NCBI GenBank assembly: GCA_902771735.1
Contig: CACXXO010000003.1
Location: forward strand, 51,137-115,136
Direction: 5' to 3'
From: an uncultured Bacteroidota bacterium
GTDB taxonomy: Bacteria > Bacteroidota > Bacteroidia > Bacteroidales > P3
Length of the DNA: 64,000 nucleotides
The notes under the pieces were generated by a model. That model ran no database searches. It was not told the DNA's origin and worked only from the letters and a program-made list of their open reading frames with translations. Each line of letters opens with the position of its first letter. Position 1 is the first letter of the stretch. Shown in pieces: positions 1-64,000 of the stretch. Both the position numbers and the translations under genes were made by a program.

Positions 1-20
1 TTACTGCAAGATTGTCTGCT

Positions 21-548
21 ATGACGAATAAAGCCGCCATCCTGCTGTCTACCCTTCTCCTCCTCGGCGCCTGCAGAAGTCCTCAAGGATTGTACCTCGA
101 ATATTTTGTCGACGAGCACAAGCCCTACGAGGAGATTGGCTATGAGCAGCTGCCCGACGCCGCACGCGCCTTCCACGACCATTGCCACACCCCCGACGAC
201 ATCGAAGAAATCTTCTGCGGCCACCTCGAGGACAGCGGTAAGAAAGTCTATGGAATCGTCTTCCGCGACGGCAGCGAGATGCTCTTCGACAAGAACGGCC
301 GCTGCCTGCTGATGGTAAACCTCCGCGACGGACTCCCCCTTTGCTGGACCAACCAGATTCCCCTCTACAATGTTATCTACCGCACCATCGAAAAAGAGAT
401 GGCCCAAATGACAGACAAGCCCTGGGAAGTACGCATCATGGAAATCCAACGCGACGGATACCTCGTCAAAACGGGCCAGGGAGTGGACATCACCCTCTTC
501 TACTTCGACAAACGCGGAAGGCTGAAAGACATCGCATATGAAATATAA
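21..548 (+). CDS. Hypothetical lipoprotein
   Basis: A 175-residue protein with a bacterial lipoprotein signal peptide. The hydrophobic stretch ends in LLLLGAC, so the Cys near residue 18 is the probable lipidation site and the protein is probably membrane-anchored outside the cytoplasm. I chose the ATG at 21 rather than the in-frame TTG at 12 because it gives a compact signal peptide. The mature part is acidic and has no family I recognise; its later half holds short beta-type stretches such as DITLFYFDKRGRLKDI. The next gene starts 12 bases downstream on the same strand, so they may be co-transcribed. The promoter lies outside the window or is not visible. Confidence 0.75.
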   Translation: MTNKAAILLSTLLLLGACRSPQGLYLEYFVDEHKPYEEIGYEQLPDAARAFHDHCHTPDDIEEIFCGHLEDSGKKVYGIVFRDGSEMLFDKNGRCLLMVNLRDGLPLCWTNQIPLYNVIYRTIEKEMAQMTDKPWEVRIMEIQRDGYLVKTGQGVDITLFYFDKRGRLKDIAYEI

Positions 549-560
549 CAATCAAACAAT

Positions 561-1268
561 ATGTCCACACAACTGCACCCCGACACCCTGCCCTTCCTGC
601 AGGAACTGACAATGAACAACAACCGCCCATGGTTCAACGACCACAAGGACCGCTGGCTGGCCATCAAAGCCGACTTCGAGGCCTTCACGCAGGCACTTAT
701 CGACGAGATGGTGAAGTACGACGACACCCTCATCGGCCTGACGGCCAAGAACTCGGTCTATCGCATCTACCGCGACACACGCTTCTCGGCCGACAAGACG
801 CCTTACAAAACCCACATCGCCTGTTTCCTCAGCAGCTGGGGACCGAAGAACAGCGGCGTGCCGGGATACTATTTCCAGCTCGGTACCGAGGAAGCCTACG
901 GCCTGAAGGGCACCTGCAACCTCGGCGGCGGCATCTTCATGCCCACGCCCGAAGCCCTCAACGCCATCCGCCAGGAGATATTCTACTGCACCGACGAGTT
1001 CCTCTCCATCATGAACGAGAAGAGCTATAAAAAATACTTCGGCAGCGAATTCTTCACCCTGAAAAAACTACAGCGCGTCCCCAAGGGTTACCCTGCCGAC
1101 TGGCAAAATTCCGACCTGTTGAAATACAAGGACTACACCACCAGCTACACCATGCCAGACAAATACATCGGCAGCGAGAAACTCTTCGACGAGGTGCTAA
1201 AGGTGTGGCGCGCCAGCGTGCCGCTCAACCGCTTCGTGCAGAGAGCCATGGAAGATGTGAGAAAATGA
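561..1268 (+). CDS. DUF2461 family protein
   Basis: A 235-residue soluble protein matching the DUF2461 (TIGR02453) family over its whole length. Recognisable pieces are the N-terminal LPFLQELTMNNNRPWFNDHK, the central YRIYRDTRFSADKTPYKTH and the glycine-rich GTCNLGGGIFMP. Members are common in Bacteroidota and other bacteria; their biochemical role is not established. There is no signal peptide, so it should be cytoplasmic. It lies between two lipoprotein genes on the same strand, with 12 bases before it and 37 after it, which suggests a small operon but does not reveal a function. Confidence 0.88.
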   Translation: MSTQLHPDTLPFLQELTMNNNRPWFNDHKDRWLAIKADFEAFTQALIDEMVKYDDTLIGLTAKNSVYRIYRDTRFSADKTPYKTHIACFLSSWGPKNSGVPGYYFQLGTEEAYGLKGTCNLGGGIFMPTPEALNAIRQEIFYCTDEFLSIMNEKSYKKYFGSEFFTLKKLQRVPKGYPADWQNSDLLKYKDYTTSYTMPDKYIGSEKLFDEVLKVWRASVPLNRFVQRAMEDVRK

Positions 1269-1305
1269 CAAAAGTCTTATTCAAGCTCAAAACAAGTAAT
1301 TCCGG

Positions 1306-2418
1306 ATGAGGAAACGCTTAGCACTTGCCACCGTCGCAGTATTGGTCCTGACTATCGTCGTCGCCTGCGCTTCGCAGCGCACGGCCTACAGCCACTCTAT
1401 CCTCTCACGCCAACAGAGGGAACATGTGGACAAGGCCATCGAAGAAATCGCCAACAAAAACACCCTGCCGAGGATGGAAGTGTGGGGCAGCAACAATTAC
1501 GACGTCACGGAGAGTCAGCTGCTCAACCGACTGCTGGCCATCGAGGACCTCGACTCGCTGGCGCGCACACACCCCTCCCCCGCCCTACGTACCACCGCCG
1601 GCATCATCCTCATCGAGAAAGCGCCCCAGGCCGCCCGGCGCCTGTTGGCCAACCTGCTGGCGGACACTAGAACCCTCATGATCACCACCTATGGATTCTG
1701 CATCACGACCCAAAACGGCAACACCGTGGGCAACACGCTGCTCACATACGCCCTCGACCATAACTTCTATTCCCGAAAGGAGCTGGCATCGATAGACAGT
1801 CTCATCCTTTCCAACCCGGCTTACCGTCACCTGGACCGCTACCACAAACTCACCCACACACCCATTCCGCGAGAAATGTTCTTCAACGACCTGAGGAAAC
1901 ACCCCTGGCGCAGCGGGCGCTTCCGCCCCGAGGTGCTGACCGACAACCGCCTGATTGCCGACACTCTCTTCTTCTATCGCCAAGCACTACAAGCATTGCA
2001 CATGCAGGGAACGCCTCGTTGCTACCTCCTCGATGTATACTGGAGCAATTTTAAAGGCCACACCCTGGTACAGCTCTATTTCGCCGAGCCCGACCGGCTG
2101 GCGCTGCTGCTCCTCGACGGGAAATACGACATTGTGGACACGATGACCATTGCCCAACCCCTTCGCGAGCAGCCTCTCAACGATACCGACACCCTCTTCA
2201 CCCGCAGCCGTTTCGTGCTCAAGAAACCACCTGTTGCCATAAGTACCGAGGAACTGACTACCCGACACAACCCAGACGGGGTCCTTGACACCCTCGGCCG
2301 CAACGTCATCACACACAGCTACGACATCGACTTCGAATCTGGCCGCTTTGTCTTCAAAGAAAAGGGAACACAATACCTTGACACCGACTCGGGTCGCATG
2401 ATGCTCAAGAAAGAATAA
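1306..2418 (+). CDS. Hypothetical lipoprotein
   Basis: A 370-residue protein starting with a lipoprotein signal peptide (VLVLTIVVACASQ, Cys at about residue 21). The mature region has alternating helical and beta stretches and no domain I can name. Residues 60-140 contain helix-rich segments (LLNRLLAIEDLDSLARTH, TTAGIILIEKAPQAARRLLA) that resemble HEAT-like helical pairs, but this is only a resemblance. It is the last gene of a three-gene same-strand run and is followed within 15 bases by a strong hairpin terminator. Probable location is the periplasmic face of a membrane. Confidence 0.75.
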   Translation: MRKRLALATVAVLVLTIVVACASQRTAYSHSILSRQQREHVDKAIEEIANKNTLPRMEVWGSNNYDVTESQLLNRLLAIEDLDSLARTHPSPALRTTAGIILIEKAPQAARRLLANLLADTRTLMITTYGFCITTQNGNTVGNTLLTYALDHNFYSRKELASIDSLILSNPAYRHLDRYHKLTHTPIPREMFFNDLRKHPWRSGRFRPEVLTDNRLIADTLFFYRQALQALHMQGTPRCYLLDVYWSNFKGHTLVQLYFAEPDRLALLLLDGKYDIVDTMTIAQPLREQPLNDTDTLFTRSRFVLKKPPVAISTEELTTRHNPDGVLDTLGRNVITHSYDIDFESGRFVFKEKGTQYLDTDSGRMMLKKE

Positions 2419-2431
2419 ACCTGTTTAAAAA

Positions 2432-2465
2432 CAGAAGAAGCAAGCCTTTTGGCTTGCTTCTTCTG
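2432..2465. terminator. Bidirectional intrinsic terminator
   Basis: A 15-bp perfect stem (2432-2446 with 2451-2465) closes a TTTT loop. It sits between the convergent lipoprotein gene ending at 2418 and the transporter gene ending at 2492, so it probably serves both strands. T-rich sequence follows on the + strand and A-rich sequence precedes it. Confidence 0.85.
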
Positions 2466-2491
2466 CATTTTATCGCACACTCGGGAAGACA

Positions 2492-3847
2492 TCAGGTTAA
2501 GATGCCCGCCACCAACGAGACAATCAATGCCGCAGGGGCTACAAAGCGCACGAGGATATGATAGAACACTTTGAACCACGAGACTTTTAGTACACCATGG
2601 TTGGAGAGTTCGTCATAGATGTCCTCTTTTTTCATCACCCAACCAAAGAAGATGACCGTCAGCAATGCGCCGATGGGAGGCAGATAGGCACCGGTGAGCT
2701 TGTCGATCCAATCAAACAGATTCATCCCGCCAACAACAATGCCGCTGAGCGGCCCACCACTGAACGAGTAAGCCACAATGACCGCCAGCACCACCTCGGA
2801 CACCGAGACAAGCACTGCAGCCACATTGCGTTTCATGCCCTTGTCGGCAAGCCAAGCCGTCAGCGTCTCGAGGAGCGAGATGGCCGACGTCAGCGCCGCC
2901 AGCGTCAACAGCAGGAAGAACACCACCGCGAAGAGGATGCCAACCTTACCCATGGAGTTGAACACCACAGGCAATACCTGGTAAACCAATCCAGGGCCAC
3001 CAGCGGGATCCTGCCCGGCAGCGAAGACCGCCGGGAAGATGGCGATGCCTGCCAGCACAGCGATAACCACATCGCACACCGTAATCCATGTGGCAGTCTT
3101 CAGGATGTTGCTGTCGCGTGGAATGTAGGAACCATAGACAATCATGGCGCCCATGCCCACGGAGAGCGAGAACAGTGCTTGACCAAGAATGGCGAGGGTG
3201 CCCTCCCACGTGAGCTGGGAGAAATCGGGATGAAACAGGTAGTCAAGCCCCTTGGAAGCACCCGGCAAAGTCAACGAACGAACACATAGCAGCAGAACTA
3301 AGACCAGCAAGATGGGCATCAGCAGTTTGGACACCTTCTCGATACCCTTCTGCACACCACCGAGGATGACCAGCAGCGTAAACACGAGAAACACTGTCAG
3401 GAACACTACAGGTTTCCAAGGCGAAGCGGCGAAACTGGCGAAATGGTCGGCGAATCCGTCATTGGAGATAGAGGCCAGCGTCCCCGTCACCGACTCCCAG
3501 AAGTAGCCCAGCGTCCACCCGGAGATGACCAGATAGATGGACAGGATAAGGAAGCAGGTGAACATACCATACAGTCCCACCAACTTCCATGCGGGACGCT
3601 TGGGACAAAGTGCCGGGAAAGCCTTTTCGGGAGCATAACCCGACCGGCGACCGATGACGAACTCCGTCATCAGCAATACCATACCAATGAGGAAGACGAA
3701 AAGCAAGTAGACAAAAAGGCAGGCGGCACCGCCGTACTGGCCACAGATGTAGGGAAAACGCCAGATGTTGCCCAATCCCACTGCCGACCCGGCGGCAGCC
3801 ATCACCACTCCAAACGAGGAGGTAAAACCGGTTTTATTGTTTGCCAT
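2492..3847 (-). CDS. Sodium-dependent transporter, NSS/SNF family
   Basis: A 451-residue integral membrane protein of the neurotransmitter:sodium symporter family (LeuT fold), of the usual length for the bacterial 11-12 helix type. The first helix carries the family hallmark AAAGSAVGLGNIWRFPY, which forms part of the sodium and substrate sites. Further segments such as GALFSLSVGMGAMIVYGSY and LTLAALTSAISLLE are typical of helices 6 and 8. It should import an amino acid or related amine with Na+; the substrate cannot be read from sequence. It lies downstream of an MFS gene on the same strand, but a hairpin terminator separates them, so it is probably transcribed on its own. Confidence 0.92.
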   Translation of the reverse strand: MANNKTGFTSSFGVVMAAAGSAVGLGNIWRFPYICGQYGGAACLFVYLLFVFLIGMVLLMTEFVIGRRSGYAPEKAFPALCPKRPAWKLVGLYGMFTCFLILSIYLVISGWTLGYFWESVTGTLASISNDGFADHFASFAASPWKPVVFLTVFLVFTLLVILGGVQKGIEKVSKLLMPILLVLVLLLCVRSLTLPGASKGLDYLFHPDFSQLTWEGTLAILGQALFSLSVGMGAMIVYGSYIPRDSNILKTATWITVCDVVIAVLAGIAIFPAVFAAGQDPAGGPGLVYQVLPVVFNSMGKVGILFAVVFFLLLTLAALTSAISLLETLTAWLADKGMKRNVAAVLVSVSEVVLAVIVAYSFSGGPLSGIVVGGMNLFDWIDKLTGAYLPPIGALLTVIFFGWVMKKEDIYDELSNHGVLKVSWFKVFYHILVRFVAPAALIVSLVAGILT

Positions 3848-3867
3848 AGGATACTCTTATTTAAAAA

Positions 3868-3899
3868 TGTGGAGACGTGCCCCACGGCGCGTCTCCACA
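3868..3899 (-). terminator. Intrinsic terminator after the MFS gene
   Basis: A 10-bp perfect stem (3868-3877 with 3890-3899) and a GC-rich 12-base loop. On the minus strand it is followed by ATTTTTAAATAAG, the expected T-tract. It separates the upstream MFS transporter gene from the NSS transporter gene. Confidence 0.8.
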
Positions 3900-3918
3900 T
3901 AAAGGAAATCTCAATCGA

Positions 3919-5568
3919 TTATTCAGCCTTGATGTTGGGCTGTTCGAGGCCGAGGCCTTTCTTCTTGTCAACCGCCTTCAGGTAGATGGCAATGAGGCCG
4001 GCGGCAACGCCGAGGCAGGCGAACATGACCAGCGGAACACTGTGGTCAAGCTCGGTGGCAGGAGTGCCTTCGGGGTTGGTGTTGTTCAGAATCTTGCCAT
4101 AGAGCAGCGGGAAGAGCCAGAGACCGATATTCTGAATCCAGAAAATCAGAGCATAGGCAGAACCGATAATCTTCTCGTCAACCAGTTTGGGGACCGAGGG
4201 CCACAGGGCAGCGGGCACCAGCGAGAAGGAGGCGCCGAGCACAAGGATGGTCAGGTAGGCCACCATGACACCCGCAACGGGGCTGGTCTTGAACTGCGGC
4301 AGAATGAAGGCGAAAGTCAGATGGCAGACCACCAGCAGGATGGAGCCAATCATCAACATAGAAGCGGCCTTACCTTTGGTGTCGACATAGTTGCCGAGGA
4401 TGGGAGTGATGGCCACAGCCAGCAGCGGGAACACGGCGAAGATGGACTCTTCGGTGCCGCGCATGTAGCCCATGTAGCAGTAGACAATCAAGGCCACAAC
4501 GGCCAGACCCATCAGACCATATTTCATGTTTTTGTTCTTCTTCATGAAGTTGCTCGAGAACGAGGCAGCAGCCACGACAAGCATGATGATGTACTGCACG
4601 ATGGTGGCCGACGGACTTGCCCAGAACGAGCCTTCGGGAGCAGGAGTGAGCGTCAGGTCGCACTGCAGCATGTTCACGGCATATTTCTGGAAGGGGAAGA
4701 TGGCACTATAATAGAGCACGCAGAGCAGGGCCACCAGCCAGAATCCGAGGCTGGAGAGGATCTTGCCCAGGTCGCGAATCTTGAATGGGTCGTCTTTTTC
4801 CTCAGCCTCGCCGGTCTGAGCGTCGAGTTTCTTGTCCATGAAGAAATAGACAATGAACATGATGAGGGCGATGCAGAGGAGCACCACGCCGAAAGCCACC
4901 GAACGGCTCACGTTGACGCTGCCACCAAGATGAGCGAAGAAGGGGGAGAAAATCATGCAGGTGGCCACACCCAGGCGGGCCAGAGCCATCTCGCTGCCCA
5001 TAGCCATGGCAGTTTCGCGGCCTTTGAACCACTTGACGATACCGCGGCTCACGGTGATGCCTGCCATCTCGCAGCCGCAACCGAAAATCATGAAGCCACA
5101 TGCAGCCAGCTTGGCCGATGCGGGCATGCCGCGATAGAAGGGAGAGACGCCAAGCTCGTCAAAAAGCGGAATGTAGTTCAGATTGTTGGTGAACCAGTTG
5201 TAGAGAGCCGTATGGTTACCCATCTCGTCGACACCGATGAACGACTCGCTGATGGCGTAATATTTGATGATACCGCCCACCAGCATCACGGCGCCCGAAA
5301 GCACAGCGGTGAAACGCACACCCATCTTGTCGAGAATGATACCGGCGAAGATGAGGAAGAACACAAAGACATTGAGGAACACCTCAGAGCCCTGCATCGT
5401 GCCAAAGGCCAGACTGTCCCAGCCGCGGGTATCCTGCATCAGGTCCTTGATGGGCGACAAAATATCCATAAATACGTAGCTGCAGAACATGGCCAAAGCC
5501 AGAAGCAGCAATGCTGTCCAACGCATTCCTGCGCTGTCTCTTAGTGTTTTGATACTTGTTTGTGTCAT
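3919..5568 (-). CDS. MFS transporter
   Basis: A 549-residue polytopic membrane protein of the major facilitator superfamily with at least 12 predicted hydrophobic helices. The loop after helix 2 holds IFAGIILDKMGVRF, matching the MFS motif GxxxDrxGxR. The N-half ends with a charged central loop (about residues 225-240, KLDAQTGEAEEKDDPFK) before the second six-helix bundle. It is longer than the usual 400-450 residues because of an extended extracytoplasmic segment around residues 110-145. The substrate is unknown. The gene has its own promoter upstream (box at 5606-5613) and a terminator downstream, so it is probably monocistronic. Confidence 0.88.
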   Translation of the reverse strand: MTQTSIKTLRDSAGMRWTALLLLALAMFCSYVFMDILSPIKDLMQDTRGWDSLAFGTMQGSEVFLNVFVFFLIFAGIILDKMGVRFTAVLSGAVMLVGGIIKYYAISESFIGVDEMGNHTALYNWFTNNLNYIPLFDELGVSPFYRGMPASAKLAACGFMIFGCGCEMAGITVSRGIVKWFKGRETAMAMGSEMALARLGVATCMIFSPFFAHLGGSVNVSRSVAFGVVLLCIALIMFIVYFFMDKKLDAQTGEAEEKDDPFKIRDLGKILSSLGFWLVALLCVLYYSAIFPFQKYAVNMLQCDLTLTPAPEGSFWASPSATIVQYIIMLVVAAASFSSNFMKKNKNMKYGLMGLAVVALIVYCYMGYMRGTEESIFAVFPLLAVAITPILGNYVDTKGKAASMLMIGSILLVVCHLTFAFILPQFKTSPVAGVMVAYLTILVLGASFSLVPAALWPSVPKLVDEKIIGSAYALIFWIQNIGLWLFPLLYGKILNNTNPEGTPATELDHSVPLVMFACLGVAAGLIAIYLKAVDKKKGLGLEQPNIKAE

Positions 5569-5605
5569 AATATTATTATTTAATTATACATTCCAAACGG
5601 ATTTG

Positions 5606-5613
5606 CAAAAATA
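5606..5613 (-). promoter_or_regulatory. Bacteroidota-type -7 box for the MFS gene
   Basis: The minus strand reads TATTTTTG, matching the TAnnTTTG consensus, about 38 bases before the ATG at 5568. The -33 element is weak. Confidence 0.6.
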
Positions 5614-5681
5614 CGAATAAAAAATGACATAGCGGCCACAATTTGAAAAAAAAGTTAAAATTAACATTTCCTTTGTAGCGA

Positions 5682-5791
5682 CTAACCATCATTTGCCTAC
5701 CATCGCCCTACCAACACCCTACCAACTCCTACCACGGTAGGAGTTGGTAGGGCGTTGGTAGGGCGTTCATAGGTGGTTATCACATAGTTAG
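5682..5791. repeat. Large intergenic palindrome, copy A
   Basis: Centre between 5734 and 5735. The inner stem 5704-5734/5735-5765 pairs at all but two of 31 positions, and weaker pairing continues outward to CTAAC/GTTAG ends. Arms are built from CTACCAAC-type units. It lies in the divergent region between the MFS gene and the thioesterase gene. A 12-base GTTAAAATTAAC lies at 5654-5665, just outside the left arm. The right-hand tail (5766-5797) is nearly the same as that of copy B. Confidence 0.9.
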
Positions 5792-5841
5792 CATTTAGGA
5801 TGCACAAGGCAATATTTGGGCGGTTTTTACGTTACATAAAC

Positions 5842-6231
5842 ATGGAATATATCTTTGAAAACAGCGACATGGTTCGCGACTATGAATGTGATATTCAAGG
5901 CATTGTAAACAACGCCAATTATCAGCACTATATGGAGCACTCGCGCCACCTCTATGTGATGGATCGCGGAGTCAGCTTTGCCGCATTACACGAAGAAGGC
6001 ATCGATGTGGTGGTGGCACGTTTCGAGATTTCCTACAAAGTGCCGCTGCGCCCGTGCGACGAGTATGTCTGCCGCCTGATGCCCGAGAAGAAGGGCATCC
6101 GCTACATCTTCCACCAGGCTATCTTTCGCAAGGCCGACAACAAGCTCTGCTGCTCGGCACAAGTGGATTGCGTGGCCACCATGGGCGGACGGCTTGTCAG
6201 TGGACACCCGAAACTTGATGAATTGTTATGA
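5842..6231 (+). CDS. Hotdog-fold acyl-CoA thioesterase, YbgC/4HBT type
   Basis: A 129-residue single-domain protein of the 4-hydroxybenzoyl-CoA thioesterase-like family, which hydrolyses acyl-CoA or acyl-ACP thioesters in the cytoplasm. The segment DYECDIQGIVNNANYQHYME carries the family motif (D...GIVN...Y...E) with the Asp expected to be catalytic. Later VVARFEISYKVPLRPCDEYV is the typical central strand pair. I chose the ATG at 5842 instead of the in-frame ATG at 5800 because homology begins at MEYIFENSDMVRDYE. The stop overlaps the start of the next gene (ATGA), so the two are translationally coupled. Confidence 0.85.
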   Translation: MEYIFENSDMVRDYECDIQGIVNNANYQHYMEHSRHLYVMDRGVSFAALHEEGIDVVVARFEISYKVPLRPCDEYVCRLMPEKKGIRYIFHQAIFRKADNKLCCSAQVDCVATMGGRLVSGHPKLDELL

Positions 6232-6932
6232 AACAGGCACTCTTATTATTCCTGCTGTTGGCAGCGGCAACCGCCCACGGACAGCTTTTCGACCACTTGG
6301 ACTATCGCGAAGGAGTGGCGACCCTACAGATTAATGCCCGGCTGACCAATATTTACATGTACGAAGCACGGGGCGAGATTGACACCATCGTGCACGAATT
6401 TCCTGCCTCAGCGGTGGCATTTGTTTATGAAGGAAAAGAATATCATAATGTTGGATTGAACGACAGTCTGGAATTGGTCGATATCGATTACCGCGACAGC
6501 GTGAAGATGACCATAACAGTATGGCGCGACCGAAAAGACCTAATGGGCAGAAGCCCTTACGCCGAGGTGACAGCCATCGAGCGGCTGCGCGCCGTGGGGG
6601 AGATTGACACCATAGGGCGCGTCATCGGGTATGGCGACACGCTGTATATCACCCATTTGGATGGGCGTTGGGAATGGCGTCCCTATCTGACCAGCGATTC
6701 CAAATTTTGGGGGCTCTCAGAAGATGAGCTCTACCTTGTGCTGCACATGGATGAATCCTTTTGTATACGAATACTAATGAGGAGAAAACCCATCCGTCAT
6801 GTGGACTACTACGATCGAGGCAACCGTATCTGGTACGAGTACCTTATACTGCGGGGAACAGGAGAGCCTAACCCCGACTTTACCGACTGCACAATTTGGC
6901 TCCATGAGAAGCCGCATGGATTTAAGGAATAA
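6228..6932 (+). CDS. Hypothetical secreted protein
   Basis: A 234-residue protein with a short Sec-type signal peptide (KQALLLFLLLAAATAHGQ, cleavage probably after HG or HGQ). The mature region is beta-rich and acidic; I recognise no family. It overlaps the upstream thioesterase gene by four bases (ATGA), so both are made from one transcript, and it is followed at once by a strong terminator. No catalytic motif or cysteine pattern is evident; a role at the cell envelope is a guess from the signal peptide alone. Confidence 0.75.
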   Translation: MKQALLLFLLLAAATAHGQLFDHLDYREGVATLQINARLTNIYMYEARGEIDTIVHEFPASAVAFVYEGKEYHNVGLNDSLELVDIDYRDSVKMTITVWRDRKDLMGRSPYAEVTAIERLRAVGEIDTIGRVIGYGDTLYITHLDGRWEWRPYLTSDSKFWGLSEDELYLVLHMDESFCIRILMRRKPIRHVDYYDRGNRIWYEYLILRGTGEPNPDFTDCTIWLHEKPHGFKE

Positions 6933-6934
6933 AA

Positions 6935-6962
6935 AGAAGGCCCGCCGAATGGCGGGCCTTCT
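6935..6962. terminator. Bidirectional intrinsic terminator
   Basis: A 12-bp perfect GC-rich stem (6935-6946 with 6951-6962) with a GAAT loop, between convergent genes ending at 6932 and 6979. A-rich sequence lies to the left, giving a T-tract on the minus strand. Confidence 0.88.
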
Positions 6963-6978
6963 CATGTAATGAACTTTT

Positions 6979-8256
6979 CTACTCCACGTTGAGGATGTAG
7001 TAGTTCTTCTTGCCTTTCTGCACAAGGATGCAGCCGGAGGCAAGGATGTCGGCAGCGGAGAGCATAGCGCCCTCGCCGACCTTCTGCTTGTTGACAGAGA
7101 TGGAGTTCTGCTTCAGCTCGCGACGGATTTCACCCTTGCTGGCGAACATGCCCACTTCGGCGGCGAGGTCCACCAGCGAAGCACCGGCCTCGATGGCCGT
7201 GCGGCTGACGCTGAACTGCGGCACGCCCTCGAAGACACTCAGCAGTGTCTCGCGGTCCAAAGCATTGAGCTGCTCGGTAGTGGCCTTGCCGAAGAGGAGT
7301 TCGCTGGCGGCGATGGCGGTGTTGTATGCCTCTTCGCCGTGGACGCGGATGGTGATGTCCTTGGCCAGAGCCTTTTGCAGAATGCGCTGCTCGGGGGCTT
7401 CGGCGTGCTGCTTCTCCATGGCCTCGATTTCCTCTTTCGAGAAGAGGGTGAAGATGCGGATATAGCGCGCAGTGTCGACATCGGAGCAGTTGAGCCAGAA
7501 CTGGTAGAACATGTAGGGGCTGGTCTTTGCGGGGTCGAGCCACACATTGCCGCCTTCGGTCTTGCCGAACTTGGTGCCGTCGGCCTTGGTGATGAGCGGG
7601 CAGGTGAGGGCGAAAGCCTCGCCGCCTTCCATGCGGCGGATGAGCTCGGTACCGGTGGTGATGTTGCCCCATTGGTCGCTGCCGCCCATCTGGAGCTTGC
7701 AACCCTTGGTGCGGTAGAGGGTCAGGAAGTCGTAGCCCTGAAGCAGCTGATAGCTGAACTCGGTGAATGAGATACCAGTCTCCATGCGCTTCTTCACGCT
7801 GTCCTTGGTCATCATGTAGTTGACGGTGATATGTTTGCCCACATCGCGAATGAAATCGAGGAAGAGATAGTCCTTCATCCAGTCGTAGTTATTGCAAATC
7901 TCGGCGCCGTTGACAGAGTTGTCGAAGTCGAGGAAGCGCTCGAGCTGATGGCGGATACACTGCACGTTGTGCTGGATTTCCTCCACGGTGAGGAGTTTGC
8001 GCTCGGCGGCCTTGAAGGAGGGGTCGCCAATCATGCCGGTAGCGCCTCCTACGACAGCCAAGGGCTTGTGTCCTGCCATCTGGAGGTGTTTTAGAAGCAT
8101 GATGGAGACGAGGTGACCAATATGAAGAGAGTCGGCGGTGGGATCAATGCCCACATAGGCCGTAGTCATTTCTTTGTTGAGTTGTTCTTCTGTGCCGGGC
8201 ATGATGTCGTGAATCATGCCGCGCCATTTCAGTTCTTCTACAAGGTTTGTGTTCAT
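6979..8256 (-). CDS. tyrS: Tyrosine--tRNA ligase
   Basis: A 425-residue class I aminoacyl-tRNA synthetase that charges tRNA-Tyr. The Rossmann core carries the HIGH signature within [18 protein letters not shown] and the KMSKS-equivalent KFGKT. The tyrosine pocket motifs GGSDQWGNI and YQLLQGYDF are present. The C-terminal 80 residues form an S4-like RNA-binding domain ([18 protein letters not shown]). Length and motif order match bacterial TyrRS of the KFGKT subtype. It is flanked on both sides by strong terminators, so it is a single-gene transcript. No T-box leader is visible upstream. Confidence 0.97.
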
Positions 8257-8292
8257 CTACTATTATATAATATTGTATTCATTTATTATAAA

Positions 8293-8320
8293 AGAGGTAC
8301 TGCCCGCGGGCGGTACCTCT
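8293..8320. terminator. Intrinsic terminator downstream of the T9SS propeller gene
   Basis: A 14-bp stem with one wobble pair (8293-8306 with 8307-8320), tightly closed by CCCGCGGG. A-rich sequence lies to its left (minus-strand T-tract) and a long T run to its right. It lies between the end of the gene starting at 11546 and the start of tyrS. Confidence 0.82.
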
Positions 8321-8348
8321 TTTTTTTTTATTGTCCTTGACGCCCTGA

Positions 8349-11300
8349 TTAGCGGACAATCATCTTGGCGGTAGCTGTGTGGCCGCTGATGGTGACGTTA
8401 ATCAGATACATACCCTTGGCCATGCCGGTGCAGTCGATGCTGTAGGTGTGTTCACCTTCAGCAATGTGACCGAGGTTGCGGGTCATCACGAGACGGCCAT
8501 TGAGGTCGTAAACGCGGAGCTCGCCCTTACCGGCGATGGCAGCGTTGAGAACCATGTTGGCCTCATCGTAGACGGGGTTGGGGAACAGCTTGACGCTGTT
8601 GAGACCGATAGTGTGGACCGTGGGGATGTTCACGGGGTTGAAGTCGTTGGAGTCGACAACCTCATTGACAGTGTCGGTCACATACTGCATATCCATAAAG
8701 ACACCGCGACCATAGGTACCGAAATAGATGGCACGCGGCCATTTGGTCTTGGCAAAAACGAAGTGGTTGGGAGCGATACCGGTATGGGTGAGATTGTGGC
8801 GGATGGGCAGTTTGTTGGTCTGCTGCACGATGGCGGTCACAGGGACACCAGTGAGTTTGTTGTAGGACTGCCAGCTGCCGGTGGTAGTACGAGTGTAGAC
8901 ACCCGTCTCACAGCCGACAAAGATGGTACCGGTGGAATCCTCAACAATAGCGGTATAGACGGGCATGCTGGCATCGGCGAGAGGCATCGGGGTGATGGTG
9001 TAGCTGCCGGTGCTGGCGTTGTTGACAACAGCAACGTTGGCCATGGCGTCGGAGAAATCCTCGAAAGTAAGAATCAGACGGTCCTGACCTTCGCGCTGGT
9101 CGACAGCGATGTTACTGATGGGACGGGGGAACCAAATGTCGCCATTGAAGCGCAAAGTGTCGACAGCGAGGACGGGGTTCGGGCGCTTGAAGATAAGGGT
9201 GTCATAGATGGCATAGTCGGGCGACGAGAAGTCGACATTCTCGAAGCCTCTGACGCGGACGAGCATCGACTTGTGGGTGGCAACGTCGTAAGTCGAGATA
9301 TAGACAAAGCGGGCATCGCGGCTGAAAACAGCCTGGCGGGGATAGTGGTTGGCCGAGCTGGTGCCGGGAGTGCGCTGGATGAAATAGATGTCGGAGAAAT
9401 AGTGGTGACCTTCGTGGATCTGTCCGTCGAAATCGTTCTGGTTAAACACCTTGGTGAAGTCGGTAGGATTCCAGGAGAACCAAACACCACGCGAGTTCGA
9501 CTCAACGTCGGACGTACCTGCGGGAGGAAGGTCGGCGATGAAGAGCAGACGCGACTGGATGGGGTTAAGGACGGTAACGGAATCCTTGGCACGCTGGGCG
9601 TTGTCGAAGACATACTCGAAAGGATAGTCGGCATGTCCACGGCTGTGGAAGAGGGCCTTGTCGCCACGACGGATCTGGAAGTTGCCACCACGGTTGGCAC
9701 CATAGGCGGTGTCGTTGACCCAGATGGTATCCCAATTATTGCCGTTCTTGCGGAAGATGTAACCGAGGGTGTCTACAGCCATTCTCAGATAGCTGTTGAA
9801 GTGTGTGTTCTCGGTAGTTTCCCAGAGGGAGATGGAGCCGATGGTGGGGCCGGACTCGCCAAAGATGAACTTGCTGCGGAAGTTAAGGCCGGTGGTCCAG
9901 GTGTTGGTGTTGGTATAGTCGAGGTAGTCGGCATAGGAGCGACCAATCTGGGCATTCTCGGAAGTGACGAAGATGGTGCGGCGCGACTGGGGATAGATCT
10001 GTTGGAATGCCGAGGCTGCAACAGCGCCGCCGTTGCCGGTCCAAAGGACGTTGGCGGTGTGGTTGACGTTGCCGAGGGAGCCGTTGTCATACCAAGAAAT
10101 AACGGGGTTGCCGCCATGGTGGGCAAGGTGAGTCTCGATGATGGGGCAGGCATTGTTGCTGGCACCCATGATGAGAGTACCGTCGGGAGCCACAGCGAGA
10201 CCATTGATCTGGATATTGTTCAGGCCGCGGTTTTCGTTGAAGACAGTGTCGAATCCGTTGCGGCCGTAGAACTTGGAGGAGTAAATACCGCCGTCGGTGG
10301 CGAAGTAGACAGTGTGGTAGCCGGTATAGGCATCGGTGTGGTAGACAGGTACAATCTGCTGAATGCCGGAGTGGACAAAGGAGAGGCTACCATAGACGGT
10401 GGACATGTAGTCGCCATAGTTGAGCTCGAACTCGCTGGCCGAAGCAGTGGTCCACTGGAAGTAGGAACCGTCGACAAAGCCTTCACCAAGGAGGACGTTG
10501 GTGCCACCGACAATAATACGGCGGGGGTTCGTCGGGTCGATGGCGAGGGCACCGCAGTTGGCACCCGAGGTGTAGGTCATCGGCATGACAGTGGAGGTAG
10601 TCAGGCGGGTCCAGGTCTGCTCGTTGTTGGTCATATAGATAGCGTCCATAAGGCCGGTATTCTTAATCACCATAGCATAGAGGAACGTCGTGTCGGTCTG
10701 CGAGACAGCGAGCTTGATGGCGATATTGCTGCCGCCGAAAGCCGGGTTCGAAGAGGAAATGTTGATGGGGTTCAGACTCGAAGAACCGGCGGTGACGTCG
10801 CCAATACGATAGAGCTGGTTGCCGCTGGAGAAGAAGGCGGTCTGATGGGTGCGCGAAATGACCAGATTGTCGACGCGGCCGGCGAAGACGCGGGTAGGCG
10901 TGGCAGTCCAGCTGTCGCTGCCGTCGATGACGACCCAGCGGTAAAGGCCTGCGTTGGTGGCGGCGTAGAGGTAAAGGGTGCCGTTGCCGTGGTAGTACTC
11001 AATCGCGTTGATGGTCTTGAAATTGGTGTCGGTAGCGGAGACGGCCGTGGTGGGTATCAGTTTGAATTCGTTGGTAGCAGGGTTATAGCGATAGATACCC
11101 ATGCCCATGCGCGACATCTTGTTGTAGGTGGTGCCGTAAGCGTAGTTGTCGCTACCGGTACCGATAATGATTTCGTTGGAAGGAGTCTGGGCCATGCAGC
11201 TGATGGGGAGGGAGACCTCCTTGCCGTTCTGGATGAAGGGCACATGGTGCCACGTGTCGTAGAGCTTGGAGAGGGTGTTGGCCCTGGCCTCATCGGTACC

Positions 11301-11546
11301 GAGGTTGTGGTAGAGGTTGTGGAGAATTGTGCTGCTTCCCGATTTGAGGAAGAGACCGCCGGTAGTGGCGCCAGCATAGAGCGTGTTGCGGCTTGTGTCC
11401 TCACGGGCTACGACGATGCTCGAGATTTGACCGCCGACATTGTCAGGTCCAATCTCATAGAATCTGTCGGTTTGGGCGTTGGCAACGCCTCCAGCCAAAG
11501 TCAAAAGGCCTACATACAAGCCGAGAAGTACTTTGTTTCTTTTCAT
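8349..11546 (-). CDS. T9SS type A secreted beta-propeller protein
   Basis: A 1065-residue exported protein. Residues 1-24 form a signal peptide ending VANAQ. The body has repeated segments such as NTLYAGATTGGLFLKSG and GTIFVGCETGVYTRTTTGSW typical of sialidase/Vps10-like beta-propeller blades. The last 80 residues are a type IX secretion sorting domain of type A: VKLFPNPVYDEANMVL, then LRVYDLNGRLV, then GMYLINVTISGH. The protein is therefore expected to cross the outer membrane by T9SS and be attached to the surface or released. No catalytic site is recognised. A TATCTTTG promoter box precedes it at 11600-11607. Confidence 0.88.
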   Translation of the reverse strand: MKRNKVLLGLYVGLLTLAGGVANAQTDRFYEIGPDNVGGQISSIVVAREDTSRNTLYAGATTGGLFLKSGSSTILHNLYHNLGTDEARANTLSKLYDTWHHVPFIQNGKEVSLPISCMAQTPSNEIIIGTGSDNYAYGTTYNKMSRMGMGIYRYNPATNEFKLIPTTAVSATDTNFKTINAIEYYHGNGTLYLYAATNAGLYRWVVIDGSDSWTATPTRVFAGRVDNLVISRTHQTAFFSSGNQLYRIGDVTAGSSSLNPINISSSNPAFGGSNIAIKLAVSQTDTTFLYAMVIKNTGLMDAIYMTNNEQTWTRLTTSTVMPMTYTSGANCGALAIDPTNPRRIIVGGTNVLLGEGFVDGSYFQWTTASASEFELNYGDYMSTVYGSLSFVHSGIQQIVPVYHTDAYTGYHTVYFATDGGIYSSKFYGRNGFDTVFNENRGLNNIQINGLAVAPDGTLIMGASNNACPIIETHLAHHGGNPVISWYDNGSLGNVNHTANVLWTGNGGAVAASAFQQIYPQSRRTIFVTSENAQIGRSYADYLDYTNTNTWTTGLNFRSKFIFGESGPTIGSISLWETTENTHFNSYLRMAVDTLGYIFRKNGNNWDTIWVNDTAYGANRGGNFQIRRGDKALFHSRGHADYPFEYVFDNAQRAKDSVTVLNPIQSRLLFIADLPPAGTSDVESNSRGVWFSWNPTDFTKVFNQNDFDGQIHEGHHYFSDIYFIQRTPGTSSANHYPRQAVFSRDARFVYISTYDVATHKSMLVRVRGFENVDFSSPDYAIYDTLIFKRPNPVLAVDTLRFNGDIWFPRPISNIAVDQREGQDRLILTFEDFSDAMANVAVVNNASTGSYTITPMPLADASMPVYTAIVEDSTGTIFVGCETGVYTRTTTGSWQSYNKLTGVPVTAIVQQTNKLPIRHNLTHTGIAPNHFVFAKTKWPRAIYFGTYGRGVFMDMQYVTDTVNEVVDSNDFNPVNIPTVHTIGLNSVKLFPNPVYDEANMVLNAAIAGKGELRVYDLNGRLVMTRNLGHIAEGEHTYSIDCTGMAKGMYLINVTISGHTATAKMIVR

Positions 11547-11599
11547 AAGATATTAATAATTAATTAGATATTTTATTTTCCTGTTAAACAATTAATGTA

Positions 11600-11607
11600 C
11601 AAAGATA
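11600..11607 (-). promoter_or_regulatory. Bacteroidota-type -7 box for the T9SS propeller gene
   Basis: The minus strand reads TATCTTTG 54 bases before the ATG at 11546, followed by an AT-rich leader. No clear TTTG -33 box is visible at the expected distance. Confidence 0.6.
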
Positions 11608-12125
11608 CACATTTTTTTAATATATATAGATTTTTTATTCATTTTTTTTATCAACAGCCATCCTCCATCCCTCCGCAGTGGCGCATCGCGGAGGGGGGAA
11701 ATAATGCCAGACGATATGTTAAAATGTCGTCGCCCCTTCCCCACCCTACCATCCTCCTACCAACACCTACTGTGGTAGGAGTTGGTTAGGAGTTGGTAGG
11801 GAGTTCATAGGTGGTTATCACGTAGTTAGGGTTTAGGGTGTGGAAAGGCGTTTTTAACCTTTCCTGAAGGTAATTTTAAGTTAATTTTAACATTTCATTT
11901 TTTCCTCGGAAACGGCATTTCCCGACCTCGGGAAAGACACCTTTCGAGGGAGAAAAAAGAAACATGGTTGGGGATGTTGATAAGGTGTGCATAAATTAAT
12001 TTTATAAAAAATATTAAATAGGCAATAAAGATACTTTTTCGGAGTTAATAGAGTCAAAAAAAGTGCGCGACCGAAAGGACGCGACACGGAAAAAAAGACT
12101 GAAAACTATAAAATAATAAGGAAAT
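11608..12125. other. Gene-free divergent region before moxR
   Basis: This 518-base stretch holds palindrome copy B (separate entry) and two smaller hairpins: 11669-11676 with 11688-11695, and 11918-11925 with 11928-11935 (both 8 bp, perfect). The 12-mer GTTAATTTTAAC lies at 11880-11891. A degenerate -7 box TACTTTTT at 12032-12039 could drive the moxR-bat operon. I see no coding sequence. Confidence 0.5.
11736..11830. repeat. Large intergenic palindrome, copy B
   Basis: Centre between 11772 and 11773 with two wobble pairs at the tip. The arms are imperfect (CACCTAC against GTAGGAG) but keep the CTACCAAC unit. The right tail, from GTTCATAGGTGG through TAGTTAG, matches the tail of copy A over about 35 bases with few differences. 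It lies between divergent genes starting at 11546 and 12126. Confidence 0.82.
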
Positions 12126-13127
12126 ATGGAATCTGTGAACATTCAGGAATTGAACGAGAGAATCGGACGCGAAAGCGCCATGGTGGAGATGCTGACAATG
12201 GAAGTCGGCAAGCAGATTGTGGGCCAGAAACACATGGTGGAAGGCCTGATGATAGGTCTGCTGAGCAACGGCCACGTGCTGCTTGAAGGCGTGCCGGGAT
12301 TGGCCAAGACGTTGACCATCACCACGCTTGCCAAGGCCATCGACGCCAAGTTCAGCCGCATCCAGTTCACGCCCGACCTGCTGCCCGCCGACCTGCTTGG
12401 CACCATGATCTACAGCCAGAAGAGCGAGGCTTTCCAAGTGAAGAAGGGCCCCATTTTCAGCAATTTCATCCTTGCCGACGAAATCAACCGCGCTCCCGCC
12501 AAGGTGCAGAGCGCTTTGCTTGAGGCCATGCAGGAGCGCCAGGTGACCATCGGCGAACAGACCTACCGTCTAGAGGAGCCTTTCCTGGTCCTCGCCACCC
12601 AAAACCCCATTGAGCAGGAGGGCACCTATCCCCTGCCCGAAGCCCAGGTGGACCGTTTCATGCTCAAGGTGGTCATCACCTATCCCAAGCGCATGGAGGA
12701 GAAAGAGATACTGCACCAGGTGGTGAACGGGCAACTGATGGGTTCCAACAATCAGCAGCCCATCCTTAAGCCGGCCGACATCATGAAGGCCCGCGAGCTG
12801 GTGCGCGAGGTGTATATGGACGAGAAGATTGAGAACTACATCACCGACATAGTCTTCGCCACCCGTTTCCCGAAAGAGTACGGCCTGGAGAAGATTGCTC
12901 CGATGATCAGCTACGGTGCTTCACCGCGTGGCAGCATCAACCTGGCGGCCGCCGCCAAAGCCTATGCCTTCATGAAACGGCGCGGATATGTCATCCCCGA
13001 GGATGTGCGCGCCATCGCCCTCGACGTGCTGCGCCACCGCATCGGCCTAACCTATGAGGCCGAGGCCGAAAACGTGACCAGCGAGGAGCTGGTGAACGAG
13101 GTGCTGAACAGAGTGGATGTGCCTTGA
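12126..13127 (+). CDS. MoxR family AAA+ ATPase
   Basis: A 333-residue cytoplasmic AAA+ ATPase of the MoxR family, thought to act as a chaperone in assembling or activating VWA-domain partners. The nucleotide site has a Walker A of the MoxR type (GVPGLAKT) and Walker [10 protein letters not shown]; sensor-type sequence [19 protein letters not shown] follows. The C-terminal AAA lid ends with [17 protein letters not shown]. It is the first gene of a co-directional run through DUF58, BatA-E and beyond, the classic Bacteroidota aerotolerance (Bat) arrangement, and the neighbouring VWA proteins are its likely clients. The spacer to the next gene is filled with a repeated AGTTAAG unit. Confidence 0.93.
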
Positions 13128-13163
13128 TTTTAGTTAAGAGTTAAGAGTTAGGAGTTAAGAGTT

Positions 13164-14027
13164 ATGGATGAATCCATAATAAAGAAAGTTCGCAAGATAG
13201 AGATCAAGGCGAGAGGTCTGAGCCAACAGATGTTCAGCGGCGAGTACCACTCGGCCTTCAAGGGGCGCGGCATGGTGTTCAGCGAGGTGCGCGAATACCA
13301 ATACGGCGACGACGTGCGCAACATCGACTGGAACGTCACGGCGCGTCTGGCACACCCTTATGTGAAGGTGTTTGAGGAGGAGCGCGAGTTGACGGTGATG
13401 CTGCTGGTGGACGTGAGCGGCAGCGGACGGTTTGGCACCAACGGGCAATTCAAGGAAGAGTTGGCCGCCGAGGTGGCCGCCACCCTGGCGTTCAGTGCCA
13501 TAGCCAACAACGACAAGGTGGGTATGATCCTCTTCAGCGACCGGATAGAGAAATTCATCCCGCCGAAGAAAGGCCGAACCCATATCCTGCGCATCATCCG
13601 CGAACTCATCACCTTCCGCCCGGAGAGCAACGGCACCGACCTCAGCCAAGCCTTGCGCTACTTCAGCAATGCCATCAAGAAACGCTGCACGACATTCCTG
13701 CTCAGCGATTTCTACGACACGGGATGGACCGACGCACTGAAGCTGGTGGCCGGCAAGCACGACCTGGTGGCACTACGGTTGGTGGACCGCCACGAGGCAG
13801 AGTTGAAAAACCTGGGATTGGTGAAGTTCTACGATCCCGAGAGCACACGCACCGTGTGGATTGACACTGGCAACGCAGAGGTGCGCCGTATGGCCGACGC
13901 CCGTTATGCCGAGCATGAGCGCAAGGTGGACACCACCATGAAGCGCTACGGCATCGACATGGCCACGCTCTGGACGGGCGAGGACTTTGTCAAGCCGCTG
14001 AAAAACTTACTTGCAAGGAGAAGTTAA
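13164..14027 (+). CDS. DUF58 domain protein of the Bat operon
   Basis: A 287-residue protein with the DUF58 signature YGDDVRNIDWNVTARLAHP near residue 50. A VWA-like core follows: the MIDAS-type motif DVSGSG sits in ELTVMLLVDVSGSGRFG and TFLLSDFYDTG lies further on. Unlike BatA and BatB it has no membrane segments. In Bacteroidota this gene always sits between moxR and the bat genes, and the product is thought to act with the MoxR ATPase at the envelope; the exact role is not known. The next gene follows after four bases. Confidence 0.92.
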   Translation: MDESIIKKVRKIEIKARGLSQQMFSGEYHSAFKGRGMVFSEVREYQYGDDVRNIDWNVTARLAHPYVKVFEEERELTVMLLVDVSGSGRFGTNGQFKEELAAEVAATLAFSAIANNDKVGMILFSDRIEKFIPPKKGRTHILRIIRELITFRPESNGTDLSQALRYFSNAIKKRCTTFLLSDFYDTGWTDALKLVAGKHDLVALRLVDRHEAELKNLGLVKFYDPESTRTVWIDTGNAEVRRMADARYAEHERKVDTTMKRYGIDMATLWTGEDFVKPLKNLLARRS

Positions 14028-14031
14028 GACA

Positions 14032-14898
14032 ATGAGAAAGACAATCATTATAGGGCTGATAGGACTAATGGGGCTAATGGGCGAAGCAAGGGGGCAGGCG
14101 GTGGCCAAGCTGAGTGCCGACACCATCCAGCTGGGCGACCAGACGACCCTGAGCATCCAACGCGCCCGTACTTATCCCTCGACGGAGCAATTGAGCCAGA
14201 ACGGCATTGTGGCCCTCGACCAGAAGTTCGACAGCGCACAGCACACCATGTATACCACCTTGACGAGTTTTGAGCCGGGAGTGCACTATGTGAAGCTGAG
14301 CCCCGACGACTCTCTCCAGCTCACAGTGCTGGATGTCGACATTGATACCACGACAGCCGAGATACGCGACATAGCGCCAATAGAGAAAGTGCCCTATACC
14401 TTCTGGGAAATATTCCGCTGGGTGCTGTTGGGACTTGGCATATTGGCACTGTCCTTTGCCGGATGGTGGTTCTGGAAGAAATGGAAAAGCGGCCAGGTGA
14501 GAGAGTGGCTGAGCAGTGAGCCTGTCGACAGCCGCACTCCCGAAGAACGCGCCCTCGACAACCTGGAAGCCTTGAGACAGAAACAACTGTGGCAGGCGGG
14601 ACGCACCAAGGAATACCACACCGAACTGACCGACACGGTGCGTACCTTCATCGAAGAGTCTACGGGCATCCGTGCCACCGACATGACCAGCGACGAGACC
14701 ATCGAAGAAATGGATAATGGAAATTGGAATGTGGAGAGCAACCTGCTGCGAGACATCTTCACCACGGCCGACCTGGTGAAATTCGCCAAGAGCGAGCCAT
14801 TGCCTCACGAGCACGACCGCTCGATGACGGAGGCAGTGGAATTTGTGAAGAGTCTATGGGAACAAGTAAAACCTAAAGAGGAGGTGAAGGATGCATAA
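14032..14898 (+). CDS. Bat-operon membrane protein
   Basis: A 288-residue protein with a signal peptide (IIIGLIGLMGLMGEARGQ), an extracytoplasmic beta-rich domain of about 110 residues, one transmembrane helix around residues 130-150 (IFRWVLLGLGILALSFAGWWFW) and a cytoplasmic tail. The tail contains a segment of the type LRQKQLWQAGRTKEYHTELT with a later conserved acidic end, resembling DUF4381-type proteins of bat operons. I chose the ATG at 14032 rather than the upstream in-frame TTG. Its stop overlaps the batA start by eight bases. The signal peptide is encoded by a short repeated unit also seen at the start of batD. Confidence 0.8.
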   Translation: MRKTIIIGLIGLMGLMGEARGQAVAKLSADTIQLGDQTTLSIQRARTYPSTEQLSQNGIVALDQKFDSAQHTMYTTLTSFEPGVHYVKLSPDDSLQLTVLDVDIDTTTAEIRDIAPIEKVPYTFWEIFRWVLLGLGILALSFAGWWFWKKWKSGQVREWLSSEPVDSRTPEERALDNLEALRQKQLWQAGRTKEYHTELTDTVRTFIEESTGIRATDMTSDETIEEMDNGNWNVESNLLRDIFTTADLVKFAKSEPLPHEHDRSMTEAVEFVKSLWEQVKPKEEVKDA

Positions 14899-15883
14899 CC
14901 TCACGTTTGAACATCCGTGGATGCTGCTTGGGCTGCTGCTGGTGCCGCTGATGGCTGGCTGGTGGCTGTGGCGCTACCGCAAACAGGAGGCCGCCCTGCA
15001 GCATTCGAACATCTCGCTTTTCGAGGGCGTGAAGAAAACTCTTCGTGCCCGCCTGCGCTGGCTGCCCTACGCATTGAGGGTGATGGCCGTGGGAGCCATC
15101 GTGGTAGCGTTGGCACGTCCACAAAGCCAGTTAAGCCGTCAAGAGATGACGGTGGAGGGCATCGACATTGTGATGGCCATGGACCTTTCGGGGTCGATGC
15201 TTGCCGAAGACTTCAAACCCAACCGGTTGGAAGCGGCAAAAAAGGTTGCCGCCGACTTCATCGAAGGGCGCAAAAACGACCGCATGGGGCTGGTGGTGTT
15301 TGCCGGCGAGGCCTTCACGCAGGTGCCCCTGACGATAGACCACCATGTGCTGCTCAAGCAGTTGGGCAATCTCAAGAGCGGCACCATGCGCGACGGCACA
15401 GCCTTGGGCGACGGACTGGCCACAGCCATCAACCGAATCAAGGACAGCGAGGCCAAGAGCAAGGTTATCATCCTGCTGACCGACGGTGTCAACAACCAAG
15501 GCAGCATGGACCCTCTCAGCGCCGCCGAGGTTGCCGCCCTCTACAACATCCGACTCTACACCATCGGTGTGGGTTCGCTGGGCAAAGCCCCCTACCCCAT
15601 GCGGGACCAGTTCGGAAGAGTGCATTACCAGAATATCGACGTGGAGATTGACGAGCCCCTGATGCGCCAAATGGCCGCCGCCACCAACGACGGCCGCTAC
15701 TTCCGCGCCACCAACAAGAAAGCCCTCAAGGAAATCTTCGACCAAATCGACGAGATGGAGAAAAGCAAGATCGACGTGACACAGTATGCCCAGACCAAAG
15801 ACGAATATGCCGTTTGGCTGTGGATAGCTGTGCTGGCTTTAATCGCCGAAGTACTGATAAGGTGGGGATGGTTCAAGTGGTGA
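14891..15883 (+). CDS. batA: BatA, VWA-domain membrane protein
   Basis: A 330-residue protein with two N-terminal transmembrane segments (residues 9-28 and about 58-77), a central von Willebrand factor A domain and a C-terminal membrane helix (AVWLWIAVLALIAEVLIRWG). The VWA domain starts IDIVMAMDLSGSMLAED and has an intact MIDAS (DLSGS, later DGTALGDG and LLTDGVNN). It overlaps the upstream gene by eight bases and precedes batB. Bat proteins are linked to oxygen tolerance in Bacteroides, although the mechanism is not established. Confidence 0.92.
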   Translation: MHNLTFEHPWMLLGLLLVPLMAGWWLWRYRKQEAALQHSNISLFEGVKKTLRARLRWLPYALRVMAVGAIVVALARPQSQLSRQEMTVEGIDIVMAMDLSGSMLAEDFKPNRLEAAKKVAADFIEGRKNDRMGLVVFAGEAFTQVPLTIDHHVLLKQLGNLKSGTMRDGTALGDGLATAINRIKDSEAKSKVIILLTDGVNNQGSMDPLSAAEVAALYNIRLYTIGVGSLGKAPYPMRDQFGRVHYQNIDVEIDEPLMRQMAAATNDGRYFRATNKKALKEIFDQIDEMEKSKIDVTQYAQTKDEYAVWLWIAVLALIAEVLIRWGWFKW

Positions 15884-15903
15884 GTTAAAAGTTAAAAGTT
15901 AAG

Positions 15904-16962
15904 ATGGTACATTTTGAACATATAGAATATCTCTGGCTGCTGGCGGTTGTAGCGTTGGCAGGGATTTTGTGGGGAGCGATGAGCTGGCGCGAAAGGAAGA
16001 GAATAGAGCGATGGGGCGATCGGACAATGTTCGGACGCCTGATTCCCGACCGTTCAGGGTGGCGCCCACCATTCAAGATGGCGCTGACACTCACAGGTAT
16101 TAGCCTGTTGATAGTGGCGCTGGCCAACCCCCAGTTTGGTACCCGTATCGAGAAAGGCAAACGTTCGGGCAGCGACATAGCCATCTGCCTCGACGTGTCG
16201 AACAGTATGATGGCCGAGGACATACAGCCCAACCGACTGGAGCGAAGCAAAAAGGTGGTTACCAACTTGCTCTCCACTCTGACAGGTGACCGCGTGAGTC
16301 TGGTAATTTACGCCGGCACAAGTTTCATCCAAATGCCGCTCACCAACGACTACAGCGCCACGAAACTCTTCCTTGACCAGGTGAGTTGCGACATGATAGC
16401 CTCGCAGGGCACCGCCATCGGCGACGCCATAGAGAAAGGCATGGAGACTTTCGGTTATGGCGACCCCGACCGCCAGTGGGAGGTCAACAAAGGGCGCGCC
16501 ATCATTGTTATCAGCGACGGCGAGAACCATGAAGATGATGCCGTGGGCGCCGCCAAAGAGGCCGCAAAAGAAGGCATCCGCGTCTGCACCATCGGAATGG
16601 GTCTTCCCGAAGGGGCCCCCATTCCCGAATATAGTCCTCGTGGACGCACTAACAACTACAAACGCGACAAAAACGGCAGCATCATCATGACCCAACTCAA
16701 CGAAGAGATGCTACGCGAGATAGCCCATGCCGGCAACGGCACCTACGTGCGCGCCAGCAACGCCGGTAGCGGGTTGAACGACATCACGTCGGTCATCAAA
16801 GGATTGGACAAAGAGGAAATGGGCGAGGCTGTGTTCAGCGCCTACGAAAGCCGCTACATGTACCCACTGGTAGCAGGTCTGCTGTGCCTGTTAGCCGAAG
16901 TACTCATCTATGAGCGCAGAAACAGAAAATGGAAACTTTTTAATGAGGAGGGAGAAAAATGA
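15904..16962 (+). CDS. batB: BatB, VWA-domain membrane protein
   Basis: A 352-residue paralogue of BatA with the same plan: two N-terminal membrane helices, VWA domain, C-terminal helix (YPLVAGLLCLLAEVLIY). The MIDAS reads DIAICLDVSNSMMAEDIQPN, then GTAIGDAIEKG and IVISDGENHEDD, so metal coordination residues are kept. The stop overlaps the batC start (ATGA), coupling the two. The 20-base spacer before it is composed of AGTTAAAAGTT repeats, as elsewhere in this window. Confidence 0.92.
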   Translation: MVHFEHIEYLWLLAVVALAGILWGAMSWRERKRIERWGDRTMFGRLIPDRSGWRPPFKMALTLTGISLLIVALANPQFGTRIEKGKRSGSDIAICLDVSNSMMAEDIQPNRLERSKKVVTNLLSTLTGDRVSLVIYAGTSFIQMPLTNDYSATKLFLDQVSCDMIASQGTAIGDAIEKGMETFGYGDPDRQWEVNKGRAIIVISDGENHEDDAVGAAKEAAKEGIRVCTIGMGLPEGAPIPEYSPRGRTNNYKRDKNGSIIMTQLNEEMLREIAHAGNGTYVRASNAGSGLNDITSVIKGLDKEEMGEAVFSAYESRYMYPLVAGLLCLLAEVLIYERRNRKWKLFNEEGEK

Positions 16963-17774
16963 AGAAACTACTGTTCATACTTATAATTTTCAATTTTCAA
17001 TTTTCAAATTTCCATACGCTACAGGCTCAGGCCGACCGGCAGCAACTGCGCGATGGCAACCGAAGCTACAAGAAAGAAAAATACGACAAAGCCGAGGTGC
17101 AGTACCGTCGCGCATTGGAGCACGACAGCATGGACTATCGTGGGCAGTTCAATTTGGGCAACGCCCTTTATAGGCAGAAAAAATATGACGAGGCGGCACG
17201 TCACTACGACCAAGCACTGCAGAGTGCCGACATCAGTGACAACCAGCGTTCTCGAGCCCTTCACAACAAAGGGAACAGCTATCTCAAAGCTGGCATGGAA
17301 AATCAGGAGCAGGGCATGCAACTGTTCCAGCAAGCCGTGCAGAACTATCAGGATGCCCTGAAACTCGACCCCAAGAACGAAGACACTCGATACAATTTGG
17401 CTTACGCCCGTCGGCTCCTTCAGCAGGCACAACAGCAACAGCAGCAAAACCAGCAAGGACAACAAAATCAGCAGCAGAACCAACAGAATCAGCAAAACCA
17501 ACAAAATCAAGACCAACAGAACCAGCAGCAACAACAGAACCAGCAGAATCAGCAAAACAATAACCAACAAGGTCAACAGGGTCAAAACCAACAAGGAGAC
17601 GAACAGGACCCTAAAGACAATAAAGGACTGAAACGGCCCAACAAGATGGAGCAACGCAAACAAGATGCTGAACGCATGTTGGAGGCTGTGAAAAACAACG
17701 AACGCCAATCTCTAAAAGACCAAGCCAAGAAGGTGCAGGCTGCCGGTGCCCACCACAGTGACAAAGACTGGTAA
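16959..17774 (+). CDS. batC: BatC, TPR protein with Gln/Asn-rich tail
   Basis: A 271-residue secreted or periplasmic protein. The signal peptide (about residues 1-23) is encoded by a repeated AATTTTC unit that gives FNFQFSNF. Two to three TPR repeats follow (residues 25-145; YKKEKYDKAEVQYRRALEHD, FNLGNALYRQKKYDEAARHY). From about residue 150 to 215 there is a low-complexity run made almost only of Gln and Asn with scattered Gly and Asp, encoded by mixed CAA/CAG/AAC codons. The charged C-terminus (about 220-271) follows. TPRs suggest it bridges BatA/BatB and BatD/BatE. Confidence 0.88.
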   Translation: MKKLLFILIIFNFQFSNFHTLQAQADRQQLRDGNRSYKKEKYDKAEVQYRRALEHDSMDYRGQFNLGNALYRQKKYDEAARHYDQALQSADISDNQRSRALHNKGNSYLKAGMENQEQGMQLFQQAVQNYQDALKLDPKNEDTRYNLAYARRLLQQAQQQQQQNQQGQQNQQQNQQNQQNQQNQDQQNQQQQQNQQNQQNNNQQGQQGQNQQGDEQDPKDNKGLKRPNKMEQRKQDAERMLEAVKNNERQSLKDQAKKVQAAGAHHSDKDW

Positions 17775-17792
17775 AAAAACAAAAAGGACATT

Positions 17793-19616
17793 ATGCGAAA
17801 GATATTCATCATAGGGTTTATAGGTTTAATGGGCATACTGGGTCTCCGAGCTCAGGAGATGACCGTGCAAGCCCCCAAGCAAGTCTATCTTGGTGACAAT
17901 TTCAAGGTAAACTTTGTCATCAACGACAACGCCCGCGATTTTCAAGGGCCCACTTTCAAAGGGTTCTCCCTCCGCTCGGGACCCAACCGTGGCACCCAAC
18001 AGTCTGTCACGATGTACAACGGACAAATAACCAACTCGATACAGACCACATATTCTTACACTCTCACAGCCGATGTGGAAGGCACCTTCACCATCGGGTC
18101 CGCCACATGCACCGTCGACGGAAAGAAGCTCTCCACCAACAGTTTTACCATCAAGGTAGAGAAGATGAGCATGGCCCAACAACAGCAGCGCCAGCAACAA
18201 CAGCAGGCCCAGCAACAGCGCCGCCAGGCCTACGATCCCTGGGCCCAGCAACCTCAGCCTGCCTCGAAAATCGACGCCAACACCCTCTTTGCGCGTGCTT
18301 CTGTGAGCAACACCCACCCTTATCAGGGCGAACAAATCATCATTACATACAAAGTTTACACCCAAGTCCCCCTCAGCCAAGTGGGTATGGAAAAACTGCC
18401 CGGAAACAAAGGATTCTGGGCCGAAGACCTCAGTGCCAACAAGCAAATTAAGCAATACGAAGAGACCGTCAACGGGCAACACTATCAAGTGGCCGAAATA
18501 CGCCGCGGTGCACTTTTCGCACAGGAAAGCGGAAAACTATCCATCGACCCCCTCGACCTTAACGTGCTGGCCATGGTCCAACGCCAGCGTCGCCGCACCG
18601 GCACCCTGCTCGACCTTTTCGACGACCCCTTCTTCAATATGGCCCAAGCCGTCGAATATCCCCTACACACCAAACCCGTACAGGTCAACGTAAAACCCCT
18701 TCCCTCCGGTCCCGACGACTTTAGCGGTGCCGTGGGCAACTTCACTGTCAAGGGAGGCCTGAATCTCAACAAAGTGAAAGCCAATGAGGCCGTTTCCTAC
18801 CGACTCACTGTCAGCGGCCATGGCAACTTGATGCTTATCACTCCTCCTTCGCCGCAATTTCCATCTTCCTTCGAGGTCTACGACCCCCAAATTGAGGATA
18901 ACATCAACAAAGGAGACAACGGTGTCTCAGGAAACCGTTCCTATGAATGGGTACTCATCCCTCGCAGCCAAGGGAAATTCACCATCCCCGCCTATCGCTT
19001 CATCTACTTCGACCCATCCACCGCACAATATGTCACCCTCACTATCCCCGAACAGACCATCGACGTGGCAAAAGGCAAAGCCTCGACTTCGAGTATCAAG
19101 GATGACGTCACCCTCCTCAATCGCGACATCAACTACATCCATCCCATCGACGACCTCGACACCGCCACCGACGAAGAACACGCAGGTCTTCCTTTCTTCC
19201 TTTCCATCGCCGTCATCGGTCTGCTCACCGTTGCAGCCATCTTCCAGACAAAGAAACACCAAGCCGATACCCTCGACGTGACCGGCATGCGTAAGAAACG
19301 CGCCACCCGTATTGCCCGCCGCCGTCTGAAAAAAGCCGCCGCGCTCCTCGGTTCTGACGATACCAACGCCTTCTACGAGGAGATCTACAAAGCCATCTGG
19401 GGCTGTCTCTCCGACAAATACTCCATTCCTCTCTCTCAGCTCAATCGTGACAGTGTCAGCGCCTGCCTCGTCGAAAAACAGGTGCCCAACGAGCAGCAGG
19501 AGAGCATCATGAAGGTGCTTCAGGACGTCGACATCGCCCGCTTTGCCCCCGGCGACGCCCACGCCCAGAAACAAACCATCTACGACGAATCCCTGATTAT
19601 GATTGCCGAACTATAA
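17793..19616 (+). CDS. batD: BatD, oxygen tolerance membrane protein
   Basis: A 607-residue protein with a signal peptide (IFIIGFIGLMGILGLRAQ), a long extracytoplasmic beta-sandwich region in which the BatD pattern VQAPKQVYLGDNFKVNFVIN opens the first domain, a Gln-rich linker around residues 128-150, and one membrane helix near residue 470 (GLPFFLSIAVIGLLTVAAIF). A basic cytoplasmic tail ends the protein. Length and layout fit the BatD family. It lies 18 bases after batC and 12 before batE. Confidence 0.92.
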   Translation: MRKIFIIGFIGLMGILGLRAQEMTVQAPKQVYLGDNFKVNFVINDNARDFQGPTFKGFSLRSGPNRGTQQSVTMYNGQITNSIQTTYSYTLTADVEGTFTIGSATCTVDGKKLSTNSFTIKVEKMSMAQQQQRQQQQQAQQQRRQAYDPWAQQPQPASKIDANTLFARASVSNTHPYQGEQIIITYKVYTQVPLSQVGMEKLPGNKGFWAEDLSANKQIKQYEETVNGQHYQVAEIRRGALFAQESGKLSIDPLDLNVLAMVQRQRRRTGTLLDLFDDPFFNMAQAVEYPLHTKPVQVNVKPLPSGPDDFSGAVGNFTVKGGLNLNKVKANEAVSYRLTVSGHGNLMLITPPSPQFPSSFEVYDPQIEDNINKGDNGVSGNRSYEWVLIPRSQGKFTIPAYRFIYFDPSTAQYVTLTIPEQTIDVAKGKASTSSIKDDVTLLNRDINYIHPIDDLDTATDEEHAGLPFFLSIAVIGLLTVAAIFQTKKHQADTLDVTGMRKKRATRIARRRLKKAAALLGSDDTNAFYEEIYKAIWGCLSDKYSIPLSQLNRDSVSACLVEKQVPNEQQESIMKVLQDVDIARFAPGDAHAQKQTIYDESLIMIAEL

Positions 19617-19628
19617 CACTGTAACAAA

Positions 19629-20402
19629 ATGAAAAAGTATCTCATCCTACTGACAATATCAATTCTCCTTGCCCCCGCAGCAAATGCGATGATTTCCCCA
19701 GCTCAACTGAAAGTGGGGTATGCACAAGATGCCGACTCGCTCTATCGCATCAAAGATTATCAGGGTGCCGCGGCAGGTTACGAGTCCGTGCTGACAGACG
19801 GTTTCGCTTCCGCCGACCTCTACTATAACCTCGGAAACACATACTATCGCATGGGTCAGTTCGGCCGTGCCATTCTTAACTATGAACGTGCCCTCAGGCT
19901 CGAACCCGGCATGAGTGACGCCCGTCAAAATCTCGAACTGGCCAACAGCAAGACTGCAGACCGCATCACCTCCCTTCCCAAAATTTTCCTCGTCAATTGG
20001 TACGACGCACTCGTCACCCGTCTCTCCCCCTCCTCTTGGCGCACCATCGTAATCATCCTTGTCCTGATCGTTGCCATAGCGGTCTTCTTCCTCGTCACAT
20101 CCCGCGAGATTTCTCTCCGCAAAGGATCTCTCGCCACCCTCATCTCCGCCGGTATTCTCCTGATTCTCGCAGTGTGGTTCCTCATAGCTTCCACACAACA
20201 CTTCAACTCCCACGCTGAAGCCATTGTCCTCGAGCCCTCAGTAACTGTCAAAAGTTCCCCCGAACACCAGAGTGTCGACAAACTCATCCTCCACGAGGGC
20301 ACCAAAGTAACCATTACCGAGTCACTTGCCGGCTGGCACAAAATCACCCTCTCCGACGGCACAACAGGATGGTGCCAACAGGAAAACATCAAACGCATTT
20401 GA
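19629..20402 (+). CDS. batE: BatE, TPR and SH3-like membrane protein
   Basis: A 257-residue protein with signal peptide (KKYLILLTISILLAPAANA), TPR repeats at residues 30-110 (YNLGNTYYRMGQFGRAILNY, YERALRLEPG), two membrane helices (IVIILVLIVAIAVFFLV and GILLILAVWFLIAS) and a C-terminal SH3b-like domain ending in GTTGWCQQENIKRI. This is the BatE plan. Its stop overlaps the probable TTG start of the next gene, consistent with one transcript through to that gene. Confidence 0.9.
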   Translation: MKKYLILLTISILLAPAANAMISPAQLKVGYAQDADSLYRIKDYQGAAAGYESVLTDGFASADLYYNLGNTYYRMGQFGRAILNYERALRLEPGMSDARQNLELANSKTADRITSLPKIFLVNWYDALVTRLSPSSWRTIVIILVLIVAIAVFFLVTSREISLRKGSLATLISAGILLILAVWFLIASTQHFNSHAEAIVLEPSVTVKSSPEHQSVDKLILHEGTKVTITESLAGWHKITLSDGTTGWCQQENIKRI

Positions 20403-21757
20403 AAAAGATAAAACATAACAAGAATAGTCGACTGCGCATAATATTATGTGTAGCTTTGCTTTTCTGTTTTCAACCATCAATTTTCAATTCTGCGCACGCG
20501 CAAAACATCACCTACGACACCGACACCACCTGCGGTTGCGACATCGTCTATGTCGACGGAATTCAAACCACACGCGAAGGCGACCTCTACGGTTTCCGCC
20601 GCAGCGACGGCAAAGTCCTTTTCCCCAACATCTTCCGCTATGTCGACCAGTTCTCCGGCGGCTATTGTCGCGTATGGATTGAGGACTCCTCCGTTTCCGT
20701 CGAGCCAGGACAGGACCGTCCACTTCTCGCCGGCCTTATCGATTCCTCGGGCCGACAAGTCCTCCCCTGTCGCTATGCCGAAGTACGGCACCCCTCCAAC
20801 AACCGCATCCTCGTCTATGACGGCGAAAACATCGGTTTTTCCGATCTTCAAGGCAACATAGTCATTCCCATCCAGTACCGCGACGCCACCACCTTCTTCC
20901 AAGGACGTGCAGCCGTTGCTCTCGTCATCGACTCCGCCTACCTTCTATACACCTTCATCGACACCCTCGGACGACAGCTCTTTCCTCCCTCGTTCCAAAA
21001 CGCGCGGTCTTTCATCGACGGCTTCGCCCCCGTCCGCCGTTATGACCGTTGGGGTATCATCGACACCCTCGGCAACGAGATTCTCCCCACCGTTTATGAA
21101 GAACTCTCCATGCCCGACCACGGCTTCGTCTTTGCCGGAGACAACGAAGGATTGGCCCTCTTCAACCTAAACTCCAAAAACCCCGGTCATCCTGTCACGC
21201 AACCACTCTTCCGTCCCATAACTCTCCTTGCCGACGGCCGCATCGGTGTCTCTCGCAACGGCAAGTTAGGCTACCTTGACACCTTTGGCAACGAAGTCAT
21301 TCCATGCCAATACGATGAGATAGGCCCCTTCATCGACAATCGCGCCTTTGTCCGACTCGGCGACCTCTGCGGCATCATCGATACCCTTGGGCACCCGATT
21401 CTTCCTCTCCAATACTCCAACCGCACTCCCAAAGGACGCAAATATGTCTACTTCGACGGACTCGCCCTCGTCGAGCAAAACGGTCGCCTCGGCTACGTCG
21501 ACCGCGACGGCAACCTCGCCATCCCCTTCTATTTCGAGGAAGCCTACCAATTCTCCGAAGGCCTCGCGGCGGTACGCAAAGACGGCGCCTGGGGCTACAT
21601 CGACACCAACGGCGACATCTTCCTTCCCTTCATCTTCGACATCGCGCCTTCCTTCCGCTACGGCCGCGCCGAAGTCTACTTCTCGGGACGGCCGATCACC
21701 ATCGACAGACAAGGACGCTGCGTCCGCAACTGCAACGGTATCATATCCTTCCGCTAA
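20399..21757 (+). CDS. Secreted WG-repeat protein
   Basis: About 452 residues of WG/KWG repeats after a signal peptide ending NSAHAQ. At least eight repeat units are recognisable, for example YGFRRSDGKVLFP, WGIIDTLGNEILP, LGYLDTFGNEVIPCQYDEIG, LGYVDRDGNLAIPFYFEEA and WGYIDTNGDIFLPFIF. WG repeats are probably ligand- or protein-binding beta structures; no enzymatic motif is seen. No ATG suits the signal peptide; a TTG at 20399 overlapping the batE stop (TTGA) fits best, with an in-frame ATG at 20369 as the alternative. Its place in the bat run suggests an envelope role. Confidence 0.82.
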   Translation: MKKIKHNKNSRLRIILCVALLFCFQPSIFNSAHAQNITYDTDTTCGCDIVYVDGIQTTREGDLYGFRRSDGKVLFPNIFRYVDQFSGGYCRVWIEDSSVSVEPGQDRPLLAGLIDSSGRQVLPCRYAEVRHPSNNRILVYDGENIGFSDLQGNIVIPIQYRDATTFFQGRAAVALVIDSAYLLYTFIDTLGRQLFPPSFQNARSFIDGFAPVRRYDRWGIIDTLGNEILPTVYEELSMPDHGFVFAGDNEGLALFNLNSKNPGHPVTQPLFRPITLLADGRIGVSRNGKLGYLDTFGNEVIPCQYDEIGPFIDNRAFVRLGDLCGIIDTLGHPILPLQYSNRTPKGRKYVYFDGLALVEQNGRLGYVDRDGNLAIPFYFEEAYQFSEGLAAVRKDGAWGYIDTNGDIFLPFIFDIAPSFRYGRAEVYFSGRPITIDRQGRCVRNCNGIISFR

Positions 21758-21798
21758 GCCATTAAACCTATTAAACCAATTAAACCAATTAACACATC

Positions 21799-22206
21799 AT
21801 GCAACATCCCGGAACCGTCACCTCCGTCAAGAAAGGCTTCGTCACCGTCCAAATCACATCCCTCTCCGCCTGCGCTGCCTGTCAGGCCCACTCCAAGTGT
21901 GGCTTCGCTGAATCCAAGACCAAAACACTCGACATACCCACTGCACTCTGGCAGCAATACAACGTTGGCGAGCCCGTCACCGTTACCATTGACCATTCCC
22001 GCGGCCTTGCCGCCACTTGGTGGGCCTACCTCCTCCCCGCCATTCTCCTCATCACAGTCGTCGTTGCTTTCTCCCTTGCAGGATTCTCCGAACCCCTCGT
22101 CATACTTTTCTCTCTCTTCACCCTCGGCCTCTATATCCTTCTCCTATACATCCTACGCAAAAAACTCGACTCCAAATTCACCCTCACCATCACCCATAAC
22201 TCTTAA
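21799..22206 (+). CDS. SoxR-reducing-system RseC-like membrane protein
   Basis: A 135-residue membrane protein of the RseC/SoxR reducing system family. It opens with GTVTSVKKGFVTVQI and a cysteine cluster SACAACQAHSKCGF (C-x2-C-x5-C) expected to be redox-active or metal-binding. Two transmembrane helices follow (about 72-92 and 95-115). In many Bacteroidota it precedes the rnf electron-transport genes, but no rnf gene follows here; ruvC does, 11 bases later. The gap between the WG-repeat gene and this gene contains the repeated unit ATTAAACCA. Confidence 0.88.
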   Translation: MQHPGTVTSVKKGFVTVQITSLSACAACQAHSKCGFAESKTKTLDIPTALWQQYNVGEPVTVTIDHSRGLAATWWAYLLPAILLITVVVAFSLAGFSEPLVILFSLFTLGLYILLLYILRKKLDSKFTLTITHNS

Positions 22207-22217
22207 CCATTTTCTGA

Positions 22218-22802
22218 ATGCTAATCCTCGGAATCGACCCCGGCACCCAAATCCTCGGCTACAGTCTCCTCTCCACCGACGAAGTATCTCAGCCGCCTCA
22301 GATAGTGGCCATGGATGTGCTTTACCTAAAGAAAATTCCCGAGTTCAACCTCCGCATACGCCAAATATTCCTCTCTACAACACGACTCATCGACTCCTTC
22401 CACCCTGACCACCTCGCCATCGAGGCCCCCTTCTTTGGAAAAAACGTCCAGTCCATGCTAAAACTCGGCCGCGCACAAGGTGTGGCCATAGCTGCCGCCA
22501 TCTCGCGCGACCTCTCCGTCACCGAATACGAGCCCTCCGTCATCAAGCAACACATCACCGGCAACGGCAATGCCTCCAAGCAGCAGGTCGCTGCCATCCT
22601 CCAGTCTATACTCGGCTTTCAGCAAACTCCCAAATACCTCGACGCCACCGACGCCCTCGCCGTAGCCTACACCTGCCACCTCCACTTATCCAACCCCGTG
22701 GCTCAAATCCAGCAGCAGCTCAAGCCCAAACGCAAAAACCACAAATCAACCAAACAACAATGGTCAGACTTCATAACCCAAAACCCCGACATCGTAAATT
22801 GA
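22218..22802 (+). CDS. ruvC: Crossover junction endodeoxyribonuclease RuvC
   Basis: A 194-residue RuvC, the Holliday-junction resolvase that nicks recombination intermediates together with RuvAB. The RNase H-like core begins LILGIDPGTQILGYSLL (first catalytic Asp at residue 7), then LAIEAPFFGKNVQS (catalytic Glu), then SKQQVA and the last acidic pair in YLDATDALAVAYTCH. All four acidic residues are present. The C-terminal 20 residues are lysine-rich. It sits at the end of the bat run; ruvAB are not in the window. Confidence 0.95.
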   Translation: MLILGIDPGTQILGYSLLSTDEVSQPPQIVAMDVLYLKKIPEFNLRIRQIFLSTTRLIDSFHPDHLAIEAPFFGKNVQSMLKLGRAQGVAIAAAISRDLSVTEYEPSVIKQHITGNGNASKQQVAAILQSILGFQQTPKYLDATDALAVAYTCHLHLSNPVAQIQQQLKPKRKNHKSTKQQWSDFITQNPDIVN

Positions 22803-24076
22803 AAATCGAAAAAAACAGAATCAATGTTGGTCTTTCGCAAAATCGTTCTGCGGCAGCCAAATTCCTGATTCATAGTTCTTATTTACTAATCCTCATTTTA
22901 TTTTTCAGTGCTTGTGGTTCCAAGAGCCACAAACAGTTCGATCCCCAGAAAGTCAACTTCTCTGCCTCTCTCTCCCCTCTCTATGCTGGTCAACTCTACC
23001 CCTCCCTCCTCCTCGCACTCAACCAGGCCGACACCTCCCTCTCCGTCTCCCTCACCGCTCCAGCCAACAACGCCGTCCTACGCATTGTCGTCGACTCTTC
23101 CGCCTTTAACTACGTCACCATCCTTCAGGAGATACTCCCCTCCCGGGGCCAGACCTACACCTTCCATCCCTCCATCAAATGGAAGTACGACCAGTTGCGC
23201 CTCGTCCGCCAACACCGCCCCCTCGACCTCACCTTCTCCTGCTACATCAACGACGAGGAAGTCGACATTGAGAACCTCCACCTCGACATCCGTTCTGTCA
23301 ACGAATGCCCACTCTCCCTCCGCTCCCCCGACGGCACTGTTGTCGACACACGTTTCCTTTTCGCCGCCTACGTCAACGAAGAACATCCCGCCATCCAACA
23401 GATACTCAGCGACATCCTCGACCAAGGCATCGTGCGCAAACTCCAAGGCTACCAATCCTCTCGCCCCTCCGACGTCACCGACCAAGCCTTCGCCGTATGG
23501 TACTATGCCCTCAACCGCGGCATTTCCTACTCCTCCATCTCCTGCACCCCCAACCCCAACCCACGCGCCAACGTCCAGCACATCCGCTTCTTCGACGAAG
23601 TCCACAACACACGTCAGGCCAACTGCATCGACGCCTGCGTCTTCCTCGCCTCCATCCTGCGCAAGATAGGCCTCCGACCCGTCATCTTCGTCGAACCCTG
23701 CCACGCCTACCTCGGCTACTACACCGACCGCAAAAACAAAAACATCGCCCTCCTCGAAACAACCATCACCTCCTGGGTCAACTTTCCTCAACTGCGCCGC
23801 TCGCTTCTCCCCGACGGCCAACTCCCCGAAAAAGAACTCGATAAAATATCCAAATACCTCACCTCCAACCAACTCGACGACTACCGCAACCGCCGCATCT
23901 CCACCGACCAAGTACTCATCCTCGTCGCACGATCTCTCTTCGACAAAGCCTCCGAATACGACCGCGAGACATACGAAGCCAACCGCGACCACTTCGCCGA
24001 CCCCTCAAACATCTCCTACCAACAACTCGACATCCAGACCCTCCGTCAGCAGATACAACCCATCACTGGCGAATAG
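22760..24076 (+). CDS. Transglutaminase-like lipoprotein
   Basis: A large lipoprotein with a Cys-His-Asp/Glu transglutaminase-like domain in its C-terminal half: NCIDACVFLASILRKIG (candidate nucleophile Cys), PCHAYLGYY (His) and LLETT. The lipobox is LFFSACGS. The annotated ATG at 22760 overlaps ruvC by 43 bases and would put about 35 extra residues before the signal peptide; the true start is probably a non-ATG codon near 22797-22865, which I cannot decide. The first half of the mature region is a beta-sandwich-like segment. Whether it cross-links, hydrolyses peptides or is inactive cannot be told. It precedes a strong terminator. Confidence 0.75.
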   Translation: MVRLHNPKPRHRKLKIEKNRINVGLSQNRSAAAKFLIHSSYLLILILFFSACGSKSHKQFDPQKVNFSASLSPLYAGQLYPSLLLALNQADTSLSVSLTAPANNAVLRIVVDSSAFNYVTILQEILPSRGQTYTFHPSIKWKYDQLRLVRQHRPLDLTFSCYINDEEVDIENLHLDIRSVNECPLSLRSPDGTVVDTRFLFAAYVNEEHPAIQQILSDILDQGIVRKLQGYQSSRPSDVTDQAFAVWYYALNRGISYSSISCTPNPNPRANVQHIRFFDEVHNTRQANCIDACVFLASILRKIGLRPVIFVEPCHAYLGYYTDRKNKNIALLETTITSWVNFPQLRRSLLPDGQLPEKELDKISKYLTSNQLDDYRNRRISTDQVLILVARSLFDKASEYDRETYEANRDHFADPSNISYQQLDIQTLRQQIQPITGE

Positions 24077-24121
24077 CCTCCTTCACCCCCCCACGTTTTT
24101 TTTTTAACATCCACACCCCTC

Positions 24122-24161
24122 ACGGGAGCCCCACCCACCAAACGGCTCCCGTCTCTTTTTT
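24122..24161 (+). terminator. Intrinsic terminator after the transglutaminase-like gene
   Basis: A 9-bp perfect stem (24122-24130 with 24144-24152) followed by CTCTTTTTTT. It ends the long moxR-bat-ruvC run 46 bases after the last stop codon. Confidence 0.87.
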
Positions 24162-24246
24162 TGCCTAAACAAATTTAACTTAAATTACCCTAAATACACA
24201 AAAAACACCAAACATCTATCAACTAAGCACATACACCCTATCAACT

Positions 24247-24304
24247 CCCAGTCAACTCCCTACCAACTCCTACCGCGGTAGGAGTTGGTAGGGAGTTGAC
24301 TGGG
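24247..24304. repeat. Large intergenic palindrome, copy C (perfect)
   Basis: A perfect 58-base palindrome: every one of 29 arm positions (24247-24275) pairs with 24276-24304, including the tip CCGCGG. The outer arm reads CCCAGTCAACTCC, unlike the CCCTACCAACTCC of copy D, yet both arms carry the matching change. It sits between the terminator of the upstream gene and the promoter of the caspase-like gene. Confidence 0.93.
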
Positions 24305-24359
24305 CTTTGGTGGGGAGAAGGAGCGAGGGTGGTGGCAAGGTGGCAGGGAAGATTTTTTT

Positions 24360-24390
24360 TTTGTCATGTAGGAGAATTTTTGTATTTTTG
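24360..24390 (+). promoter_or_regulatory. Promoter of the OmpA/caspase-like gene
   Basis: -33 TTTG at 24360-24363 and -7 TATTTTTG at 24383-24390 with a 19-base spacer, matching the Bacteroidota consensus. The ATG follows at 24421, so the leader is about 25 bases. Confidence 0.75.
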
Positions 24391-24420
24391 CATTTTGTTT
24401 TGGAATCTAAATTAATAGAG

Positions 24421-26193
24421 ATGAAGAGAGTTATACCATTGATGCTGATGATGCTGACGCTGGTGCCTGTGAAGGCGCAGGTTGGCGAGAAGATGTTGAA
24501 CCGGCGTTATCAGAACGAGATCCGGGACTCGCTGGCGCAGGTGGTTGCGAACCGCGAGAGGGAGATGCAGCGTTATGCTGAGGGAGCGCTGGCGGCGCTG
24601 CCGAACGAGGAGAAGTTGTATGACGAGAGTTATATTACGGTTGTGGCAGACCTGATTGACACGTTCTGGGCAGACGGGACGATGCATTTGGATTTGGTGT
24701 ACCGCCTGAGTTACAACTGCAAGCATTTGGAGGGCTACACGGACGACTATGCGCTGGGGACGTACGACGTGGACTCGTCGAACAGCGCGCGTGCGATCTG
24801 CAACCTGACAAAGAGGTTTGTGGAGGAAGAGCTGAGGGATGTGTTCGAGAGGGGCAAGGAGGTGGAGGTGATATTGTCGTCGTCGGCCGACGGGACGGAG
24901 TTTACGCAGGCGGTGGAGTATGACGGGCGCTACGGTGACTTCCGCTACTGCCCGGTGGTGTTCAACGGGGAGAGGCTGCGCATCTCGGTGGACCGGGAGA
25001 CGGGCATCAGGAACAACTGCCAGCTGGCTTATATGAGGGCGCAGGGAGTGCGTGCGTATTTGGAGGAGAATATAGCTGCGCTGCGGGGAACGGTGAACAG
25101 TTACCGCTATGTGACGCATTCATACAGGGATTCGGTGAACACGCACTACTACCGCCGCTCGAGCATCGAGATGCGTGTGAGGGATGTTTTCAGTGAGACC
25201 GTGGAGCGCATGCAGCGAGAACGGATGAGGGACGACTATGTGGATTACAACATACCTGTGACGGCGGAGAAGAATCCGGATACCTATGTGCTGATTATCG
25301 CGAACGAGCAATACACGACGGCGCTGGTGCCGGATGTGCCGTATGCGCTGAACGACGGGTTGAGCGACAGTCTGTATTTCGTGCGGGCGCTGGGAGTGCC
25401 GCAAAGACATGTGAAGATTCTGCGCAACGCGACGAAAAGGGAGATTGAGCAGGAGGGCATCCACTGGCTGACGGACCTGTCGAAGGCTGTGGCGAGAAAG
25501 AATGGTGATGAGACGGTACCGGTGGCGAACATCATCATCTGCTATGCAGGTCACGGATTCACCGACTTGGACGGGGTGGCCTATCTGGTTCCCAACGGAC
25601 TGAACACGGAGGATATAGCCTCGCTCGAGGGCAAGAGCGGCGGATGCTCGCTTTTTGGCTGCGGAAAGAAGAAGGATAAGGATAAAAAGGGAGAGGAAGC
25701 CTACGACATCGTGCTGAAGAAGAAGGAGGTGAAACGACTGGCCGAGCAGTGCCTCTCAATCGAGGAGCTGTGCAACAAGTTCAATAACAAAGTGGTGCCG
25801 GTGAAGAACCTGACGGTGGTGATCGACGCGTCGTTTGACGGCCAGGGGCGCGACGGGAAACCCATCTTCCGCGCAGACCGCAAGAAGGAAGAGAAGAAAA
25901 AACGCCGCAAAGCAAGCCTGCGGAGCGACGCAGTGGTGCTGCTGGCGGCGGAATACGACCGCACGGCCTTTGCTTTCGAGAAGCACGAGCATGGATTCCT
26001 GACGTATTTCCTGCTGCACGAAGTGAAGCTGCAGAAAGACAATATTTTCAGAATGACCTACCAGGACATCTACGAAGAGGTGTGGCGCAAGCTGAACAAG
26101 GAGTCGGCCTTGCAGAACAAGTGGCAGGAGATCAGCGGCATTGCCGGCGGGAGATACAAGGAGGACTGGCAGAGAATGAAGGTCAAGAATTAA
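24421..26193 (+). CDS. OmpA-like/caspase-like fusion, catalytic Cys replaced by Ser
   Basis: A 590-residue exported protein. Signal peptide residues 1-20 (ends VKAQ). Residues about 148-220 resemble an OmpA-C peptidoglycan-binding fold: VEVILSSSADGTEF and NNCQLAYMRAQGVRAYLEE keep the Asp and the Arg of the LxxxRAxxVxxYL helix. Residues about 288-500 form a caspase/metacaspase p20-like domain with the His in IIICYAGHG (H378). The segment where the Cys nucleophile is expected (DxCxxG) reads VVIDASFDG, so residue 471 is Ser. A lysine-rich insert (KKKDKDKKG) lies between them. It could be a pseudo-enzyme or a scaffold; the identification of the OmpA part is less sure than the caspase part. Confidence 0.78.
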   Translation: MKRVIPLMLMMLTLVPVKAQVGEKMLNRRYQNEIRDSLAQVVANREREMQRYAEGALAALPNEEKLYDESYITVVADLIDTFWADGTMHLDLVYRLSYNCKHLEGYTDDYALGTYDVDSSNSARAICNLTKRFVEEELRDVFERGKEVEVILSSSADGTEFTQAVEYDGRYGDFRYCPVVFNGERLRISVDRETGIRNNCQLAYMRAQGVRAYLEENIAALRGTVNSYRYVTHSYRDSVNTHYYRRSSIEMRVRDVFSETVERMQRERMRDDYVDYNIPVTAEKNPDTYVLIIANEQYTTALVPDVPYALNDGLSDSLYFVRALGVPQRHVKILRNATKREIEQEGIHWLTDLSKAVARKNGDETVPVANIIICYAGHGFTDLDGVAYLVPNGLNTEDIASLEGKSGGCSLFGCGKKKDKDKKGEEAYDIVLKKKEVKRLAEQCLSIEELCNKFNNKVVPVKNLTVVIDASFDGQGRDGKPIFRADRKKEEKKKRRKASLRSDAVVLLAAEYDRTAFAFEKHEHGFLTYFLLHEVKLQKDNIFRMTYQDIYEEVWRKLNKESALQNKWQEISGIAGGRYKEDWQRMKVKN

Positions 26194-26243
26194 GAGTTGA
26201 CAATAAGGTCTAAGATTCTAAAAGTCTAAAAATATTTTTTATT

Positions 26244-27077
26244 ATGGATAAACTCATCATCACCGCCGCCATCTGCGGCGCAGAAGTCACCAAAGAACAG
26301 AACCCCAACGTCCCCTACACGGTAGAGGAGATCGTCCGCGAGGCGAAGAGCGCCGTCGACGCTGGCGCCGCCATCGTGCACCTGCATGTCCGGGAGGACG
26401 ACGGCACGCCGACGCAGAGCCACGTGCGCTTCCAGGAGTGCACGGAGGCCATCCTGAAGGCTTGCCCCAACGTGATCTTGATTCCCAGCACGGGCGGTGC
26501 CGTAGGAATGACCCCCGACGAGCGTCTCGACTCGACCAACACGACCCCCGTCCCCGAAATGGCCACCCTTGACTGCGGTACCTGCAACTTCGGCGACGAC
26601 ATTTTCGACAACACGATGCCGACGATGCGTGCCTTTGGCAAACGCATGATCGAGAAGGGTATCAAACCCGAGTACGAGTGCTTCGAAATGGGTCACTTGG
26701 ACACCATCCTCACTATGGCCCGCAAGGGTGAGGTACCTGGCAATCCCATGCAATTTAATTTCGTGTTGGGTGTTCCCGGCTGCACCCCCGCCACCGTCGA
26801 CAACCTCTGCTGGCTGGTAAACAAGATACCCGCAGGCAGCACCTGGACCGCCACTGGCATCGGCCGCCACGCTTTCACGCTGGCCGCTCCCGCCATCGTG
26901 ATGGGCGGCAACGTGCGCGTGGGTTTTGAGGACAACCTCTACTTGGAGCGCGGAGTGCTGGCCAAGAGCAACGGCGAGTTGGTGGACAAGGTGGTCCGCA
27001 TGGCCAAACTGCTGGGTCGCCAGGTGGCCACCAGCGACGAGGCTCGTGAGATTCTTTCACTCAAACCCAGAAATTAA
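26244..27077 (+). CDS. kce: Beta-keto acid cleavage enzyme (Kce/BKACE family)
   Basis: A 277-residue TIM-barrel enzyme of the BKACE (DUF849) family, whose prototype Kce splits 3-keto-5-aminohexanoate with acetyl-CoA to give acetoacetate and 3-aminobutyryl-CoA in lysine fermentation. Visible motifs are the metal-binding HLHVREDDG (H46, H48), IPSTGGAVGMTPDER, YECFEMGHLD and VRVGFEDN, whose Glu is the third metal ligand. Length matches the family (about 275). BKACE members accept many beta-keto acids, and no kamA, kamDE or kdd gene is nearby, so the substrate is not settled. It is followed after seven bases by the deiminase-like gene. Confidence 0.85.
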   Translation: MDKLIITAAICGAEVTKEQNPNVPYTVEEIVREAKSAVDAGAAIVHLHVREDDGTPTQSHVRFQECTEAILKACPNVILIPSTGGAVGMTPDERLDSTNTTPVPEMATLDCGTCNFGDDIFDNTMPTMRAFGKRMIEKGIKPEYECFEMGHLDTILTMARKGEVPGNPMQFNFVLGVPGCTPATVDNLCWLVNKIPAGSTWTATGIGRHAFTLAAPAIVMGGNVRVGFEDNLYLERGVLAKSNGELVDKVVRMAKLLGRQVATSDEAREILSLKPRN

Positions 27078-27084
27078 GACAACA

Positions 27085-29247
27085 ATGAAGAAAACAATTC
27101 TCACATTGACGGCGATGTTTATCGCCGTCAATGTTTTTGCCCAAACCGAGCAGAACGAAGAAACGCGGATGCAGAAGGAAATCCTCAAGACCTTCCACAG
27201 CCGCAACATGGCCAACAAACCTCTCAAGAAGAACGTCCCTATAGCCACCGCTCCCGCCACCAAAGGCAACACGGCAAAAACCCTGCCCGAAGACCGCGTG
27301 TGGTTCCCGGGCGAATGGGAAGAGGTGCAGGCAATTGCAGTGACACCTCTCTACAACTACAAAGTCCCGGGACACGAGAGCAGCATGTACTGGTATGCCG
27401 ACCCTTTAGTGACGGGCTATGCGCAGTACCTTCAGTACTCCTACGGAAACTGGCAGGATGCCGGTGTGGGTCCCTACATCAAACAGATTGACACAACCTC
27501 TTCCTTCGGCAAGGTGTTCTTCTACCTGATGGACGGCATCCAGCTGGGCGGAGCACAGGCATGGGTCCACATTGAAAATCCCAAGGACTCGGCCGTCGTC
27601 ATCCGCACGCTGACCCGCATGAACCTCCGGCACGACAATGTCCGCTTCATCATCGGTGCCGGCAACTCGTTCTGGTACCGCGACTGCGGTCCCATCGCCT
27701 TCTACTATGGTGACCAGGACAGCGTAGCCATGCTCGACTTCACCTACTATCCCGGCCGCGCCCTCGACGACTCGCTTCCCTCGCTGATTCACCAGCAGAT
27801 GGGCATTCCCAACTATCAGACCAAGGTGTTTTGGGAAGGCGGCAACTGCCTCGTCGACGGAGCCGGTATGTTGTTCACCTCCGACGCTGTCTACAGCGCC
27901 AATGCTGTCAACCGTGGCCAATATGTATGGGACGGACATAACATCAACTCCCTCTCCTATGAATCCCGCACTTCGCTCAACCGCAGTCAGACAAAACAAG
28001 CCTTTAGCGAGCTCCTCGGCCAGCGTGCCACATACATCCTCCCTGCCTACCGCTATGACGGGGGCACCGGCCACGTTGACCTCTACGCCGATGCATGGGA
28101 CGAGAACGGTTTTGTCTTCAGCGTGATGCCCGACCAGTACAGCCGTTGGACCGACTACGCCATCGGCAAGAAGAATATCGACTCGCTCTGCTCCTACAAA
28201 AGCCTCTTCGACCGCGACTACTACGTCATGGGCGTCCTCCCCTTTCCCTCGAAGGACAACGGCTCGAACTTCAGTTCGCAAACGGAATACAACAACAGTT
28301 ACACCCGCACCTACTCCAACCACACCTTTGTCAACAACGTGATTCTTCAACCCTGCTTCTCTCGCGTGGTGAACGGAGAACCCTCTGCGAGTTGGGACAA
28401 AGCCAACATCGAGCAAATCAAGAAAGCCTACCCCGGCTACACCATCTACTGCGTCAACGTGAGTGATTTCGACGGTTCCGGCGGTGCCATCCACTGCGTC
28501 ACCAAGCAGATTCCCGCCGACAATCCTATTCGCATCCTCCACAAGAACATCCACGACACCATGACTGCCGGCCTCGGCAACTCCAACCTGCCCGTCAGCG
28601 CCATCATCACCAACCGCTCCGGCATTGCCCACGCCGAGGTGATGTACCGCGTCAACGATTCCGACGAATGGCAGACCCTCAACCTCACCTCCAATGGCAA
28701 CCGCTGGTACGGCCAGTTCCCCCTCGCCGACTTCGATACCGTCGTCGAGTCTGTCGACTACTATATCTCTGCCACCTCCAACAACGGAAAGACCATCACC
28801 AAACCGATGACCGCCGGCCAAGGTGGCTATTACCACTTCGCCTTCGGAACCGACGCATTGTTCGACTCCACCTGGTTCGACTACGACACCATGCCTATGC
28901 CCATGGAGAACATCACCTTCATCTTCGGCAGCAACTGGGCCACCGAGGACAACAACGCACCGCGTCCCGTCAGCATCGAGGAGGTGGAAGCAAACGAGGA
29001 GAGCTTCGGACAGTTCTATCCCAATCCTGCCACCGACCAGGCCAATATGAACATCGACCTCGGCGACGGCCAGAACTATAACGTCGCCATCATCGACCAA
29101 AGCGGCCGCACTATCCACACCTCCAGCCTGCAGGCTGCCGGCCAGATTGTGTACACCATCAACGCCAGCCGCCTGGCCACGGGTGTTTACAACGTGGTCT
29201 TCAGCAACGGCGCAAACAAAGTGGTGCGACGCTTAATCGTCAAATAA
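27085..29247 (+). CDS. Peptidylarginine-deiminase-like T9SS protein
   Basis: A 720-residue exported protein of the PAD_porph/agmatine deiminase family, which converts guanidino groups to ureido groups (arginine to citrulline in Porphyromonas PPAD). Signal peptide 1-20 (VNVFAQ). Catalytic residues appear complete: Asp in FWYRDCGP (D200), His in GGTGHVDLYAD (H330, D332), Asn in TYSNHTFVNN and Cys in GSGGAIHCVTKQIP (C471). An Ig-like domain (about 520-630) and a T9SS type A sorting domain (about 640-720: FGQFYPNPATDQANM, GVYNVVFSNG, RRLIVK) follow. It is longer than PPAD. The 3' end overlaps the convergent glycosyltransferase gene by 15 bases. Confidence 0.88.
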   Translation: MKKTILTLTAMFIAVNVFAQTEQNEETRMQKEILKTFHSRNMANKPLKKNVPIATAPATKGNTAKTLPEDRVWFPGEWEEVQAIAVTPLYNYKVPGHESSMYWYADPLVTGYAQYLQYSYGNWQDAGVGPYIKQIDTTSSFGKVFFYLMDGIQLGGAQAWVHIENPKDSAVVIRTLTRMNLRHDNVRFIIGAGNSFWYRDCGPIAFYYGDQDSVAMLDFTYYPGRALDDSLPSLIHQQMGIPNYQTKVFWEGGNCLVDGAGMLFTSDAVYSANAVNRGQYVWDGHNINSLSYESRTSLNRSQTKQAFSELLGQRATYILPAYRYDGGTGHVDLYADAWDENGFVFSVMPDQYSRWTDYAIGKKNIDSLCSYKSLFDRDYYVMGVLPFPSKDNGSNFSSQTEYNNSYTRTYSNHTFVNNVILQPCFSRVVNGEPSASWDKANIEQIKKAYPGYTIYCVNVSDFDGSGGAIHCVTKQIPADNPIRILHKNIHDTMTAGLGNSNLPVSAIITNRSGIAHAEVMYRVNDSDEWQTLNLTSNGNRWYGQFPLADFDTVVESVDYYISATSNNGKTITKPMTAGQGGYYHFAFGTDALFDSTWFDYDTMPMPMENITFIFGSNWATEDNNAPRPVSIEEVEANEESFGQFYPNPATDQANMNIDLGDGQNYNVAIIDQSGRTIHTSSLQAAGQIVYTINASRLATGVYNVVFSNGANKVVRRLIVK

Positions 29248-30336
29248 ACTTCTGTAAACGGCAATCATATCTGCCGTAACCTTCTCTGGGGCGAACTTCA
29301 ACCGTTGAATTCGCCCCTTTTCTATGCACTGCTGTCGGAAAACATCGTCGTCGAGCAAGCGTTGCAGGTGGGCGGCGACAGAGGAAACGTCGTCTGGGTC
29401 GGCATACAAGGCCGCGTCTCCCCCCGCTTCGGGCATCGAAGAGATATTGCTGGTCACCACAGGCGTATCACAGCACATACTCTCCAACACAGGAATACCG
29501 AAACCCTCGAAACGAGACAGATAAACACTCGCCACAGCGCCACCATAAAGCATGGGAAAATCTTTGAAATCGACATTCGTCATCACGCGAACCCGGTCGT
29601 CGGCACACGACAAGACACGCTTACCGTATTCGCCTCGCGGACGCCCGACAATTACCAATGCAACCTCCTTCGGCAATTGCTTCATCGCCTCTATCACCTT
29701 CAACTGATTCTTGCGCTCCTCAAGGGTACCCACACAGATAACATATTTCTCCGGAAGACTATATTTAATCCTTATTTCTTCATTCCTAATTCTTAATTCA
29801 TCATTCCAGAAAATAGGGTCGCACGACTGATAAACGACTTTGATTTTCCGCTCGTCGACACCCATCAAATCTATCAAATCGCGTTTGGTTTGCATGCTGA
29901 TGGCCACCACCACGTCGGCCACACGGCAAGCATGGTGCATCTTCATCCGATGAATCACACGGTCGGCAGGCTTGAAAAACTCAGGATAGCGGCGCACAAT
30001 AAGGTCGTGCATCGTCACCACCTTTTTTACACGCCGTCCAAGTGCGAATGGCAACTCATGGCTCAACCCATGGAACACCTCCACCCCATCGCCTTTGGAT
30101 CGCACACCCGTCCACACGCTCCTCCACGCATCAGGCAACAGACACCATAGACACTTCGGTCGGCACACTGCCACATGTTCCATTCCGTCAAAATAATGTT
30201 CGTGTCGGCCTTTAACACTCGGCGTATATAGCGTAACCGGACAGGTCTTTGCGATGCCTCCAATCACCATTCGGCTATAGTTTCCCAACCCGCTGTTGTT
30301 CCGAAACGCCCGTTTTGCGTCGAATCCTATCTTCAT
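29233..30336 (-). CDS. GT4 family glycosyltransferase
   Basis: A 367-residue GT-B glycosyltransferase. It starts MKIGFDAKRAFRNNSGLGNY (G-rich acceptor-side loop) and its C-domain has YLSRFEGFGIPVLESM, the family EGFGIPvlE motif that binds the nucleotide sugar, then TSNISSMPEAGGDAALY. I chose the ATG at 30336; an in-frame ATG 45 bases upstream adds an unlikely extension. Between residues 175 and 190 the sequence NDELRIRNEEIRIKYS is encoded by a repeated unit resembling intergenic filler. Substrates unknown; lipopolysaccharide or capsule synthesis is possible. Its 3' end overlaps the deiminase-like gene. Confidence 0.88.
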   Translation of the reverse strand: MKIGFDAKRAFRNNSGLGNYSRMVIGGIAKTCPVTLYTPSVKGRHEHYFDGMEHVAVCRPKCLWCLLPDAWRSVWTGVRSKGDGVEVFHGLSHELPFALGRRVKKVVTMHDLIVRRYPEFFKPADRVIHRMKMHHACRVADVVVAISMQTKRDLIDLMGVDERKIKVVYQSCDPIFWNDELRIRNEEIRIKYSLPEKYVICVGTLEERKNQLKVIEAMKQLPKEVALVIVGRPRGEYGKRVLSCADDRVRVMTNVDFKDFPMLYGGAVASVYLSRFEGFGIPVLESMCCDTPVVTSNISSMPEAGGDAALYADPDDVSSVAAHLQRLLDDDVFRQQCIEKGRIQRLKFAPEKVTADMIAVYRSLFDD

Positions 30337-30358
30337 AATAATTCTGTTTTTCAACTTG

Positions 30359-30366
30359 CAAAAATA
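30359..30366 (-). promoter_or_regulatory. -7 box of the GT4 gene on the minus strand
   Basis: The minus strand reads TATTTTTG 23 bases before the ATG at 30336. The divergent + strand promoter (30408-30415) lies about 42 bases away. Confidence 0.6.
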
Positions 30367-30407
30367 CAAAAAAAAATCCACTTGCCTCCCATTTCAGAAA
30401 AAATTCG

Positions 30408-30415
30408 TATCTTTG
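30408..30415 (+). promoter_or_regulatory. -7 box of the GT4 gene on the plus strand
   Basis: TATCTTTG at 30408-30415, with a TTG at 30382-30384 as a weak -33 element. The leader contains repeated CACTAAACA units before the ATG at 30500. Confidence 0.65.
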
Positions 30416-30499
30416 CAAAAATTTTTTTAAGTGTTCACCACTCAACACTAAACACTTAACACTAAACATTGAACGCATATCACTAAACCCTAAAGATTC

Positions 30500-31588
30500 A
30501 TGCCCCGGAAGCGCATACTCATAGACCTCAGCAAGCTCCGCCAACCCATGTGCGGCCTTGGTCAGATTGCGCTCAACTATGGCCGCTGGTATGCCCTCAA
30601 CGCCCGCACCCTTGCCGATCGATTCGACATCACGCTCCTGGTCCCCAAGGACTTTGTGGGCGCTTTCGGAAATGATGTACACTATCTGGTAGCACACAAA
30701 ATTTATACTTTCCTCCCCTCTCTCCTGCCTCAATTCGACCTGTGGCACGCCATCCATCAGCGCTCCCCGTTCCGGCCTCCGGCTTCCGTGTCCAAATATA
30801 TCCTCACCATCCACGACGTCAACTTCATCCACGAAAAAGGTCCTTTCAAGCAACGCCGATACACCCGCCAACTGCAAAGCAAATGCGACCGTGCCACACA
30901 CATCACCTTCATCTCGCGCTTTGCAATGGAAGACACGCTCCACTTCATCAACCTCCACGACAAACCTGTCGACATCATCTACAACGGCGTCGAACAACTC
31001 ACCGAAGGTCCACAGCAGGAACCCGTCCAACTCTCCTCCATCCACTCCGCTTCCCTCAATCTTCCGCCCGACGCACCTTTCTTCCTCGCCATCGGCGAGG
31101 TTAAAGAGAAAAAACAGCTCCATACCCTCCTGCCTCTCATGGACCGTCTTCCCTCCTTCCGGCTTCTCATTGCCGGCAACGACAACACCCCATACGCGCG
31201 ACAACTCCGCTCACGCTTGCGTCAACATCCCAATGTGAACATTATTGGCATCGTCAGCGACAGCCAGCGCCGATGGCTCTACTCCCACTGCACCGCCCTG
31301 CTCTTCCCTTCCGTGGCTGAAGGCTTCGGCCTCCCTCTCATCGAAGCCATGCAATGGGGCAAACCCGTCTTTTGCTCCGACCGTACTTCGCTACCCGAGA
31401 TTGGCAGCACACACGCCTATTACTTCCGCGATTTCGACCCCGACCATATGGCCGAACTCGTCAACCGCGGACTCGCCGAATACAACGACACAAAAGCCCT
31501 CGCGGCACAAAACTATGCCGCCTCTTTCTCCTACGAAAAACACATGCAAAAATACATCGACCTCTACTTGGCCGACAACCGTGAGTAG
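30500..31588 (+). CDS. GT4 family glycosyltransferase
   Basis: A 362-residue GT-B enzyme with both halves. The N-half begins KRILIDLSKLRQPMCGLGQIA; the C-half has VVEGFG-type LLFPSVAEGFGLPLIEAMQW and CSDRTSLPEIGSTHAYYF, the nucleotide-sugar site of GT4 transferases. It is divergent from the other GT4 gene and its 3' end overlaps the truncated glycosyltransferase gene by 25 bases. Sugar donor and acceptor cannot be told. Together with its neighbours it forms a small cell-surface glycan patch. Confidence 0.9.
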   Translation: MPRKRILIDLSKLRQPMCGLGQIALNYGRWYALNARTLADRFDITLLVPKDFVGAFGNDVHYLVAHKIYTFLPSLLPQFDLWHAIHQRSPFRPPASVSKYILTIHDVNFIHEKGPFKQRRYTRQLQSKCDRATHITFISRFAMEDTLHFINLHDKPVDIIYNGVEQLTEGPQQEPVQLSSIHSASLNLPPDAPFFLAIGEVKEKKQLHTLLPLMDRLPSFRLLIAGNDNTPYARQLRSRLRQHPNVNIIGIVSDSQRRWLYSHCTALLFPSVAEGFGLPLIEAMQWGKPVFCSDRTSLPEIGSTHAYYFRDFDPDHMAELVNRGLAEYNDTKALAAQNYAASFSYEKHMQKYIDLYLADNRE

Positions 31589-32148
31589 AGCTCGTAATAC
31601 TGATCCATCACTCGATCCGACACCTCGAAAACATCCTTCTCACCAATCACCAGCACTCGCTGCTCGTTCACCCCGGCCTCCAGCAATTCTTTCTTCACCT
31701 CCTCGCTCACAGCCACCACCACGTCGGCAGCATTCCACGCATAACGCATTCTGCGCTTCCACATAATGCTATCCATCAACGACGTATTGTGATGCTCTCC
31801 AACGCCGAAACACGTCACCACAGTCTTTACATCGCGCCCGATACCATAAGGGAGCTCCTCATTCAGCCCATGGAACACCTTCACCTTCTCCATCATCAAC
31901 CATTGGTTCAGCCTATAGCGCATCCACGCTGATGGCAACATCCGCGCACCGCCTTCAGGGACATATGTGCTCACATTGGCATAACTCGTGAAATAAGTCT
32001 TGTAAGTGCTTTTGATACGCGTCGAAAACAACAGCGCACGGTAATCCGACACGTGCCGACTGGCCAACCCCTCCACTAATGCGCGTCCCCACTCGCCCAG
32101 TCCGTCCGCGTTACGGAACACATTATTAGCATCGTATCCTACCAACAT
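31564..32148 (-). CDS. Truncated GT4-like protein, N-terminal domain only
   Basis: A 194-residue protein matching only the acceptor half of GT4 enzymes. It starts MLVGYDANNVFRNADGLGEW, close to the start of the GT4 protein encoded at 29233-30336, and holds KVFHGLNEELPYGIGRDVKT and AADVVVAVSEEVKKELL in the same order. It ends after VIGEKDVFEVSDRV with no nucleotide-sugar domain. I chose the ATG at 32148. It is probably a decayed or minimised glycosyltransferase; a working protein with a different role is possible because the frame is intact and a promoter box is present. Confidence 0.72.
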   Translation of the reverse strand: MLVGYDANNVFRNADGLGEWGRALVEGLASRHVSDYRALLFSTRIKSTYKTYFTSYANVSTYVPEGGARMLPSAWMRYRLNQWLMMEKVKVFHGLNEELPYGIGRDVKTVVTCFGVGEHHNTSLMDSIMWKRRMRYAWNAADVVVAVSEEVKKELLEAGVNEQRVLVIGEKDVFEVSDRVMDQYYELYSRLSAK

Positions 32149-32179
32149 ACTCGTTCTGAATATCGCTGAAAATTTTTTG

Positions 32180-32208
32180 CAAAAATACAAAAAAATTCCG
32201 TACCTTTG
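32180..32208. promoter_or_regulatory. Divergent promoter pair between truncated GT and trmH-like gene
   Basis: Minus strand TATTTTTG (CAAAAATA at 32180-32187) 31 bases before the ATG at 32148; plus strand TACCTTTG at 32201-32208, 22 bases before the ATG at 32231. The two start codons are only 82 bases apart. Confidence 0.65.
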
Positions 32209-32230
32209 CAAAAAATTTTCAAAAAAAAAC

Positions 32231-32938
32231 ATGCCACGAATCTACCCCGACAATCCAAGCCCCCTTGCCGGCCTTTCCCTCCCCCAAAAAGAGCTGCTCT
32301 ACCAACAGGCCTCACAACTCATCTCCGACAACAAAAGAGACCTCTTCGACCGTCTCGCACCGCTCCGCACACGCCACATCGCCGTCGTCCTCGAAGACAT
32401 ATATCAGTCCCACAACGCCTCCGCCGTCCTCCGCTCCTGCGACTGCTTCGGCGTCCAGGACGTCCATGTCATCGAAGCCAACAACCCCTTCAACCCTGCC
32501 GGCGACGTCGCCGTCGGATCCTCCAAGTGGATTGACTACTACCCCTACCACGACACTCCCTCGGCCTATCATCGCCTGCGCGACAAAGGCTACCGCATCG
32601 TCGCCACAACCCCCCACACCAACGACACTCTCATCACCGACCTCGACATCTCCCAACCCATCGCCCTCGTCTTCGGCACCGAGCTCACAGGCCTCTCCCC
32701 TCAAGCCATCGATCTCGCCGACTCCTATGTCAAAATCCCCATGTACGGCTTTACCGAAAGTTTTAACATTTCCGTCTGCGCCGCCCTCTCCCTCTTCTCT
32801 CTCACCTCGCGTCTCCGCACCTCACACATCCCCTGGCAACTACCTCCTGAGCAAATCCTCGACCTCAAAATCCACTGGTGCGCCCAAGCCATCCGCGACG
32901 GCGAAAGCGTCCTCCAAAATCTTATAAAAACACTATAA
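32231..32938 (+). CDS. TrmH/SpoU-family RNA methyltransferase
   Basis: A 235-residue SAM-dependent 2'-O-methyltransferase of the SPOUT superfamily, probably the tRNA Gm18 type (TrmH). The three family motifs are clear: motif 1 YQSHNASAVLRSCDCFG, motif 2 ALVFGTELTGLS, motif 3 IPMYGFTESFNISVCAALSL, which form the knotted SAM site and the catalytic Arg. The ATG at 32231 is the better start; the earlier in-frame ATG at 32177 lies upstream of the promoter box. The gene is divergent from the truncated glycosyltransferase. Confidence 0.9.
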   Translation: MPRIYPDNPSPLAGLSLPQKELLYQQASQLISDNKRDLFDRLAPLRTRHIAVVLEDIYQSHNASAVLRSCDCFGVQDVHVIEANNPFNPAGDVAVGSSKWIDYYPYHDTPSAYHRLRDKGYRIVATTPHTNDTLITDLDISQPIALVFGTELTGLSPQAIDLADSYVKIPMYGFTESFNISVCAALSLFSLTSRLRTSHIPWQLPPEQILDLKIHWCAQAIRDGESVLQNLIKTL

Positions 32939-32974
32939 TTTCCATTTTCCACTTTCAATTATCAATTTTTTTCG

Positions 32975-32982
32975 TATCTTTG
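32975..32982 (+). promoter_or_regulatory. -7 box for the PepSY-like gene
   Basis: TATCTTTG 43 bases before the start region at 33017-33026. The preceding sequence is a run of TTTTCAATT-type units. Confidence 0.6.
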
Positions 32983-33025
32983 CCTTTTGTATATAAAAAC
33001 ATAGAATCAATATAAAATGTTAGAC

Positions 33026-33490
33026 ATGAAAAAGATAACCCTCATCGCAGTGGCCCTCCTCATCAGTCAGGGAGTCATTTTTGCCCAAAAGAAAGTCGCC
33101 GAAAAGGACGTCAAAGTCTCCTACGTCAAAGACTTCCAGCGCCAAGTCAAAGACCCCACCAACGTCCAGTGGTACCAAATCGACGAAAACACCTTCAAAG
33201 TCTCCTACCTCGACTTCGAGAAATCGCGCCAGGCAATGGTCTTTTCCAACAAAGGAATGGAGACCCACTACATCATCGAAAGCAAATATTGGCCCCTCTC
33301 CGTCAAAGAATACGTCTCCGCCAACTACCCCAAATTTTCCATCACCGACCTCTGGGTGCGCAAAGCCCGCAACAAAATGACCTATCAGACCCGCATCGCC
33401 CGCAAGAGCGGCTTCCTCTGGTGGAAGAAAGAGAAAGAGGTCAAAATCCTCGACTTCGAAGTCGACGGCAAATTCATCTCCGCCGAATAA
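33026..33490 (+). CDS. Secreted PepSY-like protein
   Basis: A 154-residue protein with a signal peptide (KKITLIAVALLISQGVIFAQ) and a beta-rich body resembling the PepSY-like putative beta-lactamase-inhibitor-like domain (DUF2874) common in Bacteroidota. The pattern VKDPTNVQWYQIDENTFKV and the segment YWPLSVKEYVSANYPKFSIT fit two short PepSY-type repeats. An in-frame ATG at 33017 is an alternative start adding three residues; I prefer 33026 because the Lys-Lys n-region is typical. It is followed by a strong terminator. Confidence 0.75.
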   Translation: MKKITLIAVALLISQGVIFAQKKVAEKDVKVSYVKDFQRQVKDPTNVQWYQIDENTFKVSYLDFEKSRQAMVFSNKGMETHYIIESKYWPLSVKEYVSANYPKFSITDLWVRKARNKMTYQTRIARKSGFLWWKKEKEVKILDFEVDGKFISAE

Positions 33491-33509
33491 ACCCAATATC
33501 ACCTCCAAT

Positions 33510-33553
33510 AGAAAGAACACGCCGACACCCATCGACGTGTTCTTTCTTTTTTC
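33510..33553 (+). terminator. Intrinsic terminator after the PepSY-like gene
   Basis: An 11-bp perfect stem (33511-33521 with 33536-33546) followed by TTTTTTTCC. It separates the PepSY-like gene from the palindrome and the UvrA-like gene. Confidence 0.85.
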
Positions 33554-33579
33554 CCCTCCCCTAATACCCCATAAGCACC

Positions 33580-33675
33580 TCCCCCCTACCAGGCCCCTAC
33601 CAACTCCCTACCAACTCCTACTGTGGTAGGAGTTGGTAGGGAGTTGGTAGGGAGTTAATAGGTAGTTTACAGGCT
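33580..33675. repeat. Large intergenic palindrome, copy D
   Basis: Centre between 33624 and 33625. Stem 33596-33624/33625-33653: 27 Watson-Crick pairs and two wobbles at the tip (CTG/TGG). The arm holds two CCCTACCAACT units in tandem. It lies between the terminator above and the start of the UvrA-like gene at 33771. Confidence 0.9.
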
Positions 33676-33770
33676 GTTGGCTCCAAGCGTATCGTTACCC
33701 CTTTTTTGGAGTCATTACACAATAAAAGGGAGTTCTTTCCGTTTCAGTTTCCAAACAAGATTATTGCCCT

Positions 33771-36134
33771 ATGGAACACGCGCACCCCTTCGACCATATC
33801 ATTGTCCGCGACGCGACAGAGAACAATCTCAAGCATGTCGACGTCGAGATTCCCAAGGGGCAAATCACGGTGGTGACGGGTGTGTCGGGTTCCGGCAAGT
33901 CGTCGCTGGTGCTGGACACGATAGCGGCCAAGTCGCGCCGCGAACTGAACGACACCTTCCCTTCTTTCACACAGCAGTACCTGCCCAAATACGGACGTCC
34001 GCACGTGGGGGAGATTGAGAACCTGCCCATTGCCATCGTGATAGAGCAGCGCAAGCCCACCGCCAACTCACGATCCACCGTGGGCACCTACACAGACATC
34101 TACGCCCACCTGCGACTGCTTTTCTCGCGTATGGGGAAACCTTTCGTGGGATACAGCGACGCCTTCTCGTTCAACCATCCGTCGGGCAGCTGTCCGCGCT
34201 GCGACGGTTTGGGCGAGATTCGGGAGCTGGACATCCACAAGCTGGTGGACTTCGACAAGTCGCTCAACGACGAGGACACTATCCATTACATCGCTTTCCA
34301 CAAGGGCGGATGGCGCTGGATACGCTACGCCTACAGCGGTCTCTTCGACCTCGACAAGAAAATCAAGGACTACACACCCGAGGAGCTCGACCTCTTCCTC
34401 AACTCGCCGCAAACAAAACTGAAGAACCCACCCTCCAACTGGCCCAAGACAGCCAAATACGAAGGTCTTATCCCGCGCATGTACCGCAGCATCATCAACT
34501 CGGAGGAGGGGCTGCTGCACGCCGCCGCCATCAACCCGATGCTGACGATGGGCACCTGTCCCGATTGCGGCGGCACACGCCTCAACGAGAAGATACGCTC
34601 CTGCAGGATCAACGGCCTCAACATCGCCGAGGTGACGGCCATGAGTATCAGCGACTGCCGCCGCTGGATGGAGGCCCTCGACAATCCCGACAGGGAGCCG
34701 TGTACCGCTGAATCCAAATCGGAAGCAGCGAAGAATGGGCTGGGGGAAGATATCAAACACGCCACTATCAAGCGCTTGGCGGCCCTCGAAGAGATAGGGC
34801 TCGGCTACCTCACCCTCGACCGCGCCATCGGCACCCTCTCGGGCGGCGAGGCTCAGCGCTGCAAGATTGCCAAATACATCAACTCCCCCCTCTCCGACGT
34901 GATGTATATCCTCGACGAGCCGAGCGTGGGTCTCCACAACCACGACATCCTGCTGATGCAGAAATCGGTACAGAAACTCAAGAACCACGGCAATACAGTC
35001 ATCATCGTGGAGCACCACAAGGAAATCATCAAGATGGCCGACCATATCATCGACATGGGACCCGGCGCGGGCATGAACGGCGGCGAGGTAGTCTTCGAGG
35101 GCAACTACGAAGAACTGCTGCACAGCAAGACACTTACAGGCACCATGCTCAGCACTTCGAGCGCCATGAAAGAGCAGGTGCGCCCGCCTAGGGATTTCTT
35201 CCTTTTGGAGAACGCCAACCTGCACAACCTGAAGAATGTCTCCATAAAACTTCCGTTAGGGGTGCTGTGCGGCATCGCGGGAGTGGCGGGCTCCGGCAAG
35301 AGCTCCCTGATGGAATGCTTCACTCAACAAGTCATTCAGGCATGCGGCGACTCGTCCACCCAGTCACCCATCATCTATATCAGCCAGAAAAACATCGGCA
35401 TCAGCCTTCGCAGCACCCCGGCAACCTATCTGGACGTTGCCGACGACATCCGCAAGCTCTTTGCCAAAACCAACAAAACCAAAGCCGACCTCTTCACCTT
35501 CAACGGCAAGGGGGGCTGCCCCGTTTGTCAGGGCAAGGGAGTCATTGTCAACGACATGGCTTTCATGGATGCCATCGAGACCACCTGCGAAGCCTGCGGC
35601 GGATTGCGCTATTCACCCGAAGTACTGTCCTACAAGGTGAAAGGTCTCAACATCGCCGAAACGATGGACCTCACCGCCAACAAAGCCTCCGAGCTGTTTG
35701 CCGGCACCGTCATTGCCGAAAAGTTGGAACCACTACGTAAAGTCGGCCTCGGATACCTCCACCTCAACCAGTCGCTCTCCACCCTCTCCGGCGGCGAGCT
35801 GCAGCGCATCAAACTGGCCTCCTACCTAAATGCAGCCACCCTGTCCCCCAATCATCCGGGCACTCAGTCTCACATCTTCATCATGGACGAGCCTTCCGAC
35901 GGCCTTCATGCAGGCGACATCCGCCGCATCCTCAATCTCTTCGACTCCATGGTGGAGGCGGGCAACTCCATCTTCCTCATCGAGCACAACATCGAGATGC
36001 TGAAATCGTGCGACTACCTCATCGAGCTCGGCCCCGGAGGCGGCGCCATGGGAGGGAGAATCATCTTCTCCGGAACTCCCCAGGCCATGTCCGAGTGCCC
36101 ATCCTCCATCACCGGACCCTATTTAAAGGATTAA
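33771..36134 (+). CDS. Short UvrA-like ABC ATPase without the UvrB-binding domain
   Basis: A 787-residue ABC protein of the UvrA family with two ATPase modules: Walker A GVSGSGKSSL and GVAGSGKSSL, signatures LSGGEAQR and LSGGELQR, Walker B YILDEPSVGL and FIMDEPSDGL. Zinc-type cysteine pairs CPRCDGLG/CPDCGGTR and CPVCQGKG/CEACGG are kept. True UvrA (about 940 residues) has a UvrB-binding insert after LLFARVG; here LLFSRMGKPFVGYSD runs straight into FSFNHPSG, so that insert (about 120 residues) is absent. It is therefore a UvrA2-type protein, possibly for drug tolerance, and not the standard UvrA. No drug efflux gene is adjacent. Confidence 0.9.
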   Translation: MEHAHPFDHIIVRDATENNLKHVDVEIPKGQITVVTGVSGSGKSSLVLDTIAAKSRRELNDTFPSFTQQYLPKYGRPHVGEIENLPIAIVIEQRKPTANSRSTVGTYTDIYAHLRLLFSRMGKPFVGYSDAFSFNHPSGSCPRCDGLGEIRELDIHKLVDFDKSLNDEDTIHYIAFHKGGWRWIRYAYSGLFDLDKKIKDYTPEELDLFLNSPQTKLKNPPSNWPKTAKYEGLIPRMYRSIINSEEGLLHAAAINPMLTMGTCPDCGGTRLNEKIRSCRINGLNIAEVTAMSISDCRRWMEALDNPDREPCTAESKSEAAKNGLGEDIKHATIKRLAALEEIGLGYLTLDRAIGTLSGGEAQRCKIAKYINSPLSDVMYILDEPSVGLHNHDILLMQKSVQKLKNHGNTVIIVEHHKEIIKMADHIIDMGPGAGMNGGEVVFEGNYEELLHSKTLTGTMLSTSSAMKEQVRPPRDFFLLENANLHNLKNVSIKLPLGVLCGIAGVAGSGKSSLMECFTQQVIQACGDSSTQSPIIYISQKNIGISLRSTPATYLDVADDIRKLFAKTNKTKADLFTFNGKGGCPVCQGKGVIVNDMAFMDAIETTCEACGGLRYSPEVLSYKVKGLNIAETMDLTANKASELFAGTVIAEKLEPLRKVGLGYLHLNQSLSTLSGGELQRIKLASYLNAATLSPNHPGTQSHIFIMDEPSDGLHAGDIRRILNLFDSMVEAGNSIFLIEHNIEMLKSCDYLIELGPGGGAMGGRIIFSGTPQAMSECPSSITGPYLKD

Positions 36135-36140
36135 GGGCAA

Positions 36141-36180
36141 AAAAAAGCGGCGAGAATCGCATGATTCTCGCCGCTTTTTT
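36141..36180. terminator. Bidirectional intrinsic terminator
   Basis: An 18-bp perfect stem (36141-36158 with 36163-36180) with GCAT loop, A-tract on the left and T-tract on the right. It lies between the convergent UvrA-like gene and secA. Confidence 0.93.
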
Positions 36181-36192
36181 TTACCAATGGAA

Positions 36193-39507
<3,315 letters not shown>

Positions 39508-39583
39508 ATACTTTTTACAATTATTATCTTTAAATATTAATACTTAACTCGTTACCCGTTCCGTCGCGGAACAGAAAAACAAA

Positions 39584-39591
39584 CAAAGATA
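39584..39591 (-). promoter_or_regulatory. -7 box of secA
   Basis: The minus strand reads TATCTTTG about 77 bases before the ATG at 39507. The leader holds a small hairpin (GTTCCG-TCG-CGGAAC) near 39557-39572. Confidence 0.6.
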
Positions 39592-39654
39592 CAACTTTTT
39601 TTTCAATGGCGGCGGAAAAATAAAAAAACGGTAGCAAAATGGTAGCTATTTTCC

Positions 39655-39745
39655 ACCTACGAACACCCTACCAACTCCCTACCAACTCCTACCGTGGTAG
39701 GACTTGGTTAGGAGTTGATAGGGCGATGGTAGGGCGTTAGTACCT
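39655..39745. repeat. Large intergenic palindrome, copy E
   Basis: Centre between 39694 and 39695 with a G-T wobble at the tip. Arms pair well for about 15 positions with one mismatch (39686/39703), then a single-base bulge and further partial pairing. GTTAATTTTAAC follows at 39771-39782. It lies between divergent secA and the tRNA-Ser promoter. Confidence 0.85.
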
Positions 39746-39793
39746 TGTTGACAGCACTTTATGCGGAAGTGTTAATTTTAACAAATTTTTCAT

Positions 39794-39824
39794 TTTGCCA
39801 TGTCGAAAAAAGTGTGTACTTTTG
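39794..39824 (+). promoter_or_regulatory. Promoter of tRNA-Ser
   Basis: TTTG at 39794-39797 and TACTTTTG at 39817-39824 with a 19-base spacer. Bases 39803-39830 are identical to 61670-61697 in front of the tRNA-Leu gene. Confidence 0.8.
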
Positions 39825-39844
39825 CACCCGTTTTCGACTAAAAT

Positions 39845-39934
39845 GGAGAGATGCCGGAGTGGTCGATCGGGGCGGTCTCGAAAACCGTTGACCAGCTTGC
39901 TGGTCCCAGGGTTCGAATCCCTGTCTCTCCGCCA
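39845..39934 (+). tRNA. tRNA-Ser(CGA)
   Basis: Acceptor GGAGAGA pairs with TCTCTCC, the 3' CCA is encoded, and the anticodon loop CTCGAAA gives anticodon CGA (reads UCG). A long variable arm (ACCAGC-TTGC-GCTGGT-type) and T-arm GGGTTCGAATCCC are present, as expected for serine tRNA. It is followed by a terminator at 39941 and by the accessory island, which makes it a candidate integration site. Confidence 0.96.
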
Positions 39935-39940
39935 GAGAAT

Positions 39941-39983
39941 GTCTCACAGGTTCATCAAACAAACGTGTGAGACCTTTTGTTTG
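39941..39983 (+). terminator. Terminator after tRNA-Ser
   Basis: An 8-bp perfect stem (39941-39948 with 39966-39973) followed by CTTTTGTTTG. The loop is 17 bases, so the call is moderate. Confidence 0.65.
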
Positions 39984-40032
39984 TCAGAAAACAATGACGT
40001 TTTTCGATTGGGTGAGAAGTTTTGAAGAAGAA

Positions 40033-40740
40033 TTAGGAAAGGTATTCGTGCCAGAGATTCTTATGCGTTTTCCAGAACTTATCGGGTGAGAAACCTGTGA
40101 CAGGCCGATATGTAATATCTGTTATCTTAATCTCCGCCAGCAAATACAACGGCCAAATCGCCTCCATCCTATAGTATGTGTGACCCAAAACATACCAGAC
40201 GAAATCTTTCATCACCAACCCTCTCGGCTCAAACAGTTTCTGATGATAGGGGAAACCCGTTCTTGGATGATAGTAGATTAAATCGACACACTTTTGCTGA
40301 CGGATGGCATCCATTAGGACATTCACATTCTCTGCTCCCGTAGCCTTGCAGTCAATATACATATACTTCCTGTTTTCTTCCGTATCCTGCAACTGCTTCA
40401 TCGCCGCCGACGTTTCAAAAGCCATAAGGAACGGCATCGTCCAAGGGGTGCTGTTGCTCTTCGGCTCTTCCACCAACCGATAGCGATATCTTCTGTTCTC
40501 TTCCGACAACGCTTTCTTTCCCACCTCGTTTTGAAGGCGGTTGTCGCACTCTATCTTGATGCCAAATCTGTCACGGAGTTCTTTCAGATAGTTGTGGAAT
40601 GTCCTCTTGGACAGAATCTTCTCCATTTTCGGCTCGTCGACAAGTTTGTCTATCAACTGGTCGAATGTGATGCCTGTCTCTCCGGCTCTGCGGAACTGGG
40701 CAACCAGCCAAGAAAGCATTTCCAAATTTTTGTAATCCAT
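40033..40740 (-). CDS. WYL-domain transcriptional regulator
   Basis: A 235-residue regulator. The N-terminus is a winged-helix-like DNA-binding region (ITFDQLIDKLVDEPKMEKILSKRTFHNYL), and the C-terminal part is a WYL-type ligand-sensing domain (VDLIYYHPRTG, FEPRGLVMKDFVWYVLGHTY, AEIKITDITYRPVTGF). WYL proteins commonly regulate defence and stress operons in response to ligands such as nucleic acids. I chose the ATG at 40740 because the promoter box at 40762-40769 lies just upstream, so the in-frame extension to 40806 cannot be translated. It is divergent from the DnaE-like gene. Confidence 0.82.
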   Translation of the reverse strand: MDYKNLEMLSWLVAQFRRAGETGITFDQLIDKLVDEPKMEKILSKRTFHNYLKELRDRFGIKIECDNRLQNEVGKKALSEENRRYRYRLVEEPKSNSTPWTMPFLMAFETSAAMKQLQDTEENRKYMYIDCKATGAENVNVLMDAIRQQKCVDLIYYHPRTGFPYHQKLFEPRGLVMKDFVWYVLGHTYYRMEAIWPLYLLAEIKITDITYRPVTGFSPDKFWKTHKNLWHEYLS

Positions 40741-40761
40741 CCGATGTTTTGTTTCTCGGTG

Positions 40762-40791
40762 CAAAGGTACGAAAAATAATTTGTATGCAAA
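40762..40791 (-). promoter_or_regulatory. Promoter of the WYL regulator gene
   Basis: Minus strand TACCTTTG (CAAAGGTA at 40762-40769) and TTTG (CAAA at 40788-40791), spacer 18 bases. The -33 element lies inside the 19-mer shared with 42591-42609, so occupancy of that site would block transcription. Confidence 0.72.
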
Positions 40792-40813
40792 ATAAATGTC
40801 ACGCAAGTGTTAA
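40781..40813. promoter_or_regulatory. Candidate WYL operator, copy 1
   Basis: TTGTATGCAAAATAAATGT at 40781-40799 is exactly repeated at 42591-42609. GCAAGTGTTAA follows at 40803-40813; its reverse complement TTAACACTTGC occurs after copy 2 at 42624-42634. The site overlaps the WYL promoter. Confidence 0.55.
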
Positions 40814-40935
40814 AGTGTCATAACGTCAAATATTTGCAAATTAGCAATCTAACCACTCATAAAAAAGATAATAAAAAGACCTCTTCGTATTTCTATTGTA
40901 GAGCTCTCCCAAAATAACATCAAAAATTAAACAGT

Positions 40936-42573
40936 ATGAAAACCGACAAAAAACAATTTTCAGAGCCTACAACCAACAACAAGGCAGAGGCGAAAAACGA
41001 CAGCCAGCCGCCGAAGACTCCACCAACTCCCATCCCCATCGAGTTGGCAAATGTAGTGAAGAACGAGAATGAGTATCTGGAGTATCTCGTCTGGAAAGGT
41101 GCGGACGACCGCTATGGGTATGATTTGGGTGAGGAGATAAAAGGTCGAATCACTTACGAACTCAATGTAATCAAGAAAAAAGGTGTTGCTGCCTATTTCC
41201 TGATGTTTTGGAACATCGTTAGGGCTGCCCGTGAGGAACTGGGCGTACTTGTGGGACCAGGAAGAGGACGCACACCTGGCTCCATCGTGGCTTACTGTCT
41301 ACGCATCACCGACATTGATCCAATACGATACGGGTTGTCATTTGAGAGATTTTATAGCACTCAGAGCAAGGGGCTTCCAGACATAGCCATAGACGTTGAA
41401 AGCGAAGGCAGGCATAAAGTAATCACATGGTTAAAAAACTTTTATGGCGAAAAATGCGTTGCACATATCATTGCCCAAGGAACAACAGGCTTAAAGTATA
41501 CTATGGCAGACTTACAGCGTATGGAGAGAATGCCCATCGAGACGTACAATGCCATCCAATATGCCATCAAGCATCGTATTCCAGAAACTGAACGGCACGT
41601 CAGTATAGATGCAAACAGAATTGTCATTGCGACTGAAGACATTAGCAACATAGTACCCATATGTGAAGTAAACGATAAAACGAGTGGAAAGAACGTGCTC
41701 GCCGCCCAATGTGATGCAAGTACCATTGAGGAGGCAGGGCTTGTTATGATAAATATCCTTGGCCTTAACGTGCTATCGGTTATAAGGAGTTGTGTGTCCA
41801 GGATCAAGAAAACCACGGGCAAGGAAATCGATATAAATGCCATCCCCCTCGATGACCAACCTACCTTAAAAATCTTCAACGAAGGGAATACAATCGGCGT
41901 GTTTCTGTTCGAGAGCACGGGTATGCGTATGAAACTGCGCAAACTGAAGACCTTATCTTTCAACGACCTTGTTGCCGCCGAAACCCTCTATCGGCCAGGA
42001 ACAATGGGGCTATTCGGCAGATTGATAGACAGAATTAACGGCGAGGAAAAAATATCATATCTCTTGCCGGAAATGGAGCAATGCATGGGAAGTACCTATG
42101 GCCTCACTATCTATCAAGAGCAAATCATCCAGTTAAGCCAGATACTGGCCGGTTTCACCCCAGGAGAGAGTGCTGTTTTAATCAGAGCAATCTGCTTTAG
42201 GAAAAAGGACATTCTCGACTGGTTGGAAATACAATTCATGGATGGAGGGATGAAGAAAGGACATCCCCAAGACATCCTTAGGAAGATATGGAATGAATGG
42301 AAGGCCGAGGGAAATCATTTATTCTATAAAAGCCACTCAACATGTTACACATTGATGGCATTCCAGACAGCATACCTCAAAGCGCACTATCTGGCAGAAT
42401 ATATGGAAATATTAGTAAACCAAGCCCGTGACGATGAAGCCCGAATGAAAGAACTGATAGCTGATTGCCAAGCCAATGGACTTGTCGTAGAGGACGAGAC
42501 GGCCAAAGTCAAAATTGGAGACGGCATCGTTGTCAACATCGACAGAAAGAAGGTCAGAAAATCAAACCAATGA
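40936..42573 (+). CDS. DnaE-like protein with degenerate polymerase active site
   Basis: A 545-residue protein matching the palm, thumb and finger part of DNA polymerase III alpha, without the PHP domain and without the beta-binding and C-terminal domains. Key matches: VGPGRGRTPGSIVAY (usual VGPGRGSAAGS), ITDIDPIRYGLSFERF, PTYGLTIYQEQI-like STYGLTIYQEQIIQL, YKSHSTCYTLM. The catalytic PDxDxD motif reads LPDIAID, so the second Asp (E. coli D403) is Ala151 while D149 is kept. The third Asp (D555, FDFLGL) is Asn273 in MINILGL, and K553 is Met271. Polymerase activity is therefore unlikely. Residues 1-35 are Pro/Lys-rich and low in complexity. It follows the divergent WYL gene. Confidence 0.82.
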   Translation: MKTDKKQFSEPTTNNKAEAKNDSQPPKTPPTPIPIELANVVKNENEYLEYLVWKGADDRYGYDLGEEIKGRITYELNVIKKKGVAAYFLMFWNIVRAAREELGVLVGPGRGRTPGSIVAYCLRITDIDPIRYGLSFERFYSTQSKGLPDIAIDVESEGRHKVITWLKNFYGEKCVAHIIAQGTTGLKYTMADLQRMERMPIETYNAIQYAIKHRIPETERHVSIDANRIVIATEDISNIVPICEVNDKTSGKNVLAAQCDASTIEEAGLVMINILGLNVLSVIRSCVSRIKKTTGKEIDINAIPLDDQPTLKIFNEGNTIGVFLFESTGMRMKLRKLKTLSFNDLVAAETLYRPGTMGLFGRLIDRINGEEKISYLLPEMEQCMGSTYGLTIYQEQIIQLSQILAGFTPGESAVLIRAICFRKKDILDWLEIQFMDGGMKKGHPQDILRKIWNEWKAEGNHLFYKSHSTCYTLMAFQTAYLKAHYLAEYMEILVNQARDDEARMKELIADCQANGLVVEDETAKVKIGDGIVVNIDRKKVRKSNQ

Positions 42574-42590
42574 AGACCGCAAATTTGGCA

Positions 42591-42634
42591 TTGTATGCAA
42601 AATAAATGTAATACAAAAGTTAATTAACACTTGC
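42591..42634. promoter_or_regulatory. Candidate WYL operator, copy 2
   Basis: Exact copy of the 19-mer TTGTATGCAAAATAAATGT at 42591-42609, then TTAACACTTGC at 42624-42634, the inverted form of the 11-mer in copy 1. It lies just after the DnaE-like gene and 107-150 bases before the next gene; a TACTTTTA box at 42636-42643 may be the promoter it controls. Confidence 0.5.
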
Positions 42635-42740
42635 TTACTTTTAGCATAAAACACTATTTGATAGCAAGTTGTAATTTTTACAAAAAGATCTTTTTGAAAG
42701 TCATTCGTAGATATAAAGCAGACAACAATTGCAACACGAT

Positions 42741-43271
42741 ATGAAAACGAACAAAAAAAACACCCAGAAGGTGAGCCTCGACGAGGCCATCGCCAACGCC
42801 ACCAACGCGTGCAAAGTTATCTGCGTCATCAACGCCCGCTTCGCCCAGCAGGGAATCCCCCTTCTCGTAATGGGCGACACCCACAGCATGATAGGCGAGA
42901 AAGGCAACCGCTCCCTCTGCATCGACCGCGACGACCTGGCTCTCTTCAACGCCATCAGTATGCGCGAGGCATTGAAAATCGCCGACCTGGCTGTCAAAAC
43001 CAAGCAGCGCGGCAGCCAACCAGACACTCCTATCAATGTGATTTTCAGCGGCGACCCCCACAGGGGAATGTATTGGGCAAACCTGCTGAACGAGCTGCTG
43101 ACCCTCCACCTCAAGAGCATGCCGTTCTCCGCGCTCTACAGCGGCAAGCACTACGAGGGCAAGGGCATCTTCATCATCGCCTCCGACCTGCCAGTGGCCG
43201 AGCTGAAGCGCGGCTTCCCAAAACTCTACTCCGATGTCATACTCTTGGAGAATACACCTTCAAGAGTATGA
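42741..43271 (+). CDS. Hypothetical island protein
   Basis: A 176-residue soluble protein of no family I recognise. The N-terminus is Lys/Thr-rich, then alternating helices and strands with IPLLVMGDTHSMIGEKG, NVIFSGDPHRGMYWANLLNE and GIFIIASDLPVAELKRG; the alpha/beta pattern suggests a Rossmann-like or nucleotide-handling fold, but this is inference. I chose the ATG at 42741; an in-frame TTG at 42729 is possible. Its GC content is clearly higher than that of the genes on both sides, so it may have a separate origin. A copy of the candidate WYL operator lies upstream. Confidence 0.7.
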   Translation: MKTNKKNTQKVSLDEAIANATNACKVICVINARFAQQGIPLLVMGDTHSMIGEKGNRSLCIDRDDLALFNAISMREALKIADLAVKTKQRGSQPDTPINVIFSGDPHRGMYWANLLNELLTLHLKSMPFSALYSGKHYEGKGIFIIASDLPVAELKRGFPKLYSDVILLENTPSRV

Positions 43272-43313
43272 CTTCCAAATGTTAGTTCTTCGGGAAGTCT
43301 CCTGTTAGAAATA

Positions 43314-43345
43314 TTTGGCTGATTGAAAATAAAGTTGTACCTTTG
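43314..43345 (+). promoter_or_regulatory. Promoter of the nuclease-MBL-phosphoesterase operon
   Basis: TTTG at 43314-43317 and TACCTTTG at 43338-43345 with a 20-base spacer; ATG at 43363. A close match to the Bacteroidota consensus, so the three downstream genes form their own transcription unit. Confidence 0.8.
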
Positions 43346-43362
43346 CACCAAAAAAAACTGTT

Positions 43363-44397
43363 ATGAAACACTGTACTCAAATTTCCAACAAAGAGGTGGT
43401 TAGGGAAACCCTTCGCTTGTTGAATGAAAATCCAGAATGGAAAGACCGCTATGCACAGTATGCAATGGCCATCAAAAAAAACAGTGAAATTTACGGAATC
43501 AACTCCAGAAAATTTCACTTAAGCAAACCGCTATACGTTTACAGTAGTATTACAAAAGCAAAAAATGACAGTTCTACGAGTACCTTTGATATGCGTTTTG
43601 CTGGTCAAAGTGTTGGTGAGATAACCGTAAATAAGAAAGGTTTGGTATCATTAAAGGTAAGTGACCAGCAAGCAAAATATGCAAAAGAGCATTTTGGTTA
43701 TAATAGAGCAGAGGGCTTTTCCGTTGAATGGCGTACTCAAATAGCTTCTGAATATCGTAGTCTTTTTTCGACACAAAAGTCCACAAAAGAAACTAAAATC
43801 CATAGCCAAGAACATCGAATTGAAAACTGGATGCTTGCAGAGTTCGCAAAAAAGACCCGAAAAGAAGGCAAATTACTATGCAACATTCAGCCCGTGCGGT
43901 TGGGTGGTAAATTTTTCCAGTTAGCCACCCCTCTTTCAGCTAGCAATCACGGAGAGAAGCCCAAATATTCGTCTAAAAATGGTGGAGGTATTGACATACT
44001 TGCCAGAGTGAATCATACAATATACAGAAGGGATAACAGGTTTGCCGTAATTGAATTGAAAGATGAGAATAAGCCGGAGGAATCACAAGCAATGACAATA
44101 CAACAGGCGTTAACCTATGCTACATTTTTGGCGTGTCTACTGCGTAGTGACAGTGGCAACGTATGGTGGAATGTTCTTGGAAGAAGCAAAGATGTACCTG
44201 CTGATTTAATAATTGATGCTGTCACACTTATGCCTAACGAAGGTGATTCGGAAGAGGGTTTTATGGAAGAAATAAAGATTGATGAATTAAATGTCACACT
44301 AATGCCCTACACTTTGTACTATAAACCAGACAAAAATGGAAATCCAATGTCTTTTGGAGGTACACTTAAGGAAACGCTAGCAAATAAAGGACAATGA
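43363..44397 (+). CDS. Putative PD-(D/E)XK nuclease
   Basis: A 344-residue, comparatively AT-rich gene product. The region GGGIDILARV, then FAVIELKDENKPEE, then MTIQQALTYATFL carries the Asp, Glu-x-Lys and Gln/Tyr pattern of the PD-(D/E)XK nuclease fold (about residues 205-260). The N-terminal 180 residues have no recognised domain and could recognise substrate. It is the first gene of a trio joined by ATGA overlaps with the next genes, which are also nuclease- or phosphatase-like. Assignment rests on the motif, not on similarity to a named family. Confidence 0.68.
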   Translation: MKHCTQISNKEVVRETLRLLNENPEWKDRYAQYAMAIKKNSEIYGINSRKFHLSKPLYVYSSITKAKNDSSTSTFDMRFAGQSVGEITVNKKGLVSLKVSDQQAKYAKEHFGYNRAEGFSVEWRTQIASEYRSLFSTQKSTKETKIHSQEHRIENWMLAEFAKKTRKEGKLLCNIQPVRLGGKFFQLATPLSASNHGEKPKYSSKNGGGIDILARVNHTIYRRDNRFAVIELKDENKPEESQAMTIQQALTYATFLACLLRSDSGNVWWNVLGRSKDVPADLIIDAVTLMPNEGDSEEGFMEEIKIDELNVTLMPYTLYYKPDKNGNPMSFGGTLKETLANKGQ

Positions 44398-45671
44398 CCA
44401 TCACCATCCATAGAGGAATCAACCAAATAGGCGGATGCATCACGGAGATTGCATCCTCCTCTGGTACAAAGATACTGATTGACCTGGGGCACAACCTACC
44501 GGAGGGCGATGAGCCTTCGGAAGACAAATATGAAGACAGCGAAAATCTGTCGGCTTTGCTTGACGGCGTAAAGGCTGTGTTCTACACTCACCCGCATGGC
44601 GACCATGTCGGTTTTGAGACTGAAGTCGCAAAAAGAGGCATAGATCAGTATATTGGCAGTCTTAGCAAAGAACTGATGATTCTCCTTAAAGGGCATTTGG
44701 CTTACAATGGCGACCCCAAATTCAAGGCTGAATTGGAGGCTTTCAAGAAATTCCGCACCTTTGAGGCAAAAAAGAGGATACCAATCGACGATATTTCGAT
44801 TACCCCGTATTTTGTAAGCCACTCGGCTCCTGACGCATATATGTTTTTGATAGAGTGTGATGGGAAAAAAGTGCTGCATACCGGTGACTTTCGAGAACAC
44901 GGTTATCGGGGAAAGGGGTTGATACCTACGATTAACAGTTATATTGCACATCGCAAAATAGATGTTCTTATAACCGAAGGTACTATGCTCAGTCGCAACG
45001 ACTCGCGCCTGATGACGGAAAACGAACTTAAGTACAATGCTATAGACATCTTCCGACAGCATAGGAACATCTTTGTCATGTGTTCCTCAATGGATGCCGA
45101 CAGGTTAGCTTCGTTCTATCAAGCAGCACAAGCGGTGGGCAAGATGTTTGTGGTGGATGGATTCCAATGGAAAGTTTTGGAAACCATAGGTAACACCCTT
45201 GGGACAAAAAGTATCCTATACCGTTTTCCGAAGCGAAGATACTATGAAAATCATATGGATACAATACGGAACGCCGCTCAAACAAATGGATTTGTCTCCA
45301 TTGTGCGTAACAATGTAAAAAGCCGAGAATTCATCGAGGCTATTTATCCTACACTTGACCCTAAAGAAACCTGTTTTATATACTCGCAGTTTTTAGGCTA
45401 CATATTACCGACACATTCGGCATTCCAACAACGGACATACGATTTTGTGCATTCTCGTGAATGGCAAATTGAGTATCTCCATACCTCGGGTCATGCTTCG
45501 CGCGAGGCGCTGGCGATGGTGTGCAACAAAGTCAATCCCCGATTAGCCATCATTCCGATACACCGTGAGGCTGAAAGTGATTTCCGCAGCCTCGATATCC
45601 CCCAGGAACTGAAAGACAAAGTGCATACCGAAAGCACAACCCTCGAAGGTGTGAAAATCATCATCAAATGA
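44394..45671 (+). CDS. MBL-fold beta-CASP ribonuclease J-like protein
   Basis: A 425-residue metallo-beta-lactamase-fold hydrolase. The N-terminus INQIGGCITEI matches RNase J; the zinc motif is THPHGDHVG, with later VSHSAPDAYMF and LHTGDFREHG metal ligands. A beta-CASP region follows (FVMCSSMDADRLASF) and the C-terminal HTSGHASREAL is the beta-CASP His motif. It is shorter than housekeeping RNase J (about 555) because the C-terminal domain is missing. Exo- or endonuclease activity on RNA or DNA is expected. It overlaps both neighbours by four bases. Confidence 0.85.
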   Translation: MTITIHRGINQIGGCITEIASSSGTKILIDLGHNLPEGDEPSEDKYEDSENLSALLDGVKAVFYTHPHGDHVGFETEVAKRGIDQYIGSLSKELMILLKGHLAYNGDPKFKAELEAFKKFRTFEAKKRIPIDDISITPYFVSHSAPDAYMFLIECDGKKVLHTGDFREHGYRGKGLIPTINSYIAHRKIDVLITEGTMLSRNDSRLMTENELKYNAIDIFRQHRNIFVMCSSMDADRLASFYQAAQAVGKMFVVDGFQWKVLETIGNTLGTKSILYRFPKRRYYENHMDTIRNAAQTNGFVSIVRNNVKSREFIEAIYPTLDPKETCFIYSQFLGYILPTHSAFQQRTYDFVHSREWQIEYLHTSGHASREALAMVCNKVNPRLAIIPIHREAESDFRSLDIPQELKDKVHTESTTLEGVKIIIK

Positions 45672-46285
45672 AGATTCTTCATCTCTCCGACACCCACGGG
45701 AAACACCGAGAAATCACTACTATGCCACTCGCCGATGTGCTGGTGCATAGTGGCGATTTCACTCTGTCTGGCGGTGATATGGAAGCGCTCGACTTCATCG
45801 AATGGCTTTGTGATTTACCCTATAAACACAAAATCTTCATCGCCGGCAACCACGACGACTGCATGCTGGATGCCACATTGGAAGGTCTGCCGGATGATGT
45901 GCATTATCTTTCCGATAACGGTATCACCATTGACGGTGTATCATTCTACGGCGCACCGATGTTTGTCACATTCGAGGGTGAGGATTTGAAAGAGATAGAA
46001 CATTACGAACAAATACCAGACAACATTGATATTCTGATAACCCATCGTCCTCCTTTGGGCATATTAGACAGCATCGACGACAAACTGCACTATGGTAGTT
46101 CTATACTACTGGACAAGGTCTCAAAAATCAAAGCAAAGATGCACTTGTTCGGACACGTTCATTCCGTATACGGAACTATGGACTGGAAAGGAATAACATT
46201 CAGTAACGCCGGTCTCACTGACTGGAAGTATAACATACAATATCCTCCTCGAATTATGGAATTACGTGATATTTCGAGTAATTAG
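45668..46285 (+). CDS. Calcineurin-like metallophosphoesterase
   Basis: A 205-residue protein with the complete calcineurin-type di-metal motif set: LSDTHGKH, VHSGDFT, FIAGNHDD, ITHRPP and LFGHVHSVYG. It should hydrolyse a phosphodiester or phosphomonoester; candidates in this context are nucleic acid ends or cyclic nucleotides, which the sequence does not decide. It is the last gene of the ATGA-coupled trio and is followed by the convergent rnz gene 29 bases later. Confidence 0.88.
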   Translation: MKILHLSDTHGKHREITTMPLADVLVHSGDFTLSGGDMEALDFIEWLCDLPYKHKIFIAGNHDDCMLDATLEGLPDDVHYLSDNGITIDGVSFYGAPMFVTFEGEDLKEIEHYEQIPDNIDILITHRPPLGILDSIDDKLHYGSSILLDKVSKIKAKMHLFGHVHSVYGTMDWKGITFSNAGLTDWKYNIQYPPRIMELRDISSN

Positions 46286-46313
46286 TGTAATTCGCCGTTA
46301 AAAGATTGTCCGT

Positions 46314-47102
46314 TTACTTGATTTCTACGATTTGTCCGTCGGAGGCGAGGAGGGTGTTGGGGAAGTGGGCGGTGGCTTGGTCGGTGAGGAGTTCGGGTTC
46401 TTTGTAGCGGGCGCTGATGTGGGTGAGCAGCAGCTGTTTAGGTTCTGCAAGGGTGGCCAAACGAGCGGCTTGGCCGGCGGTGAGGTGCTGGCGCTCGTGG
46501 GCCAGGTCGGCGAGGTCGTCGGCGAAGGTGCACTCGAGGCAGAGAAGAGAGGAGTCGCGCATAAAAGGCACAAGGTCTTCACTATAGGCGGTGTCGCAGC
46601 AGTAGGTGTAGGCTCGTGCGGGGTTGTTGCCACGCGGCACCTCGGTGATGCGGAATCCATAGGTGGGCACCGAATGGAGGATGGGGAAGGCATCGACGGT
46701 ACAACGCTTGCCCTCGAAAACACGATGGAGGCCTTCGGAAAAGTCCATCTCAATGAAATTCAACTCGTAGCCAACATGATTGCCCGTCAGCGCGAAGGTT
46801 GTCTCGATGACCTCCTTGGCTCCTTTGGGTGCCACGATGGTTATGGGCTCGGTGCGGCCGCAGAGGTGCATGGTGGAGAGCAGCGGTGCGAGGCCGAAGA
46901 AGTGGTCGCCATGGAGGTGCGAGATGAGCACGGTGCCAAGTGACTGAAGCTTGAGATGGAGCTGGCGGATGCGGTCCTGGGTGCCCTCGGCACAATCCAA
47001 CAAGAGTTTGAAACCGTTGACATTGACCACCTGGGCGCTGCAGTGGCGGCGCCCTGTGGGAAGGGCGGCGCCTGAACCTAATATGGTGACGAAGAAGTTC
47101 AT
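46314..47102 (-). CDS. rnz: Ribonuclease Z
   Basis: A 262-residue short-form tRNA 3'-processing endonuclease of the MBL superfamily. It opens FFVTILGSGAALPTGRRH, has the zinc motif LISHLHGDHFFGL, then CCDTAYSEDL, ECTF and LLLTHISARYKEP, in the order seen in RNase Z. The exosite arm is short compared with the usual 305 residues. It trims tRNA 3' ends. It is separated from the symporter gene upstream by 10 bases on the same strand, so they are probably co-transcribed. Confidence 0.93.
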   Translation of the reverse strand: MNFFVTILGSGAALPTGRRHCSAQVVNVNGFKLLLDCAEGTQDRIRQLHLKLQSLGTVLISHLHGDHFFGLAPLLSTMHLCGRTEPITIVAPKGAKEVIETTFALTGNHVGYELNFIEMDFSEGLHRVFEGKRCTVDAFPILHSVPTYGFRITEVPRGNNPARAYTYCCDTAYSEDLVPFMRDSSLLCLECTFADDLADLAHERQHLTAGQAARLATLAEPKQLLLTHISARYKEPELLTDQATAHFPNTLLASDGQIVEIK

Positions 47103-47112
47103 TTCCTTTGGG

Positions 47113-48627
47113 TTATCGGTTATGGGTTATGGAGTTTTTGGGACGAGCGAGGAGGAGCAGAAGGAAGGTGATGAGGCCGTTGAGGAGGAGGATCTCGAAG
47201 CCGAACTCATAGCCAAACCACTCTTTGGAGTTGAGTTTGAGGATGTAGCATATGACCGGCGAGAGGATAGCGATGAAGGGAACCCAGCGGTCGTCGACCG
47301 TGCGCTTGGTGAAGAGGCCAAAGGTGTAGAGACCCAGCAGGGGACCGTAGGTGAAGCCTGCCACATCGAAGATGGTGTTGATGAGCGACTCATTGTGGAA
47401 CGGGCGGAAGGCAATGATTACCAGCAGATAGACCAGGGCGAACCCCACATGGACGACCCTTCGAATACGCAATTCCTTTTTCTGAGTAATCTGATTATTT
47501 TGATTACTCTGATTATTCTGACCAAATTTCAAAAAGTCATAGCAGAATGTGGTGGTGAGTGCCGTTAGGGTACCGTCGGCCGAAGAGTAGCCAGCAGCCA
47601 CCAGACCCAGAACAAAGACCACGGCAATGAAACCGCCGAGCTCGTGGACTGCGATAAAGGGGAAAATCTTGTCGCCTACGACATACGTCTCACCGGCCTG
47701 GTTGACGGCCGTAGGCAGCTCGATGCCGGCCTGAGCGGCATAAGCGATGAGGGCTGCTCCGAGACAGAGGAAAATGATATTGACCACAATGAAAAGCAGG
47801 CTCGAGGTCATCACGTTCTTCTGCGCGTCGCGAAGGGTTTTGCAGGTGAGGTTCTTCTGCATCATGTCTTGGTCGAGACCCGTCATAGTAATGGTAATGA
47901 ACATGCCGGCAAACAGTTGCTTGACCCAAAACTTTTTGGCCATGGGGTCGGTGTTGAACATGTCGGTGTAGCCTTGGTCGGCAGAGATGCCAAGGAGGTC
48001 GGGAAGACTCATATCGAGGTTCTTGAGGACCACCACCACCGTTGCCACAGCAGCAAGGATGAGGAAGGTGGTCTGCAAGGTATCGGTCCATACAACGGTC
48101 TTGATGCCACCGGCAAAAGTGTAGAGGAGGATGATGGCGATGAAGACCACCGCGGGGACCCAGAAGGGGATGCCCCAGGCGGAGAAGACAAACTCGTAGA
48201 GCACGTAGACCACGAGGTACATGCGGAGGGCGGAGCCGAGGAGGCGCGAGATGATGAAGAAGAGGGCGCCCGTGCGCTCGCTGCGGAGGCCGAAGCGCTG
48301 CTCGAGGTAGGAATAGATGGAGGTGAGGTTGAGACGGTAGTAGAGCGGCAGGAGGACGAGGGCTATAGTGGCATAGCCGAGGACATAGCCGAGGACCATG
48401 GGGAAATAGAACCACTTGTTGGCCAGCACGTCGCCGGGGACGGACATGAAGGTGACGCCGGAGAGGGAGGCGCCGATCATACCGTAGGCCACCACGGGCC
48501 AAGGGGACTTGCGGCCGGCGCGGAAGAAGGCCTCATTGCCTTTGGTCCCACGCCGATTGGTGAGCCACATGACGAGGAAAAGGAGCAGCGTATAGGCTGC
48601 AAAGCACAATAGTATAGTCAGTTCCAT
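47113..48627 (-). CDS. Sodium:solute symporter (SSS family)
   Basis: A 504-residue polytopic protein of the sodium:solute symporter family with about 13 membrane helices. It starts MELTILLCFAAYTLLLFLV and has the family segments GASLSGVTFMSVPG and GLVAAGYSSADGTLTALTTT, including the sodium-site serines. Substrate unknown. I chose the ATG at 48627. A loop around residue 380 contains QNNQSNQNNQITQKKELR, encoded by a short repeated unit like intergenic filler. Promoter box TATCTTTG at 48655-48662. Confidence 0.9.
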   Translation of the reverse strand: MELTILLCFAAYTLLLFLVMWLTNRRGTKGNEAFFRAGRKSPWPVVAYGMIGASLSGVTFMSVPGDVLANKWFYFPMVLGYVLGYATIALVLLPLYYRLNLTSIYSYLEQRFGLRSERTGALFFIISRLLGSALRMYLVVYVLYEFVFSAWGIPFWVPAVVFIAIILLYTFAGGIKTVVWTDTLQTTFLILAAVATVVVVLKNLDMSLPDLLGISADQGYTDMFNTDPMAKKFWVKQLFAGMFITITMTGLDQDMMQKNLTCKTLRDAQKNVMTSSLLFIVVNIIFLCLGAALIAYAAQAGIELPTAVNQAGETYVVGDKIFPFIAVHELGGFIAVVFVLGLVAAGYSSADGTLTALTTTFCYDFLKFGQNNQSNQNNQITQKKELRIRRVVHVGFALVYLLVIIAFRPFHNESLINTIFDVAGFTYGPLLGLYTFGLFTKRTVDDRWVPFIAILSPVICYILKLNSKEWFGYEFGFEILLLNGLITFLLLLLARPKNSITHNR

Positions 48628-48654
48628 CTCTTGCTTGCAAATGATTACAAGATG

Positions 48655-48662
48655 CAAAGATA
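48655..48662 (-). promoter_or_regulatory. -7 box of the symporter gene
   Basis: The minus strand reads TATCTTTG 27 bases before the ATG at 48627. The spacing between box and ATG is nearly the same as for the T9SS type B gene (26 bases). Confidence 0.65.
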
Positions 48663-48740
48663 CGATTAATTTTTCATTTCTGAATTCTAATTTCTAAATC
48701 CCAAGAGATTTCCCCTTTCTTCTTTTTCATCTCTCCTTTC

Positions 48741-51700
48741 TCACCTAACAACCTCTATGACGCCGTTGAGGCGGATGAGGCCGCAAAAGGACTTTGCGGA
48801 GAAGCGGAAGAAGTAGGTGCCGTCGGGACAAAAGGGGTCGGCGGGGTCCCAGAACTGGCTTTCGTCGTGGATGTCGCGGACATGATAGACGAGGTCGCCC
48901 CAGCGGCTGTAGATCCAAAGCTCGTTCATGGAGTAGAGTCCATACTCGAGGAGGTTGACGATGCACCAGCGGTCGTTGACGCCGTCGCCGTTGGGAGTGA
49001 CGAGGTTTGGAAACTGGAGGAGCGAGGGGAGGATGGAGACGGTGTGGGTGACAGTGTCGGTGCAGGTGTGGGTGATGGTGGGGCCGAAAATGGAGAAAGG
49101 AGGGATGAGGAATGAGGAATCAAGGATCATGATGTGATGGTTGGTGGCGGCGAGGGAGACGTCGAAGTCGCCGGAGGGTAGCGTCCCTTGCCACTGATAG
49201 ACAGGGGCGAAGTCGAAGAGCGTGTCGACAGCGCCCTCGGTGGTGGCGAAGGTCCATTGCCACTGGCAGTCGGCGGGGAGGGTGAGGTTGTCGAACTCCG
49301 CCTCGGGGCAGGCATCGCAAGGATGGAAGGGATACCAGGAGAACTCCGCCTGCGGCGAGGGGAAGATGAATATGGGCCAGCGGAGGGTGTCGGCGCAACC
49401 GTAGGAGTCGACGGCGACGAGGGTGGCGATGGCCGTTTGGTCTGCCGGCAGGGAGGAGGGCTTACCCATGTCGTATTCCAGGGTTCCCTCGGCGGAGACG
49501 AGGGTATCAGCAAGGAGGGTCCAGCGGTGGGTGATGAGGTCTGGGGTGGAGTCGCGCAGGAAGAGGGTGGCGGGAGCGCAGACTTTCATCGGGAGGGTGT
49601 CGGACCAGTGGATGCCGTCGAAGCTGTAGGCGGCCTGGAGAGGGGGTGCGGGGGGACGCGGGACGAGGGCCATGTGGACGAGGCTGTCGCAGCCATGGGT
49701 GGAGACGAGGAGTGTGTCGAACGTGGCAGGACCGCCGTAGTCGACACCCCCGTAGACGAAGGGGCTACCGGGACATACCACCAGGGTGTCGGCAAGCTCG
49801 TACTCGGGATGGACGGTAAGGTGGAGACGGTAGAGGCTGTCGCAGCCCCGGCTGTTGGCGTAGAGGAAATCCGCCACTGTGTCGCGATGGAAGCTGATGC
49901 CGCGGTAGTCCAATGCGCCGCAGGCGACAGCGAGAGTGTCGATGAGGGAAGTGTCGATGAGGCTGAGGTTGAGTACCCGGAGGGTGTCGCAACCAACCCT
50001 AACCACATAGGAGCCGGGAGAGCCATAGAGGCTGTCCATCCAGGGGAGGGGCTGGTTGGCGCAGACGGCGGTGTCGAGGGTGTCGGAAGCATACTGGAGG
50101 CGGAGCACCTTGGCAAGGGTGTCGGTGCAGGGGCCGCCGCCGATACCCGCCACGAGGGAAACGGTGAAGGCGCCGCTGTCGGGGAAAAAGACCACGGGGT
50201 TGCGGAGGGTTGAAGTGCCGAAGGGCCCGAAGTCCCACATGATCCAGTCACACGCGGTGGCGCTGTCGCCTTCGTGATGGCTACGGTCGGAGAAGTCCAC
50301 CCTGAAACGGCAGTCTTCGCGGCTGACGGAATAGGAGAAATCGGCCTCGGGCCACACCAGGCGCGACTCGGCGCTGAGGGTAACCACACAGGAGGTGTCA
50401 CCGATGAAGGAGAGGTCGCAGAGATAGGTGTTGCCGTCGGCGGGAAGGTCGGCGACGCGGGAGGTGGAGAGGACGGAGTCGGAATCCTGGCGGTGCCAGC
50501 GATAAAGGAAGCCCTCGGGGGCTTCCACCCGGTTGAACTCCCCTTCCGTGCAGGTGGAGAAAGAAAGATTCTTCTTAGCACAGTGGAGGTTGTAGTAGGC
50601 ATAGCCGAAATGGGCCCCCTCGCTACAGTCGTAGGTGGTGAGCCGGAGCTGCACCTCCTGGCCATGATAGGCAGAGAGGTCGAGTCCCACAACCGTCCAA
50701 TCCTTCCACATTACGGGCTGCCCACGATACATGGTGGTGTTCCACCCCATGTCGTAGCTGGCCACAAAATCGTAGCTGTTGCATTTGGCGGGCTCGATGA
50801 TCCGCCCGTCAGGGTCGAGCATCTCGATGCGGAAACGGGGCTGTTCCCAAGGCTGGTGCATGGGATTTTGCATGACACCGGCATACTTGAGGATGAGCAT
50901 GTCGAAGTCGGTGGTGTCGACAAAGACGCGGTAGAGCATGCCTTCGGCCTGTGCCATCGTCCACATGTTGCCGAGCCTGACGGAGTGGTCGTCGCCCGGG
51001 GGCACCATGCGCAGCGGCATTCCCACCACGGGGTCGGTGGCCGAGGTGTCGGTGCAGAGCACATGGCGTCCGTTGATGCTGTCGTCGACCACGCCCACAT
51101 ACTGGTAGGGATCGGTGAAAATGCCATAGAACGGGGTGACCTTGGTAGAGAAGAGCATGCGGGTGTCTATGCAGGCGCTGCTGTCGCATGCGGGTCGGAC
51201 AACCCGCAGGGCTTGGGTCTCGTTGCCAATGGAGGTGCTGCAGTAGCCCGTGCTGCCACAATTGTCTCCGAACGAGACAATGTAAGAGCCATTCTCGCTC
51301 AACTGCACCCTGGCGGTATCGATGCCGGAATAAAGACTGTTCAGCAATGTGTTGCCCTCCGCCGTGGAAACATCTACATATGCCATCGTCCCATCCGTAG
51401 CGTTCCAGGTGAACGCCACGGGAGGAAGCACGCTGTCGCAGCCCTTGTAGATGGCCAACCACTCACCATCTCTTTTCTCGATGGCATAGCTGGCATCGCT
51501 TACCGCATGGAAGTCCCACATCAGGCATCCATTTGTTATAACGCGGATATCGTCGAGCGTGCAAAACCCATTCGTCACCTTGTGGAAAACGATATAGTGG
51601 TCGCCCGGCGGCACCGACGAGAGGTCCGCCACATGGCGTTGCCACCCCGCAAGCGTGGAAAAGGAGGCCATCGGGTGGAAAGAGGAGATGTCGGCGGGGT

Positions 51701-52124
51701 CGGCCGCCGAGCCCACCTCCAGGGTGCACTCCCCATGGGTCCAAAAAAGCAGATTGGCGCCGTCGCCAAAGTCCGTCGCCATATACGGCATGGAGATATA
51801 AAAATCCTGGTTTCCGGTCAAATACAATCCCATAGGCGTATTATGTGAAATCGTGGACACATAGGCATCTCGGCTATAACGGGCATCATAACCCCCACCA
51901 TGGGTCACCGTCCATCCGGCGGGAAACTGATTGAATGTCTCCTCGGCGAAGGTGATGCAGGTGTCGTACTGACTGCGTCCAACCGTCGCCACCGTCACAA
52001 AGGCCAACAGGACGGCACTCCTGGATGCCATTTTGCACCCTGCGCCACACCTCCCCCCGTGCCGCTTCACAAGAAACGGCAGCACCACAACGGCGCAAAA
52101 GCACAATATCACAGTCAGTTCCAT
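48741..52124 (-). CDS. T9SS type B secreted protein with PKD-like domains
   Basis: A 1127-residue giant exported protein (1096 if translation starts at the in-frame ATG at 52031, which gives the better signal peptide, SAVLLAFVTVATVGRSQ). PKD-like domains are seen around residues 600-700 (WIMWDFGPFGTST, FPDSGAFTVSLVAG) and 950-1010. The last 90 residues are a type B T9SS domain: FPNLVTPNGDGVNDRWCI, ELWIYSRWGDLVYH, GTYFFRFSAKS, RLNGVIEVVR. It is likely surface-exposed or part of adhesion. Residues 1-31 resemble the start of the neighbouring symporter. Confidence 0.85.
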   Translation of the reverse strand: MELTVILCFCAVVVLPFLVKRHGGRCGAGCKMASRSAVLLAFVTVATVGRSQYDTCITFAEETFNQFPAGWTVTHGGGYDARYSRDAYVSTISHNTPMGLYLTGNQDFYISMPYMATDFGDGANLLFWTHGECTLEVGSAADPADISSFHPMASFSTLAGWQRHVADLSSVPPGDHYIVFHKVTNGFCTLDDIRVITNGCLMWDFHAVSDASYAIEKRDGEWLAIYKGCDSVLPPVAFTWNATDGTMAYVDVSTAEGNTLLNSLYSGIDTARVQLSENGSYIVSFGDNCGSTGYCSTSIGNETQALRVVRPACDSSACIDTRMLFSTKVTPFYGIFTDPYQYVGVVDDSINGRHVLCTDTSATDPVVGMPLRMVPPGDDHSVRLGNMWTMAQAEGMLYRVFVDTTDFDMLILKYAGVMQNPMHQPWEQPRFRIEMLDPDGRIIEPAKCNSYDFVASYDMGWNTTMYRGQPVMWKDWTVVGLDLSAYHGQEVQLRLTTYDCSEGAHFGYAYYNLHCAKKNLSFSTCTEGEFNRVEAPEGFLYRWHRQDSDSVLSTSRVADLPADGNTYLCDLSFIGDTSCVVTLSAESRLVWPEADFSYSVSREDCRFRVDFSDRSHHEGDSATACDWIMWDFGPFGTSTLRNPVVFFPDSGAFTVSLVAGIGGGPCTDTLAKVLRLQYASDTLDTAVCANQPLPWMDSLYGSPGSYVVRVGCDTLRVLNLSLIDTSLIDTLAVACGALDYRGISFHRDTVADFLYANSRGCDSLYRLHLTVHPEYELADTLVVCPGSPFVYGGVDYGGPATFDTLLVSTHGCDSLVHMALVPRPPAPPLQAAYSFDGIHWSDTLPMKVCAPATLFLRDSTPDLITHRWTLLADTLVSAEGTLEYDMGKPSSLPADQTAIATLVAVDSYGCADTLRWPIFIFPSPQAEFSWYPFHPCDACPEAEFDNLTLPADCQWQWTFATTEGAVDTLFDFAPVYQWQGTLPSGDFDVSLAATNHHIMILDSSFLIPPFSIFGPTITHTCTDTVTHTVSILPSLLQFPNLVTPNGDGVNDRWCIVNLLEYGLYSMNELWIYSRWGDLVYHVRDIHDESQFWDPADPFCPDGTYFFRFSAKSFCGLIRLNGVIEVVR

Positions 52125-52150
52125 ATCTTCACACAGGATATTTCGGATTG

Positions 52151-52158
52151 CAAATATA
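52151..52158 (-). promoter_or_regulatory. -7 box of the T9SS type B gene
   Basis: The minus strand reads TATATTTG (CAAATATA at 52151-52158), 26 bases before the ATG at 52124. Confidence 0.6.
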
Positions 52159-52454
52159 CGTTTTATTTATCAATCCGTCCCCACTAATATATGTAGACAC
52201 TTTATAAGCCTCAAAATTTCACCGAGAAGGCCTATTTAACATTATTTAACCAAACACAACAACACAACAGACTAAGTATCAATCATACATAAAATCCCCA
52301 CCCACCGCCGCGAACCCGCACATTCGGTTCCGTGTGAGGCACGGATTCTGTGGCATATGTAAAAAAAGTAATGGCAATGCACAATAAAAAAAATCCACAA
52401 GCGTTAATAGGGGGAAAGATAGAATTAAGAATTATAAGAATTAATAAGAATTAA
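52159..52454. other. Gene-free region before the YD-like gene
   Basis: About 300 bases of mostly AT-rich sequence. A GC-rich patch at 52300-52360 holds a 5-bp hairpin CCGTG-TGAGG-CACGG (52330-52344). A run of AGAATTAAG-type repeats fills 52420-52454. No coding sequence, no convincing promoter and no copy of the large palindrome are seen here. Confidence 0.45.
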
Positions 52455-53234
52455 ATGAAGATCAAACTCATACTCGCAGCCGCGTTTTCAATGACCCTGG
52501 CGCTGACGGCTTCGGCCCAAAGCGGCCACGACCTGCAGGACGACGGCCTGCACGGCGCGGTGAAACGCGTCGACGCCGTCATGTACGAAGCACGCTACGA
52601 TTTCAACGACAACCTCGAGCGCGGCGACCAACTGGAGCACCTCGTAACCGAATACAACGCCAAGGGGCAGCGCCGCAACCAGGTCTACCTCTCCGTGGCC
52701 GAGGATGTCATCTTCCGCACCCGCTACAAGCACGACGGCTTCGGCCTGACAACCCTCGAGCATGTGGTCGACAACCAGGACCGTATCATTGGCCGCACCT
52801 ACTATGTATACAACGCCGACCATACCCTCATTGAGGTCTATGTCGAAGACGCTGAACGCCAGGTGGAGAGCCGCCTGCGCCTGAAACACGACAAAATGGG
52901 CCGCATCGACCAGCGCAGCTTCAACGACCAGTTCAACGAGATCTTCAAACGCGAAATATACACCTTCAACGACGACGGCACTGTAAACAAAGCTGTGGTC
53001 TACGACCGCTCGAAGCAGAAAGTGCAGGAGAAACGCTGGGAATATGACGAATACGGTGAACCCGTGAGTTACACCCTCTATGACTATACCGAAGAGGAGC
53101 CCGAGATGTTCGTCACCGTCTACGAACGCGAATACGACGCACACGGCAACTGGATCAAATGCACCGAATACGAGGTCCTCGGCGACCGTCGCCTCCCCTC
53201 CTACATCACCATCCGCACCATCGAGTACTTTTAG
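52455..53234 (+). CDS. Hypothetical secreted YD-repeat-like protein
   Basis: A 259-residue protein with signal peptide (KLILAAAFSMTLALTASAQ) and repeated strand-turn units of the YD/RHS type, such as VTEYNAKGQRRNQVYL, LKHDKMGRIDQRSF, YTFNDDGTVNKAVVY, WEYDEYGEPVSYTLYDY and EREYDAHGNWIKCTEY. Such proteins are common in Bacteroidales and their function is unknown. Nothing suggests a toxin domain. It is followed by era after 78 bases containing an inverted CTCCCGC/GCGGGAG pair. Confidence 0.75.
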   Translation: MKIKLILAAAFSMTLALTASAQSGHDLQDDGLHGAVKRVDAVMYEARYDFNDNLERGDQLEHLVTEYNAKGQRRNQVYLSVAEDVIFRTRYKHDGFGLTTLEHVVDNQDRIIGRTYYVYNADHTLIEVYVEDAERQVESRLRLKHDKMGRIDQRSFNDQFNEIFKREIYTFNDDGTVNKAVVYDRSKQKVQEKRWEYDEYGEPVSYTLYDYTEEEPEMFVTVYEREYDAHGNWIKCTEYEVLGDRRLPSYITIRTIEYF

Positions 53235-53312
53235 CCTCCCGCCTGCGGCGTAATCCATAAATCCAAATAAATTTATAGATTTCCGCGAAGCGGGAGAATT
53301 TAGAAATCAATA

Positions 53313-54191
53313 ATGAAAAGCGGTTTCGTCAACATCATCGGCAACCCCAACGTGGGTAAGTCCACCCTTATGAACGCTCTCGTCGGAGAGCGTTTGAGCA
53401 TCATCACCTCCAAAGCACAAACCACCCGCAAACGCGTGATGGGTATTGTAAATGGAGATGACTTCCAGATTGTCTACACCGACACCCCCGGCATCGTCAA
53501 TCCCGCCAACAAGCTCCACGAGCAGATGATGGGCTTCATCGGCACCGCCCTTCAGGATGCCGACCTCTTCCTCCTTGTCACCGAGGTGGGCGAAACCTTC
53601 AAAAACCGCCACGTCCTCGACCGCGTGGTCAACAGCGACATCCCCGTCATCCTCGTCATCAACAAGATCGACCTCTCCGACCAGGACACCATCCGCCAGA
53701 AGATGGCCTACTGGCAGGCCGAGATTCCGCGCGCCATCATCATCCCCTGCTCCGCCACCGAGGGCTTCAACGTCGGCAAGATATTCGACACCGTGCTCGA
53801 ACTCCTTCCCGAGCACCCCGCCTACTTCCCCACCGACGAACTCACCGACCGCACCATGCGCTTCTTCGTCAGCGAGATAGTGCGCGAGAAGATACTCCTC
53901 TACTACCAGAAAGAGATCCCCTACAGCTGCGAAGTCGCTGTGGAGAGCTACGAAGAAAAGGACGGCATCGACAGCATCTCGTGCATCATCTTCGTCGAGC
54001 GCGACTCGCAGAAAGCCATCCTCATCGGCCACCAGGGCAAAGCCATCAAGAAACTGGGCATCGAAGCCCGCCGCGACATCGAGGAGTTCACCGGCAAGCG
54101 CTGCTTCCTCTCCCTCCACATCAAGGTCCTCAAAGACTGGCGCAACAGCGACCGCGCCCTCAAGTCCTTCGGCTACGCCCTGGACGACTAA
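53313..54191 (+). CDS. era: GTPase Era
   Basis: A 292-residue GTPase with the full Era plan: G1 GNPNVGKSTLMNAL, G2 region TTRKRVMG, G3 DTPGIV, G4 NKIDLSD and G5 PCSATEG in the GTPase domain, then a C-terminal KH domain (VERDSQKAILIGHQGKAIKK). Era binds 16S rRNA during 30S maturation and is usually essential. Length and motif spacing are normal. A strong terminator follows. Confidence 0.97.
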   Translation: MKSGFVNIIGNPNVGKSTLMNALVGERLSIITSKAQTTRKRVMGIVNGDDFQIVYTDTPGIVNPANKLHEQMMGFIGTALQDADLFLLVTEVGETFKNRHVLDRVVNSDIPVILVINKIDLSDQDTIRQKMAYWQAEIPRAIIIPCSATEGFNVGKIFDTVLELLPEHPAYFPTDELTDRTMRFFVSEIVREKILLYYQKEIPYSCEVAVESYEEKDGIDSISCIIFVERDSQKAILIGHQGKAIKKLGIEARRDIEEFTGKRCFLSLHIKVLKDWRNSDRALKSFGYALDD

Positions 54192-54210
54192 CCCAGGCGA
54201 GTGCAACCCC

Positions 54211-54262
54211 AAATCGCCGCCGCACGGAATCGCATTTTCCGCACGGCGGCGATTTTTTTTTG
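54211..54262 (+). terminator. Intrinsic terminator after era
   Basis: A long GC-rich stem (54211-54222 with 54244-54255, 12 bp, and inner CGGAA/TTCCG) followed by TTTTTTT. Near the convergent sdaA gene. Confidence 0.9.
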
Positions 54263-54322
54263 CCATGTCGGGGAAGTTCGTATTTTTGTAGTCGATTAAT
54301 AAAAGGAATAATAACGAATCAA

Positions 54323-55531
54323 TCAGTCGTCCAGCGCCAATCCGCCTAGCGAGGTCTCTTTGTAGAGGCTGGGGAGGTCGTGGCCGGTGAGCTTCATGGT
54401 CTTCACCACCTTGTCGAAGCTGATGATGTGGCGGCCGTCGCTCATCATGGCGTAGATGTTGATGTCCAGCGCGCGGAGGGCAGCCATGGCGTTGCGCTCG
54501 ATGCAGGGAATCTGCACAAGGCCGCACAACGGGTCGCACGTCAGGCCCAGGTTGTGCTCCATGGCCATCTCGGCGGCATACTCTATCTGTTTGGGACTTC
54601 CGCCGAAGAGCTGGTTGCTGGCCACAGCGGCCATCACGCAGGCGCTGCCCACCTCGGCTTGGCACCCCGCTTCGGCACCGCTGATGGTGGCGTTGGTCTT
54701 GATGACATTGGCAAAGAGGCCCGCGGTGGCCATAGCGCGCAGTATCTCGCGGTCGGTGAAGCCATGGTTCTTCTTCAGGTGATACAACACCGCCGGCAGC
54801 ACGCCGCTGGAGCCGCAGGTGGGGGCGGTGACAATCTTGGCGCCGCAGGCGTTCTGCTCGCTGGTGGCCAGAGCATAGGCGATGACCAGAGCGCGACTCT
54901 GCAGCGAGGGCTTGAAGCCGCTGGCGCGCACATGATACTGGTGGGCCTTGGAGCGCAGGTGCAAGCCGCCGGCAATGACGCGGTCGTCCTGCAAGCCCTC
55001 TTCGATGGTATGCTGCATCTGCTGCCACATCTCTTCCAGATAAAACCAGAGCGACCCGTCCTCACACTGCTCCACATATTCCCAGAACGAAAGTCCTTCT
55101 TTATCGATATACTCCATGATGTCTTTCATGGTGTTGTGCGGATAGACCTCACCCTCGGGCGTGATGCCCAGCGGCACCTCGCCTTCCTCGGTGGACAGAT
55201 AGCCGCCACCGATGCTATAGACCAGCCAGCTGTCCTCTACCCCACCCTGCCCGTCGAGGGCTTCGAAGAGCATCCCGTTGGGGTGGAACGGCTTCACCAC
55301 ATCCGCCCGCCACACAATCTCCACCTCCTTGGGCGCCAAGCCACGGGCAATGGCCTGGTCGGTATGGTGCCCCTTGCCGGTGGCGGCCAGCGAGCCGTAG
55401 AGGGTGACGCGGTAGCGCACAGCGCTGGCCTTGGTGCGAGCAGCGAACATCTCGGCCGCACGATGGGGCCCCATGGTGTGGCTGCTGCTGGGGCCGAGGC
55501 CTATCTTGTATATCTTCTTTATCGTTTCCAT
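54323..55531 (-). CDS. sdaA: L-serine ammonia-lyase (iron-sulfur type)
   Basis: A 402-residue single-chain L-serine dehydratase that deaminates L-serine to pyruvate and ammonia using a 4Fe-4S cluster. The beta-domain opens KIGLGPSSSHTMGPHRA; the alpha-domain has APTCGSSGVLPAVLYH, SGAEAGCQAEVGSACVMAA and CDPLCGLVQIPCIERNA, supplying the cluster cysteines. Alpha and beta parts are fused, as usual in Bacteroidota. It is 37 bases downstream of the DUF4424-like gene on the same strand; the pairing has no obvious functional sense. Confidence 0.95.
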   Translation of the reverse strand: METIKKIYKIGLGPSSSHTMGPHRAAEMFAARTKASAVRYRVTLYGSLAATGKGHHTDQAIARGLAPKEVEIVWRADVVKPFHPNGMLFEALDGQGGVEDSWLVYSIGGGYLSTEEGEVPLGITPEGEVYPHNTMKDIMEYIDKEGLSFWEYVEQCEDGSLWFYLEEMWQQMQHTIEEGLQDDRVIAGGLHLRSKAHQYHVRASGFKPSLQSRALVIAYALATSEQNACGAKIVTAPTCGSSGVLPAVLYHLKKNHGFTDREILRAMATAGLFANVIKTNATISGAEAGCQAEVGSACVMAAVASNQLFGGSPKQIEYAAEMAMEHNLGLTCDPLCGLVQIPCIERNAMAALRALDINIYAMMSDGRHIISFDKVVKTMKLTGHDLPSLYKETSLGGLALDD

Positions 55532-55568
55532 TTTCTTTTTTTAGTAGTTATGTAGTCAAGCCAAATGT

Positions 55569-57092
55569 TCAATCTCCTAAAAGTATTATCTCCGACACGC
55601 AGAGGTCATTGTATTTCTTGCCGGGCTTGACGGCGGTGATGCGTATAGTAATCTCCTTGACCTTTTGGCGAAAGTCGGAATGCCACGGGTTTATATAATC
55701 AACGACAGGGAGCTTGATGGCGGCATCAGTGAGGCCCTGCCATGTAAAGTCTTTCGGCACACTGCCTTGCAACTCCTGCTGCCAGTTGGCGTCGGGGTAG
55801 AATATCTTTCTCTCGTCAACATACGGTTTACCGCTCAACTCACCACGTGTGCCGACGATGTAGTCGAGCGTGTCGATGCGGCTGTTGTTGAGCCATGTCT
55901 GGCGATCCTTGCAGTAGCCGTTGTACACCAGAGCGCCGTAGAGCATCACCGAGTCGAGGAACCTTATTGTGACATAAAGCGAGCCATCCCCGTCTGGCCG
56001 CAGCACGGCGGCGGTAGCGAGGTCCATGTCGCAGAGGTTTCCGGTGGGATATTTGGAATCTACGCCACTGAGCGTCACCGTGTAGCGGTCAGGGCTGATG
56101 CGCTGGCTGAGCAGCGTAGGCAGCTCCTCGTGGACCGACAATTCATTGGTGTAAGTGACCTCTAACGGCTCGGCTGCGGCAAGGTCGAAGTCGCGGGCCG
56201 TGTAGCGATAGCACTGGTTGCCCAGCGTCATGGGCAGCCCCTCGACCTTGACATCATAATCCTGCCAGGGATTGGCCCCCAGTTCGACGCTGAAGCGCTG
56301 CACGCGGCCGTCGCCCCAATAGGCGGCAGGTGAGAAATCGTAACGGAAAACACCCTGATTGTATGCAGAAGCGCGGAAGATACGCTGTCCCGTTCCAAGG
56401 CTCTGATAGCACGGATTTTCGATACGGTAGCGCACCTTGAGTTCCACCACCTTGCCGGCAGGGATGTCAAGCCGCACATAGTACCAGCGCCGATTGAGCG
56501 CCTGATTGTACCACAGCAGCTCATCGCCATACTTGTCGATAATCTGCCTCTCGCGGGCCGCCGTGTAGAAGTCGCCGGTGCTGTCGGGCGTGAGTAGCGG
56601 GTCGCTCTCCGGTAGGGTGCTGTCTCGGTCCCACATCACCTCTTTGATGATTTCATACTCATATACCGCCACCTGTCGACGAAGCGTCGTATCCCGGGAA
56701 CATTGCCACGGAAGCGACTGGCCGTCAAGCGCGAACATCACGTCGCGCACATAGCTGTCGCGCCAGCCATACTCTATGATGCCCTCCGAGTAGAAGTCGC
56801 GGTCCTCCCAATGCGCCGCACCGCTGCCCTGCCAGTCGACGGGGAAACCGTAGGGCAACTGGCGGAAGTCCTTGGCAGACTGGTTGTGAAGCAGGTAGCG
56901 CACCTCCACCTCGGTATATCCATCGCGCAGGGTGAAATGACATTGCTCGTCGAGCAACTTCACCTCCGGCACAAGTACCGCCACCGGTGTGCGCGCCAAC
57001 GTCAGCGCCGACCGCTCGGCCACAGGGTCGCCGTTGGCCCGCAGGACTGCACCAAACGACAGCAACACAAAGAGTATCAACGACTTTCTCAT
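55569..57092 (-). CDS. Secreted DUF4424-like protein
   Basis: A 507-residue exported protein (signal peptide FVLLSFGAVLRANG). The mature N-terminus NGDPVAERSALTLARTPVAV and strand-rich body (VEVRYLLHNQSAKDFRQLPYG) resemble DUF4424-type beta-sandwich proteins. Its C-terminal 170 residues hold beta segments but no enzymatic motif. The divergent gene at 57416 encodes a protein with a similar N-terminal domain. Promoter box at 57116-57123 on the minus strand. Function unknown. Confidence 0.72.
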   Translation of the reverse strand: MRKSLILFVLLSFGAVLRANGDPVAERSALTLARTPVAVLVPEVKLLDEQCHFTLRDGYTEVEVRYLLHNQSAKDFRQLPYGFPVDWQGSGAAHWEDRDFYSEGIIEYGWRDSYVRDVMFALDGQSLPWQCSRDTTLRRQVAVYEYEIIKEVMWDRDSTLPESDPLLTPDSTGDFYTAARERQIIDKYGDELLWYNQALNRRWYYVRLDIPAGKVVELKVRYRIENPCYQSLGTGQRIFRASAYNQGVFRYDFSPAAYWGDGRVQRFSVELGANPWQDYDVKVEGLPMTLGNQCYRYTARDFDLAAAEPLEVTYTNELSVHEELPTLLSQRISPDRYTVTLSGVDSKYPTGNLCDMDLATAAVLRPDGDGSLYVTIRFLDSVMLYGALVYNGYCKDRQTWLNNSRIDTLDYIVGTRGELSGKPYVDERKIFYPDANWQQELQGSVPKDFTWQGLTDAAIKLPVVDYINPWHSDFRQKVKEITIRITAVKPGKKYNDLCVSEIILLGD

Positions 57093-57115
57093 ATCTTGGA
57101 GCTATTATCAATTTG

Positions 57116-57123
57116 CAAATATA
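57116..57123 (-). promoter_or_regulatory. -7 box of the DUF4424-like gene
   Basis: The minus strand reads TATATTTG 23 bases before the ATG at 57092. Confidence 0.6.
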
Positions 57124-57180
57124 CAAAATAAAAAAACAACCCAAAAAAGCAGTTTGCAACAGGCTGATAATTAACACCAT

Positions 57181-57270
57181 CTCCCTACCAAGTCTTTCCC
57201 ATCTCCTTACCATCTCCTACCCATCTCCTACCACGGTAGGAGATGGTAGGGCGTTGGAAAGGTGATGACA
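57181..57270. repeat. Large intergenic palindrome, copy F (variant)
   Basis: Centre between 57233 and 57234. Twelve pairs from 57232/57235 to 57221/57246 follow one tip mismatch. At the tenth position from the centre the pair is T-A (57224/57243) where copies A to E have A-T, so both arms changed together. The left side repeats CATCTCC three times. GTTAATTTAAAC follows at 57291-57302. It lies in the divergent region between the DUF4424-like and YARHG/WG genes. Confidence 0.85.
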
Positions 57271-57380
57271 TGGTTAAGGTGTTAAATAATGTTAATTTAA
57301 ACATTCAGTGTAGAGAATCGGTAAATTTGATGTTATATTATATATGGTAAAAACATTCGATTGGCTTAAAAATTTTTTTT

Positions 57381-57388
57381 TATCTTTG
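57381..57388 (+). promoter_or_regulatory. -7 box of the YARHG/WG gene
   Basis: TATCTTTG at 57381-57388, 27 bases before the ATG; TTGG at 57361-57364 is a weak -33 element. Confidence 0.7.
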
Positions 57389-57415
57389 TATTGTTGTTTT
57401 AATATAGGATAGAAC

Positions 57416-59818
57416 ATGAAGACTCTGAAAATATGCATCTTAACGATATTTTGCATAGCTATGGCACTGCCCGCTGTGGCCAACGACGGCACCTACTACA
57501 CTCGTGGCAACCAGCTCATCCCCCTGCAGGAGACCAACATCAGCGTGAGGCGGGAGGTGCTGACCATCAGCCTCATGGACAACGGTTTCGCCCGTGTTGA
57601 CGTGCAGTACGAGTTCTGGAATCCCGGCGTCGCTAAGACAGTCACCATGGGCTTCGAGGCCGACCCTCCCTACAATTTCGACTATAAGTTCTACCCCGAC
57701 GGCCGCCATCCCAGCATCAGCCTTTTCACCGTGGAGATGAACGGCCGCACCCTCCCCTACCGCAATGCCGCCTGTGTGCTGGAAGAAAACCAGAATTGCA
57801 AACTACCCCTGCGGTATGTCGACACCACCAAGCGCTACTATGTCTTCGACAACAACCTCCTCTACGAGGATGACGGCCGCAACGAACCCACCGACTTCGA
57901 CGCCGGCCTTCCCTTCGCCTATGTCTACTATTTCGAAGCCGACTTCCAACCGGGCCTCAACCGCGTGCATCACAGCTATGTATACAAGATGTCCACCAAC
58001 GTGGGCAGCCCGTTCATAGTGGAATACAAGCTTACGCCTGCCGCCCGCTGGGCCGGAGGCAATATCGAAGACTTCACGCTGACCATCCGTGCCGACAGCA
58101 CAGCCAAGCACTTCTTTGTCTTCGACACACTGTTCGGCGATGCGTCGTTCGCCGTCAGCGAGGGCATGGGCAAGCTGCGCCGCTCAGAGCGTTACGGCAA
58201 CCCTACGGAGGTGAGCCTCCGCAACGGCGCCATCACGCTTCACCGCACCCACTTCGCCCCCAAGAGCGAACTGACCATCATGGCGGTGGGCATCGAAGGC
58301 CTCTATGTCGACAACAAGTGCATCACCGGTGGCTCCTACGACCGCTCCGCACGTATCGACTGGGGCCCCTACGAGGGTATGCAGTGGGTGCCCGCCAACA
58401 CGTCCTTCCGCCAGCGAGTGATGCACAACCTGCCCTATGCCCATCGCGGCCATGTTTTTGCAGACAAGAAGTTGAAAGCCTATTTCGAAAGTCTCTGGTG
58501 GTACATGCCCGACCCCTCCTACAAGGACGACACCGGCAACTTCACCGAGGTAGACTGGCAGTTTGTCAACTATAATGAAGATTTTTCGAAGGTACAAGGC
58601 AGTGCCGAGGCGCAAAGCAAGCAACGCATCGGACAACTGGCGAATCTCATCGCCCGCTATGGGAGCTTCACGTTTTATGCAGACTGCAATATGGCCGTCT
58701 TTTCCGACAGCACAGACCTGCAGGGAATTGCAAACCTTGACGGCATCGTGTTGCTGCCAGCACAATATAGGGTCTACCGGCAAATCATTGACGGCCATGA
58801 GTCTCCCTATTTTCTCATTATGGACCGAGAGAAGGTGGGCCTGCTCGACAAGGAGATGCGCTGGACGCTGCCTATGGAGTACGACAACAACTTCGATTGT
58901 ATGGAAGGATGCTATGCGCCATTTATCCACTGGTGGTTCTGGAATGGACAAGCCTGCCTCAGGAAAGACGGGAAGTATGGCATCGTGGATACAGCAGGGC
59001 GGATTGTCGTCCCCTTCACATCCGACGAGCCGTTTCCCCTCGACGATAAAGAAGAAATACCATTTCCACCCGACACCATTGAAGCAGAGCCACCTGTACC
59101 GCCGATAAGCGGTCCTTACGAACACACCTATCCCCTCTCGGAAGACCTCTTCGAGTTCTCCACCGGCAATCCCATCGACCGAAGCGACTATATCACCGGC
59201 TACGTAGACCGCTACGGCAACACCACCGCCACGCCCTCGCAGCTCGCCACCATGGAGAAATGGATAAAGGGAGTGGTGGAATATGACGTGAAAACCATTC
59301 CTGTGACAAGTGTTGTTCCTTTGGGGGAGGGAAAGAGTTCGTATGCCACGGTGTACGTCTGTTTGAGCAATGCCGACACCATCGGGCACCTCCTCGTTCC
59401 GCGGGAAGACACTTTGTCAATGTGGATTTTCAACAAGTGTGTATCGGAAGACCCCTGGGGCAATGCGGTGGACATCAGTACGAAACGGTACAATGCAGGT
59501 TTGGACGATGTCCGGCAAACAGAAACCCTTCTGCCCGAGGTGATGAAGAACGGTGTATTCCCCCAGCTTGGACAATGGTGCCATTACATTGGGAATCCCG
59601 ACAACTACACGAAATACGAACGGACATACGGTTTCTACTACAATGAAAAGGAAGAACGCTGTGCGTATATCCAGATGACACTCGACAAACCGCACTCACA
59701 TGACCATGTTGGGTTCAGTACCATGTGGGACGCCTGCGACACTGTCGTTTACATCAACCTCAACCTCGACAGCCGCAAGGTGATAAAAGCCTGCGCCAGT
59801 TCTTGCCAGTCATACTAA
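57416..59818 (+). CDS. Secreted protein with DUF4424-like, YARHG and WG elements
   Basis: An 800-residue exported protein. Signal peptide ends ALPAVAND. Residues about 25-280 are a beta-rich domain like the one in the divergent neighbour (VRREVLTISLMDNGFARVDV). Residues about 325-375 match a YARHG motif: NLPYAHRGHVFADKKLKAYF and WWYMPDPSY. Then come WG-type repeats (GLLDKEMRWTLPMEYD, YGIVDTAGRIVVPF). Residues 560-800 are unassigned. No catalytic motif. It looks like a surface or periplasmic binding protein built from modules. Confidence 0.72.
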   Translation: MKTLKICILTIFCIAMALPAVANDGTYYTRGNQLIPLQETNISVRREVLTISLMDNGFARVDVQYEFWNPGVAKTVTMGFEADPPYNFDYKFYPDGRHPSISLFTVEMNGRTLPYRNAACVLEENQNCKLPLRYVDTTKRYYVFDNNLLYEDDGRNEPTDFDAGLPFAYVYYFEADFQPGLNRVHHSYVYKMSTNVGSPFIVEYKLTPAARWAGGNIEDFTLTIRADSTAKHFFVFDTLFGDASFAVSEGMGKLRRSERYGNPTEVSLRNGAITLHRTHFAPKSELTIMAVGIEGLYVDNKCITGGSYDRSARIDWGPYEGMQWVPANTSFRQRVMHNLPYAHRGHVFADKKLKAYFESLWWYMPDPSYKDDTGNFTEVDWQFVNYNEDFSKVQGSAEAQSKQRIGQLANLIARYGSFTFYADCNMAVFSDSTDLQGIANLDGIVLLPAQYRVYRQIIDGHESPYFLIMDREKVGLLDKEMRWTLPMEYDNNFDCMEGCYAPFIHWWFWNGQACLRKDGKYGIVDTAGRIVVPFTSDEPFPLDDKEEIPFPPDTIEAEPPVPPISGPYEHTYPLSEDLFEFSTGNPIDRSDYITGYVDRYGNTTATPSQLATMEKWIKGVVEYDVKTIPVTSVVPLGEGKSSYATVYVCLSNADTIGHLLVPREDTLSMWIFNKCVSEDPWGNAVDISTKRYNAGLDDVRQTETLLPEVMKNGVFPQLGQWCHYIGNPDNYTKYERTYGFYYNEKEERCAYIQMTLDKPHSHDHVGFSTMWDACDTVVYINLNLDSRKVIKACASSCQSY

Positions 59819-59826
59819 AAAAAGAA

Positions 59827-59853
59827 GAAGCGCATACGTGGTGTATGCGCTTC
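59827..59853. terminator. Bidirectional intrinsic terminator
   Basis: An 11-bp perfect stem (59827-59837 with 59843-59853) with a 5-base loop, between the convergent YARHG/WG gene and rplY. A-rich sequence lies to the left. Confidence 0.82.
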
Positions 59854-59878
59854 AATTCGATAGAATCGTAAGATAGAC

Positions 59879-60466
59879 TTACTCGGCAGCGGCCTCGCCT
59901 TCGCCTTCGTCGGAGGTGGCGCTGGCGCGGGTGCTGAGGACGTTGACGACCTCGGCGCTCTTCGGGTTGAGGATGGTGTAGTTCTCGGCGGCGATATCCT
60001 GGACGCGGATGCGCTGGTTGACATCGAGGTTGGTGACGTCGAGGAGCACCTCGCTGGGCATGTTGGCAGGGATGGCCTTCACGTTGAGGCGTTTCTGCTT
60101 GTAAGCCAGCTTGCCGCCCTTCATGACCCCCTTCGAGGTGCCGGTGGTGTGGACGGGGATGGACATCACGACGGGCTTGTCGTCGGTCAGCTCGTAGAAG
60201 TCGGCATGATAGACGATCTCGGTCACGGGGTGGAAGTCGATGTCTTTCAGCATGGCCATGTGGTCGGTGCCGTTGATGGTGATTTTCTGGAAGCAGGGCT
60301 CGGGGTTGAACAGAATGCGCTGGAAGGCAGTCTGGTCAACGCTGAAGAGAATCTGCTCGCCTTTGCCGTACATGACACAAGGCACTTTGGCGTCGCGACG
60401 CAGAGCCTTAGCATCCTTTTTCCCTACGTTCTCGCGGAGAGAACCGCTCATTGATACTACTCTCAT
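59879..60466 (-). CDS. rplY: 50S ribosomal protein L25/general stress protein Ctc
   Basis: A 195-residue long-form bL25 (Ctc type), which binds 5S rRNA in the large subunit. The N-terminal L25 domain reads SLRENVGKKDAKALRRDAKV then CVMYGKGEQILFSVDQ; the C-terminal extension (GTSKGVMKGGKLAYKQKRL) is the TL5/Ctc domain, and it ends in an acidic tail (DEGEGEAAAE). It follows prs on the same strand with a 104-base gap, the usual prs-ctc pairing. Confidence 0.95.
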   Translation of the reverse strand: MRVVSMSGSLRENVGKKDAKALRRDAKVPCVMYGKGEQILFSVDQTAFQRILFNPEPCFQKITINGTDHMAMLKDIDFHPVTEIVYHADFYELTDDKPVVMSIPVHTTGTSKGVMKGGKLAYKQKRLNVKAIPANMPSEVLLDVTNLDVNQRIRVQDIAAENYTILNPKSAEVVNVLSTRASATSDEGEGEAAAE

Positions 60467-60570
60467 TGTTTTAAAGTTTTAATTTGTTAATAATTTGTTA
60501 ATCTATTTGTCAATGTGCCGACTGCGCAAGTGACCAACTCATTTACGCATTGACACATTCACGCATTCTT

Positions 60571-61557
60571 TTAATCGTTCATTCTTTTGATTACGCCCTT
60601 GTGGTGCAGGGTGGTCTCGTAGAGGTTGTCGAGACTCTCGTAGTTGACCACACGGCGGATGGCTTCGGCCAGCAGCCAGTCGCAGCTCAGTACGTGAATC
60701 TTGCTGCTCTCGCGCTTCAGCGGGATGGTATCGGTGACCACAAGTTCCTCAAGCTCGGAGGCTTCCACCTTCTCGATGGCGTTGCCACTGAGGACGGGGT
60801 GGGTAATCATGGCGCGGACGCTCTTGGCACCGCTTTCCTTGATGATGCCGGCGGCCTTGCAGATGGTGGTGCCGGTATCGATGATGTCGTCGAGCAGGAT
60901 GACGTGCTTGTCCTTCACGTCGCCGATAAGGCGCATCTCGCCAATCTCGTTGGGCTTGTTGCGATGCTTATAGCAGATGACAAAACTGTTGTTCAGCGTC
61001 TTGGCATACATGCCGGCACGTTTGCTGCCACCCATGTCGGGGCTGGCGAACATCACGTCGTTGATGTCGAATTTCTCGCGGATATAAGGCATGAAGAGCG
61101 AGGAGCCGTAGAGGTGGTCGACGGGGAGGGTGAAGAAGCCCTGGATCTGGTCGGCGTGGAGGTCCATCGTGATGACGCGGTCGACGCCGGCGGTGGTAAT
61201 CATGTCGGCGATGAGGCGCGAGGCGATGGGCACGTGGGGTTTGTCCTTGCGGTCCTGACGCGCGAAACCATAATAAGGAATCACGGCCACGATCTTCTGT
61301 GCGGAGGCGCGCTTGGCGGCGTCAATCATCATCAGAAGCTCGAAGAGGTTGTCCGTCGGCGGGATGGTGCTCTGGATGATGAACACGATACCACCGCGGA
61401 TGGTCTCCTCATAGGAAGGCTGAAATTCGCCGTCGGCGTACTGGAAAACCGTCGAATTGCCCAGCGGAATTCCATAGATTTCCGCCACGCGGCGTGCCAG
61501 GTTTTCGGTGGCGCGGCCAGCAAAAATGAACACCTTTTCAGAACGCATATCGCTCAT
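60571..61557 (-). CDS. prs: Ribose-phosphate pyrophosphokinase
   Basis: A 328-residue PRPP synthetase, class I, which makes PRPP from ribose 5-phosphate and ATP for nucleotide, histidine and tryptophan synthesis. The ATP loop and binding residues are seen in FARQDRKDKPHVPI, the catalytic His-Lys region in MDLHADQIQGFF, and the PRPP motif VILLDDIIDTGTTICKAA. Length is normal. It is the first gene of a prs-rplY unit. Confidence 0.97.
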   Translation of the reverse strand: MSDMRSEKVFIFAGRATENLARRVAEIYGIPLGNSTVFQYADGEFQPSYEETIRGGIVFIIQSTIPPTDNLFELLMMIDAAKRASAQKIVAVIPYYGFARQDRKDKPHVPIASRLIADMITTAGVDRVITMDLHADQIQGFFTLPVDHLYGSSLFMPYIREKFDINDVMFASPDMGGSKRAGMYAKTLNNSFVICYKHRNKPNEIGEMRLIGDVKDKHVILLDDIIDTGTTICKAAGIIKESGAKSVRAMITHPVLSGNAIEKVEASELEELVVTDTIPLKRESSKIHVLSCDWLLAEAIRRVVNYESLDNLYETTLHHKGVIKRMND

Positions 61558-61659
61558 TATTCTATTGATTTTTAATTGTATCGTTTATTTTTTTATTCAA
61601 TCTTAGTGACTGAAAACGAGTGCAAAAATACAAAAATTTATTGGTTCCACCAAAAAAAA

Positions 61660-61691
61660 TTTCTCCATATCGAAAAAAGTGTGTACTTTTG
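61660..61691 (+). promoter_or_regulatory. Promoter of tRNA-Leu
   Basis: TACTTTTG at 61684-61691, with TTTC at 61660-61663 in the -33 position. Bases 61670-61697 equal 39803-39830, the tRNA-Ser promoter core. Confidence 0.78.
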
Positions 61692-61774
61692 CACCCGATT
61701 TCACGGAGAGAAAGAGTGATGCAAGAGGAAGAAACAACTCTTAATTCTTAACTCTTGACTCATAACTGAAACAA

Positions 61775-61860
61775 GCCCTGGTGGTGGAATGGTAGACACG
61801 GTAGACTCAAAATCTGCTGCTCGCAAGGGCGTGAGGGTTCAAGTCCCTCCCGGGGTACCA
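61775..61860 (+). tRNA. tRNA-Leu(CAA)
   Basis: Acceptor GCCCTGG pairs with CCGGGGT (two wobbles), the CCA is encoded, anticodon loop CTCAAAA gives anticodon CAA (reads UUG), and the variable arm and T-arm AGGGTTCAAGTCCCT are normal for leucine. Prophage-like genes follow, so it may be an integration site. Confidence 0.95.
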
Positions 61861-61890
61861 AGAGCGCTGATATTCAGCGCTCTAACTTTT
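61861..61890 (+). terminator. Terminator after tRNA-Leu
   Basis: A 10-bp perfect stem AGAGCGCTGA/TCAGCGCTCT (61861-61870 with 61874-61883), loop TAT, then AACTTTTTT. Confidence 0.88.
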
Positions 61891-61986
61891 TTCCAGATTT
61901 ACTCGCGCAAAACTCGCGCATTTTTTCCAATGTTTTGTGATTGGAGGTTTTACAAAGTGAAATTTTTTCACATCAAAAAAAGTTTG

Positions 61987-62145
61987 TACCTTTGCAAATT
62001 GAAAATTGTTTCTGGGTGTACCGAAAGGAGCCTGGAAAGCCAGGAGAAAAGGTTGGCTTTCGCCGCCGAAAATCCACTGAGCAGAATTGCGGTTTTAGTC
62101 CGAAGCTCAACAAAAGAGGGGATGCAATTGCACCCCCTTTTGTTA
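61987..62145 (+). ncRNA. Candidate small RNA
   Basis: A TACCTTTG box at 61987-61994 predicts a transcript from about 62001. It would contain the hairpin CCTGG-AAAG-CCAGG and end in a stem at 62112-62141 (AAAAG, GGGG paired with CCCC, CTTTT, with TGCA/TGCA at the tip). No convincing coding frame or start signal exists here. I recognise no known RNA family; a remnant of the adjacent element is equally possible. The U-tract after the end is weak. Confidence 0.35.
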
Positions 62146-62166
62146 TATATATTGTACAAAGACTGG

Positions 62167-62787
62167 CTACACCCAGCCAATCTTCGGAGCCTCGCACACC
62201 TCTTTCTTGAAAACAAACCAAGCATAACTGACCGCGCTGCCGCCACCCTCCTTCATACGCAGAAAGTTGCCGTTCTTGGCACACAGCAGCCGGTCGGTGA
62301 ACTGGAACACATTGTGGAGATAGCCCTTCTTGAAGAGCCTCTCATACCTCCCCTTGCCCTCCAGGGCCGTAGTCTTCAAAAGGAAGATGGCCGGACAGCC
62401 CTTGGGCAGCACATCCAGCGAATGCTCGATAAACTCTGTGGCGTATTTGTACGGTGGATTGGTGAGGATGCAGCAGTCGCCGTCACAAATATTGGGATAA
62501 GCCATCTCTTGTAGGAAGTCCATACGCACATGGCCATAGCCACGGTCGGCGAGGTCGGAGCTGAACACCGTCCTCCCCTTCTCGATGAGACGCTTGCTCA
62601 AATGGCCTGCGCCGCAGGCACATTCCCACACATTCTGCGGCACGTCATACACCTCCAGCAGCCGGTCGATGGCCACAGGATCTGTCGCGTAATAATCTCC
62701 GTCGGCACGTTCCGAAAGCGTGTGGTTGGATGCGCCGAGTGTCTTATAGACGGAATGGTATCCGCCAGTCCAGTCCTTGCCGCTCAT
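62167..62787 (-). CDS. Adenine-specific DNA methyltransferase, prophage type
   Basis: A 206-residue SAM-dependent methyltransferase. Motif I is VWECACGAGHLSKRL, motif IV is CCILTNPPYKYATEF (NPPY, typical for N6-adenine or N4-cytosine). There is no separate target-recognition domain, as is usual for small phage-encoded orphan methyltransferases. The recognition site cannot be predicted. Its start overlaps the stop of the upstream gene (62784-62787), so the two are coupled. No matching restriction enzyme is seen. Confidence 0.85.
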   Translation of the reverse strand: MSGKDWTGGYHSVYKTLGASNHTLSERADGDYYATDPVAIDRLLEVYDVPQNVWECACGAGHLSKRLIEKGRTVFSSDLADRGYGHVRMDFLQEMAYPNICDGDCCILTNPPYKYATEFIEHSLDVLPKGCPAIFLLKTTALEGKGRYERLFKKGYLHNVFQFTDRLLCAKNGNFLRMKEGGGSAVSYAWFVFKKEVCEAPKIGWV

Positions 62788-63176
62788 TTCCCGAACCTCC
62801 TTTTAATGAACTTCAACACCAACTTGCCTATCAGATATACAATGACAGCCCATCCGATGTAGATGAGGGTCTGCTGTAGCCACGACAGTTCCTTCTCCAC
62901 CTCTTTGACCACAGTCTTCGGCACCTCGATCGGCACCTCCTCCTTCATCCTCAACGTGTCGTGCAGCCATTCCACATGGCTCTCAAAGATGCTGTCGTGG
63001 ATGAAGACGGTGTCGCCGTTGATGGTACGTGTGTGCCAGCGGTCTATATAGGTGCTGTCATGCACCTCGCGCACGGTGTAGGTGGTATCGTGGATGGGGA
63101 TATACTCCGTCTGCTTGCAAGACGAAAGGGCGCATAAAAGGGCGCACAAAACAATTAGTTTTATATTCAATCTCAT
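62784..63176 (-). CDS. Probable unimolecular spanin-like lipoprotein
   Basis: A 130-residue protein with a lipoprotein signal peptide (IVLCALLCALSSC) at the N-terminus and a C-terminal membrane helix (LIYIGWAVIVYLIGKLVL) followed by a basic tail. The middle is periplasmic and rich in Asp/Thr/His repeats (VREVHDSTYIDRW). This is the layout of u-spanins, the phage proteins that fuse inner and outer membranes in lysis. I chose the ATG at 63176. It is also compatible with an unrelated two-anchor lipoprotein; the identification is by architecture only. Confidence 0.65.
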   Translation of the reverse strand: MRLNIKLIVLCALLCALSSCKQTEYIPIHDTTYTVREVHDSTYIDRWHTRTINGDTVFIHDSIFESHVEWLHDTLRMKEEVPIEVPKTVVKEVEKELSWLQQTLIYIGWAVIVYLIGKLVLKFIKRRFGK

Positions 63177-63235
63177 AATTCTCAATGTATTAAAATGGCA
63201 CATAAATCATTTTCGTGACCTCACGAAAATGATAG

Positions 63236-63688
63236 TCAAACGACCTCCACGGTCACTTTCTCCCCTGTCTTCTGGCAGGCCAACACCCTTGCGGCCAGCG
63301 CGTCCATATAGATACGCTCTCCGTCGAGCCGTCCAAGGACATTGTTCTTGCCCAGAAGGATGCAGCCCTCGGAGTGGTCTGCCGTCATACCGTTATGGAT
63401 GAGGATGCCGGTGAAGCCGCCCACACGGAGCAGCATAGGAGCGTAGCACTTGTGCTTCGCCCACCATTGGATGGTGCAGTCGTACAGACCCGTGGGGATG
63501 GCCGTCTTGCCGCTGTTGTCGGGCTTCACCCAGTAGCCGTTGGCACCACCCGTCGGAACAAAGGGCATCACCTGCGTGACACCTCTGTCGGTGTCCTCCA
63601 AGGAGTCGCAGAAATACTTGCCGTCGATATACACCTTGCCTATGGTGTAGTCGCTCTTCCTTGCCTTACGTTCAATCTTGATTTTCAT
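63236..63688 (-). CDS. DUF5675 family protein
   Basis: A 150-residue protein of the DUF5675 family, commonly found in phage and integrative-element lysis regions. Recognisable parts are KVYIDGKYFCDSLEDTDRG, IPTGLYDCTI and GFTGILIHNGMTADHSEGCI, where the HxG and SEGC residues suggest a catalytic cysteine site like that of an L,D-transpeptidase-type fold; this is an inference. I chose the ATG at 63688; a TTG at 63718 overlaps the next gene. It lies upstream of the spanin-like gene. Confidence 0.83.
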   Translation of the reverse strand: MKIKIERKARKSDYTIGKVYIDGKYFCDSLEDTDRGVTQVMPFVPTGGANGYWVKPDNSGKTAIPTGLYDCTIQWWAKHKCYAPMLLRVGGFTGILIHNGMTADHSEGCILLGKNNVLGRLDGERIYMDALAARVLACQKTGEKVTVEVV

Positions 63689-63714
63689 ATTGGTTTGGTT
63701 ATGGTTATGTTCAA

Positions 63715-64000
63715 TCAATAGCCAGACTGTGGCTCACGGTCGCCGCATCCTCTCCGCATACAGAGCTTCACCTCGTTGGTAGCCTTGTAGACCTTGAGTT
63801 CGGTATTCTCCTCCACCTTGGCGTTGTATGCCTCGCGCTGCGTACCCAACTGGATATAGAGGGCATCAATCTTCGCGTCCTTGTCCGCGATAACGCGCTC
63901 CTTCTCCTGGCACGCCTCCTGCCGCTCGTCGGCGATGGCCTTCCAGCCGTCGGCCACCTTCTGCATATTGTCGAGTTGCGCGGCCACGACATCCGTCTTG
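63715..64000 (-). CDS. Coiled-coil protein, cut by the window edge
   Basis: A protein of at least 95 residues rich in Lys, Glu and Asp with heptad character (KERVIADKDAKIDALYIQL, KVEENTELKVYKATNE). The frame stays open to the window end (a GTG at 63987 is the first possible start seen), so the gene probably continues beyond it. The C-terminus has two Cys (CMRRGCGDRE). It is probably a small structural or tail-region protein of the prophage-like element; family unknown. Confidence 0.6.
   Translation of the reverse strand, partial: KTDVVAAQLDNMQKVADGWKAIADERQEACQEKERVIADKDAKIDALYIQLGTQREAYNAKVEENTELKVYKATNEVKLCMRRGCGDREPQSGY

Follow-up and report, generated by a model that had tools for sequence, protein, structure and literature searches.

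REP elements are short palindromes with a conserved tetranucleotide foot, and the iterons of parC are 11 bp long. Tandem parC iterons support the formation of a ParR superhelix in which the DNA is wrapped (PMC5016525). The gyrase motif has been described as a symmetric region of 130 bp whose wings carry a 10.75-bp GC periodicity (PMC6379681), and PINSR, a 188-bp intergenic repeat of Prevotella intermedia, as present in 177-184 copies per genome (PMC4755523). How bacterial chromosomes are split into domains of ~10 kb, and whether this is achieved by fixed DNA sites, is an open question in the field.

Here we report evenly spaced, intergenic arrays of 11-bp units in the genome of a Candidatus Colimorpha-like gut/rumen Bacteroidales (G000; 95.9% complete). 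A preliminary description of a stretch of 64,000 nucleotides of this genome (the window) had reported six large palindromes with compensatory changes between their arms. The palindromes are real and all six are present, while their interpretation was supported only in part. The 11-bp tandem units of the arms had been overlooked, and the term palindrome understates elements that are inverted 11-bp tandem arrays. No published account of such a grid was found in the literature searched, the coverage of which leaves out most subscription journals.

Architecture of the six window arrays

Each window element consists of two inverted tandem arrays of 11-bp units set around a dyad. Over 28-bp arms, copies A to F match at 26, 20, 28, 26, 23 and 21 positions, respectively, and the tandem structure extends beyond the palindrome, with conserved positions recurring to approximately offset 55-62. 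In the aligned arrays of G000 the outer units fade without a common end. Dyad and period together form symmetric periodic wings of ~130 bp, as at gyrase sites, and arms made of tandem units with species-variable sequence do not correspond to the palindrome and foot of REP elements.

All six arrays, none of which is assigned a strand, are located between genes, as had been claimed. Array A (5679..5789; dyad 5734|5735) is upstream of two genes, for an MFS transporter (-) and for a thioesterase (+), at a site also found in genomes G096 and G002. Array B (11717..11827; dyad 11772|11773) separates the gene for a T9SS-sorted 1065-aa protein (-) from a MoxR-type AAA gene (+); its site is shared with G096, and at the matching position G106 carries an array of different sequence. 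Array C (24220..24330; dyad 24275|24276), upstream of a caspase-like gene (+), is indeed a perfect 58-mer, with measured perfect arms of 29 bp. Array D (33568..33678) is flanked by genes of one direction (+) and precedes an ABC-ATPase gene, and a G002 array at C3:115777 probably occupies the same site; its dyad, 33623|33624, is one base away from the centre given previously (33624/33625), whereas the other five centres were exact. Array E (39639..39749; dyad 39694|39695) is found 190 bp upstream of secA (-) and ~150 bp from tRNA-Ser (+), and the corresponding arrays stand at the same distance from secA in G021 (-190) and at -179 in G096. Array F (57168..57288; dyad 57233|57234) is placed between genes for an NADase_transloc-domain protein (-) and a YARHG-domain protein (+). 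The preliminary description was also right in placing four arrays (A, B, E and F) between divergent genes, C and D being flanked by co-directional ones.

Matched differences between arms were seen as reported: copies C and D disagree at offsets 24-26 in each arm, and an A at offset 10 of either arm sets copy F apart. The arrays at the C site in G096 and G021 are without the matched 3-bp change, and an A at offset 10 is common genome-wide (16/58 left and 18/58 right arms). At gathering score, the only matches in an Rfam scan of the window were two tRNAs, and none corresponded to an array.

Genome-wide census

With a covariance model (R1) derived from 26 copies, at least 150 strand-matches were obtained in G000, and copies were found in 46 of 120 congeneric genomes. 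The outcome that would have refuted the preliminary description, with neither copies in other genomes nor covariation, did not arise. Since R1 finds copies of the same word and is blind to other words, we changed to a detector with no sequence prior, which combines palindrome and lag autocorrelation, and ran it on 833 kb of G000. After exclusion of five of the 63 calls, with scores <1.7, 58 arrays were retained, and five approximate dinucleotide shuffles each yielded none; likewise, a 32-mer searched with up to three mismatches occurred at 88 sites in G000 and its reversed pattern at none across 41 genomes. A chance origin of the arrays is therefore excluded. The 63 calls at lag 11 compare with 3, 0, 8 and 0 at lags 9, 10, 12 and 13, and a period of 11 accounted for 108 of the 137 best calls across 16 genomes.

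All 58 arrays are intergenic. Divergent, tandem and convergent gene pairs flank 21, 28 and 9 of them, a make-up close to that of all intergenic regions of at least 150 bp (54, 97 and 21, in the same order); array E was scored as tandem by our custom gene caller, to which the tRNA is invisible, its true neighbours secA and tRNA-Ser being divergent. On these gene orientations a promoter or terminator role was rejected for the 58 arrays. The divergent arrays and the absence of a T-run after the six window copies agree with the earlier statement that these are not ordinary terminators. Neighbouring arrays are more similar than distant ones (0.739 vs 0.713, p 0.001), forming regional subtypes.

The arrays are evenly spaced, at approximately one per ~12 kb in G000. 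With contig ends excluded, the spacing of the 58 arrays has a CV of 0.47, as low as which none of 2000 random picks came. When eight weaker lag-11 runs are added, the 66 features have a mean spacing of 11.5 kb and a CV of 0.41, the minimum among 5000 random intergenic picks being 0.59. The weaker runs are all intergenic, some consist of other units (CCTTCTATGAT, CTCTCTTACTC), and four of the eight sit within grid gaps of 19.6-29.7 kb; among lag-11 runs, some are one-sided. Fewer long gaps occur, too, than expected by chance, the largest internal gap being 28.5 kb versus random maxima with a mean of 48.1 kb and a minimum of 27.9 kb. Contig C1 begins with 49.7 kb in which no array reaches threshold (a single call of 1.63 at 38,800 was discarded); this stretch offers 11 intergenic regions of at least 150 bp and carries AAA_15/AAA_21 genes typical of defence loci, plus metabolic genes.

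Arrays in related genomes

Congeners share the array architecture with unrelated 11-bp units. Among 20 further species, of each of which 12-40 kb were sampled, seven had an array at threshold. Spacings pooled from other species (n = 40) have a mean of 13.6 kb and a CV of 0.50, none being below 3 kb; the arrays of G002 are sparser, 18-38 kb apart. In G068 and G112 two unit families interleave as one regular grid, with merged CVs of 0.30 and 0.23, and circular shifts gave equally even merged grids in 0.4% and 0.9% of cases, respectively; for G068, three sub-threshold arrays with clear units (1.69, 1.62 and 1.68) were retained in this test. The unrelated unit families CTACCAAC and CATATAGTATA both occur in G070. 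In 110 of 114 arrays the purine-rich strand runs outward.

At sites common to G000 and G096/G021, four of six array pairs have similarity ranks of 2-4 out of 58. The arrays at the three sites common to G000 and G002 rank 15-23 of 58 and are thus not especially similar, which indicates that position outlasts sequence. G106, with a SecA 95% identical, lacks most of the G000 array sites. Relatives in which a site has no array are too divergent to show insertion junctions, and the array-free site upstream of secA (L069/G002) is too diverged for a clean insertion to be judged. The positions of arrays relative to secA were compared over 26 of 30 loci, with L156, L166, L168 and L172 left out and L159 and L174 included via a separate reading.

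Covariation within and between arms

Across the 26 aligned copies, mirror positions covary (0.072 vs 0.041 in shuffles; 1/500 shuffles as high). Over the 58 arrays, this signal exceeds shuffles at offsets 1-11 (2/500) and 12-22 (19/500), is absent at 23-33 and is reversed at 34-44. Neighbouring units within an arm are coupled more strongly than mirror positions at every distance tested (z 4.3-6.3, 0/500 each), and therefore the stem of a hairpin or cruciform is not what mainly constrains the arrays. The preliminary description was right about a dispersed element between genes that is no terminator and whose arms change in pairs; RNA hairpin compensation as the main force is weakened by the same comparison.

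Discussion

We tentatively favour, at a little less than an even chance, the explanation that the arrays are sites of protein assembly, spread as a grid over the whole genome, by which the chromosome is organised. A protein would bind the arrays and act on chromosome structure, and selection would maintain their spacing. In its favour are the intergenic placement of all 58 arrays, the dominance of period 11, the even spacing in G000 and other species, the interleaving of unit families, the persistence of position beyond that of sequence and the outward purine-rich polarity. Published parallels for DNA wrapping on helically phased sequence are the gyrase motif (PMC6379681) and ParR on parC (PMC5016525). 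Each site, made of two inverted arrays of ~3-5 units of one helical turn around the dyad, would be open to a candidate protein, dimeric or multimeric and DNA-wrapping or filament-forming (a topoisomerase, a nucleoid protein or a centromere-type ParR-like protein), which may begin assembly at the symmetric core and spread from there along one helix face. Binding to the outer units would matter less, which would account for their weakness. A site every ~12 kb could anchor or insulate one topological domain, leaving the unit sequence free to drift or swap family provided that period, symmetry and spacing are preserved. Against a grid of protein sites, the A/T phase measured from the dyad is distributed at random over 19 unit types (Rayleigh R 0.04, p 0.97; families grouped by eye, most types with 1-3 arrays, and approximate dyads taken as the cleavage site), and the greater likeness of neighbouring arrays is not predicted by a single trans-acting factor. 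We also count against the grid the 49.7-kb hole, the detection of arrays in only 7/20 further species as sampled, the sparse G002 and the absence of most G000 sites from G106. HU (PF00216) has 2-4 matches in all seven genomes searched and does not separate array-rich from array-poor ones.

It is unlikely, in our view, that the arrays are mobile non-autonomous elements of MITE or REP type, spaced evenly by target immunity or by recombinational loss of close pairs. The many similar copies per genome, the genome-specific units, the patchy species distribution and the likeness of neighbours would suit such elements. However, the REP-like transposase suggested in the preliminary description was not found: Y1_Tnp (PF01797), the only transposase family searched, was matched in six of ten genomes and has no match in G000, G114, G067 and G047, all of which are array-rich. 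The units fade outward with no common end, a MITE origin predicts neither even spacing nor interleaved unrelated families, such families space out mutually, unlike in sequence-based immunity, and long gaps too are rarer than chance.

Distinctly unlikely, too, are sequence-neutral supercoil buffers, that is, palindromes extruding cruciforms under negative supercoiling and perfected by template switching between arms. Perfect or near-perfect cores, core mirror covariation, free unit sequence and the matched triple change of copy C, missing from the G096 and G021 arrays there, are as expected of such buffers, but the strict 11-bp period is left unexplained, the arms diverge past ~22 bp, tandem coupling exceeds mirror coupling and some runs are one-sided.

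We consider it quite improbable that the arrays are strong DNA gyrase sites, symmetric, ~130 bp long and one per domain with helically phased wings. In size, symmetry and 11-bp phasing the arrays are like the E. coli gyrase motif, an intergenic precedent exists in BIME-2 (PMC6379681), and G000 encodes a GyrA-type C-terminal domain (6 blade hits). This same domain (5-6 blade hits) is nevertheless found in 7/7 genomes, array-rich or array-poor as sampled, and the fixed A/T phase of gyrase-type sites was tested and is absent in the 19 unit types, evidence against a single indirect-readout enzyme of this kind.

DNA-uptake or recombination signals spread by molecular drive, whether DUS/USS-like dialects or outward Chi-like arrays, are very improbable. 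Genome-specific dialects, of which more than one per genome is known for DUS (PMC3630211), and an outward purine-rich polarity suited to ends arriving from both sides are offset by the description of DUS as short single words in thousands, also within genes (PMC3630211), in contrast to arrays of 11-bp units that are all intergenic, and the uptake role is weakened by a search in which ComEC (PF03772) was not found in array-rich G000 and G068 (97% complete), nor in G061. RNA hairpins acting as terminators or mRNA-end stabilisers are highly improbable: the inner stem is foldable, its symmetry would serve both directions and the core covaries, but gene orientation is near background, T-runs and Rfam matches are lacking and tandem coupling prevails.

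Returning to chromosome-organising protein sites, we regard as rather doubtful the more specific proposal that, in this uncultured Bacteroidales genus, the iteron arrays act as a many-site centromere or domain-anchor system that keeps period, dyad and ~12-kb spacing while the word turns over per genome and several words share a grid. If true, an even grid independent of sequence and strict in geometry would represent a footprint, rare at the sequence level, of a chromosome organiser, and the fast turnover of words between species a natural experiment in the co-evolution of a protein and its sites.

Comparison with known systems

PINSR is similarly intergenic, lineage-specific and from Bacteroidales, at one per ~15-18 kb (by division), but it is set apart by its description, in which a defined 188-bp consensus is used for PCR and an 11-bp inverted array or even spacing does not figure (PMC4755523). 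The REP/BIME elements of enterobacteria are dispersed intergenic palindromes that may be connected with chromosome organisation and, as described for BIME-2 (PMC6379681), with gyrase, whereas here the genome lacks a Y1 transposase, the units form 11-bp arrays of free sequence and spacing is even. As in ParR/parC, tandem iterons differ in sequence between systems (PMC5016525); parC, however, is one plasmid site of direct repeats beside the par operon, and the arrays are many, chromosomal and inverted. The gyrase motif and the strong gyrase site of Mu share the ~130-bp length, two-fold symmetry and 10.75-bp periodic wings (PMC6379681), although as a degenerate composition signal in place of tandem repeats, and the fixed A/T phase is absent in the arrays. 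The DUS dialects of Neisseriaceae likewise repeat a word genome-wide, with concerted change between relatives and two dialects coexisting, but are single 10-12-mers, in thousands per genome and also in genes, with ComP-type recognition (PMC3630211).

Palindromes of the window and their distribution

The six palindromes of the preliminary description lie where it placed them (copies A to F, dyads at 5734|5735, 11772|11773, 24275|24276, 33623|33624, 39694|39695 and 57233|57234), with the dyad of copy D shifted by one base, and copy C is indeed a perfect 58-mer. When aligned on their dyads, the copies resolve into arrays of tandem 11-bp units, CCCTACCAACT toward the dyad and AGTTGGTAGGG away from it, strongest at the core and weaker outward. 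An Rfam search of the window returned tRNAs only and left the arrays without a match.

The window belongs to a 2.29-Mb assembly (G000; 95.9% complete) that by SecA lies next to Bacteroidales MAGs of rumen and horse-gut origin, with records named Candidatus Colimorpha pelethequi and C. onthohippi among the matches at 90-78% identity. With up to three mismatches, the core 32-mer occurs at 88 sites in G000, 59 in G021, 9 in G002, 7 in G007 and 2 each in G013 and G014, and at none in the remaining 19 congeners and 16 other-family genomes searched. Of 120 congeneric genomes covered by the proposed covariance-model search for copies, 46 contained matches.

Some neighbouring features were also recorded. 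A strong hairpin at 36136-36185, preceded by an A-run and followed by a T-run, sits between secA (-) and an ABC-ATPase gene (+), both of which end there, and, judged by sequence, looks like a bidirectional terminator. G021 and G096 lack this ATPase gene (33771-36134; beside array D) at the corresponding location, and its G002 match lies elsewhere on the contig. In a 545-aa ORF (40936-42573), the similarity to DNA polymerase III alpha covers that protein's NTPase and finger domains alone, and the ORF looks incomplete.

Word-free detection and even spacing

A detector relying only on palindromy and autocorrelation, with no sequence prior, was applied to 833 kb of G000; it made 63 calls, of which 58 arrays were kept and five (score <1.7) dropped. 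Lag 11 prevails: other lags gave 3 calls at 9, 0 at 10, 8 at 12 and 0 at 13, and shuffled sequence yielded no array. All 58 arrays are intergenic (28 tandem, 21 divergent and 9 convergent, against a background of 97, 54 and 21 for all intergenic regions of at least 150 bp).

Contig ends excluded, the 53 spacings between these arrays average 12.7 kb with a CV of 0.47, lower than in any of 2000 random draws of intergenic regions, with or without length weighting. A second scan, for lag-11 runs in any orientation, found 58 runs, all intergenic, and none at lag 10; eight lie outside called arrays, four of them inside gaps of 19.6-29.7 kb, and some have other units. The resulting 66 features, contig ends again excluded, have a mean spacing of 11.5 kb and a CV of 0.41 (minimum of 5000 random choices, 0.588), with one spacing below 4 kb versus 14.4 expected. 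Contig C1 opens with 49.7 kb that hold no array at threshold despite 11 intergenic regions of at least 150 bp; this stretch starts with AAA_15/AAA_21-type genes, yet it cannot be dismissed as an island because it carries metabolic genes as well.

Constant period, changing words

Upstream of secA, 11-bp arrays with differing words were seen by eye in 14 of 30 congeneric loci (26 of the 30 were inspected): a CTACCAAC-type word in G000, G021, G096, G069 and G095, CATATAGTATA in G070, a TTGTTCTACGG-like word in G108, G114 and G018, and further words in G097, G008, G011, G084 and G109. Longer stretches gave 15 arrays in 240 kb of G114, most with TTGTTCACCGG, and six AT-rich arrays with one CTACCAAC array among them in 130 kb of G070. 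Twenty additional species (727 kb) contributed 13 arrays at threshold, from seven species, and loci L067-L082 (308 kb, of this genus or near it) 16 lag-11 runs; 64 loci of other genera (1.12 Mb) held only three, two of them in L102. Over all stretches the unit is 11 in 108 of 137 best calls, the others being mostly 7-9-bp low-complexity repeats and some 8-bp arrays (G071, G100, G120). The period of 11 thus stays constant across species, whereas the word changes.

L102 comes from a MAG outside the genus (SecA 65%); at 9560-18382 two lag-11 runs accompany one sub-threshold inverted array, possibly marking a second lineage with the grid. Arrays of 8-bp units occur at L255 (G071), L253/L273 (G100), L256/L275 (G120) and L250/L270 (G113), are inverted in G071, G120 and G113, lie in some cases about 12-19 kb apart, and are possibly a sister class of different period. 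L236 (G002:C3:40001-45000) contains several 7- and 9-bp low-complexity inverted arrays crowded in its first 5 kb.

Two unrelated words can share one grid. In 120 kb of G068, 13 arrays (three sub-threshold) of two interleaved families have a merged CV of 0.30, and in 80 kb of G112 eight arrays of two families one of 0.23. When one family was shifted around the contig, equally even patterns arose in 0.4% (G068) and 0.9% (G112) of trials, or in 6.7% and 0.6% with a minimum-distance version. Spacings pooled over other species (n=40) average 13.6 kb with a CV of 0.50, and none is below 3 kb.

Position, sequence and arm changes

In the syntenic region the G096 contig has four arrays and the G021 contig two, and all six are at G000 sites; neither contig has an array at the sites of copies D and F. 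G106, although close to G000 by SecA, retains a single array, which differs in sequence and occupies the position corresponding to copy B, and G002 shares three sites with G000 (contig C3 37,239, 56,870 and 84,759). The nine shared-site pairs have a mean identity of 0.790 versus 0.728 for the remaining pairs. Four of the six G096/G021 pairs are at similarity rank 2-4 of 58 (the other two at 28 and 36); the G002 pairs rank 15-23 of 58. A site's position, then, outlives its sequence. Neighbouring G000 arrays are more similar than random pairs (0.739 vs 0.713, p 0.001), and therefore regional subtypes exist (contigs C1, C7 and C8), with GTCGGA-rich words in C1 49-153 kb and AGATGG-rich words in parts of C7.

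The preliminary description had read matched changes on both arms as compensatory. Mirror covariation does exceed shuffles in 26 copies, but in the 58 arrays it is confined to offsets 1-22 and falls under expectation at offsets 34-44, and tandem-neighbour units are coupled more strongly than mirror partners at every distance. Copy C carries its triple change on both arms; the change, which G096 and G021 lack in their arrays at that site, resembles the outcome of arm copying or of core selection. The family as a whole does not follow this pattern.

Candidate function and known systems

Close pairs and long gaps are both scarce whatever the unit sequence, and such even spacing calls for a coverage function; the one-turn period in every large family calls for assembly along one helix face, and the dyad for a symmetric complex. 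Because of this even, word-blind spacing, period and dyad, we favour the arrays as sites of a candidate wrapping or filament-forming chromosome protein. Purine-rich polarity is directed outward in 110 of 114 arrays.

Target immunity is a trait of Mu-like elements. The REP reading of the preliminary description, and with it REP/RAYT membership, fails on the transposase, the Y1 family (PF01797) having no match in G000. A DNA uptake signal fails on ComEC in two array-rich genomes, G000 and G068; this family has no match in these or in G061 (each at least 94% complete) but is present in four congeners.

Among known systems, the favoured chromosome-protein sites find their best match in shape in the DNA gyrase motif (PMC6379681), but the A/T phase of the arrays is random over 19 unit types, which goes against this match. 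PINSR of Prevotella intermedia resembles the arrays, by its description, in copy number and placement (PMC4755523). The best match in logic would be ParR on parC iterons (PMC5016525).
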